Positions 1 to 34,124 of a stretch of DNA of 34,124 nt are shown here, in pieces. Where the stretch lies: the IMG/VR virus record IMGVR_UViG_3300020581_000137, positions 1 through 34,124 of that record. One strand, given 5' to 3'. The notes beneath the pieces are model-generated. The model did no database searches. It was given only the letters and a program-made list of their open reading frames with translations, and had not been told where the DNA came from. Position 1 is the stretch's first letter; each line of letters starts with the position of its first letter. The position numbers and the translations under genes were made by a program. This stretch comes from a virus.

Positions 1-146
<146 letters not shown>

Positions 147-159
147 ACGAGGGAGCACG

Positions 160-240
160 ATGAAACGCCTTCAGATCACGGTGATCTGTTCTCTGGCGGT
201 GCTCATTGTCGGCATGTTTATAGCTTGGGTCTGCACATGA
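160..240 (+). CDS. 26-aa single-pass membrane peptide
   Basis: ATG at 160 follows a GGGAG ribosome site (151-155). The 26-residue product has a short basic start (MKRLQ) and then an unbroken hydrophobic stretch over about residues 6-24, so it should be a single membrane helix. The stop codon (238-240) overlaps the start of the next gene in ATGA, so the two are translationally coupled. It is not a recognised family. Tiny membrane peptides like this are common in phage early operons. Confidence rests on the RBS, the coupling and the clean hydrophobic pattern. Confidence 0.6.
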   Translation: MKRLQITVICSLAVLIVGMFIAWVCT

Positions 241-518
241 TCTGCCCACACTGCAGTAAAGAGTTCCAGTTACCGGTGACTCGCAAGAGCCTGCGAGACA
301 TGCTAGGCCAAGTCGCTGGTAGCCACGGTGTATCGGTTGACGAACTCATCGTGCACAACAATACGCCCAGGATGGTGGGAGCACGCCGAGAGTTCGCGGT
401 GTGGGCGCGATCGCAGGGTTATTCGCTGCCCGAGATCGGCCACATTCTCAACCGACATCACACCACGGTGTTAGCTTTGACAGATCCCTACTTGAAAGTC
501 AGGAGGGCGACACTCTGA
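237..518 (+). CDS. DnaA domain IV-like DNA-binding protein
   Basis: A 93-residue protein starting at ATG 237 (ATGA overlap with the upstream stop). Residues 3-6 form a CPHC knuckle. Residues 50-80 match the helix-turn-helix of the DnaA C-terminal domain (Bac_DnaA_C, PF08299). The DnaA signature L-N-R-H-H-T-T-V is at residues 71-78, including the R/H/T residues that contact DnaA boxes. The AAA+ ATPase domain is missing, so it should bind DnaA-box-like DNA without ATP-driven unwinding. It may compete with host DnaA, recruit it, or mark the viral origin (see 32077-32597). ATG 225 is possible, but 237 gives the coupled start. Confidence 0.82.
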   Translation: MICPHCSKEFQLPVTRKSLRDMLGQVAGSHGVSVDELIVHNNTPRMVGARREFAVWARSQGYSLPEIGHILNRHHTTVLALTDPYLKVRRATL

Positions 519-949
519 TGATGTTCCTTGGCATTCCCGAGACGCAGTACTCCTTCGACGGAGGAAAGACGTGGGCAAACTATGGCGCTTGCATCTCTCC
601 AGGTTCTCGCATGCGCATCGTCAAGGATGGGAAGGTGCTCTACACCGCACATGCGGAAGAGAAAGTGCAGCAATGCACTACCTGCGAAGGGGCAGGGCAA
701 GAGAAGAAGCTGGAATACGTGCAGGATGGTGGATCGCGCCTCGAAGCGTGCGAGGTAATTACTGGCCGAATGGAATTGGAGCAGGAGTACGGGCAAGATC
801 ATCCGTGGGCGCAGTTCGATCTCTGGCATGAGGACTTCCATAAATGCGTGGATATTGCGTGGCCTTGTAAAAAACCTTTGCGGTGTTTTTGGCGCTGGAC
901 TCGGAAGACTGGTGTTGCTCTGAATCAGAGTGGAGTTATTGGAACGTGA
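518..949 (+). CDS. Unknown 143-aa protein with CxxC motif
   Basis: ATG at 518 overlaps the upstream TGA (TGATG) and follows a strong AGGAGGG site at 501-507. A second ATG follows at 521. The N-terminal 45 residues look like small beta strands (YSFDGGKTWANYG, RMRIVKDGKVLYTA). A CTTC knuckle at residues 53-56 could be half of a zinc-binding site, and the C-terminal part is rich in W, H, C and D. I do not recognise the family. The gene ends in a GTGA overlap with the ATPase gene, so it should be co-translated with it. Confidence 0.65.
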   Translation: MMFLGIPETQYSFDGGKTWANYGACISPGSRMRIVKDGKVLYTAHAEEKVQQCTTCEGAGQEKKLEYVQDGGSRLEACEVITGRMELEQEYGQDHPWAQFDLWHEDFHKCVDIAWPCKKPLRCFWRWTRKTGVALNQSGVIGT

Positions 950-2637
950 CCACCTCGATCCATCTCGGCTACGTAGTCGGCACCGGCGAACCGGTGGAGA
1001 TCCCGCTGCGTCATACGGCCGTAACCGGGCAAACGCAGGAATCCGGGAAGACTACCACGCTCGAAGGATTGATCCATCGATCCGGCCTGCAGGCCGTCGC
1101 CTACGTCACGAAGCGCGGAGAGTCCAGCTTCCACGTGATGCATCCGATCCCGCCGTACTTCCAGGAACGTGCCGATTGGAAGTTTGTGCAGTCCCTGCTC
1201 GAAGCGTCTACCGAAACCAAGCTGAAGTTCGAGCAATCCTGGATCATGCGGGCGTCTGAAGGTGCACGGACGCTGCAGGACGTTCGCGCGAATATCAATA
1301 AATTCTTGCATGGCGTGAAGGATCCCACTCCCGTAAAACGCCGCCGCGGTGCCGAGGTGAAGGAACGCTGGATCCAGAAACCGGCCCGCGGCCTGTCCGG
1401 TGATGTCTACTACGTTCTCGACAAATACCTCGATGACATCATGCCGCAGCTCGCGGAGATGCCCTACACCACGAAGCTGGCGCTGGCCGATGGGTTGAAC
1501 GTGATGGACCTCCGGGACTACGAGTTCCCACTGCAGGCCCTGGTGATCCGTTCGGTCACGGATCGGATCCGCGAGTACCTGGAAGATACGATCAACATCA
1601 TACCCGAGGCGTGGAAGTTCGCTCCGAAGCAGCGCGGATCCCCGGTGCGCCTGGCGGCCGAAGAATATGTGCGCGAAGCTGCGGCCATGAAAAACTTCCT
1701 CTGGATCGACTCCCAGGATCTGGCCGGGGTGGCCGATGTGCTGATGCGTCAGGTAGGCGTGTGGCTTTTCGGGGTGCAGCGGGCGAAGCATGAGATCGAA
1801 CGCGCTCTCGACCACATGCCGGAAGGGTTACCAGCGCGGCGCCCGCGGCCTGCGGACATTGCCACGCTCCAAAAGGGCCAGTTTTACGTGTGCTTCGGCC
1901 GGGAGATGTACAAAGTCTACGTGCAACCCGCCTGGATGACGGCGGCGCATGCGGAGGCCATTGCGCGCGGTGAAGAAGAAGTCAACTCGGCACACGACAT
2001 TCTAAAAGAATATGACAAACAAACGAAAGTGAGCCGAGTTGCCGCAGTCAAGCAAAAGGATACGTTTGTTCCTGATGTGTATGACGCTCCCGGCAATGTT
2101 CAAACGCGGTTGGCCGATCAGGAAGAGGAAGCCATGTGGAAAGAAAAGTACGAAGCGCTGAAACGTGAGTTTGATGAGTTGATTGCCAGCGGCACAGTTC
2201 CAGGAACACGGCCAGCGCTACCACCAGATGGCTCGATCACCGACATGCGCGAGTGGTTCGAGAAGTTCCCGAAGGAATCGCTCGAAGCCACGTACCAATA
2301 TGTTCGCAAGCGGATGCGCGAAGAGAACCCAAAAGATCTTCTTCTAGGAATTCAGAAGCAAGAGATGCAGGTCAAGATCGATCGCCCGGTGATCACCGTG
2401 GAAGCCAAAGATCTCTTTGGCCGCATGTGCCAGCTCGCTTCCGAAGGCTTCTTTAAGGAACCGCAGGGCGGAAAGGTGGCGACGGCGGAGGCAGTGCGCC
2501 GCGGTTGGTGCCATCCGAAAACTCCGGTGATGCGCGTGGAAACTGCGCTGGACAAACTCACCGGCATGGGGTTCCTTACGCGCGAGACGGACGGCTACCA
2601 GGTCACATCTTTCAAGATCAATGTGGTGGAGTCGTGA
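946..2637 (+). CDS. FtsK/HerA-superfamily ATPase (packaging or DNA-translocation type)
   Basis: A 563-residue protein from GTG 946 (GTGA overlap; GGAG at 932-935). The Walker A motif GQTQESGKT is at residues 28-36. A Walker B-like strand FLWID ends in Asp at about residue 255. A hydrophobic strand followed by a glutamine (GVWLFGVQR, about residues 270-279) resembles the sensor region of HerA/VirD4/FtsK ATPases. The last roughly 70 residues look like a winged-helix domain. HerA/FtsK ATPases pump DNA in chromosome segregation, in conjugation and in packaging by tailless membrane-containing viruses. No terminase is visible, so genome packaging is the best inferred role. A conjugation-type coupling role is less likely, since no relaxase or secretion genes are present. 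Confidence 0.8.
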   Translation: MTTSIHLGYVVGTGEPVEIPLRHTAVTGQTQESGKTTTLEGLIHRSGLQAVAYVTKRGESSFHVMHPIPPYFQERADWKFVQSLLEASTETKLKFEQSWIMRASEGARTLQDVRANINKFLHGVKDPTPVKRRRGAEVKERWIQKPARGLSGDVYYVLDKYLDDIMPQLAEMPYTTKLALADGLNVMDLRDYEFPLQALVIRSVTDRIREYLEDTINIIPEAWKFAPKQRGSPVRLAAEEYVREAAAMKNFLWIDSQDLAGVADVLMRQVGVWLFGVQRAKHEIERALDHMPEGLPARRPRPADIATLQKGQFYVCFGREMYKVYVQPAWMTAAHAEAIARGEEEVNSAHDILKEYDKQTKVSRVAAVKQKDTFVPDVYDAPGNVQTRLADQEEEAMWKEKYEALKREFDELIASGTVPGTRPALPPDGSITDMREWFEKFPKESLEATYQYVRKRMREENPKDLLLGIQKQEMQVKIDRPVITVEAKDLFGRMCQLASEGFFKEPQGGKVATAEAVRRGWCHPKTPVMRVETALDKLTGMGFLTRETDGYQVTSFKINVVES

Positions 2638-2837
2638 AGAGGATGAGAGTGGTACGGGCAAACACAATTCGCGATGAGACTTACCAGGGATTGGTGGAGC
2701 GGATCACTGGCATTTCCGAACTGCTGCTCAATAGTGGGAATCGAATCATCGCCATCATGGGTTCGCCGATGCCTTTACGTGAGACGGAATGGGTAGCGAC
2801 GATCTTCTCGGAATTCGATCAGGATGATCCCCGATGA
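2634..2837 (+). CDS. Unknown 67-aa protein
   Basis: Two starts are possible: GTG 2634, which overlaps the ATPase stop as GTGA and fits the pattern of this operon, or ATG 2643 (64 aa). The product is a mixed alpha/beta sequence with a helix around ETYQGLVERITGISELLL, a strand RIIAIMG and an acidic C-terminus. No motif is recognised. The stop overlaps the next start by 4 nt. Position in a coupled operon is the main support. Confidence 0.55.
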   Translation: MKRMRVVRANTIRDETYQGLVERITGISELLLNSGNRIIAIMGSPMPLRETEWVATIFSEFDQDDPR

Positions 2838-3190
2838 CACTCTGGCAAGGATTGAAACGTTGGTATCGGCGCCGGTTCCTGGGCTTTGTGGCGGCGCCGC
2901 CGTGCTCTGGTGGCACCGCCTGGCAGCAGCACAAGGAAAAGCAGTTCAAGTGCCGGTGTGGCTGGCCAGGTCCGGGGATCGATTACAAGTTTGACGAAGA
3001 AGACTATGTGATCCGCGCGCAGGCGCACTTTGAAAGCTGCGAGGGCGTTACCGATATATCGAACGGGATGCCCGCCAAGGGCAGTAGTAGGATCCTGGAT
3101 CTACGGCCGTGCAACTGCCCGGTGACGGATGCACGCTACATCAAGATCTGTCCGCAGTGCCACCTCGGCCACTGGAGGCGAGCAATATGA
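2834..3190 (+). CDS. Cys-rich (zinc-finger-like) unknown protein
   Basis: A 118-residue protein starting in an ATGA overlap at 2834. Cysteines come in pairs: C40/C42 with H65 and C69, then C93/C95 with C106/C109 (CPQC). That spacing could hold two metal ions. The N-terminus is basic (WYRRRF), and a GTAWQQHK segment precedes the first Cys pair. Small zinc-binding proteins in phage early operons often bind nucleic acid or host RNA polymerase, but nothing here fixes the function. The next gene again overlaps by ATGA. Confidence 0.6.
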   Translation: MTLWQGLKRWYRRRFLGFVAAPPCSGGTAWQQHKEKQFKCRCGWPGPGIDYKFDEEDYVIRAQAHFESCEGVTDISNGMPAKGSSRILDLRPCNCPVTDARYIKICPQCHLGHWRRAI

Positions 3191-3468
3191 ACAAAGTCTG
3201 TAAATATTCGGCAATATTGGGAACGCTGTGTCTGCTGTATGCGGCGCTGTATGCGGCGTGCGATTATATCGTTCGCCATCCAGTGCACGCCCAAGAAGTT
3301 CAAGTTCAGGAAGTGAAGCCCTACGTCTTCGCCGATCTCCCGCATGGCCGGATCTATAAGACGGTGCACGAAGGCTGCGAACTCTACATCGTGGAAGCAG
3401 ATGTAGTTTATGGGACAGGTGGGTCATCTCACGCTTACGACATCACCGCAGGCCGAGGTTGCAAATGA
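3187..3468 (+). CDS. Sec-exported or membrane-tethered 93-aa protein
   Basis: ATG 3187 overlaps the upstream stop. Residues 8-26 are hydrophobic, and a VHAQE sequence around residue 36 could be a signal-peptidase site with Gln as the mature first residue. The rest is a small beta-rich domain with two Cys (GCELY, RGCK) that could form a disulfide. It could be a periplasmic protein or one held by the N-terminal helix. No family is recognised. The same A-Q junction recurs in exported proteins of the leftward arm. Confidence 0.6.
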   Translation: MNKVCKYSAILGTLCLLYAALYAACDYIVRHPVHAQEVQVQEVKPYVFADLPHGRIYKTVHEGCELYIVEADVVYGTGGSSHAYDITAGRGCK

Positions 3469-3662
3469 GCACGATTCCCGAAGTTCTTCCACCGCTCTGC
3501 CCGCACTGCGCGAAGGATCTGCCGGTGGTGGAGAAATATGCCTGGGGCGGCGATGGTGGCGATCCGTTCCGGATTGTATGCGTCCTCTGCCCGCACTGCC
3601 GGAAGGTGTTGCAGTTCTGGTGCTTCCCGAACACTACAGCGCCGATGGGGAGGCCGTCGTGA
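3465..3662 (+). CDS. Small zinc-ribbon protein
   Basis: A 65-residue protein whose ATG at 3465 overlaps the previous stop. Two CPHC knuckles at residues 12-15 and 42-45, separated by a short beta-rich stretch, form a classic zinc ribbon. Zinc ribbons of this size bind DNA or RNA or mediate protein contacts. No other domain fits. An ATG at 3459 also exists, but 3465 gives the 4-nt overlap. The gene ends in a GTGA overlap with the next one. Confidence 0.68.
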   Translation: MSTIPEVLPPLCPHCAKDLPVVEKYAWGGDGGDPFRIVCVLCPHCRKVLQFWCFPNTTAPMGRPS

Positions 3663-3922
3663 GTCGCACGTACTTACGGGCGCCAAAGAAGAAGAAGCGC
3701 AACGGCTTCCGAACGTCGCCATCGATCCGGATCCCGCGCGCTGCGGCAGAGAAAATACAGTCAGCGGAAGCGGAGGCGAACTTGCTGCGGAATGCTTTAG
3801 CGGAAGCGGTTAAGTTGATCGATGAGATCACCGCGATCCCAGCATGGAAGCCACGGCCGATCCTGGATCCGGGGATGATCAAGCGGCTGGAAGCGTGCCG
3901 GGCCTTGTCCATCTTTGAATAG
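3659..3922 (+). CDS. Unknown basic, helical 87-aa protein
   Basis: GTG 3659 overlaps the upstream TGA and follows GGGAGG at 3649-3654. The N-terminus is very basic (KKKKR). Residues 30-70 look like a single amphipathic helix (AAAEKIQSAEAEANLLRNAL). Codons 3-9 contain a copy of the dispersed GTACTTAC palindrome (3663-3683), so the first residues may be shaped by that DNA or RNA element. No family is recognised. It is the last gene before the structured gap at 3923-4039. Confidence 0.6.
   Translation: MSRTYLRAPKKKKRNGFRTSPSIRIPRAAAEKIQSAEAEANLLRNALAEAVKLIDEITAIPAWKPRPILDPGMIKRLEACRALSIFE
3663..3683 (+). repeat. Dispersed GTACTTAC palindrome, copy A
   Basis: One of four close copies of a 21-bp element (others at 7861-7881, 15657-15677 and 20710-20730). 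The core GTACTTAC is at 3670-3677, with arms CGCACGTA and TACGGGCG around CT and one mismatched pair. It lies inside the first codons of the gene at 3659. Confidence 0.75.
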
Positions 3923-3925
3923 TTT

Positions 3926-4025
3926 CCCGCCTTCGGCGGGGAAAAGGGGCGAGTGAAATTCAAAAATAGCGTGCCGTTCCGGAAAACTTCACGCTTAGGA
4001 GAAGTCATCACTCGCCTCACTTTTT
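3926..4025 (+). terminator. Structured gap: two hairpins, possible terminator or attenuator
   Basis: A short hairpin CCCGCC-TTC-GGCGGG is at 3926-3940. It is followed by a longer nested structure: outer arms GGCGAGTGA (3948-3956) and TCACTCGCC (4008-4016), and inner arms AGCGTG (3968-3973) and CACGCT (3990-3995). TCACTTTTT follows directly. The T-run after the outer stem fits a weak intrinsic terminator or attenuator ahead of the Gp37/Gp68 gene. A structured leader RNA is the alternative. Confidence 0.5.
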
Positions 4026-4039
4026 GAAAGGGTTCCACG

Positions 4040-4939
4040 ATGGGCCGAACAACGATTGAGTGGACGGATGCTAGCTGGAACCCGATCGTGGGCTGTACGG
4101 AGATCTCGCCGGGCTGCGCGAACTGCTACGCCGCTCGCCTGGCTGCCACGCGGTTGAAGTACACGCCGCAGTACAAGGGACTCGCCACGATCGACAATCC
4201 GCCTGCGAACATCGGCCCGCGGTGGAATGGTGAAATCCGATTCATCCCCGAGCGCATAGAAGAACCAAAGCATTGGAAGAAGCCGAGGAAGATCTTCGTT
4301 TGCGACATGGGCGATCTGTTCCATGAGAACGTAGCAGACGAGTGGATCGAGAAAGTACTGATCACGATCCACGATTGCCCGCAGCACACCTTCCAGGTGC
4401 TCACCAAACGCGCCGATAGGATGCTCGCCTGGTTCCAGAAAGAATGGACGATCTACGGAAACTTCGCTGCTCCGTTGCCGAACTTGTGGTTAGGTGTGAG
4501 TGTCGAGAATCAACACTTCGCCAACGAACGCATTCCGTTACTCTTACATACGCCAGCACACATTCACTGGATCTCGGCCGAGCCATTGCTAGGCCCGCTC
4601 GACATGAAGGGATTGTTCACGCTTCGGGAAAGAAGTACGTTACACCCAGGCTGGGAGGGCTTGGATTGGGTGGTCTGCGGAGGCGAGAGCGGGCCGAATG
4701 CCCGGCCGCTGCATCCCGATTGGGTACGATCGTTGCGCGATCAATGCAACGATTCGTGTGTTCCGTTCTTTTTCAAACAGTGGGGCCAATTTCTTCCTGG
4801 CACATACCGGGATTGCAACGGTTCTGTAGTCCCGTACTTCTCCAAAGTCGGCAAGAAAGCTGCTGGCCGGTATATCGACGGCCGCACGTGGAACCAGTTT
4901 CCAGACGAACACTTGATGATGAAAGGGCTCGAACAATGA
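4040..4939 (+). CDS. Phage Gp37/Gp68 family (DUF5131) three-Cys protein
   Basis: A 299-residue full-length member of PF07505. It begins MGRTTIEWTDASWNP and has the family's three-Cys motif at C19, C26 and C29 (C-x6-C-x2-C). Later family blocks are also present: FVCDMGDLFHE, QVLTKRADRM, LWLGVSVENQ, HWISAEPLLGP and WVVCGGESGPNARP. The Cys motif and overall pattern suggest a radical-SAM-like iron-sulfur fold, but the substrate is unknown. AAAGGG at 4027-4032 is the ribosome site. It ends in an ATGA overlap with the next gene. Members are common in phages and prophages. Confidence 0.93.
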   Translation: MGRTTIEWTDASWNPIVGCTEISPGCANCYAARLAATRLKYTPQYKGLATIDNPPANIGPRWNGEIRFIPERIEEPKHWKKPRKIFVCDMGDLFHENVADEWIEKVLITIHDCPQHTFQVLTKRADRMLAWFQKEWTIYGNFAAPLPNLWLGVSVENQHFANERIPLLLHTPAHIHWISAEPLLGPLDMKGLFTLRERSTLHPGWEGLDWVVCGGESGPNARPLHPDWVRSLRDQCNDSCVPFFFKQWGQFLPGTYRDCNGSVVPYFSKVGKKAAGRYIDGRTWNQFPDEHLMMKGLEQ

Positions 4940-5202
4940 CTGCATTTCACCGCCGTGTACCACCTCAATTCTGCAAGTGGCCCGATCGGGACGTGCCCGC
5001 GATCCGCTGCGGGTATCCGTTACCGTGCCGGCATCACACTGCAGACGGAAAACGCATTGTCCGCATACTTGCTCTGATCAATCCTACGCGGCACAAATAC
5101 CGGCCGGAACCACTGGTAGCGCCGCGCATCTTCGACATCCGCCTGGGCACCAAATGGGAATCTGTCTGCGAGAAATATCTGGGCACTTACGGGCGCACGT
5201 AA
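4936..5202 (+). CDS. Unknown 88-aa protein
   Basis: ATG 4936 overlaps the Gp37/Gp68 stop (ATGA). The sequence is basic and proline-rich with two Cys in the first third (QFCKWP, AIRCGYPLPC) and several His, so weak metal binding is possible. The C-terminus contains a partial copy of the dispersed palindrome (ACTTACGGGCGC at 5185-5196), read as TYGRT. No family is recognised. It could be a partner of the Gp37/Gp68 protein by position only. Confidence 0.55.
   Translation: MTAFHRRVPPQFCKWPDRDVPAIRCGYPLPCRHHTADGKRIVRILALINPTRHKYRPEPLVAPRIFDIRLGTKWESVCEKYLGTYGRT
5184..5196 (+). repeat. Partial dispersed palindrome, copy B
   Basis: Shares the 12-mer ACTTACGGGCGC (5185-5196) with copies A, C, D and E, but the left arm is changed, so the palindrome is poor. 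It lies about 20 nt upstream of the start at 5218. Confidence 0.6.
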
Positions 5203-5217
5203 AAAAAAGGACAAGAC

Positions 5218-5430
5218 ATGATCCGCTGCAAATTGATCTCGCCAACGAATCTATTGTTGGAGCATCCACTGCTGCTGGCCCACAAGGACGAAACCGAGTT
5301 CGTATGCATGGGCCGCAAGGAATACGAGCATAAGCGGGTTGCGTGGATCCGCTATGGTGCGTTGATCGGGATCGTAGGCGCCAGCGCCGCGGTCGGCTTG
5401 ATGTCGCTGATCGTTAGTGTGATCCGATGA
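5218..5430 (+). CDS. 70-aa protein with C-terminal membrane helix
   Basis: ATG 5218 follows an A-rich AAGGA site. Residues 1-44 are soluble and charged. Residues 45-70 form one hydrophobic helix ending VIR. This C-tail anchor layout recurs in many proteins of this genome. Its stop overlaps the next start (ATGA at 5427). No family is recognised. Confidence 0.6.
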   Translation: MIRCKLISPTNLLLEHPLLLAHKDETEFVCMGRKEYEHKRVAWIRYGALIGIVGASAAVGLMSLIVSVIR

Positions 5431-5600
5431 CCAGAAACCAGATTCGCGTCCTGGCCATAGCGTGGACAGTCCTTTCGATCGCCGCATTGGGTTCGGTGAT
5501 CCTGGCGGTGTGGGCGGGGATCTGGCCAATTGCCTTCATTCAAGTCTTGGTATTCTCCAGCACATCCTTCATGGCGTACACGCGCTGGAGAACACTATGA
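5427..5600 (+). CDS. 57-aa protein with two membrane helices
   Basis: ATG 5427 overlaps the upstream stop. The product has two hydrophobic segments (about residues 8-29 and 32-50) joined by a short turn (GIWPI) and ends in a basic tail (YTRWRTL). Two-helix small proteins of this kind include holins and other membrane-active phage proteins, but it is far from the lysis genes, so no function is assigned. It ends in an ATGA overlap. Confidence 0.55.
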   Translation: MTRNQIRVLAIAWTVLSIAALGSVILAVWAGIWPIAFIQVLVFSSTSFMAYTRWRTL

Positions 5601-5659
5601 CGATCCTGCGCTGGCTACGCGATCGCTGGCTCTGGTTGAAATGGTTCTTGCATCAGTGA
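5597..5659 (+). CDS. 20-aa Trp/Arg-rich micropeptide
   Basis: An ATGA overlap at 5597 opens a 20-residue frame containing five Trp and three Arg among hydrophobics (WLRDRWLWLKW). The amphipathic Trp/Arg pattern resembles membrane-active peptides. It could instead be a coupling leader for the ASCH gene, or chance. The support is the overlapping start and the unusual composition only. Confidence 0.35.
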   Translation: MTILRWLRDRWLWLKWFLHQ

Positions 5660-5733
5660 CTGAGAATCATAGACCGATGGTGTTGCCAGCATGGGTGGCT
5701 AAGATGAATGCTGAAGAAGCTGAGGCTTCAACC

Positions 5734-6168
5734 ATGAAGGCACTTTCTCTGTGGCAGCCGTGGGCTTCTCTTGTCGCGTTAGGCGAGAAGCGCGTTGAAA
5801 CGCGCATCTGGAGCACGAAACACCGCGGCCCGATGGCAATTCATGCAGCGCAGAAACTGCCACCGCGCTGGCTCGGAGCATCGCGTCACGCGGAAGCATT
5901 TATAAACGAACTTGCGGATGTGCTGAACTGCCGTCTCGATCGAGTCGATACGGAGATCCGAAAACTTCCTTACGGCAAAGTGTTGTGTATTGTCAATCTT
6001 TATGAAGTCCAAGAAACTTCCGCACTCAGGGAGATCCTTTGTCAGCGTGAACTGATCTTCGGGAATTACGAAGATGGGCGCTATGCCTGGTCTATGCAAG
6101 TGCTCGAAAGATTCGAAGTACCGATCCCGGCGAAGGGAAATCGGATGCTGTGGAATTGGGTGCGCTGA
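5734..6168 (+). CDS. ASCH-domain protein
   Basis: A 144-residue protein starting MKALSLWQPWA, the typical opening of ASCH domains (PF04266, PUA-like fold). The next block (RIWSTKHRGPMAIHAAQK, to residue 41) holds the family's conserved region. A later strand-rich stretch (YGKVLCIVNLYEV) completes the fold. ASCH domains bind RNA or modified nucleosides and are common in phages. A GAGG site lies about 10 nt before ATG 5734. ATG 5677 and 5704 in frame would leave less of a gap after 5659. The stop overlaps the next start (TGATG). Confidence 0.82.
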   Translation: MKALSLWQPWASLVALGEKRVETRIWSTKHRGPMAIHAAQKLPPRWLGASRHAEAFINELADVLNCRLDRVDTEIRKLPYGKVLCIVNLYEVQETSALREILCQRELIFGNYEDGRYAWSMQVLERFEVPIPAKGNRMLWNWVR

Positions 6169-6371
6169 TGTCAAGCTACAAAGAATTGGGTTTATGTGTG
6201 TGTGGCCGAAAAATCTGGGCAGACGTACAAGTAGGCGCAGTAGCTCACGAAATACCATACTGTGCAGCATTCGAAGCACTAGATCCTACGGAATTTCTCG
6301 CCTATGTACGACGATCCAGGGGAATCACGGACCAGATGGCAGACAGAATCATAGGCGAGCCGAAGCCATGA
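6168..6371 (+). CDS. Unknown 67-aa protein
   Basis: ATG 6168 overlaps the ASCH stop. The N-terminal part has a CVCG knuckle at about residue 10 and a further Cys in PYCAAFEAL. The C-terminal half is helical with basic residues (AYVRRSRGITDQM). Metal binding is possible but not shown. It ends in an ATGA overlap with the membrane coiled-coil gene. Confidence 0.5.
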   Translation: MSSYKELGLCVCGRKIWADVQVGAVAHEIPYCAAFEALDPTEFLAYVRRSRGITDQMADRIIGEPKP

Positions 6372-7033
6372 TTGCAGGCATCAAAACGATCGCCGTGGTG
6401 GCCGTCGCCGGGATGCTCTGCTGGGTGCTCTGGGATGCTCATTTGCTGCTGCGGGATACCCGTGTCACGATCAACCTGGCGGATCCCGTTCTCGCGAACG
6501 TGAACACCGCGGCACAGCAAGGCGCCGAGGCAGTAGAAAAGTTCAACGATCTCGCCGATGTCGAATCCACGAAGATCGAGGCCAGCACCGAAGAGTTGCG
6601 CAAGACCGAACGTGCCTCCCGAGCAATGATCGACTCTCTCCGGAAAGTTTTCATCGACATTCACCAGACGGTGATCCCGCAATTCACCGGCGACTTACAC
6701 CAGTTGATGGAGCAGGCCAGCACCACCGTAGCCGAACTGCAGCCCGTGATCGCGACTCTCGGCAAGGATGCCGATGCGCTGGCGGTGACGCTGAACGATC
6801 CGAACATCGCGATCCTGATCGCGAATCTAGCCGACGCCACCGCGGGCCTCGATGCCGATACCAAGCAACTGCGCCTTCTGTTAGAATCAGGTACAGCCAC
6901 CGCCGAAGATGTCCGCCAAGTAGCCGACAGCATGCGAGCGAAGTACCTGAAAGCGCGGAATCTGTACTACGCGATCGCCGGGGAACTTTTGTCCAAAGGG
7001 TCCGAAGTGATGCAGTTTCTGTTAAAGAAATAA
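6368..7033 (+). CDS. Membrane-anchored coiled-coil protein
   Basis: A 221-residue protein from ATG 6368 (ATGA overlap). Residues 5-24 form an N-terminal membrane helix. About residues 45-200 are alanine-, glutamate- and leucine-rich with heptad-like spacing (EASTEELRKTERASRAMIDSL), predicting long coiled coils, and the C-terminus is basic. The shape resembles phage membrane proteins that scaffold or block other phages, and the helical part of chemoreceptors, but no specific family can be named. It is followed by the hairpin at 7048-7071. Confidence 0.65.
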   Translation: MIAGIKTIAVVAVAGMLCWVLWDAHLLLRDTRVTINLADPVLANVNTAAQQGAEAVEKFNDLADVESTKIEASTEELRKTERASRAMIDSLRKVFIDIHQTVIPQFTGDLHQLMEQASTTVAELQPVIATLGKDADALAVTLNDPNIAILIANLADATAGLDADTKQLRLLLESGTATAEDVRQVADSMRAKYLKARNLYYAIAGELLSKGSEVMQFLLKK

Positions 7034-7047
7034 AAACAAACGGGTTT

Positions 7048-7071
7048 CAGGGTTTGTACTTACAAACCCTG
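7048..7071 (+). promoter_or_regulatory. Perfect leader hairpin with GTACTTAC core
   Basis: Arms CAGGGTTTGTA (7048-7058) and TACAAACCCTG (7061-7071) are an 11-bp perfect inverted repeat around CT. It contains GTACTTAC (7056-7063), the core of the dispersed palindromes, but with different arms. It lies 20 nt before ATG 7092, just upstream of AAAAAGGAG. There is no T-run, so it is not a standard terminator. An operator or an RNA control element fits better. Confidence 0.6.
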
Positions 7072-7091
7072 AGATAAAAAGGAGAAACAAA

Positions 7092-7511
7092 ATGGCAACA
7101 CCCACAGTAGTGCTTCCAGGTCTGCTTCCGCATGAGAGCTGGATCCATAAGTTCGGCCACATGATCGGGAAGGTCCTGGGCTTGATCGCCCACGGCGCCG
7201 CGCCGGTAGCCGATGAGGCCGCCAAAGTCGCCGAGATCTTTCTTCCGCAGTTCGCTGGAGAGATCCAATTCGCCGATAACCTGGTGTCGCGTATCGCGAA
7301 GTTTGCACTCGTCCAGGAAGGAATCTCCGCGGCCGCTGGCGTAGCTGGAAACGGCCCTGCTAAACTAGATGCCGTAGTCGCCCAGATCGGGACGGAGATC
7401 GATTCCTGGGTGACGAACAATTTCCCAGGCGCCGTGAAGGTGGCGGACCTCGAAAAGAAGGGCCTCGTCAATGCGGTGGTGGCCCTGGTGAACAAGATCG
7501 AAGGAAAGTGA
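7092..7511 (+). CDS. Unknown helical 139-aa protein
   Basis: ATG 7092 follows AAGGAG (7078-7083). The sequence is alpha-helical with repeated amphipathic Ala/Val/Ile stretches (VADEAAKVAEIFLPQFAG, LVNAVVALVNKIEGK) and no polar active-site pattern. It resembles short alanine-rich phage proteins seen next to holin or structural genes, but I cannot place it in a family. It is the last gene of the rightward arm, with a leader hairpin upstream and the strong terminator downstream, so it may be highly expressed. Confidence 0.6.
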   Translation: MATPTVVLPGLLPHESWIHKFGHMIGKVLGLIAHGAAPVADEAAKVAEIFLPQFAGEIQFADNLVSRIAKFALVQEGISAAAGVAGNGPAKLDAVVAQIGTEIDSWVTNNFPGAVKVADLEKKGLVNAVVALVNKIEGK

Positions 7512-7538
7512 CCGATCTTTCCCTGCGTGCACCACCAC

Positions 7539-7581
7539 AAAAAGGCCAGTCGGCAACCCACACCGACTGGCCTTTTTTTTT
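7539..7581. terminator. Strong bidirectional intrinsic terminator
   Basis: Stem AAAAAGGCCAGTCGG (7539-7553) pairs with CCGACTGGCCTTTTT (7563-7577) across a 9-nt loop, followed by a T-run to 7581. On the minus strand the same stem is followed by TTTTT. It sits exactly between the convergent ends of the rightward (7511) and leftward (7590) arms. Confidence 0.92.
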
Positions 7582-7589
7582 AGGTTTTC

Positions 7590-7820
7590 CTAGGCCAGTT
7601 GCGTGGTGCAGTGGCCGCAACGTTTCGCTGCGATAGGGATCTCCATCGCGCACTGTGGACAGAGTTTCATTCCCGTGCCCAGCGGAGGCTGGCCTGGCGT
7701 CGGCGGTATAGTCGGTGTTGGCAATGGTGCAGGCGGAGCAGGAGTTTTTCTTGCGATTAAGAAGATCATCGCAAGGATCAAAATCGAAAGCAAAATAACA
7801 GCAACTATACAAGCAGTCAT
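7590..7820 (-). CDS. Membrane-anchored zinc-ribbon protein
   Basis: A 76-residue protein from ATG 7820, one nucleotide after the upstream stop (TAAAATG), with GGAG upstream. Residues 3-23 are a membrane helix. Residues 27-50 are a proline-rich linker. The C-terminus is a zinc ribbon with C54, C57, C68 and C71 (CPQC, CGHC). The frame extends upstream to 7844, but the 7820 start gives the coupled layout and a membrane helix at the N-terminus. It closes the lysis module; the function is unknown. Confidence 0.72.
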   Translation of the reverse strand: MTACIVAVILLSILILAMIFLIARKTPAPPAPLPTPTIPPTPGQPPLGTGMKLCPQCAMEIPIAAKRCGHCTTQLA

Positions 7821-7821
7821 T

Positions 7822-8265
7822 TTATTCTCCAGCCTGTGTGGCACTTGCTGGCGCTGGAGCGTCGCCAGTACTTACGGGCGCACTTGAATCTATCGGCGGC
7901 GTGCTTCCGTTGGCTTTCCCTCCGCTCATGGTCTTGATCAGGGCAGCCCAGGCGCCGCCAAAAGCTGTGCCGGTCAAGAAAGCGATCCCGGTCATAATCA
8001 CTGCATTCTGCTTGGTCACTACTTCATCCGACAGCCCGAGGACGTGAAGGAAAAAACGCATGGCAGTGCGAAAGAAATAAAGAGAGAAGAGAGAAAGCAG
8101 GAAGATGTGTCCACCGGCCGTGTTGATCGCGTCCACAAAGTCTTTGAAGGCGGCCATCCCCGGCATTTTGTTACCAAAGACTAGAACGAGGTAGACGAGG
8201 ACCACCAAAGCGATTACGCCGTACTCTTGCCACGAAAACGAAAACCATTCTTCGCCGCTGTGCAT
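7822..8265 (-). CDS. Three-helix membrane protein, probable holin
   Basis: A 147-residue protein with ATG at 8265 and a GGTGAT ribosome site. Three hydrophobic segments are visible at about residues 14-31, 53-77 and 89-112. A flexible Ser/Pro/Ala-rich tail follows. It sits directly after the lysozyme-fold gene (8274-8912). Three membrane helices and that neighbour suggest a class I holin that would release the muralytic enzyme, but holins have no sequence signature. The tail coding region contains palindrome copy C (7861-7881). Confidence 0.62.
   Translation of the reverse strand: MHSGEEWFSFSWQEYGVIALVVLVYLVLVFGNKMPGMAAFKDFVDAINTAGGHIFLLSLFSLYFFRTAMRFFLHVLGLSDEVVTKQNAVIMTGIAFLTGTAFGGAWAALIKTMSGGKANGSTPPIDSSAPVSTGDAPAPASATQAGE
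7861..7881 (+). repeat. Dispersed GTACTTAC palindrome, copy C
   Basis: Copy of the 21-bp element with core GTACTTAC at 7868-7875 and arms CGCCAGTA and TACGGGCG (one mismatched pair). It lies within the 3' coding end of 7822-8265 and ends 41 nt upstream of the start at 7820. Confidence 0.78.
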
Positions 8266-8273
8266 AAATCACC

Positions 8274-8912
8274 TCACTGGAGAGAAGTCCAAATGGCCAT
8301 CCGGACCAGGCCGTTGTTCACGTACGCGGGATCAAACGTCTTTCCGCCGGGCTCGCCGGTGTTCCAGCAGCGGAAGAGAGAGGGGAATTCTTTCGCTACG
8401 TCGAGCTGGAAGCGCTCGGCAAACTGCGCAAGCAAGTGTACCGCGAAGACCAAGTTACCTTCCGGAGTTTTCAAACGCTCCAGAGTAGGAGCGATCGTGC
8501 CACGTTCTAAAAGGTGATAGCCCATGATCTGAGATAGGCCCCACGATGTCGCAAGGCTGTCCAGGCGCTGATAGGTGTCGGATGGGAGCATGGAGTTAGG
8601 CGATGGGGTGAGTGGCGAGAAACTAGATACATAGTACACCAGGTCAGCTCTACCGATGCTTCCGTAATCCGCTTTTCGTCCCATAAGAACTTCCCAGAGA
8701 GCATGCAGCACGCCTGGCTCGAATCTTTTTGCATCGGAGTTGCCTCCCGACTCACCCGCGACGAGTGCCGCGAGGAATTCCGCTGGCACACTTGACGTTT
8801 CCGAGACGCTAGCGATCGTCGCGCCGTGTGCGTCCTTGATCCTCTGCATCAAGTCTTTTTCTTGCTGAGATTGCGTTAGTTCGGTGTCAGTCATAATGCG
8901 GGTATTAATCAC
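8274..8912 (-). CDS. Lysozyme-fold muralytic enzyme (probable endolysin)
   Basis: Up to 212 residues from GTG 8912. ATG 8894 (206 aa) is the alternative and fits the promoter-like sequence at 8904-8932 better. The core EFLAALVAGESGGN (residues 45-58) carries the likely catalytic Glu54, and SWGLSQIMGYH downstream matches the G-L-(S/M)-Q-I motif of lytic transglycosylases and phage muramidases. The C-terminal half is helical (TPEGNLVFAVHLLAQFAERF). No signal peptide is present, which fits release through the neighbouring holin-like protein. It probably cuts host peptidoglycan at lysis. Confidence 0.72.
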   Translation of the reverse strand: MINTRIMTDTELTQSQQEKDLMQRIKDAHGATIASVSETSSVPAEFLAALVAGESGGNSDAKRFEPGVLHALWEVLMGRKADYGSIGRADLVYYVSSFSPLTPSPNSMLPSDTYQRLDSLATSWGLSQIMGYHLLERGTIAPTLERLKTPEGNLVFAVHLLAQFAERFQLDVAKEFPSLFRCWNTGEPGGKTFDPAYVNNGLVRMAIWTSLQ

Positions 8913-8932
8913 CTAAATTGGTCATCTGTCAA
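8904..8932 (-). promoter_or_regulatory. Possible internal promoter for lysis genes
   Basis: On the minus strand TTGACA (8932-8927) is followed after 17 nt by ATTAAT (8909-8904). It overlaps the end of the upstream gene and would start RNA close to ATG 8894. It is a sequence match only; the -10 is 4 of 6. Confidence 0.35.
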
Positions 8933-9468
8933 GTGGCTTCCTCAAATAGCCACAACGCAGCCACCCCGAGCACGGCCCACAGCAAAACACTTCCAAAAGA
9001 CGTTCCATCTACTGATGGTGGTGGAGCTATGGAAGCGTAGTCCGCCTGGAAGGAACCATAATTTTCCACCGGCAAACCCGTAGCCGCGTCCAGTACCAAA
9101 GGGGGAGCAGGCAAGACAGGGCTCCCAGGTCCCGTTGGGATAAACGCCTGGTAGCGCTTGGAGTTGTAACTGCTCCAGGGCTTGAATCCTGATCTCGAAT
9201 AGAGATCGAAGGCGGCGTGCGCATTGGTCTGCGGATCGTAGAGATCGACACCTTCATATTCCGGATGATCGCGCAGGTAGATCTGCCAGAGCCCGTACGA
9301 ACCCTTGCCTGGCGGTGTTCCGCCCGGCGCATTGGTTTCCGGATTATAGGAACGTTCGTTCCCGGAGGGAAGAGTTTCCGCCAAGGCGATCGCCACGGCC
9401 GTGATGAGATCCTGGCCGGAAAATCCAGCGTTGGCGGCGAGGTCGCGAATTTGGGAGGCATTCAACAT
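8929..9468 (-). CDS. Membrane-anchored SLT-like transglycosylase
   Basis: A 179-residue protein from ATG 9468 (TAAAATG junction with the upstream stop). The N-terminal 75 residues look like a lysozyme-fold domain: Glu31 in AIALAET is the likely acid, followed by RSYNPETNA and GSYGLWQI, the usual G-x-W-Q-I block. A Pro-rich linker follows, and a C-terminal membrane helix ends the protein (SVLLWAVLGVAALWLF). Virion transglycosylases cut the wall at entry. An anchored one would suit a virus with a membrane, as in PRD1-type phages. A frame extension to 9630 exists but lacks support. Confidence 0.72.
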   Translation of the reverse strand: MLNASQIRDLAANAGFSGQDLITAVAIALAETLPSGNERSYNPETNAPGGTPPGKGSYGLWQIYLRDHPEYEGVDLYDPQTNAHAAFDLYSRSGFKPWSSYNSKRYQAFIPTGPGSPVLPAPPLVLDAATGLPVENYGSFQADYASIAPPPSVDGTSFGSVLLWAVLGVAALWLFEEAT

Positions 9469-9469
9469 T

Positions 9470-9859
9470 TTATTTTGGCGGGCTGCAAGTACAGCCCGCA
9501 CCCGGAGCAGTTTCTTCGAGAGGCAGCAACGCCAGTTCGCGGATGTAATGCTCGAATTTATGACGCGAAGCAGGTTTGCCCATCGCCCAATAATAGAGGG
9601 CTCGCCTAGAAACGCCGATGCGTTTTCCAAGTATTGCCAGCGAATGGATCCGCAGCCGTGTCTGGACGATCACTATAGCCTTGGCGAGTACAATGCCATT
9701 GAATTTTGCGGATTCTTCGGTGGAAGCGATCTGAAGTTCCGTGGCAGAGAAAGCGGCGACCAGTTCCGCAGGAGTCAAACTGTTCTCGGATGACAGGGCT
9801 CCCGTGTCCACGGTAAGTGGAGCAGGGGAGATCGGTGCGGGTTGTGCCGCTGCGGTCAT
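9470..9859 (-). CDS. Putative helix-turn-helix protein
   Basis: A 129-residue protein from ATG 9859 (ATGA overlap). The first 30 residues are Pro/Thr/Ala-rich and low in structure. Residues 74-96 read as a helix-turn-helix (LAILGKRIGVSRRALYYWAMG) with the usual Gly at the turn and an aromatic-rich recognition helix. The C-terminus is GCTCS. It could regulate the leftward operon or act as a small DNA-binding virion protein. The position just before the lysis genes would suit late regulation. Not a recognised family. Confidence 0.58.
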   Translation of the reverse strand: MTAAAQPAPISPAPLTVDTGALSSENSLTPAELVAAFSATELQIASTEESAKFNGIVLAKAIVIVQTRLRIHSLAILGKRIGVSRRALYYWAMGKPASRHKFEHYIRELALLPLEETAPGAGCTCSPPK

Positions 9860-10161
9860 ACGTCCTCTGGATCATGCGCACCGTGTAGATCGATTATATC
9901 GTCTTCTTCATCGCCCGCGAGTTCACAGATCTCATCCAGCCATTCTTCGAGTTCGTCGCCGTCTCCTGGCGGCAGATCCGGGATCTCGCGCACGTATTCG
10001 ATCGTTTCCTTGGCGCGGAACGCTGGGCCAAAATCTGGGCATCCGCCCGCGTGCTGGCGTAGCGCAGTTTCGGCGGCCTGGCGCGTCCCGGCAAAGAAGA
10101 CGTGCGCGATACGTACTTGGCCATCAGAGTCTTTCTTGAAGGAAAACAAGGCTATGGGCAT
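9856..10161 (-). CDS. Unknown acidic 101-aa protein
   Basis: ATG 10161 follows AGGGATG (GTG 10164 is an alternative). The first 55 residues form a small alpha/beta domain (RIAHVFFAGTRQAAETALRQHA) with one Cys. The last 40 residues are strongly acidic (DELEEWLDEICELAGDEEDD), like DNA mimics or adaptor tails. It is coupled by 4 nt to the HTH gene. Function unknown. Confidence 0.58.
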   Translation of the reverse strand: MPIALFSFKKDSDGQVRIAHVFFAGTRQAAETALRQHAGGCPDFGPAFRAKETIEYVREIPDLPPGDGDELEEWLDEICELAGDEEDDIIDLHGAHDPEDV

Positions 10162-10192
10162 CACATCCCTATAGTTAAAATCTTGGAGAAAG

Positions 10193-10516
10193 TCAATGGC
10201 CTTTAACGACAGCGATCACCAAGCCAGCTACGAGTAGCGCTAGCGTGACTGCCCCGAGCAGAATCCCCCAGGACGCGCTGAAGCCGGAACTCTTGCCTGT
10301 AGATTCGTTCTTGGCGGTTTCGAGGGCTGCCATGCGACCTTGGAGGGCGCGGGCTTCGACGCGAAGTGGTTCGGCGACCAGTGGTACGGCCGCGTTGGCT
10401 GCCTTCTGCTGCTCTTCGAGGCGTGCAATGCGCTCACCGAGTTCTAAGCGCTCTTCCGCGCGGGCGACACGTTCGGAAAGCGCGTGGAATTCTTTGGGGT
10501 CAATGCCTTCGTTCAT
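10193..10516 (-). CDS. Coiled-coil protein with C-terminal membrane helix
   Basis: A 107-residue protein from ATG 10516, with AAGGA upstream and a 17-nt overlap with the preceding gene. Residues 8-60 are an Arg/Glu/Leu/Ala coiled coil (ERVARAEERLELGERIARLEEQ). Residues 80-104 are a hydrophobic helix ending in KGH. It would expose its helical part to the cytoplasm or virion interior. The frame runs up to 10624, but 10516 has the best ribosome site. Spanin and scaffold roles are possible; nothing decides. Confidence 0.65.
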   Translation of the reverse strand: MNEGIDPKEFHALSERVARAEERLELGERIARLEEQQKAANAAVPLVAEPLRVEARALQGRMAALETAKNESTGKSSGFSASWGILLGAVTLALLVAGLVIAVVKGH

Positions 10517-10898
10517 GTTCGCGATCCTTATCCGGTTTATTGATCCGCCATTCATGGACGCCCCACCCAGCCTGCACCGCTGGACCAGTCCACGCGAAGA
10601 GGTGGCAGTACTTTCCGCCACCATCTTTCCAGCAGCCTTCAGCGATCGCAGGCATCACGACCGTATTCATGCCGGTGACGATGCCGAAGTTGACCCAAGC
10701 CGAACCGTAGTGCGCGTCGCAAGGCTCGACGCCGTTGGCGCGACGACAGTGGTGCAGCCCGGCAGCGTGGATGCTGGCTGCGCCGATAGCGGCGCTTTCG
10801 ATCGCGATGAATCGCTTGTGCGTAGCGATCCAGTGCTTTGGCCCCGCCTCCGTTGTTGGAGAAAAAACTAGGAAGAGAATCAGAAGTTTTAGTTTCAT
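10500..10898 (-). CDS. Sec-exported 132-aa protein
   Basis: ATG 10898 follows AAAGGAG. Residues 1-18 are a typical signal peptide with a TEA-G cleavage site. The mature protein has conserved-looking Cys (HHCRRANGVEPCDAHYGS, EGCWKDGG, YCHLF) that could make disulfides in the periplasm, plus a central hydrophobic Ala/Gly stretch. In size and style it resembles the exported protein at 15607-16059, but no firm homology can be claimed by eye. Function unknown. Confidence 0.62.
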   Translation of the reverse strand: MKLKLLILFLVFSPTTEAGPKHWIATHKRFIAIESAAIGAASIHAAGLHHCRRANGVEPCDAHYGSAWVNFGIVTGMNTVVMPAIAEGCWKDGGGKYCHLFAWTGPAVQAGWGVHEWRINKPDKDREHERRH

Positions 10899-10907
10899 AA
10901 GTCTCCT

Positions 10908-13900
10908 TTACTTTGCCGTCCAGGTTCCCGTTGCACCGTCACAGAGGTAGAGCGTGGTGGTGGTCGTGCCGTCTGTTCGTAGATACAGTTTCCCGCCCGT
11001 AACGGTCGTGCACAATCCGGCAGACGGAGCCCCGGCCCCGCTTGTGATGGTTGCGCGATCACCGACTTGTACAGTCTGCGCCCAAACCAGCCCACCGTGT
11101 ATCCCTGCAGGGCCACCAGCAGCAACATTCGGTGTGCTTTGTCCACAAACACCAGCAGATGTATCGACGAGAGTGGTGCCAGTTATAGGCGAACAATTTA
11201 GAAGCACTACACCGCCAATCCCACGGTAAACGTTATACTGGGTCACGCCTGGGACAGCCGCCCAATTAAGTGTCACTGTCTGATTCCCATTGGTCGTCGT
11301 GGCGTTGCAAACCGTGGAGAGGGATCCTTCAGATCCGCTGGCAAACAATGGCGCATAAAAATAAGAGTTGACTCCGATAGGGACCGCACCGCCAGCCGAT
11401 ACCGGACAAGTTGGTGAAGGATACGCCCCCGTGGTACTAAAAAAAGAATACCCTGGACCAATGGAAACGTTCTTATTAATGAGATCTACACCCATAGCAA
11501 CCCGTCCGAATGTTCCATCATTAACGTTGTAGCTAGCGTTCAGTGTACTGGTGCTGGTGTTTATAGGCGTGCCGAGAGAGCCACCTAGACGTAAGTTCAT
11601 TTTCGGCGAGCTGCCCGGAGGAAAGGACCCCGTTATATTCGGATCATTGCTCGATGCCGTGTTTTCATTGACCAAATCCACCGTTACTGCGTGCCCGCCA
11701 TAGTTTGCTACGACCGGAAGGCTGTGGGTGTCGAAGGTCACGTTCTTAAGGGACATCACAAATGTGGCAACTGGATCAGCGGCGTCCGCTACCACAGAGA
11801 AGTATGGTTCGTAGCAGCCCTGGCAGTAAACGTTATCCGTCAAAATGAATCCTCCTGCAGAGTTCACGCGGGTTGCTATTCCAATCCCACTCAAGCTGAG
11901 ATTTTTGAACACGGCATTTCCTATGCCGTCGAAGTACATGCCGGGGGTGTCTGCGATCAAATTTCCGTTTTGGCTTCCCGAGAGCGTTGTATTCGTAAAA
12001 TCGTACCCGGCGCCGTCACCTCGAAACACCAGGGGCATGTTCGAATATGTGGTTCCTCCTGGCCCGGTTCCAAAGCCAACATCCCTAAAGGCGCCACTGC
12101 CGGGGATCCCGCCACTTTCCTGGATCATCGAAGTCGATCCGCCTGTGCTGAGCATCGCCACTGTCAAATTGTGGAAGAAAGTGCTGGACTTGATAAAAAA
12201 ACCAGGACTGGCTTTGTTGACGTTGATGGGCACGCCGATCATGTTAGAGAACGCTTGATAAGAATTGTTCGAAGTTGGCTGCCCCCACCAATCCACAACG
12301 GTCGTAGAGATTGGTTCGTTCAGCGTGATGAGCCCCTTTTGCAGTACGGTAAGGCGAGAGGTGGCCCCTGTCCCTATCGAGATGGGAGAATTGAAGACAT
12401 AGGAGAGTTGAGTATTACCTGGCTCCGGAAGCATCAGCGGTCCATTTGTCCCTCCTGCCACATTCGTCGCGTAAGTCGCCCCTGCAAGGAACGTGACCGC
12501 ATCGTCAAAGATAATGGTCGCTCCTGAGATGGTATTCCCCGCGTTGTTGAATAAAACTAGCGACGTGGTGCCACCTCCAGATACGATCGTTGTGGCTAGC
12601 ATGTCGTTGGTCGCAACCGTGGGCACCGTCGTGGGGATGTAGGGTGGGGGATTGGGGAACGTCGTAACCGGAGATCCTAAATCATCGAACACCAGGTAGG
12701 TCACATCAGTCAATCTATTTACTAGAGACGTGTCCTGCGGCCACATCGTGCCGATCAGCGTTTTCGTTCCACCTGAGACTCTCCCGTACACATAATACTG
12801 ATAATTATTGGTTGTCTCCGTGGCTTTGAGATGGATGGAATTCCAGTAACTTACTGTGCCTCCTGTCCCAGCCGTGATCGCCCCATTGCGAGTGTCGGAT
12901 AGCAGGTTGACGGTAAAGTGCGTGGTGTCTGGGACCGTCGCAACTTTGAACCACCCGTTAAACGGAATAAGGTTTGCTTGACCTCCCGCACCTCCATTGG
13001 CCTGAGTTGTAGCAGCTCCCGTAACCACGATATGTGCCCCAGCTACCAATCCGTGCGCTGCGGAGGTCGTATAGGTTGCGGTAGTGTTAGAAAGCGTGAT
13101 GGTGGTTATCGTGTTGGTTTGAAGACCGAGGGATGTTGGCCCTGTGTTTGTACAAGTCTCCGTGCTTACATTGGTCGCACCCATGTACGTGCGTGCGACT
13201 AACTGATAGCAATACGTCGTGACGCCTACCGGTCCCGGAACATCAAGCAACAATCCTGTTTGTGCCGCCAAAACGCTTGGAGTTACGGTTGGAGCGGAGG
13301 GCACACCAATTGTCCCTGGTCCGCAACCATAAAGGGCTACGCCGTCCAGGTTTTGGAAGGTGCTTGCGCTGCTAAGAGTCACATTAGGCGAGCCGCTTGT
13401 ACAGGTCGCTGTTATTCCTGGGACAGCAGGAACAGCCGAAGGGACAACAGCCCGAACACCGAAGCGCGTAGCATCAATGTAAGGATTCGGACCCTTGAAC
13501 GCAACGTTTACATCAAGAGCCAGTGGATTAGGTGCCGTCACCGGGCTGACCAACACACTAGGAGCAACCTTTGTCCATGCTCCTGCCACGCAAGTATAGA
13601 AATCTCCCGTGAGCGTATTGACCGCTGTCTGATTGGCAGTACACGGACCAGTGGGCACGCCAGCAAACAGCGTAGGGGCGCCGCTGCCACTTCCAGCATT
13701 GCTTAGAGCTGGGCAGGCAGAAAAACTTGATGATATGGATTGTGATGCTCCGGTGATCGTGAGCGTAGCACTGCAGATTTGTGGGCCGGTGCCGAGTGGT
13801 GGAGCGGAGTAGTCATTCGCTATAAAATTCCACTTTGTGCCGCTGGGTAGGATGACGTTGTTATCTGCCAGGCGTGCGATAAAACTACCAGTGGAATCGA

Positions 13901-14111
13901 GAGCGATCGGCGACATGAAAGCAGTGAAATTGTTGCCATTCAGAGTCGGCGTTCCACCGCCAGGGGATAGTACGATCTGCGCAGTGATCGATCCTCCTGA
14001 GTACGGTATACCATTCACATCTCGCACCGTCCCGCTAACGATAGTGAACTGTGCCATCATCGTCTGCGGTATGGCGATGATGGCGATCGCAAGTAGAAGA
14101 AGTTTCCTCAA
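10908..14111 (-). CDS. Large Sec-exported beta-rich adhesin or fibre-like protein
   Basis: A 1067-residue protein, the largest in the genome. It starts at TTG 14111, which overlaps the upstream TGA as TTGA; no other start keeps the signal peptide (MRKLLLLAIAIIAIPQ, then MMAQ-F). The first roughly 150 residues are closely related to those of the protein at 14108-15586 (FTIVSGTVRDVNGIPY, FIARLADNNVILPSGT, CPALSN). The rest is Thr/Ser/Gly/Asn-rich beta structure: a long part that looks like a right-handed beta-helix and, near residue 1000, an Fn3-like stretch (TQYNVYRGIGG). It probably binds a surface or host receptor. Export by Sec is unusual for tailed-phage fibres. Confidence 0.72.
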   Translation of the reverse strand: MRKLLLLAIAIIAIPQTMMAQFTIVSGTVRDVNGIPYSGGSITAQIVLSPGGGTPTLNGNNFTAFMSPIALDSTGSFIARLADNNVILPSGTKWNFIANDYSAPPLGTGPQICSATLTITGASQSISSSFSACPALSNAGSGSGAPTLFAGVPTGPCTANQTAVNTLTGDFYTCVAGAWTKVAPSVLVSPVTAPNPLALDVNVAFKGPNPYIDATRFGVRAVVPSAVPAVPGITATCTSGSPNVTLSSASTFQNLDGVALYGCGPGTIGVPSAPTVTPSVLAAQTGLLLDVPGPVGVTTYCYQLVARTYMGATNVSTETCTNTGPTSLGLQTNTITTITLSNTTATYTTSAAHGLVAGAHIVVTGAATTQANGGAGGQANLIPFNGWFKVATVPDTTHFTVNLLSDTRNGAITAGTGGTVSYWNSIHLKATETTNNYQYYVYGRVSGGTKTLIGTMWPQDTSLVNRLTDVTYLVFDDLGSPVTTFPNPPPYIPTTVPTVATNDMLATTIVSGGGTTSLVLFNNAGNTISGATIIFDDAVTFLAGATYATNVAGGTNGPLMLPEPGNTQLSYVFNSPISIGTGATSRLTVLQKGLITLNEPISTTVVDWWGQPTSNNSYQAFSNMIGVPINVNKASPGFFIKSSTFFHNLTVAMLSTGGSTSMIQESGGIPGSGAFRDVGFGTGPGGTTYSNMPLVFRGDGAGYDFTNTTLSGSQNGNLIADTPGMYFDGIGNAVFKNLSLSGIGIATRVNSAGGFILTDNVYCQGCYEPYFSVVADAADPVATFVMSLKNVTFDTHSLPVVANYGGHAVTVDLVNENTASSNDPNITGSFPPGSSPKMNLRLGGSLGTPINTSTSTLNASYNVNDGTFGRVAMGVDLINKNVSIGPGYSFFSTTGAYPSPTCPVSAGGAVPIGVNSYFYAPLFASGSEGSLSTVCNATTTNGNQTVTLNWAAVPGVTQYNVYRGIGGVVLLNCSPITGTTLVDTSAGVCGQSTPNVAAGGPAGIHGGLVWAQTVQVGDRATITSGAGAPSAGLCTTVTGGKLYLRTDGTTTTTLYLCDGATGTWTAK

Positions 14112-15586
14112 TTGATGGTTTCCGCTATCAGTTGACGACCTATGAATATATTGCTCGCACTGGCTGCGCTGAAGGCCCCAGTGATTTGAAGAAATAATTG
14201 AGCGGTGTCATCTATCACCGGTGCCGTGACTGCGGTTGCGTTGGGATCCAAGAAGACGGAGTCTGGTGCGGTGTTCAATACTCCCAGATCAATCGTAAAA
14301 TTACCGCTACGTTCGTAGACGGAGGATGCGCCTGCTGTTTGCGTCGAGGCAAGACAGTCGAGTGTCCAGGTATTATTAGCGATTGTTATCGCACCGAGCG
14401 CGCTGCTGGTGATGTCGCACAAATCCACCACCGTGCCGCTCCCGCACCCGGAGACGGTACAGAGCTTTGCTTCAATGGTCATTGCGGAACTGGAAGCCGC
14501 GGCGGTTGAATATGTTCCTGCTGTGTGGATCCTCAACGACCGCCCTACTCGGTTCAACGCCGCGGCCGGAATGGTACAGGCTAGCATGTTCTGGTCAGTC
14601 GTGACCGCGCCACCAGAAGTTGTTACCGGGGTAATGTTGACGCAGCTCCATGCGCCCGTGAACGCGCTGGTGCCGTTGTTGTTAGAATTTATTTCCAGCG
14701 TGTGAGTAACATTGTCGGGGAATAGAAAGTGTCCGCCAGCTAGACCCGAGGGAGCATTGACCTCGTTTGTCCATTTCAAAGCGTTGGCGGTAATTGTGAT
14801 AAACTGCCCGCCTCCAGCCGAAAGCACCACGTCGTTACTGAAAAAATTTGCCTGTGGACCGCCCGCTATTTGTCCGATGTTGCCCTGTAACTGAATGCCA
14901 TTACCAGCGTTGACCGTTGGCACCCCGGCCACTAAGGTAAAATTCGGAGTTCCGGCCAACACTCCAGCGTTGTTGTATTGAAACTGAGTCGTCGAGCCAC
15001 CGGGCGTTGCATTGATCACCCCTCCGCCTGTAGTCCCGAGCGAGCCACCTGCCCCGATCAACAAAGCGGAGGTATTCGTCCCGGCAGTTACGGCGCTGAA
15101 GGATGGTGCGCCACCAGCAGTTATGTTGCTTAGGGCCGGGCAGGCTGAAAAACTCGCGGACACGGACTGTGTTGCTCCCGTGATCGTAAGTGTAGCAATG
15201 CAGGTTTGCGGTCCAGTGCCGATCGGAGGCTGGATCCCCGTGATGTTTACCTGGAACTTCCATTGCGTTCCCGATGGCAGGACAACGTTGTTATCCGCCA
15301 AGCGCGCGATGAAACTGCCAGGGACGCCTGTGCCACCCTGCTGCGAACAGCCCAAGCCAATTGGCGACATGCTACCAGTAAAACTAACGCCGTTCAGCGT
15401 GGGCGCCGCGCCTCCTGGTGTCACGAGGGACGCAGAGATCGTGCCGCAGTCGTACGCCAACCCATTCACGTCCCTCACCGTCCCGGTAACGATCGTGAAC
15501 TGTGCCATCAGCGCCTGCGGTACGGCAATGATGACGATGGCAAGAAAAAGTAGTCTTTGTACCCATTTGCTGGTGTTATGCGTCAT
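14108..15586 (-). CDS. Sec-exported beta-rich protein, paralogue of the 1067-aa adhesin
   Basis: A 492-residue protein from ATG 15586 with AAGGAGCC upstream. A signal peptide (residues 9-28, ending LMAQ-F) leads into the same N-terminal module as the next gene: FTIVTGTVRDVNGLAY and then a FIARLADNNVVLPSGT segment. The C-terminal two thirds differ and include a sandwich-like region (SLRIHTAGTYSTAAASSSAMTI) with Cys pairs. A shared anchor module with swapped C-termini is typical of receptor-binding proteins. It is coupled by TTGA to the 1067-aa gene. Confidence 0.7.
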   Translation of the reverse strand: MTHNTSKWVQRLLFLAIVIIAVPQALMAQFTIVTGTVRDVNGLAYDCGTISASLVTPGGAAPTLNGVSFTGSMSPIGLGCSQQGGTGVPGSFIARLADNNVVLPSGTQWKFQVNITGIQPPIGTGPQTCIATLTITGATQSVSASFSACPALSNITAGGAPSFSAVTAGTNTSALLIGAGGSLGTTGGGVINATPGGSTTQFQYNNAGVLAGTPNFTLVAGVPTVNAGNGIQLQGNIGQIAGGPQANFFSNDVVLSAGGGQFITITANALKWTNEVNAPSGLAGGHFLFPDNVTHTLEINSNNNGTSAFTGAWSCVNITPVTTSGGAVTTDQNMLACTIPAAALNRVGRSLRIHTAGTYSTAAASSSAMTIEAKLCTVSGCGSGTVVDLCDITSSALGAITIANNTWTLDCLASTQTAGASSVYERSGNFTIDLGVLNTAPDSVFLDPNATAVTAPVIDDTAQLFLQITGAFSAASASNIFIGRQLIAETIN

Positions 15587-15606
15587 ACAGATGAGGCTCC
15601 TTATAC

Positions 15607-16059
15607 ATGAGAATCCTGCTTCTTGCTTTGTTGTTTGCAGTTCCCTGTGTGGCTCAGTCGCCCGTACTTACGGGCGCAAATAAAACAATATTGCCCGACG
15701 CACCGAAGCCAAAAGTCTCCCGGCGCGTCTTCCTTGGCGGTGTTTCGCTCTTGGCTGCTTCGAAGACTGCGGATGCGATCACTACTCGCCAGTTGCTCGA
15801 TCGTGGCGGCTGGGAAAACAATTCCTGGCTTGGCAGACATCCGTCGAATGGAAGACTTTCTGGATTGGCGGCTGCGGAATTCGTGGGTCAGGGTTCGCTC
15901 TTCTATCTCACCGAGCACAATCGCCGTTCGTGGATTCGCTGGACCGGCCGTGCGTACCTCGGATTGGTTATCGTTAACCATGTAAAACTTGCTGCCTGCA
16001 ACTCCAAGATTGATCCTCACTCGCCTACAGCCCACAGTTGCAAGTCTCTTCCGCTCTAA
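15607..16059 (+). CDS. Exported protein on the opposite strand (moron-like)
   Basis: A 150-residue protein from ATG 15607, the only plus-strand gene within the 20-kb leftward operon. Residues 1-16 are a signal peptide with a CVA-Q cleavage site. The mature part contains RRVFLGGVSLLAASKTADAI, then GRHPSNGRLSG and a second hydrophobic stretch (GRAYLGLVIVNHV), so it may insert in the membrane. It starts 20 nt from the divergent gene at 15586 and overlaps the end of 16056-17087 by 4 nt. Palindrome copy D lies just after the signal peptide codons. It may be a host-altering or immunity gene, but no function is recognised. Confidence 0.62.
   Translation: MRILLLALLFAVPCVAQSPVLTGANKTILPDAPKPKVSRRVFLGGVSLLAASKTADAITTRQLLDRGGWENNSWLGRHPSNGRLSGLAAAEFVGQGSLFYLTEHNRRSWIRWTGRAYLGLVIVNHVKLAACNSKIDPHSPTAHSCKSLPL
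15657..15677 (+). repeat. Dispersed palindrome, copy D (perfect)
   Basis: Arms CGCCCGTA (15659-15666) and TACGGGCG (15669-15676) around CT form a perfect 8-bp inverted repeat with core GTACTTAC. This is the most symmetric copy of the element. It lies within codons 17-24 of the gene at 15607. Confidence 0.8.
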
Positions 16060-17087
16060 TTGGAAGACACCGTGTAATCCATCGCCACCGAGGACTTCAC
16101 GCAGATCCCTTGGTTCATGTTCACGTCGTAGGTGAACGTCTGGAGCGTCGTGGCAGTGGCAGTGATCACGGCTACCACATTCGTCGCCGGGGTGCCCGTG
16201 CAGGCCGCAGTTCCCAGATCGAAGATGCTGAGTGTCCCGGCGCCACCGGTGTTCACCGTAAGGGTGTGGAGAAAACCATTCGTGGCCTTCGCTGCCGTCG
16301 CCGTGGTCGTAGTGACGTGGGTGTAGGATCCCGTGCTCGTCGTTAGCCCAGCTTGGTTGAAATCGTAGTTCAGTGTGAAAGTGTTGGCGCTAGCTCCGCC
16401 TGCGTTGTACGTAAGGTTGAAGGCTATGCATGGCCCGGCAGGAATCGGAAACACGTTCGGCGCCGTTAGATTGGCTATCGTGAACGGCCCGAAAGTCTGC
16501 GAGATCACGTTGCCGTCACTGCAATTGAGACTCACAGTTGATCCGGACGGCCCAGCGCCGCCGCTGTAGGCAAACGTCAATACGCCGGAGGAATTCCCGA
16601 ATGGTGTCTGCTGCGCCACGATTTGAGCGTTGCTACCGGCCGCCGACTGATTGAAGAGAATTTTGTTGATCAGGCCCTTCAGGTTTACGCCTTGATACGA
16701 GGGCAGAATTGTAGAAGTCCCGGAATACGAAAGAGTGAAGGTGGCTCCCACGGTGCACACGACTTCGAGGCGCACAACAGGGTAGTATCCCGCCGCGGCG
16801 ACGGAACTCACGATCCCGTTCGAGATGTCCGAGAAGATCTGAAAATTCACACCATCAAAGGAACCAAGAAAATAGACGGCGCTGGTGTTGGCGCTCACGC
16901 TTGTAAATTGGCCAAAGTGGGTGGTTTGCCCCAGGTTGTTTATGTTGAAATCCTGCGCGACGCCCGTACACGTTTGATTGGTAAATCTCTGGCTAACCGT
17001 CTGCGGCGAAGTGTAGCCAATGAACTGCGATCGCGACGGCGCAGCGAGCGCCGCTAGGAAAAGAAGTGCTGCCAGCCAGCGTTTCAT
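16056..17087 (-). CDS. Sec-exported beta-rich structural-type protein
   Basis: A 343-residue protein from ATG 17087 (AAAAGGA upstream; the longer frame from a TTG at 17111 is unlikely). Residues 1-20 are a signal peptide ending SRSQ-F. The rest is nearly all beta strand, rich in Thr, Ser, Gly, Asn and Val, with about six Cys (NQTCTG, EVVCTVG, SLNCSDG, GPCIAF, AACTG, GICVK). It contains VYFLGSFDGVNFQIFSD, like fibre head domains. It is probably a surface protein of the virion or a host-facing adhesin. Not a named family. Confidence 0.65.
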   Translation of the reverse strand: MKRWLAALLFLAALAAPSRSQFIGYTSPQTVSQRFTNQTCTGVAQDFNINNLGQTTHFGQFTSVSANTSAVYFLGSFDGVNFQIFSDISNGIVSSVAAAGYYPVVRLEVVCTVGATFTLSYSGTSTILPSYQGVNLKGLINKILFNQSAAGSNAQIVAQQTPFGNSSGVLTFAYSGGAGPSGSTVSLNCSDGNVISQTFGPFTIANLTAPNVFPIPAGPCIAFNLTYNAGGASANTFTLNYDFNQAGLTTSTGSYTHVTTTTATAAKATNGFLHTLTVNTGGAGTLSIFDLGTAACTGTPATNVVAVITATATTLQTFTYDVNMNQGICVKSSVAMDYTVSSN

Positions 17088-17118
17088 AAAGTAGGATCCT
17101 TTTTTTGACAATACTAAC

Positions 17119-17871
17119 TTAAATCCAGATGTCGGCTTCCTCGATGTCTGTTGGGTAGTTCCAGCCGCAGAAACGCGCGCCTACGCGCTGCCCGGCCACC
17201 ACCACGCCACCGTTCGCACCGGCCGGATTGTTGAAGGCCACCAAGGTGAGCAGTTGATTTTCGAAAATGCGGAAGCCAGCCACACCGGTAGGACTGGCAG
17301 GATTCCCGAGCGAGGCCAGGATCGAATCGTAGGAGGTGGCGCCTGGTGGCGGCGTACCGTCCACCAGGATCCGCCAAACGATGTCTCCCGTGCCTTCCAC
17401 CCACCCGCCGCCCACAAAGTTATTGGCAACTTTATTGATCACTCCGTTTCGGCCCGGGGGAACTACGTAAGAGATGATCACCACGGTGGATCCGATCGCC
17501 GGAACCAGCACGTAATTGTCCTGGTCGATATTCTCCCAATTCGTGGGTGGGTAGATCCACGGCGGAAGATTCGGCCGGTTGGACGTGCCCTGACCCTGGC
17601 CCGGATCCTGGTACGTTCCTTCATCCATCTGGGTGAGTGCTTCGATTGGATCCACCCCGGCGCCTTGAGGAACATTGAACGGAGCGAGGATCGCTGGGCC
17701 GATGTCCGGAGTGTACGGAGCACCACCGCTATCACCCAGCCCGCGCAAAGGGGAGATCGGCGAGAATCGGCGACGTGGATACGGATCTCCTAGTTCACCG
17801 CGGAGATGAGAAATTGGCGAGAACCGGCGCCGTGCTCGATTCGGCATGGGGATCACTGGAAAGGAAGACAT
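17119..17871 (-). CDS. Beta-barrel-like structural protein with repeated N-terminus
   Basis: A 250-residue protein from ATG 17871, 4 nt after the previous stop. The N-terminal 45 residues are basic and contain two copies of RRRFSPIS-xLRG-(x)LGD, an in-frame internal repeat. A Pro-rich stretch follows (to about residue 110). The last 140 residues look like a single jelly-roll (VPAIGSTVVIISYVVPPGRNGVINKV, VWRILVDGTPP, FENQLLTLVAFN, GARFCGWNYP). The basic N-terminus could lie on DNA or a membrane and the barrel at a vertex or spike. Inferred from sequence pattern only. Confidence 0.6.
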   Translation of the reverse strand: MSSFPVIPMPNRARRRFSPISHLRGELGDPYPRRRFSPISPLRGLGDSGGAPYTPDIGPAILAPFNVPQGAGVDPIEALTQMDEGTYQDPGQGQGTSNRPNLPPWIYPPTNWENIDQDNYVLVPAIGSTVVIISYVVPPGRNGVINKVANNFVGGGWVEGTGDIVWRILVDGTPPPGATSYDSILASLGNPASPTGVAGFRIFENQLLTLVAFNNPAGANGGVVVAGQRVGARFCGWNYPTDIEEADIWI

Positions 17872-17875
17872 TGTA

Positions 17876-18790
17876 TTATGAACCTTTCAGCAAAAAGTAT
17901 CCGGCTACGAGCATCGCGGCGATCGGTAACCATCCACTCGAACTCTGCGCCGCTGGTAAAGCGGCGGCACCGGCAGGTGCGTAAAAGGTTGAATAGCTGC
18001 TCGCTGGCACCGTCGAGCCTGCAGGGGAAGTGACGTTCGGCCGGTTTGGTGTCACCGTCACTGCCGCTGCGTCGATTAAATCTTGGTATTCGCTCTGCTT
18101 CGCGAGCACGATCGCGTGCAGCTCCGTCGCCAGAACACATGCGGCGTTGCATTCGCCGCTATCGTTTGGATCCGTACCGTGCCGGATCGAAGACACTTTG
18201 GAATTGAAGTCGCTGTACAGGGAGTTCAGCGCGTCGATCGCGTGCTGTGGAGTGGCATACCCTGCCTGAACAGCTTCTTCGATGATCCGTAGGGTATTGT
18301 TGGCTGCCGGAACCGCGGCGCAGAGAACGCTCTGCTCTTTCTTCACCGCCTGCGCGTGATGGTTCATTATGATCGGGAAAATTCCGATCAGCGCGGAGAT
18401 GCCCATGGTCCAGGGTGCCAGCGCAGCGGCTGTCACTGCTCCCGTAGCAAGCAAGCCCATAGACACACCCGTGAGCGCCAGGCCCGAAGCAGTTTGCGCC
18501 AGCTTCACGTCGCTATTGACTCCTGTAGCCGAGCAATCGCCAGTCCCTGGCATGTACGCATTGGCGGATCCGCCGACCAGACCAGCCTGGACGGATGCCA
18601 CAATCTGGTTATAAGTGTCCATGTTGTGGCCAGCGTTTGGGGAGCGTGGCGCGTTCGGGAATACTTGCTTCGCGGCCGCGTCTGCGGTGAGAGCGCCAAG
18701 GAAGTCGCTACGGTAAGGAGCGCCAGAAAAAAGACCGTGCAGACCGGTATCGCAGCCGCAATCCTTCCCCTGGCAGGTACAAGCGTTCAT
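17876..18790 (-). CDS. Membrane protein with Cys-rich N-terminus and C-tail anchor
   Basis: A 304-residue protein from ATG 18790, overlapping the upstream stop by ATGA. Residues 4-14 have four Cys (CTCQGKDCGC). A hydrophobic region of one or two helices is at about residues 100-140 (ALTGVSMGLLATGAVTAAALAPW, GISALIGIFPIIM). The middle is helical. A final membrane helix (WLPIAAMLVAGYFLLKGS) ends the chain. The frame runs on upstream to 18940, within the previous gene. A virion membrane protein is the likely role, given the gene order. Confidence 0.65.
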   Translation of the reverse strand: MNACTCQGKDCGCDTGLHGLFSGAPYRSDFLGALTADAAAKQVFPNAPRSPNAGHNMDTYNQIVASVQAGLVGGSANAYMPGTGDCSATGVNSDVKLAQTASGLALTGVSMGLLATGAVTAAALAPWTMGISALIGIFPIIMNHHAQAVKKEQSVLCAAVPAANNTLRIIEEAVQAGYATPQHAIDALNSLYSDFNSKVSSIRHGTDPNDSGECNAACVLATELHAIVLAKQSEYQDLIDAAAVTVTPNRPNVTSPAGSTVPASSYSTFYAPAGAAALPAAQSSSGWLPIAAMLVAGYFLLKGS

Positions 18791-19329
18791 CGCGGCACCT
18801 TGCAAGAGATCACTTTGAAAGATGAGACAGGATGGATCTCCAGCCACTGCTCGTGGTTGGTGTCCTGTACCCAGGTGCCGGTGAGAGCCACGCAACTGCC
18901 GACTGGCGGAAGAATCACGGTGTTTTGGAAGTTCTTGCACGCTGCTTTTGCGTCTTCCTGCTTCACCTTGAAGTAGCAGACGATCTCATAGACGAGGTTT
19001 CCGCCTTCGGCTTTCAGGTTTCCATCGTTGAGGTAAACTTCCTGGCCGCCGTCGAGCTGTAGCCAGCCGTGCGTGTCGCCGTCTTCTTCCTTGCGCACAC
19101 CGTCTTTGCGGTGATGCTTCTGCGGCGCCGTCGCGTCCACGATCGTTCCGGTCACGGTGACACACGGGCTTTTAACGATCAGGCGTTCCGGATGGTAGAC
19201 GTGTTTCCATAACGTAGGATCGCAAGGCTTGCCGTAGTGGACAGTTACCTGCGCGCGCACCATCACCGGATAGAACCACAGGATAGAAACAATCAAGAAT
19301 CGAAGCAATCGGGCCACAGTCTTTCTCAC
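18787..19329 (-). CDS. Sec-exported OB-fold-like protein
   Basis: A 180-residue protein from GTG 19329 (no clear ribosome site). Residues 1-26 are a signal peptide ending VRA-Q. The mature part has VTVHYGKPCDPTLWKH, then VTVTGTIVDATAP, GWLQLDGGQEVYL, YEIVCYFKV and VALTGTWVQDTNHEQWLEIHPV. This is a strand pattern and T-G-x-(I/W)-V-x-D repeat like bacterial secreted OB-fold proteins of unknown role, which are common in soil Gram-negatives. It may have been captured from a host. Four Cys suggest disulfides in the periplasm. Confidence 0.68.
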   Translation of the reverse strand: MRKTVARLLRFLIVSILWFYPVMVRAQVTVHYGKPCDPTLWKHVYHPERLIVKSPCVTVTGTIVDATAPQKHHRKDGVRKEEDGDTHGWLQLDGGQEVYLNDGNLKAEGGNLVYEIVCYFKVKQEDAKAACKNFQNTVILPPVGSCVALTGTWVQDTNHEQWLEIHPVSSFKVISCKVPR

Positions 19330-19337
19330 GTTCTGGC

Positions 19338-19937
19338 CTAATCCGGCCAGTTAAAACGCCTTGCTACACCGTAAAGCACTACCTGGATCTGATTGCTGGC
19401 GCCGCTAACGTCCTGATTCTGCACAATCACCAGACACTGCGCGTTTGGCTCGGTGAAGGGATGCGGAGAACGCAGGAAGTACAGCCCGGATCCCTGTCCG
19501 GTAGAATTTCCAGGAGCGAAACCAGCTCCGAAGTAGTTGGCGAAGTTCACGCCTCGGCCAGCCAGGCGCACGCCAGGCTTTTCCTGGCCGTAGTCCTTCT
19601 TCATGTCGTAGAGTTGCGCGCGGAATCCACCGGCCAGCGAAGAACTCCCGGCCAGTGCGAGTAGATGGAAATCTTTCTGGACGTTGATCCGTAGTTGCGT
19701 AGTCTGCCGAGCTGGCAGCAGTGCCGTGGCGCATTCCCAGATCGGTGTGAAGCCATCCTCGAAACCCGCGGGATGCTTCTGCGCGAGGTGGTAGACCTGC
19801 TCCTGCCAGGAATGCAACGGCAGCATACGTGCCATCGTATGGAAGAGCACGCTCTGCTGCCGCTTAGGATTCATCGGTTGATGGAAGGAAGCCGACCGCG
19901 CGGCCGATGAATCTTTGGTGAATCCGGAATAAGGCAT
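19338..19937 (-). CDS. Beta-rich virion protein candidate (pair member 1)
   Basis: A 199-residue protein from ATG 19937 (AAGGA upstream, after the hairpin at 19953-19982). The N-terminal 65 residues are basic and helical. The rest alternates short strands (QLRINVQKDFHLLALAGSS, FRAQLYDMKK, SGLYFLRSPHPF, CLVIVQNQDVSGASNQIQVVLYG). The ending SGAxN-hQhVhxG also closes the neighbouring protein 19995-20429, so the two look like paralogues with a single jelly-roll-like fold. Two different small barrels beside a capsid gene suit minor capsid, penton or spike roles. Confidence 0.62.
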   Translation of the reverse strand: MPYSGFTKDSSAARSASFHQPMNPKRQQSVLFHTMARMLPLHSWQEQVYHLAQKHPAGFEDGFTPIWECATALLPARQTTQLRINVQKDFHLLALAGSSSLAGGFRAQLYDMKKDYGQEKPGVRLAGRGVNFANYFGAGFAPGNSTGQGSGLYFLRSPHPFTEPNAQCLVIVQNQDVSGASNQIQVVLYGVARRFNWPD

Positions 19938-19952
19938 TGGTCTTTTTCCTTA

Positions 19953-19982
19953 CGGGGGTTTGTATGCAAGTACAAACCCCCG
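19953..19982 (-). promoter_or_regulatory. 12-bp perfect hairpin before the 19338-19937 gene
   Basis: CGGGGGTTTGTA (19953-19964) pairs with TACAAACCCCCG (19971-19982) around TGCAAG. The arm end GTTTGTA is the same as in the hairpin at 7048-7071. On the minus strand it ends 15 nt before ATG 19937 and is followed by TAAGGAAAAAG, which carries the ribosome site. That placement fits expression control or transcript processing better than termination. Confidence 0.62.
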
Positions 19983-19994
19983 AGCCTCCGCTTT

Positions 19995-20429
19995 TTACTG
20001 GACTGATGGTCTGGGCCACAGCTTGAAGCCGCTGAATACCAGTTGTACGGTGTTGGCCGCTCCGCTGGATTCCGTGAATAGCAGCGAATACACGCGCGTG
20101 GCGGGCATCACGTAGGGCACCGCCAGAGGAAACGATCCATTGCCCTGCGCTGTGCCGCACCAGTTGTCAATGTTGATGCCGTTGAAGACCGCGCCGCCCG
20201 CCTGCGCCTGTGGTGAAGTACCGATGAAGTCACGGCCGGTGGCCTGTTCTTTCATCATCACCTTGAGACGGTTGTCCGTTCGGCTGGCTAGCATCCACCA
20301 CCATTCGAAATCAGCATCGGAGAGAATCTGCAGCGCATTAGGGTCTTGCACTGCGTTCAACGGAACCACGCGATCGAGCACGTAGGAAAAATATTGCCGC
20401 TCGAATTGATCGTCTAACATCGAATTCAT
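19995..20429 (-). CDS. Beta-rich virion protein candidate (pair member 2)
   Basis: A 144-residue protein from ATG 20429 with a CAGGAGAG site. Strand pattern: FEWWWMLASRTDNRLKVMMKEQ, GRDFIG, then GNGSFPLAVPYVMPATRVYSLLFTE and SSGAANTVQLVFSGFKLW. The block fP-x-(L/V)-P ... xxN-xhQhhhxG is also seen in 19338-19937. It is probably a single jelly-roll-type virion protein. The gene sits between the hairpin at 19953-19982 and the small basic gene. Confidence 0.62.
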   Translation of the reverse strand: MNSMLDDQFERQYFSYVLDRVVPLNAVQDPNALQILSDADFEWWWMLASRTDNRLKVMMKEQATGRDFIGTSPQAQAGGAVFNGINIDNWCGTAQGNGSFPLAVPYVMPATRVYSLLFTESSGAANTVQLVFSGFKLWPRPSVQ

Positions 20430-20442
20430 GGCTGCTCTCCTG

Positions 20443-20667
20443 TTACTTCGTTAACTTCGCCAATCTCTTTTTCAGGCTGGGAATGAACTGCCGCGGAGTC
20501 CGTCGATTGTTCAGGGCTTTCCGTAGCCCGCGGATCTGCGCTTCCTTGCTGATGTTCATTCTCGCCATGATCTGCCTTCGTGTTCCGATGCGAGTGATCA
20601 CGCTGTAGCCCGCATCTTCCAGCAACTCCATAAACCCGAGCACGTCCTGTGCGTACTTCCGTTTCAT
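20443..20667 (-). CDS. Small very basic 74-aa protein
   Basis: ATG 20667 follows AGGGAG. The product has about 20 Lys/Arg among 74 residues (RRQIMARMNISKEAQIRGLRKALNNRR, SLKKRLAKLTK) and is predicted all-helical. It could bind the packaged DNA or condense it, or line the inner capsid. It lies directly after the major capsid candidate. The upstream gap of 113 nt holds palindrome copy E. No family is recognised. Confidence 0.6.
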   Translation of the reverse strand: MKRKYAQDVLGFMELLEDAGYSVITRIGTRRQIMARMNISKEAQIRGLRKALNNRRTPRQFIPSLKKRLAKLTK

Positions 20668-20709
20668 AAGCTCCCTGCGATCAGTGGCTGGCTTGCGACA
20701 TCTATATTT

Positions 20710-20730
20710 GCGCCCGTAAGTACTGGCGAC
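20710..20730 (-). repeat. Dispersed GTACTTAC palindrome, copy E (intergenic)
   Basis: On the minus strand: core GTACTTAC with arms CGCCAGTA and TACGGGCG, followed by CAAATATAG, like copy D (CAAATAAAA). It lies 43 nt before ATG 20667, between the capsid candidate and the small basic gene. This is the only one of the four close copies that is fully outside coding sequence. Confidence 0.8.
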
Positions 20731-20780
20731 TAACTGCCGCATGCCGTCCGGTACAAGTCCAGCCCTGTCACTGATCGGAA

Positions 20781-21548
20781 TTAGAGGATCGCGCGCGCCA
20801 GCACGCCTTCCAAATACACGTGAGCGTTGATGCCCGTGCCGATGAAGATCGACGCAGGCGCCGCCGCTAGCGTGGTGAACGCCGCCACGCCGCTGATCGT
20901 TGGATCCAGAATAACTGCGAAATTCTGGTTCTGTTCGATGAGCTGGCCGAGGATCGGTTCCATCGGATCGAGTCCGGGGATCTGCGGCATCGGATCGGTG
21001 ATCGTCGCGACGTTTTGCGCCGATGGCCAACCGTTTGAACCGCTGGTGCCCAGAGTCGCGGCCGTTGGGCTCACACCACTCCAGAAGCTGCCCGCACCGG
21101 CCGGAGTCTTACTGACTATTGAAGTCCAGTAGTCCTTTCCGGAGATGGAGAGCTGAATCAGGGTGGTGCCGATGAAAGAGTTCAAGTCCTGCGGACCAAC
21201 ATCCGACCGCAGAACCGTTGCCACTGCTTTCACCAGGAACTTTTTTGGCGCGTCGAGCATGCCGTTCTGGACGAGGTTCGTGTGATACAGCGTCTTGGTG
21301 AACGCCGCACCACCCGCAGGAGTGTATTGCGTGCCGATCGCAGTGGCGAAGAGTTGCTGCTTCGTCACCTGCGTGGCCACCGCAACCCCGTAAAAATCGT
21401 AGATGGGTTGAACCAGGTACTCCAGTTGCCCTGCCACGATGGGGTTTTTGCGGAAACCAACGTACTTCGGTCGCCCTACTTCCCTTTCTGCCAGTACGGG
21501 TAGATGCGCATAGCGCGATTCGTACCGTGAAGAATATCTGCTGTTCAT
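20781..21548 (-). CDS. Candidate major capsid protein
   Basis: A 255-residue protein from ATG 21548 with a strong GGGGTGATC ribosome site (the frame extends to 21602 without support). The N-terminus is Arg/Tyr/Ser-rich (SSRYESRYAHLP). The body has a central domain (DAPKKFLVKAVATVLRSDVGPQDLNSF, TLIQLSISGKDYWTSIVSKTPAGAGSFWSG, SNGWPSAQN) and an ordered C-terminal end (GQLIEQNQNFAVILDPTISG, FIGTGINAHVYLEGVLARAIL). There is no signal peptide, Cys or membrane helix. Position between the glycine-rich membrane protein and the small beta proteins, and the strong leader and RBS, point to the main coat protein. The fold (single or double jelly-roll, or other) cannot be proved by eye. Confidence 0.6.
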   Translation of the reverse strand: MNSRYSSRYESRYAHLPVLAEREVGRPKYVGFRKNPIVAGQLEYLVQPIYDFYGVAVATQVTKQQLFATAIGTQYTPAGGAAFTKTLYHTNLVQNGMLDAPKKFLVKAVATVLRSDVGPQDLNSFIGTTLIQLSISGKDYWTSIVSKTPAGAGSFWSGVSPTAATLGTSGSNGWPSAQNVATITDPMPQIPGLDPMEPILGQLIEQNQNFAVILDPTISGVAAFTTLAAAPASIFIGTGINAHVYLEGVLARAIL

Positions 21549-21608
21549 TTTGAGATCACCCCGCTTTCTGAACTTGAATTCAAACCCAGATTTTTTTCTC
21601 ACAACCGT

Positions 21609-21638
21609 CCAGGAGTTGCATTACAACGCAACTCCTGG
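21609..21638 (-). promoter_or_regulatory. Perfect 11-bp hairpin in the capsid-candidate leader
   Basis: CCAGGAGTTGC (21609-21619) and GCAACTCCTGG (21628-21638) form a perfect inverted repeat with an 8-nt loop, between the stop at 21644 and ATG 21548. On the minus strand it is followed by ACGGTTGTGAG and an A-run, not a T-run, so it is not a normal terminator. It could stabilise the capsid mRNA or act as an operator. Confidence 0.55.
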
Positions 21639-21643
21639 AGAAA

Positions 21644-22159
21644 TCATCCGTACCCGCCTGCGTAACGCGAGCGGAAACGGTGATAGCCGAGATGGCTCTT
21701 GACTGGCGCGACCGCAACCGGACCTTGCGGGCCAGGGAAGACGATGGTTCCACCTCCACGGTTGAATCCGCCAGGAACGTTGCCAGCCGCGGCTTGCAGG
21801 TACTGACTGGAAGCCGTGGGAACGGCGAACCAGCTCGGAGCGTACAGTCCAAGCCCAGGCGTGTTGATGCCCGCCTGCTTCAGTGCCTTCAGCACGGTGA
21901 TCGCTAGACCGCCTTTCAGCATGTCTGCGCCCGCCGAGCCACCAAACATTCTGCCGAGGAACCCGGCGCCTACCGATGCAGCCGCCGAAGCGGCTACGCC
22001 AGCCCAGCCAGAGGCCATGCTAGGCGCAACCATTCCAGGCAGTGCAGCGGCGGCGACTGCTCCCGCAGCTACGAATGCCGCTTCTTTCACCAGACCACCG
22101 GAGATCCCTAAGGGATTCCTGCGGTGATGCCGGTGATGATGCTTTCTGTGATATGCCAT
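21644..22159 (-). CDS. Basic, Gly/Ala-rich membrane protein
   Basis: A 171-residue protein from ATG 22159 with a very strong GGGAGGTGA ribosome site. The N-terminus is a His/Arg cluster (HRKHHHRHHRRNPLG). Residues 20-75 are almost only Ala, Gly, Val and small residues, enough for two membrane helices with glycine zippers. Then come GGLAITVLKALKQAG, PGLGLYAPSWF and a basic C-terminus (YHRFRSRYAGGYG). A His/Arg-rich head followed by Gly/Ala helices suits a protein at a DNA-membrane interface in a virion. Strong translation suggests an abundant protein. Confidence 0.65.
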   Translation of the reverse strand: MAYHRKHHHRHHRRNPLGISGGLVKEAAFVAAGAVAAAALPGMVAPSMASGWAGVAASAAASVGAGFLGRMFGGSAGADMLKGGLAITVLKALKQAGINTPGLGLYAPSWFAVPTASSQYLQAAAGNVPGGFNRGGGTIVFPGPQGPVAVAPVKSHLGYHRFRSRYAGGYG

Positions 22160-22239
22160 TTTTGTTTCACCTCCCTTCCGGCAAAAGATGATCGTTTTTT
22201 TCAAAGTGGTTTTCGCTAGCCAGCGTGACCCTTTCTAAA

Positions 22240-22260
22240 TCCACGCCTAACCGGCGTGGA
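22240..22260 (-). terminator. Hairpin at the end of the 22247-22924 gene
   Basis: TCCACGCC (22240-22247) and GGCGTGGA (22253-22260) form a perfect 8-bp stem with loop TAACC, overlapping the stop codon. On the minus strand it is followed by TTTAGAAAG, only a weak T-run. It may be an attenuator or processing site that separates the strong 22159 gene from those upstream. Confidence 0.45.
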
Positions 22261-22924
22261 AGGCACCGCCGACAAAATACGCTTCCATAAATCCTTGGCT
22301 GTCCGGCTCGATGTTGATCAAGAGAGCAGCGTGAGTATGCTCGCTCGGATCCGTCGCGCACTTGATCCGGCCGAACCCGCTATCCTTCAGGCCACCGCCG
22401 CACATCACCTGGAGTTCAGATAGTGGCTGGAAGATCAAATACGTCTTTCCGCTCACTCGATCGGTGATCTTGCCGCAAGCGCGATCCCCTACCACGGGAC
22501 ATCCAGCCAGCCGTTGCTCGATACGCGGGACCTTCGCCGTCTTACAATCCGCCGCAGGCGCTACCTTGAGCCCGTTCCAGCGCGGATCCGGAATATCCGG
22601 CAACGGTGGCAACTTGAAAGGAATCAGAAGATCGTTGCGGTCCTTACTGATCGCCAGGATCGGCGCGTTTGTATGCGTCAACCAGTCCAGCGTCATCGCG
22701 CACCAGGTCTTGCGCTGCCACTTCGAAAACATCCCCGGAACATCACTCTGGCTGCTGCCGATAGTGCTGCGCTGCACTTCCCACACCACGCAGGTGAGCC
22801 TCCCGATGCGGTAGTACTCACGGTTCTGGATGCGTTCCTGCTGGATGCGGATCCGATCCGTAAGCGTGAATGTCGGCTTGGTGATGATCATCGGCGCCGG
22901 TGCAGTTTGTGATGCCGTTTCCAT
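22247..22924 (-). CDS. Unknown 225-aa protein
   Basis: ATG 22924 overlaps the upstream stop (TAATG), with AAAGG upstream. The N-terminus has a helical, Arg/Gln-rich segment (DRIRIQQERIQNREYYRIG). The rest mixes strands and loops with about five Cys (RLTCVVWEV, WCAMTLDWL, DCKTAK, AGCPVVGDRACG, QVMCGGG). It ends with a compact hydrophobic stretch (ALLINIEPDSQGFMEAYFVGGAFHAG). No known domain is recognised. Its location just before the membrane and capsid genes suggests a virion or assembly role. Confidence 0.58.
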   Translation of the reverse strand: METASQTAPAPMIITKPTFTLTDRIRIQQERIQNREYYRIGRLTCVVWEVQRSTIGSSQSDVPGMFSKWQRKTWCAMTLDWLTHTNAPILAISKDRNDLLIPFKLPPLPDIPDPRWNGLKVAPAADCKTAKVPRIEQRLAGCPVVGDRACGKITDRVSGKTYLIFQPLSELQVMCGGGLKDSGFGRIKCATDPSEHTHAALLINIEPDSQGFMEAYFVGGAFHAG

Positions 22925-23124
22925 TATCGGTTCAACCTTTCCCAGATCCGTTGCGCGAGTTCGTGATCTTTTTCTTTCTTGTTTGTCCCGAGCACTTCTT
23001 CGATCGCCGCGACTTCCTTTTCTCGCCTAGCTGCGAAGGCTGCGTAACCGTGTCCGCTGGCCATCGTCTGGCCGGTCTGGACCGTCGTGGCGGTAACTGT
23101 CAGACGTTTAGTAGTGGCAGCCAT
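22924..23124 (-). CDS. Small helical 66-aa protein
   Basis: ATG 23124 follows AGGG. The N-terminal third is Thr-rich (KRLTVTATTVQTGQT). The rest is a charged helix (AARREKEVAAIEEVLGTNKKEKDHELAQRIWERL). It could be a small scaffold or assembly factor. Its stop overlaps the next start by TAATG. Confidence 0.55.
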   Translation of the reverse strand: MAATTKRLTVTATTVQTGQTMASGHGYAAFAARREKEVAAIEEVLGTNKKEKDHELAQRIWERLNR

Positions 23125-23130
23125 ATTTCC

Positions 23131-24054
23131 CTAGTTATGTATCCAAGGCCCTTCGATGCGATAGTCGCCGCCTTCGTAGAGCAATCTTTTGCTTCGCGTG
23201 TCGAACAACACCGTGGGAAGCGCGCCGTTTTCTTCTCCGTGCGTGTGGCGCCACTCGTCGGTATCTTCGTCGCCGATGTGGTGCTTCTTACCGATGTAGT
23301 GAATCTCGCGGCCATCTCCGATCTTCAGATGCCCATCCATGCTTCTAGATCCGAAATCTCCGAACGCCGCCAAGCATTCCGTGATGTCCTGATTGCCATC
23401 CACGAAATAAATCTGCTTGCCACTGGCATCCGAAACGATCAACGGAGCACTGTTCCCTTCAAACGTAATCTTCTGCACCGGGCCACCCTTCACTGGCTTG
23501 ACGAGCAGGCGAAACAGCTTGGCGAGATAGGCGTAGCGGCCGCGGGGGATGTGTGGTTCGTTGTAAACATCCAGCCACTTCACTTCCACGCCGCTGAATT
23601 CTTCGGCAATCTCTTCGACTGGCGGGTTATCGCCGTGAACGACTTCCACGCGCGGGTTGGCGGCCATGATCACCAGTTCGGAGGGGTTTTTTCTTGCGGC
23701 CTGGCGATACTCTGCGGCAAGGGCCTTGAATCCTTTCTTTTCTGCCTTGTCGGCGAGTTTCAAGAGTGATGCGCTTATTTTCTCCACTTCTCTTAGCCGC
23801 TTGGCTTCGACGCTACGCTTTCGCGGTGGATTGTTCGCGCTCATCACCATCAGTTCCGCGGGATTTGCACTCTTCAATCCGCAAGAAGGATTCTCGCGGA
23901 TCGGATGCAGAATACTGATCAGGCGCCCGGAACCTTTTATTTTCCTGCCTGGAGGAAACGCTACACGCACGCGATGATCGCCATGCTTGACGGTGCGCAC
24001 GTGCCACCCACTGGGAACAAAGGAAACGTCCTCGCGTCTGAATCTTCCAGCCAT
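23131..24054 (-). CDS. Unknown 307-aa protein with NP-ELxxM-AN repeats
   Basis: ATG 24054 overlaps the upstream stop (TGATG). An N-terminal basic beta domain (RFRREDVSFVPSGWHVRTVKHG) is followed by two copies of a short motif, NPAELMVMSANNP (about residues 69-81) and NPSELVIMAANPR (about 118-130). They flank a Lys/Arg helix (SVEAKRLREVEKISASLLKLADKAEKKG). The C-terminal half is an alpha/beta domain rich in His and Asp (HGDNPP, DGREIHYIGKKHHIGDEDTDEWRHTHGEEN). A metal site there is possible. The duplicated motif may be a docking or cleavage site. I cannot name the family. Confidence 0.6.
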   Translation of the reverse strand: MAGRFRREDVSFVPSGWHVRTVKHGDHRVRVAFPPGRKIKGSGRLISILHPIRENPSCGLKSANPAELMVMSANNPPRKRSVEAKRLREVEKISASLLKLADKAEKKGFKALAAEYRQAARKNPSELVIMAANPRVEVVHGDNPPVEEIAEEFSGVEVKWLDVYNEPHIPRGRYAYLAKLFRLLVKPVKGGPVQKITFEGNSAPLIVSDASGKQIYFVDGNQDITECLAAFGDFGSRSMDGHLKIGDGREIHYIGKKHHIGDEDTDEWRHTHGEENGALPTVLFDTRSKRLLYEGGDYRIEGPWIHN

Positions 24055-24473
24055 CACGCCGCCACCGTAGACTGCGACGACTGCACGAAGATGTAATCCG
24101 TATCGCGATACCAATCGACCGCTTTCCGCCAGCCAATCGCCATCGCTTTCCACGCCAGGGAATTCGCGCCTTCGATCTCTTCGGCAGTCAATCCCGAGCT
24201 GTCAGTAAGGAATTTCTGCTGGCAGGCCGCGCAGTGATTGAGGAACGTGTCGAAATCCGGAATGCCGAGAGGCACAAAGGATTCGATGACATGGAAACAG
24301 TAAGCGTGCGCGCGGACCTGATCACGATAGATTCTCACCGACATATCTATCGCTGGACTCATTCCGGGATTGTCCTTCATGCGGTGAACGTGTCCAAGTT
24401 CGATCGTGCGCACCGGCTTCCCCGCTTTCCAATCAGCGAGCACGTGAAGCGTATCTGGTACGATTGGTGTCAT
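24054..24473 (-). CDS. Unknown 139-aa protein
   Basis: ATG 24473 overlaps the stop of the preceding gene (ATGA). It is a mixed alpha/beta sequence with His/Cys around residues 20-82 (LGHVHRM, AHAYCFHVIES, LNHCAACQQKF) that could bind a metal, then a Trp-rich helix (NSLAWKAMAIGWRKAVDWYRD). No family is recognised. The coupled position between two unknown virion-cluster genes supports reality. Confidence 0.58.
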   Translation of the reverse strand: MTPIVPDTLHVLADWKAGKPVRTIELGHVHRMKDNPGMSPAIDMSVRIYRDQVRAHAYCFHVIESFVPLGIPDFDTFLNHCAACQQKFLTDSSGLTAEEIEGANSLAWKAMAIGWRKAVDWYRDTDYIFVQSSQSTVAA

Positions 24474-25462
24474 CTCCGTTTCCCGCCAAACAAGCCCGAG
24501 GCCAATGGGCCAGCCATCACCAGCGCGACGGCGCCGAGTCCGATCCACTTCGCATTCGTCATAAGCCAGGTTTCGAGCGTGCTCGCGGATTGCGGCTGCG
24601 CTCCGGTGGATGCCAGTGTCTTCAGGATTGCCTGCGCGGTCACGGTGTCGCCCTTCGCTTGCGCTGCAGCAAGCGCCGAGAGCAGATCTTTATTCGTGGA
24701 GGCTGTGGATTGCGTTTGCGTCTGCGTGGCATTCGCCTGAATCGCGTTCACGTCTACCGACTTGCTCCAAGTGTGAATCGCGTAGAGCGTGATGAAAGCG
24801 CCGACGATGAAGACGGCCGCGCCCGCCACCCAAACCAGTGGAGCGATCCCCAGACCAGAGATCCCGGCTGGCGCCGATCCCATCAGCAGCGTGTAGTAGC
24901 GCGTGAACTGCGTGGCCAGGTCTGAATATTGTTGGCGTTTCGCGATCAGATCGCGGCCAACTGCCGCAGCCACGCCGGGAACTGTTTGCGCCTGGTGCTC
25001 GAGTGTCTGCAGATCCTGATTCACTTCCTGGAATAGACTGACCAGGTTGGCCCAAGACGAGGAATCGGTGGGATCGTAGCCCAGCACGTCCTGGAAACTC
25101 ATCGAACCTTCAAGAATCGCATCGTGTTCCGCCTGCGTGATGTGGCCCGCAGCTAGAAGTTCGTCCGCCGCTTCGCCGGTGGGATCGGAAGCAGCGCCGA
25201 GGCCATGCAGATGCCAGGCTTGCGATTTGAAGGGATGGTTCTGGCCCAGCTCGCCGAATTCGCCGAGGCCGCTGAGTTTGTGATCGGTGTGATGAACGTC
25301 CGTATAGAGTTCCCACGGATCAAACGGACGATTCAAATAGTATTCGCCGAGCCCGCCGGCATCGGCCGGAACTCCCGAAAGATGCGCTGCACCAAACGGA
25401 TTGGTTTGCCCGTACGGCCGGAAGCCCACTTTGTTGCCCGTGTCTGCGATCATGTAGGCCAT
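24470..25462 (-). CDS. Virion membrane protein candidate with GLGEFGELGQ motif
   Basis: A 330-residue protein from ATG 25462, adjacent to the previous stop (TAAATG). The N-terminal 90 residues include GLGEFGELGQ (about residues 67-76), almost the same as the motif in 25463-26077. A helical middle (ANLVSLFQEVNQDLQTLEHQ) follows. One membrane helix is at about 203-228 (APLVWVAGAAVFIVGAFITL) and a second at the C-terminus before GGKRR. The part between the helices is Ala/Gln/Thr-rich and helical. Two helices with basic tails would place the loops on one side of a membrane. Confidence 0.66.
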   Translation of the reverse strand: MAYMIADTGNKVGFRPYGQTNPFGAAHLSGVPADAGGLGEYYLNRPFDPWELYTDVHHTDHKLSGLGEFGELGQNHPFKSQAWHLHGLGAASDPTGEAADELLAAGHITQAEHDAILEGSMSFQDVLGYDPTDSSSWANLVSLFQEVNQDLQTLEHQAQTVPGVAAAVGRDLIAKRQQYSDLATQFTRYYTLLMGSAPAGISGLGIAPLVWVAGAAVFIVGAFITLYAIHTWSKSVDVNAIQANATQTQTQSTASTNKDLLSALAAAQAKGDTVTAQAILKTLASTGAQPQSASTLETWLMTNAKWIGLGAVALVMAGPLASGLFGGKRR

Positions 25463-26077
25463 TTAACGCTTCCCCATTGCGAGCGCCGCTACGGCCGCAA
25501 GAGCAAACAGCGCCCAATTCGGAACTCCGGGAATGGATTGCTGCGTGAGCACCGAAGCTGCCGAACCTGGCACCGCAGGAACTCCCACGCGCGGCGAAGG
25601 GCCTGGAGCAAGATTCACGCCGCCAGCGCTCGCCGCTTTGGTTACGTCGGCAGCAGACTTCATGGCAGCAGCAACGGCCGAAGAAGAAGCCACTCCCGGC
25701 TTCATCGTGCCGCTAGCCACGGCCTGCGCGTACAGGTTGGCGATGTCCTGCTGATTCGAAGTGATGGTTGGACCAGTATTGAGCAGGTTCCCGGCAGGAT
25801 CAAATGAAGAAGGTTGCAGATTCAGATCGGCGCCACTAGGAATCAGAAGGAGTGGATTGTTGGGATAAAAATCGGATGGCACGTTAGGGACGAGAGATCC
25901 GCCTTCGTACATCGTGGGATCGATCGCAGGCGGTGGAGTATCCGTCCACATCGGATCGATGCTCATGGTATCGACCAGGGCCGGATCCTGGCCCAATTCT
26001 CCGAGTTCGCCGAGCCCCATGAGGTATAGCGGAGTTCGCGAAGCCCGCACCGTATGTGGATGATAACCCTCGATCAT
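25463..26077 (-). CDS. C-tail-anchored protein with GLGELGELGQ motif
   Basis: A 204-residue protein from ATG 26077. The motif GLGELGELGQ lies at about residues 21-30. The middle is Pro/Asp/Asn-rich and probably extended (MSIDPMWTDTPPPAIDP). It then runs into an Ala/Ser helix and one C-terminal membrane helix (NWALFALAAVAALAM) followed by GKR. The same design (motif, extended region, C-terminal helix, basic tail) is seen in its neighbours. The gene has an unusual leader with two overlapping palindromes (26092-26120). Confidence 0.66.
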   Translation of the reverse strand: MIEGYHPHTVRASRTPLYLMGLGELGELGQDPALVDTMSIDPMWTDTPPPAIDPTMYEGGSLVPNVPSDFYPNNPLLLIPSGADLNLQPSSFDPAGNLLNTGPTITSNQQDIANLYAQAVASGTMKPGVASSSAVAAAMKSAADVTKAASAGGVNLAPGPSPRVGVPAVPGSAASVLTQQSIPGVPNWALFALAAVAALAMGKR

Positions 26078-26091
26078 ATTTGTGCCCGATC

Positions 26092-26120
26092 ATTTGCACT
26101 TGCAAATGTAAGTACATTTG
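26092..26120 (-). promoter_or_regulatory. Two overlapping palindromes, mutually exclusive as RNA hairpins
   Basis: ATTTGCA-CT-TGCAAAT (26092-26107) and CAAATGTA-AG-TACATTTG (26103-26120) share CAAAT, so only one can pair at a time. The second has the GTACTTAC core on the minus strand. They lie 14 nt upstream of ATG 26077 and between two leftward genes. No T-run follows. Confidence 0.6.
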
Positions 26121-26138
26121 ACACAGTGCGACCAATCA

Positions 26139-27125
26139 TCAGCGCTTGCCTTTGAGCAGCATCGAAGCAAGAACAGCCGCACCGGCCACCAAACCCCAAT
26201 TGGGAATCGCAGCCCAGAGCGAGCTGGGCTGCTCCAGCCAGCTCATCGCGTTAGCAACCACCCCGGAACCTGCAACGGCAGTTGTGGCAATCAATTGGCC
26301 TGTGGCTGGATTCTGCGTTACGGACGAAGCAGGAACGACCGTTCCGGTCGAAAGATTCAAATAGTTTCCGCTGCCGTCGTTCAGTGGAACGACTTGATTG
26401 GTCGCGACGATCGGTGCAGGCGTAGGTGAAACCGGTGGAGCAACTGCAACCGGAATGCTCGGCGCAGGCGGAAGAGGCAGCGGCGAAGATGGCGGTTTAT
26501 TTACCACACTGGTGGCGCCGGTGGCTGGATCCGCAACCAGGTGCGTGATCGCGCAGCCATTCGCATCGGTGCCCGCGCTTTCGTAGTGATAGCCTCGCGG
26601 TGGTGGCGCCATGCTGGTTGGACAGGAAACAATGTTCGGGCGCCACACAACAGGAAATGGCATTGGCCCAGGCATCGGAGGGCCGCCATTTGTAAAAGCG
26701 CCGCGGTTCATCAATTCTGGCATTATCCCGAGCGCCGCGGCCGCCACTGAGTCCGGCAGGAAAGCGTCTTCGAGTGTTTCAAAATAATCCGAAGGAAACG
26801 AACCGGGCGCTACGGCCGTGCCCGCATGCTTCTCCGTCTGATAACCGCGGTACGTGTGCGCGTGACCAGATGCATTCGGGCGAGGGGGAACTTCCGCCGA
26901 GGAACGATAGACGCCGTACGGGTTTCGTTGATTCGCGTGCGCCGTATCGTGTGCCGACATCCCATCTTCGCGATCCTGTTCAAATTGATCATTGGGAAGA
27001 ATGTCCGTGCCGCGGGATTCGGTGTGGGTAAAACCTTTGTAGTGTCCGCCTGCAGGTCCACCCGGAACGGTGAGACGCCATCCGGGATACGCAAAATGCT
27101 TTCCGTCGCGGTAGGCGCTTAACAT
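26139..27125 (-). CDS. Pro-rich C-tail-anchored protein
   Basis: A 328-residue protein from ATG 27125 (one nucleotide after the upstream stop, TAAAATG; the longer frame to 27308 is not supported). The first half is His/Gly/Tyr/Asp-rich (YPGWRLTVPGGPAGGHYKGF, QFEQDREDGMSAHDTAHANQ). The middle has a dense Pro/Ala/Val stretch (SSPLPLPPAPSIPVAVAPP). The end is a single membrane helix (NWGLVAGAAVLASMLL) with KGKR. It may be a spike stalk or a virion membrane anchor. The function is inferred only from layout. Confidence 0.63.
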   Translation of the reverse strand: MLSAYRDGKHFAYPGWRLTVPGGPAGGHYKGFTHTESRGTDILPNDQFEQDREDGMSAHDTAHANQRNPYGVYRSSAEVPPRPNASGHAHTYRGYQTEKHAGTAVAPGSFPSDYFETLEDAFLPDSVAAAALGIMPELMNRGAFTNGGPPMPGPMPFPVVWRPNIVSCPTSMAPPPRGYHYESAGTDANGCAITHLVADPATGATSVVNKPPSSPLPLPPAPSIPVAVAPPVSPTPAPIVATNQVVPLNDGSGNYLNLSTGTVVPASSVTQNPATGQLIATTAVAGSGVVANAMSWLEQPSSLWAAIPNWGLVAGAAVLASMLLKGKR

Positions 27126-27126
27126 T

Positions 27127-28041
27127 TTATTTGCGACCTCCGAGAAGCAGCAGCGCGCCCACGCCCAGCGCCAACCATAATCCGAGGTTCGAGCTGGCGG
27201 TGAGTGAAACCCCTGGCCTTGGAGGCGAAGAGTATCCGGCCGGTGGCACGCCATACGGCGAATATCTTGTTTGGAACGAAGTCCACGGCCCGGAAGAACT
27301 GTAATCAAACGGACTCGCTGCCTGGCCCTGTGAAGCGCGGATGATGTCTGCGGTGACTTGCCCGGTAGTCGCGATCATCGTGGAAGTACTGTCACCGCTC
27401 GAAGCATCTCCCATCGTCCGCACGCGGCCGTAAGATCCGAGCCCACTGATCATGTGGCTGCGATACCGCGGATAAAGTCCGAGGCCGCTCACGCCCGAAC
27501 CGGAATCTCCAAGCGCCCACCACTTCGAGCGGTACACCATTGGCGGCGCAACGCCGAACTGCGAATCACTGCGCGCCGCATCCATCGGGATCCACTGTCC
27601 GGATCCGGCCGGAACTTCCCCTTCGACGTACACATGGGAAAACTGATCGGGCGCGCTAGGGCTCGCCGCCACCGTCACCAGCCGAGCGGGATAACCCACC
27701 GCCATGAGTAGAGTTCCGGTGAGCATCGAAATATCGTCACAATCGCCTGACCGGATCTTCAGCAGCTCCGCTGGCGGATAAAGCGTTTCCTTGTTTACGG
27801 GATCCTTCGTGAAGCGGATGTTCCTCCGCACCCACTCGTAGATCGCATTCGCTTCCGCAACATCATCGAACGCGGGTGCACTGCGTACGATGTCACGGGC
27901 TAGCCGATTCACGGAGGAATCGCGCAACGCCTCATCGACGAGCGCGCGCATCTGGTTGATGGTTTGTTCTACGCCAGAATCGCCGCCGAGCAGCGGCATC
28001 ACGTACGTTTCCGGTGGGAAAGCGATCGGCATTGAGCCCAT
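27127..28041 (-). CDS. Transglutaminase-like protein with C-terminal membrane helix
   Basis: A 304-residue protein if it starts at ATG 28041. No clear ribosome site is seen, ATG 28032 is also possible, and the frame is open to a TTG at 28233. The transglutaminase-like core (Transglut_core, PF01841) holds the catalytic triad: Cys101 in SGDCDD, His in FSHVYVEG and Asp in PMDAARSD. GLG motifs follow (VSGLGLYPRYRS, ISGLGSYG), then a C-terminal membrane helix and GGRK. It could crosslink or cleave capsid proteins or trim peptidoglycan peptides. It is the first gene of the leftward arm. Confidence 0.76.
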   Translation of the reverse strand: MGSMPIAFPPETYVMPLLGGDSGVEQTINQMRALVDEALRDSSVNRLARDIVRSAPAFDDVAEANAIYEWVRRNIRFTKDPVNKETLYPPAELLKIRSGDCDDISMLTGTLLMAVGYPARLVTVAASPSAPDQFSHVYVEGEVPAGSGQWIPMDAARSDSQFGVAPPMVYRSKWWALGDSGSGVSGLGLYPRYRSHMISGLGSYGRVRTMGDASSGDSTSTMIATTGQVTADIIRASQGQAASPFDYSSSGPWTSFQTRYSPYGVPPAGYSSPPRPGVSLTASSNLGLWLALGVGALLLLGGRK

Positions 28042-28189
28042 AGAAGACTTTTGCTGGGATGGTTTCACGTGCTGCGCAGCGTTGACTGCTGCAGCGTCGT
28101 CCGCCCGATCCCAGCAATATTGCGATCGACAGATCGCGCGCGGACGGATGCAACTGTGGTCTTTCTGCAATGTGTTTGTCAACAAATGA

Positions 28190-28203
28190 GGTAGTATACT
28201 GCC
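28190..28203. promoter_or_regulatory. AGTATACT palindrome in the divergent region
   Basis: GGTAGTATACTGCC is symmetric except for one pair. On the minus strand it contains TATACT, a 5 of 6 match to a -10 box that would serve the leftward operon, although no good -35 is spaced from it. It may also be an operator. Confidence 0.4.
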
Positions 28204-28246
28204 GGTAAGATTTACACATACCAGCCAGTACAAGTGACACCAGAGG

Positions 28247-28305
28247 TTGACATTTGCCCATTAGTGGGCACAGAATGTGCCAATATATGGGCATCAGAAG
28301 ATGCC
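28247..28305 (+). promoter_or_regulatory. Rightward promoter with three operator-like palindromes
   Basis: TTGACA (28247-28252) is followed after 18 nt by CAGAAT (28271-28276), a fair promoter. Three palindromes overlap or follow: TGCCCA-TTAG-TGGGCA (28255-28270), GGCAC-AGAAT-GTGCC (28267-28281) and GGCATC-AGAA-GATGCC (28290-28305). All carry GGCA/TGCC half-sites. This is the only clear tandem operator array in the genome and sits between the two divergent arms. Confidence 0.6.
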
Positions 28306-28330
28306 GCAACGTGCTTTTCAAAGGAGAAAC

Positions 28331-29743
28331 ATGGCCCCACCTGGTCCGGTAGTCGAAACCGTATCCCGCAAACGTGTCGTACCCGCCGCAGAATTAGAAA
28401 ACGAAAAAACTTCTCGAGTTCCTGACTTCTGGGAGTACATCGAATCCCTGAAGCCCGATCAATGGTCGGATCACATTGTCTATTTGTATCGGCAGGAACC
28501 GAAAACCACCACGTATCCCGGCGCGCCACCGGCATACCTGGAGAAATATGTCGGCAGCATCGAAGTACGTCCCGGTGTCACGGTGATGATGGACGATGCC
28601 GGAACGATCCAGCAAGCGATCAAAGAAAAGTTTGGCGGCCGCGTCTTCCGCATGATCTTGAAGAAGGGACACGAACGGCTAACCGAAACAACATTCAGCA
28701 CGGAAGCGCAGCCGAAGTATCCGGACTCGGTTCCGCAGTATGCGCAGAACCCTTTGCCGAATGCTGGAGCGCCTGCACAGAGCGACGCCAACGCTATCGC
28801 CACGAAAGCAATCGACACGGTAGCGAATCAACCGCAGGAGATGATGAACATCGCGATCAACGCTCTACGCGCGTCCGCCGAAATGATTGCGCGATCCGCC
28901 GCAGTAGCAGCTCAACCACCTGCTGCTCCAGCGGTCGGTTCAATCGATTCGGAACTGGATCGCGCGTTCAAGGCCGCAATGATTCAGAAGCTGCTTGCTC
29001 CGCCTCCACCGCCACCGGATCCTTTCGAGATGTTGGTGAAGTTAAAACAGTTGATGAGCGACGGAACCGCCAGCAACAACTCACTTATGGATAAAATTAC
29101 GAGCGCCGCGGTAGAAAAGATCCTGAATCCGGCGCCGCCAGCGGTCAGTGGCCGCACCACGCTGCTCGACCTCGGCCGCGAATTCATTCCCGTGCTGGGC
29201 GCCACGGTACGCGAGACGATGCACGAATATCGGCTGGCTCGCGAAGCAGATGTGAAGATCGTTGAACTTAACCGCGGCGCACAGCCTGCAGCTCCAGCAC
29301 CCGCGGCAGGAGTGATCCCCCTCGAAACACAACACAATCCGAATCCCCAGCCTGCACCGGCACCCGTAGCCGCTCCCGTGCAGCAGCCCAAACCTACGTT
29401 CCAATGGGTAGCCGAGCGCGTAGCCAAGATCGTGAAGGACGTGCAATACACTACGGATGAGGCAGTCGATCACGTGTTGTCATTCCTCTATGACACCGAT
29501 GAGCGCCTGGTCAGCCTGCTGCTCGATCCGCCGAAGATGGATCGGCGCCTCTCGCCTGGCAAGCAAGGTCTGGTGCAACTCTTCCAGTACGAACCGGCGC
29601 TGCGCGAGTGCATGGTGAACCCGCCGCGCGTTTCCGAGTTTATCGATAAATTTATCGTTGCGGCCACCGAAGCGGAAGCTGCCGAAGCGAAGCTACGTGC
29701 GGCCGCTCCGGAGACTACTACACCGCCAACTCCACCAAACTAG
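28331..29743 (+). CDS. Unknown 470-aa Pro/Ala-rich protein
   Basis: ATG 28331 follows AAGGAG (28321-28326). A compact N-terminal domain (residues 20-110: FWEYIESLKPDQWSDHIVYLYRQEP, RVFRMILKKGHERL) is followed by long helical and Pro-rich regions, with poly-Pro at about 222-232 and an Ala/Pro/Gln linker at about 318-355. A C-terminal helical domain (VAERVAKIVKDVQYTTDEAVDHVLSFLYD) then leads to a Thr/Pro tail. It resembles linker-rich scaffold or replication accessory proteins. It is the first gene of the rightward arm, before the helicase. The operator array just upstream suggests tight control. Function unknown. Confidence 0.65.
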   Translation: MAPPGPVVETVSRKRVVPAAELENEKTSRVPDFWEYIESLKPDQWSDHIVYLYRQEPKTTTYPGAPPAYLEKYVGSIEVRPGVTVMMDDAGTIQQAIKEKFGGRVFRMILKKGHERLTETTFSTEAQPKYPDSVPQYAQNPLPNAGAPAQSDANAIATKAIDTVANQPQEMMNIAINALRASAEMIARSAAVAAQPPAAPAVGSIDSELDRAFKAAMIQKLLAPPPPPPDPFEMLVKLKQLMSDGTASNNSLMDKITSAAVEKILNPAPPAVSGRTTLLDLGREFIPVLGATVRETMHEYRLAREADVKIVELNRGAQPAAPAPAAGVIPLETQHNPNPQPAPAPVAAPVQQPKPTFQWVAERVAKIVKDVQYTTDEAVDHVLSFLYDTDERLVSLLLDPPKMDRRLSPGKQGLVQLFQYEPALRECMVNPPRVSEFIDKFIVAATEAEAAEAKLRAAAPETTTPPTPPN

Positions 29744-29772
29744 TTGACATTCGCTAGCCGCGAATGTACTTT
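29744..29772 (+). promoter_or_regulatory. Helicase promoter with embedded operator
   Basis: TTGACA (29744-29749), a 17-nt spacer and TACTTT (29767-29772, weak -10). The palindrome ACATTCGC (29747-29754) / GCGAATGT (29760-29767) fills the spacer, so a bound protein would block RNA polymerase. It begins right after the stop of the upstream gene. Confidence 0.5.
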
Positions 29773-29814
29773 CTTTCTCGCGCTTAGAACCGGAAGGAAG
29801 CTGGGAGTTCGGCG

Positions 29815-29856
29815 GGCGGCTGCGCTCTCAGTTTCTTTCCAATATTTGCAGCCGCC
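29815..29856 (+). promoter_or_regulatory. Leader hairpin covering the helicase start
   Basis: GGCGGCTGC (29815-29823) pairs perfectly with GCAGCCGCC (29848-29856), which ends 2 nt before ATG 29859. There is no purine-rich ribosome site before this ATG. The stem would hide the initiation region, so translation may be controlled, or initiation may be non-standard. Confidence 0.5.
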
Positions 29857-29858
29857 AA

Positions 29859-31292
29859 ATGCAATCGAGCAATCAATCACGCACGCCATCACCAGACAAA
29901 CCAGTCCCGCAGAACCTTGATGCAGAGCGCATGATCCTCGGCGCTATCCTGATCGATGAGCAAGTTCCCAATCCTAGCTTAGTCAAAGCCGCGAACATCC
30001 TGCACAGCGGCGACTTCTTTCTCCCACAAAATGAGCGCATCTTCCGCAAGATGCTGGCGCTGGCCGAAGCCCAGATGATGATCACGCTGGTGACGATGGA
30101 AGAAGAGTTGCGGAAAAGCGGGGAACTCGATTCGGCCGGTGGGATTGCCTACGTGGCGTCGTTGCTTGATTCTGCTGTGCGCATTACGAACGTGGAGCAC
30201 TACGCAAAGATCGTGGCCGAGAAATCACGACTCCGCCAGATCATCCATACTACGCACCGCCTGCAGGAAGAAGCGCTGGCACCTAATGCCGTTTCTGCAG
30301 AACTTCTCTCCACGCTCGACACCTTCGTCAAAACATCCGGGAACGGCAAGAGTGATCGTAAACTCGTCGCCATCGATCTCCTAGATTTTCTCACCATGAA
30401 CCTGGATCCGATCGACTTCATCATCGAACCGATTCTGCCGGTCAACAATTCCTCGATGATCTACTCGCCGACTGGCGCCGGGAAAACTTACATCATGCTG
30501 TACATCGCCTACTGCGTGGCGATCGGCGCGCCGGATTGCTTCGTGTGGCCGGTGCCTATTGCTCGCCGCGTGGTGTACGTCGATGGCGAAATGGACGCCG
30601 CAACGCTGCAGGAACGCCAAATAGAAATCGCCAAGGGCTGGGGATCCGTCCTTCCATCGCGCACCTTCTTCAAAACAATTACTCCCGATCTACAGCCGAA
30701 GTTTCCCCCACGAATCAATTCGAAAGACGGCCGAGCCCGGATCGAAGAACATCTGCAGGAAGGGTGCCTCTTGGTGCTCGACAATCTTTCTACGCTCTGC
30801 CCTGGCGGGGATGAGGATGAGTCCGAGGATTGGGCTGCCACGCAGGAATGGATCCTGTATCTGCGCCGGAAGAAAGTGGCCACCTTCGCCGTGCACCACG
30901 CGGGCAAAAGCGGCACGCAGCTCGGCACCTCGAAAAAAGAACACCAGCTTTCCTCAAACCTTCGCCTGCGATCTTCGACCGATTGGACGCCGGAAGAAGG
31001 TTTGAAGGTGGAAGCGCGCCTCGACAAGTTACGCCGACGCGGAAAAGATGGCCGCTTCGAGGCCAAGTGGGTGCAACCCTTCGAGATCATGCTGCGTGTG
31101 GAAGCAGGATCGGCCACGTTCTCTACTCGGCCGATGCTGGAACTCCTGCGCAAAAAAGCCGTCGAGATGCTGCTGGCCGGGATGCGGGAGAACGATGTCG
31201 CCCAGGAAACCGGGTTAAACCGGTTCCAGATCTACCGCATTAAGCAGAAGCTGAAGAGTGAAGGCGCCAGCGCCGCGGGAGTAAGTGAATGA
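29859..31292 (+). CDS. Replicative helicase: DnaB N-domain fused to RepA/RecA-like ATPase
   Basis: A 477-residue protein. Residues 17-120 match the DnaB N-terminal domain (PF00772; PQNLDAERMILGAIL, FFLPQNERIFRKM, YVASLLDSAVRITNVEHYAKIV). The ATPase part resembles plasmid RepA/AAA_25 helicases (PF13481): Walker A SPTGAGKT at 203-210, the VDGEMD block at 241-246, Walker B LVLDN with Asp308, and VHHAGKSG at 345-352. A C-terminal helix-turn-helix (ENDVAQETGLNRFQIYRIKQK, near 445-465) may bind DNA. It is probably the hexameric helicase for viral replication. It overlaps HNH by ATGA. Confidence 0.9.
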   Translation: MQSSNQSRTPSPDKPVPQNLDAERMILGAILIDEQVPNPSLVKAANILHSGDFFLPQNERIFRKMLALAEAQMMITLVTMEEELRKSGELDSAGGIAYVASLLDSAVRITNVEHYAKIVAEKSRLRQIIHTTHRLQEEALAPNAVSAELLSTLDTFVKTSGNGKSDRKLVAIDLLDFLTMNLDPIDFIIEPILPVNNSSMIYSPTGAGKTYIMLYIAYCVAIGAPDCFVWPVPIARRVVYVDGEMDAATLQERQIEIAKGWGSVLPSRTFFKTITPDLQPKFPPRINSKDGRARIEEHLQEGCLLVLDNLSTLCPGGDEDESEDWAATQEWILYLRRKKVATFAVHHAGKSGTQLGTSKKEHQLSSNLRLRSSTDWTPEEGLKVEARLDKLRRRGKDGRFEAKWVQPFEIMLRVEAGSATFSTRPMLELLRKKAVEMLLAGMRENDVAQETGLNRFQIYRIKQKLKSEGASAAGVSE

Positions 31293-31594
31293 CGCCTTGG
31301 AACAAAGGCAAGGGTCTGGGTATGCGAGTCAACCGCGACGGCTACCTTGAGATCATACGGCGGGGGCCGAAGAGAGGCCGGTTTGCACACAGAGTCTACA
31401 TGGAACGCTGCATTGGCAGGCTATTACGACCAGATGAGGAAGTCCATCATCTGTGCCGAAATCGCCAGTGCTGGCCACCTACGGACTTTCATTTAGTATT
31501 GATGAATGCCGCGCTACACCATGCCTGTCATGCAGGAAGTGCGCCCCACCTGAAGCGCAATGGCGCTGCCATTCGCGATTCGATCCCATGTTGA
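31289..31594 (+). CDS. HNH endonuclease (free-standing, small)
   Basis: A 101-residue protein from ATG 31289 (ATGA overlap). NRDGYLEIIRRG and RFAHRVYMER match the AP2-like lead-in of phage HNH_3 enzymes (PF13392). The core DEEVHHLCRNRQCWPPTDFHLVL carries His53/His54, Cys56, Asn58 and Cys61. It may be a homing-type nuclease or a recombination or packaging nuclease. Its stop overlaps the next start by 7 nt, so it is part of the operon and not an obvious intron insertion. Confidence 0.87.
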   Translation: MTPWNKGKGLGMRVNRDGYLEIIRRGPKRGRFAHRVYMERCIGRLLRPDEEVHHLCRNRQCWPPTDFHLVLMNAALHHACHAGSAPHLKRNGAAIRDSIPC

Positions 31595-32076
31595 GACTCG
31601 GAGCGGAGTTCAGTGCAGACAAGAAATTCCGGTATCGCCTCTGGCGGATCTGGCGTGAAGACTTGCCGCAAGTCACCTGGATCCTGCTTAATCCCAGCAC
31701 GGCCGATCATCTAAAGGATGATCCTACGATCAAACGCTGCATCGGCTTTTCGATGAACATGGGCTATGGTGGATGCGAGATCTTGAATATCTTCGCGCTG
31801 CGTTCGACTTATCCAGGAACACTCTTGCAGGTCGAAGATCCCGTAGGGCCAGCCAACGATCTGACACTGCTCCACCGGATCACTATCAACCCGCTGGTGA
31901 TCTGCGCCTGGGGAAGAGTTCACGAAAAACTAGCCTGGCGCCCGGCCAGTGTAATGTCACTGCTGAAACCATTCAAACCTTGGTTGCATTGCCTGAAGAC
32001 TTGCGCGGACGGCAGCCCGGCGCATCCACTCTATTTATCCTCGAAACTCCGCCCGATCCAATGGCCTCGACCGTAG
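31588..32076 (+). CDS. DUF1643 family protein
   Basis: A 162-residue protein from ATG 31588. The full DUF1643 (PF07799) pattern is visible: YRLWRIW, WILLNPSTADHLKDDPTIKRCIGF, GYGGCEILNIFALRST, EDPVGPANDLTLL, VICAWGR and GSPAHPLYLS. The family is widespread in phages and plasmids and its biochemical role is unknown. The gene starts inside the end of HNH and is the last before the origin-like region. Confidence 0.93.
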   Translation: MLRLGAEFSADKKFRYRLWRIWREDLPQVTWILLNPSTADHLKDDPTIKRCIGFSMNMGYGGCEILNIFALRSTYPGTLLQVEDPVGPANDLTLLHRITINPLVICAWGRVHEKLAWRPASVMSLLKPFKPWLHCLKTCADGSPAHPLYLSSKLRPIQWPRP

Positions 32077-32597
32077 AAACCTAGTATACCCACCTATATT
32101 TTTCTCAAGATCCAGCGACTGTCCGCCGACCGCACAACCGCACAACCCGAAGCGTGCGCTCGATGTGCGGTTTTCACCTGTAACCCCTTTACAATCAGTA
32201 AGTGATGTGCGGTGCATGTGCGGTGTTTCAGACCTCTTTTGTTGATACTACAGGGTTTAAGTGTACTTTTGTGCGGTATGCGTATATGCGTGTTTTTTCG
32301 ACCGCACATAAAAAGTGGAGTGTTTCTCAGGCACCGTGAGACAAAAAAGAAAAACACACACCTACGCACAAAAAATACTCTAACTCTTTTCTTTTCTTAG
32401 AGAGCCTAAAAAACGACCGCACAAACCGAGATTGTAACCCTTTCATTATGTGTAAGGCAGATGCGAGAACCGCACAACACTTCGCACACCGCGCACATGG
32501 CTATATCCATTACTATTTAGACACAATATCCACAGTATTTCGCGTGCGCCTCAATTTATCATTGACATGATTATCACAAATAGCGTAGAGTGCATGT
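32077..32597. other. Iteron-rich noncoding region, putative replication origin
   Basis: 521 nt with no convincing gene. It holds nine exact copies of the octamer TGTGCGGT or its complement ACCGCACA: 32129-32136, 32137-32144, 32164-32171, 32206-32213, 32217-32224, 32270-32277, 32301-32308, 32416-32423 and 32469-32476. The local sequence is AT-rich between copies, with T- and A-runs. A DnaA-box-like ATATCCACA is at 32526-32534. It lies next to the helicase operon, and the genome also encodes a DnaA domain IV protein. This is the classic layout of an iteron-type origin. Confidence 0.72.
32562..32591 (+). promoter_or_regulatory. Promoter at the origin edge
   Basis: TTGACA (32562-32567), an 18-nt spacer and TAGAGT (32586-32591). 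RNA would start near 32598, just before the small genes at 32613 and 32735. It drives the second part of the rightward arm, across the contig join. Confidence 0.55.
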
Positions 32598-32612
32598 ATG
32601 GAAGGTATGGCA

Positions 32613-32735
32613 ATGAAAATACTTCACATCGGAAAAGTTTGGGATACAACTGGAGTAGGTTGGATCAAGTCGCGCGGCCCACACGCTCTCATTCTTCTCT
32701 ACGCCTGGGGTCGCGGGATCGTGGTGATTCTGTAA
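32613..32735 (+). CDS. Small 40-aa protein
   Basis: ATG 32613 has GGAAGG at 32600-32605. ATG 32598 and 32607 in frame are alternatives (45 or 42 aa). The product (KILHIGKVWDTTGVGWIKSR, then HALILLYAWGRGIVVIL) has a hydrophobic C-terminal half that could be a membrane segment. The stop overlaps the next start (TAATG), supporting a real coupled gene. Function unknown. Confidence 0.5.
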   Translation: MKILHIGKVWDTTGVGWIKSRGPHALILLYAWGRGIVVIL

Positions 32736-33061
32736 TGGGACGAGGCCGCCAAACGCGCAGACTGAACCGGGACCAAGTGGAACGGTTGAACAAGTTCCGC
32801 ATGGCCTCCCATGAGGGCGCTAGGCACGGTTACAGCTTCCCCCAGCTCCGCGCGGCGATGGCTGCACCCTTCGGCTGGCGGACGCTGCAAAAGGCCGCCC
32901 ACGGCAATCCTGTGTGGGATTTGAGTCACAATTTCATCGTTCAATGGCTCGATCGGTACGTTCCGGCCGTAGTGGTGCCGGATGGTAAGGCTGCAGCGAG
33001 TGGTGAGAGAAATGAGTCAGACGAAGAAGGCCCCACGGCAGATGGAACTGTTCGCCGCTGA
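32735..33061 (+). CDS. Putative DNA-binding regulator next to the origin
   Basis: A 108-residue protein from ATG 32735. The N-terminus is very basic (GRGRQTRRLNRDQVERLNKF). A region near residues 35-75 (YSFPQLRAAMAAPFGWRTLQKAAHGNPVWDLSHNFIVQWLDRY) looks like a helix-turn-helix of the Cro/CI type, followed by an acidic tail. Its place at the iteron region behind its own promoter suggests an iteron-binding initiator or a repressor. That is inference; no family was recognised. Confidence 0.58.
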   Translation: MGRGRQTRRLNRDQVERLNKFRMASHEGARHGYSFPQLRAAMAAPFGWRTLQKAAHGNPVWDLSHNFIVQWLDRYVPAVVVPDGKAAASGERNESDEEGPTADGTVRR

Positions 33062-33103
33062 TCAGATTCACGCTTTAGGGTTGCTTGGTTGGAGGGATCC
33101 ACT

Positions 33104-33307
33104 ATGGACACGAAGATTCGAGATTCAGCTTCTGGACGGACACAGCCTGTACTTGAACCTGATAACCATCAGGAGAACTCGAAAGATCGAATCTACGGCG
33201 CCTGCAGCCGTTGCGGGGAAGCCACCAGTTACATCGTGAAATTCGCTGATAAGTGGACGTTCCTTTGCCCGCCCTGTGGGAACGCGATCCGCCAGAACGT
33301 GCTCTAA
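33104..33307 (+). CDS. Zinc-ribbon protein
   Basis: A 67-residue protein from ATG 33104 with a GGAGGG site. After a polar N-terminus it has CSRCGE (C34, C37) and FLCPPCGN (C55, C58), a regular zinc ribbon. ATG 33089 is possible but less well spaced. It probably binds nucleic acid or a protein. It is the third clear zinc-ribbon gene in the genome. Confidence 0.7.
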   Translation: MDTKIRDSASGRTQPVLEPDNHQENSKDRIYGACSRCGEATSYIVKFADKWTFLCPPCGNAIRQNVL

Positions 33308-33309
33308 CC

Positions 33310-33654
33310 ATGAGCCCACAAACCAAATTGACCATCCGTCGCTTCACTCTTCGCTGGTTGCGGAAACTGGTGGACGTGGCCGACGATCGGCTGCACTCAA
33401 CCGAGCTGGCCCTGCGCGAAGAGATTGCCAGTGTGGGAGCCGCCAGGTCAGCCGCAGATGGTAAGCTGCCAGGCCAGAATAGCGCTAACGCTCGATTCTG
33501 TGCTCAACCTGGCGACTCCCAGGCTGGCAAAGAAACCTTCCTGCAGTGGGAGGCGCGGCGTAGCGGTGTCGCGCCGGTATCGAAGAAGGCGACGCGCCAG
33601 CGGCGCGAACGATTGACCGCTGCCGGTTTTGACCTTAGATACTCTGTGAGGTAA
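33310..33654 (+). CDS. Unknown basic 114-aa protein
   Basis: ATG 33310 follows the previous stop by 2 nt. The N-terminal half is a basic helix (KLTIRRFTLRWLRKLVDVADDRLHSTELALREEIASV). The C-terminal half is Arg/Lys/Ala-rich (KKATRQRRERLTAAGFDLRYSVR). It may bind DNA or RNA. No family is recognised. Confidence 0.5.
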   Translation: MSPQTKLTIRRFTLRWLRKLVDVADDRLHSTELALREEIASVGAARSAADGKLPGQNSANARFCAQPGDSQAGKETFLQWEARRSGVAPVSKKATRQRRERLTAAGFDLRYSVR

Positions 33655-33658
33655 AGCG

Positions 33659-34124
<466 letters not shown>

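Follow-up and report, generated by a model that had tools for sequence, protein, structure and literature searches.

The 34,124-nt stretch of DNA analysed here (the window; IMG/VR record IMGVR_UViG_3300020581_000137) is read as the genome of an icosahedral dsDNA phage without a tail, from an undescribed lineage of about 30 genomes, with a jelly-roll shell, an internal membrane, ATPase-dependent packaging and a probable Acidobacteriota host; we give this joint claim a probability of about 0.84. An earlier note on this DNA had proposed a new lineage of tailless, membrane-containing viruses, and the proposal is supported by a jelly-roll model of the capsid protein, by the absence of the tested tail markers and by homology of one membrane-anchored protein to gp34 of Salisaeta icosahedral phage 1 (SSIP-1), with the membrane itself remaining inferred. 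There is as yet no observation of a virion, an infection or a host.

The two ends of the window meet in frame inside a single ORF, a 203-aa Ala-repeat ORF whose first part lies at 33659-34124 (+ strand) and which continues at 1-146, and the sequence therefore probably closes into a circle. The window is essentially a complete genome. The same capsid gene is found in 28 further IMG/VR records and in one contig of a Terriglobia (Acidobacteriota) MAG. Twelve relatives were recruited by the major capsid protein (MCP), followed by one more, by a divergent clade reached via the ATPase, and by others reached via an MCP profile. A profile built from close relatives only had no match in genome contigs, and the Terriglobia contig was recovered in these contigs with a broader MCP profile. 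Exact end overlaps of 77-169 nt are present in 17 of the 20 records tested (77-127 nt in 15 of the 18 records of the first set, with two further overlapping records added later), core genes cross the end junction in the records of individual relatives, and the computed late-gene order is fixed across three clades. The lineage is real and multi-member, with closed genomes of 32.4-38.7 kb. These closed maps agree with the size near 34 kb given in the earlier note, but the size is not unprecedented, and its use as an argument for novelty is weakened because tailless viruses of 31-44 kb are already known (SSIP-1, 43.8 kb; SH1, 30.9 kb). The group has not been described before, and SSIP-1, its only isolated kin, is a distant one; no paper in the literature collection searched links Acidobacteria, jelly-roll and tailless. 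The host is inferred to be probably a member of the Acidobacteriota.

With the profiles used, the lineage does not meet the Caudoviricetes hallmarks of TerL, portal and HK97-fold MCP. In 24 lineage records spanning the three clades, no match was found to the terminase profiles PF03237 (0/24, versus 10 of 43 control records that share only the ATPase) and phrog_2 (0/24; controls 10/40), to the portal profile PF04860 or to the HK97-type capsid profile PF05065 (each 0/24 versus 9/23 controls). Other portal families were not searched in all records, and a very divergent terminase might escape such profiles. None of the four profiles matches the window, whose proteins have no convincing match to terminase, portal, protease or tail families, as the earlier note had already remarked. 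A highly diverged tailed phage, with TerL, portal, capsid and tail genes beyond profile reach and the jelly-roll protein serving as a head decoration or fibre, could be argued from the many core proteins without a family and from an ATPase family common in tailed phages. We consider it very unlikely, since all four profiles remain at zero across three clades, few virion genes are as conserved as that of the jelly-roll protein, and the gp34 homology is to a tailless phage.

The ATPase (946-2637, + strand) bears a variable extension at its C-terminus and is classed as a distant P-loop protein of the HerA/FtsK type on the basis of conserved motifs (Walker A GQTQESGKTT and Walker-B-like PEAW) and weak profile matches, and is present in every full lineage record. 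Single-sequence scans of Pfam and PHROG returned nothing, and a search of phage records was without a match; a 30-member profile weakly matches HerA/DUF87 chains (best E 0.019), and 11-13 family members match AAA_10/FtsK. The profile has no significant match to P23-77 or SH1 proteins. Certain Caudoviricetes (L058-L121) encode an ATPase about 41-53% identical to that of the lineage, and some of them also share DUF5131 and ASCH genes with it, but many have a terminase, portal or HK97 capsid and none has the virion genes of the lineage at the loci examined. The earlier note had taken a HerA/FtsK ATPase as an argument for taillessness; such a protein is indeed present in distant form, but members of its family also occur alongside terminase, portal and HK97 capsid, which makes it non-diagnostic, and we reject it as proof of tailless packaging. 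Packaging by this ATPase is inferred, and its role in the lineage is uncertain.

The MCP candidate (20784-21548, - strand, 255 aa) is one of the best-conserved virion genes in the lineage and is predicted to form a single jelly-roll. The AF2 model built from 22 sequences (pLDDT 69, pTM 0.63; barrel pLDDT mostly 75-89) supersedes a poor model based on 13 close relatives (pLDDT 43), and is a jelly-roll rather than the HK97 fold that would have spoken against the earlier proposal. Among PDB structures the model matches Sulfolobus polyhedral virus 1 best (SPV1; 6oj0_A, Z 8.2 over 144 residues), followed by HHIV-2 (Z 6.4), SH1 (6.2) and HCIV-1 (6.0), and Foldseek also places SPV1 first (probability 0.98, E 0.018). 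The model is nevertheless middling, and Z 8.2 barely exceeds the scores of unrelated folds; the same match list includes peptidylglycine monooxygenase barrels at Z 6.0-6.7. As to the double jelly-roll MCP of the Varidnaviria, the 255-aa model comprises one barrel, and chains of D13 and PR772 match it at Z 5.5-6.3 with high rmsd. No usable match emerged when the MCP sequence was searched in phage records, PDB, PHROGs and Pfam, and no PDB chain is similar by sequence. With moderate confidence in the model, the shell is assigned to this single-jelly-roll protein, the orientation of which in the shell is undetermined. A diverged MCP paralogue occurs only in some relatives (G020, G022, G017 and G071); none was found in the window, and a second capsid protein is unproved for the lineage in general.

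Small beta-rich proteins had been noted on the flanks of the capsid candidate, and sequence and alignments bear this out. The product of 19995-20429 (- strand, 60-85% identity in nine relatives) adjoins the MCP and is a candidate second capsid or penton protein, with a weak match to the SSIP-1 structural protein gp47 (E 1e-4 to 2e-5, and 1e-3 with a deeper profile). That of 19338-19937 (- strand), present in all full records in fixed order, is a candidate minor capsid or spike-base protein, and that of 17119-17871 (- strand), which has a conserved C-terminal beta-rich domain of ∼150 aa in the alignments, is a candidate minor capsid or vertex protein. No PDB relatives were found for the 19995 and 17119 profiles, and searches of phage records with both proteins were without a match. 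Directly upstream of the MCP lies a probable membrane protein (21644-22159, - strand), with a His/Arg-rich N-terminus and hydrophobic segments, as judged from the alignment and from hydrophobicity.

The late arm also encodes two fibre-like proteins and an exported core protein, all on the - strand. Fibre-like protein 1 (10908-14111, 1067 aa) has an N-terminal domain and signal peptide paralogous to those of fibre-like protein 2 (14108-15586), with a 79% DNA repeat between the two genes, and the latter protein is conserved and carries a Sec signal peptide pattern ending in ALMAQFTIVTG. The exported protein (16056-17090; signal peptide ending in SRSQF) is encoded in 18/18 full relatives, and its signal peptide pattern is seen in 16 of the 18. 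The conservation of Sec signal peptides on fibre-like proteins is unexplained.

Seven leftward-arm proteins contain a membrane-like helix in their last ∼30 residues, where the earlier note had counted at least six. All are encoded on the - strand: a lysozyme-like transglycosylase (8929-9471; SLT_3, PF18896, E 1.6e-15), a small protein (10193-10516), a virion-arm protein supported by conservation and hydrophobicity (17876-18790), a protein with internal and C-terminal helices and a basic tail (24470-25462), two further proteins with basic tails (25463-26077, and 26139-27128, which is also conserved), and a transglutaminase-like (TGase) virion protein (27127-28041; PF01841, 9e-14). With the same script, such helices are counted in 0/46 proteins of HK97, 0/40 of T7, 4/26 of P23-77 and 10/53 of SSIP-1 (some helices being unconvincing); as the two tailed phages score zero and the other two are positive, the anchors exceed chance. 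The membrane-anchored transglycosylase described in the earlier note is the SLT_3 protein at 8929, the layout of which resembles that of SSIP-1 gp54. A second lytic transglycosylase-like protein (8274-8894, - strand) matches SLT at 6e-4, just under the curated cut-off, and weakly matches the PRD1 P15 muramidase (E 0.003). The TGase is homologous to SSIP-1 gp34, which is annotated as structural (tblastn 3e-14; hhalign P99, E 5e-18), and the catalytic residues Cys101, His136 and Asp154 are conserved, including in gp34.

An internal membrane is an inference from these anchors and the gp34 homology and has not been shown. A tailless single-jelly-roll phage without an internal membrane, in which the C-terminal helices are those of proteins for lysis, entry or the host envelope, is unlikely, although lipid is invisible from sequence and the N-terminal Sec signals on the late proteins at 10908, 14108 and 16056 suggest that part of the late arm acts at the host envelope. 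This alternative has to accommodate at least seven C-terminally anchored proteins in the virion arm, one of them homologous to a structural protein of the membrane-containing SSIP-1. It also has to accommodate the fold matches of the MCP, since the large single-jelly-roll viruses SPV1, SH1, HHIV-2 and HCIV-1 are all membrane-containing (PMC8459092, PMC5332951). We retain the reading with an internal membrane. The closest match by fold, SPV1 (Portogloboviridae), is an icosahedral virus with circular dsDNA and a lipid layer (PMC8459092). It differs from the lineage in being archaeal, with a genome of about 20 kb (PMC8459092), and the MCP of the lineage has no sequence similarity to any PDB chain. 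In the Singelaviria/Helvetiavirae, the Halopanivirales (P23-77, SH1, HHIV-2, HCIV-1) match the single-jelly-roll MCP model by structure comparison, with moderate confidence, and membrane-anchored proteins occur in P23-77 and SH1 too. However, the proteins of P23-77 and SH1 (genomes of 17 and 31 kb) have no significant sequence homology to those of the lineage, in which a two-MCP arrangement is not established.

SSIP-1 is a membrane-containing phage with a circular dsDNA genome of tens of kb, like the lineage. It has a similar set of C-terminal membrane anchors, including the transglycosylase gp54, and its gp34 has the same length (304 aa) as the TGase. In a partial comparison of the main lineage profiles with SSIP-1, TGase/gp34 was the one solid match, with weak ones for 19995/gp47 and for the core protein at 23131 with gp38 (weaker still with a deeper profile). 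In contrast, the host of SSIP-1 is the hypersaline Salisaeta, and its likely capsid proteins gp45 and gp46, together with most other genes, have no detectable similarity to the lineage: the MCP has no sequence or profile similarity to gp45 or gp46, gp46 used as bait matched only SSIP-1 itself, and no HerA-type ATPase of the lineage's family was detected in SSIP-1. SSIP-1 has been reported as a vertical single-barrel virus (PMC4958249).

The remaining core genes include three on the - strand with no assigned function, two recognized by conservation (22247-22924 and 23131-23847) and a small one found in nearly all records (9856-10164). Divergent from the TGase gene is a + strand gene (28340-29743) for a protein with an Ala/Pro-rich middle, which is present in all full relatives and has no family match. 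Replication genes on the + strand encode a DnaB-N and AAA_25 helicase (29859-31292; PF00772, 1.3e-25; PF13481, 7.5e-20) and a DnaA domain IV-like protein (225-518; PF08299, 1.3e-7, above cut-off). This module is plasmid-like, but that the element is a satellite or plasmid using the particle of another virus is scarcely credible: there is no direct evidence for it, and in every full member a late operon is conserved that encodes a capsid candidate of its own as well as membrane proteins and fibres.

In the tailless phage that we propose, the single-jelly-roll MCP would build the shell, and the products of 19995, 19338 and 17119 would probably be minor capsid, vertex or spike proteins. An internal membrane beneath the shell would hold the anchored proteins, with the TGase as a virion enzyme in this membrane, and the anchored transglycosylase may open the cell wall on entry, a role that is likewise inferred. 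The HerA/FtsK-type ATPase would package the genome in place of terminase and portal, and replication would depend on the DnaB-type helicase and the DnaA-domain protein. A broader joint claim remains doubtful, namely that the lineage founds an order, or a taxon of higher rank, of single-jelly-roll membrane phages infecting Acidobacteriota, that receptor-binding proteins leave via Sec and are added to the particle at the membrane or beyond it, and that the HerA-type packaging motor has been exchanged with tailed phages.

The lineage provides a homologue, outside its own species, for one virion protein of SSIP-1, and its genomes, most with overlapping ends, allow the core virion genes to be read off. 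A HerA-type ATPase of this family cannot be used as a marker of tailless phages. The lineage points to an Acidobacteriota host, and its fibre proteins bearing conserved Sec signal peptides pose a testable puzzle.

The window is a 34,124-base virus record. In an ORF survey its rightward early arm encodes the ATPase, DUF5131 and ASCH proteins and then a DnaB-type helicase with its neighbours; the leftward arm is long (about 7.6-28 kb) and contains the capsid candidate (MCP, 20784..21548, minus strand). Pfam and PHROG scans of the window proteins match the transglutaminase core, SLT_3 transglycosylase, DnaB-N/AAA_25, DUF5131, ASCH, DUF1643 and DnaA C-terminal domain families, and give no convincing match to capsid, portal, terminase or tail families. 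The DUF5131, DUF1643 and ASCH genes (4040-4939, 31600-32076 and 5686-6168, respectively) lie outside the virion arm; tailed-phage records, too, have relatives of these genes close to the ATPase. The palindrome-like element GTACTTACGGGCGC (core GCCCGTA-CT-TACGGGC; 3670, 5183, 7868, 15664 (+) and 20710 (-)) is repeated in the window, with 5 copies against 0.24 expected, mostly close to the starts or ends of genes. It is scarce or missing in those relatives' loci that were checked, and is possibly an operator for a repressor or host regulator.

IMG/VR contains 12 close relatives of the capsid candidate, and a profile search adds one more. A divergent clade, reached through the ATPase, has the same late genes, and a broader capsid profile brings the total to 28 IMG/VR records plus the window; one contig from a Terriglobia (Acidobacteriota) MAG also belongs to the lineage. 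Late-arm order is identical in three clades (genes named by window start): 9856, the fibre genes, 16056, 17119, 19338, 19995, MCP, 21644, 22247, 23131, the anchored proteins and the transglutaminase-like protein (TGase, 27127..28041, minus strand), with 28340 and, in most, the helicase divergent from this arm. The main variable point is the position of the 17876 gene, whose homologue sits between 21644 and 22247 in the MAG virus.

The earlier note had found no recognisable terminase or portal gene, and profile searches extend this to the lineage, where PF03237 and phrog_2 (terminase), PF04860 (portal) and PF05065 (HK97 capsid) each match 0 of 24 records. The same profiles match records sharing only the ATPase (10/43, 10/40, 9/23 and 9/23, respectively). 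Absence of a few profiles is no proof of taillessness; the controls show that the method works on phages of similar size and source.

A first MCP model from 13 close relatives failed and was superseded by one built on 22 sequences, among them orthologues at 40% identity and a pair of paralogues at 23-24% (AlphaFold2; pLDDT 69, pTM 0.63, barrel mostly 75-89). In the comparison with jelly-roll structures that the earlier note had proposed, the best PDB chain is that of Sulfolobus polyhedral virus 1 (SPV1; Z 8.2, 144 residues, 4.2 A), likewise top in Foldseek (E 0.018, probability 0.98); the PDB chains of HHIV-2, SH1 and HCIV-1 score Z 6.0-6.4, and the 50 matches listed include no HK97-fold chain. 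Named matches in a viral structure library are largely small capsid proteins. Since the SPV1 score is modest and PHM barrels score near the viral chains, the predicted jelly-roll fold is likelier than any particular kinship. Diverged MCP paralogues (G020:14696-15319(+), G022:6908-7531(-), G071:24361-24798(-) and G017:3584-4540(-)), which in some records at least lie close to the homologue of 9856, might represent a penton protein or a second capsid protein.

The earlier note's count of at least six leftward-arm proteins with a terminal membrane helix, frequently followed by a basic tail, is borne out by seven late proteins of the window; the same script finds none in HK97 and T7, and several in P23-77 and Salisaeta icosahedral phage 1 (SSIP-1). 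The latter, according to the literature, has a circular dsDNA genome of 44 kb, single-barrel capsid proteins, T=49 symmetry and a membrane (PMC6260650, PMC4958249, PMC6356626). Its gp34, annotated as structural, matches TGase (profile-profile probability 99), and both retain the catalytic Cys/His/Asp and have a C-terminal membrane helix. The 144-aa neighbour of MCP weakly resembles part of SSIP-1 gp47, and other SSIP-1 proteins give no convincing match. From the C-terminal anchors and gp34 homology an internal membrane is inferred to be likely. Weak transglutaminase-like matches also occur in Geoglobus acetivorans pleomorphic virus 1 and in 159-kb and 4.5-kb faecal phage records. Helvetiavirae are now placed in a separate realm, Singelaviria (PMC12451622).

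The ATPase (946..2637, plus strand) is a distant HerA/FtsK relative and is present in every full lineage record; in its tree lineage members mostly cluster, with the divergent clade separate. Its presence, the earlier note's first argument for a tailless virus, is not diagnostic, because the family occurs widely among tailed phages and is common in large phage contigs (L042-L121), many with terminase, portal or HK97 capsid. Packaging is its preferred role, slightly better than an even bet and unproved.

Of the 18 relatives with full records, 15 have ends that overlap exactly over 77-127 nt. In individual records the junction falls within MCP, 16056, 22247, 28340, a transglycosylase gene or a fibre gene. 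Two more records have overlaps of 99 nt (one of those whose capsid gene spans the junction) and 169 nt (the MAG contig); the latter means that the whole virus was binned with the Terriglobia MAG, which suggests a host but does not prove it. Without the overlaps, the smallest and largest maps (G008 and G024) measure about 32.4 and 38.7 kb. Such overlap lengths are typical of assembler leftovers on circles, and a circularly permuted linear genome is not excluded. Joined to each other, the window ends lie in frame within a single 203-aa ORF that contains an alanine repeat ((GCC)n; 33659-34124 joined to 1-146), an assembly break point at which the repeat number is uncertain.

The fibre-like proteins (10908..14111 and 14108..15586, both minus strand) and 16056 (16056..17090, minus strand) have an N-terminal Sec-type signal peptide and, behind it, conserved sequence, also in relatives (G003-G024); in most fibres the residues after the cleavage site read AQFTTVSG or similar. 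With a simple pattern search the signal is found in at least one fibre in 17 of 18 full relatives and in 16056 in 16. Judged from sequence, these signals imply export, an odd property if the particle is assembled in the cytoplasm; the proteins could act at the cell surface, or could be spikes that are added at the membrane.

We conclude that the window belongs to a new lineage with many members, whose phages are tailless, of the single-jelly-roll type and probably membrane-lined; the lineage is tied to SSIP-1 through one virion protein and is not placed in any tested family.
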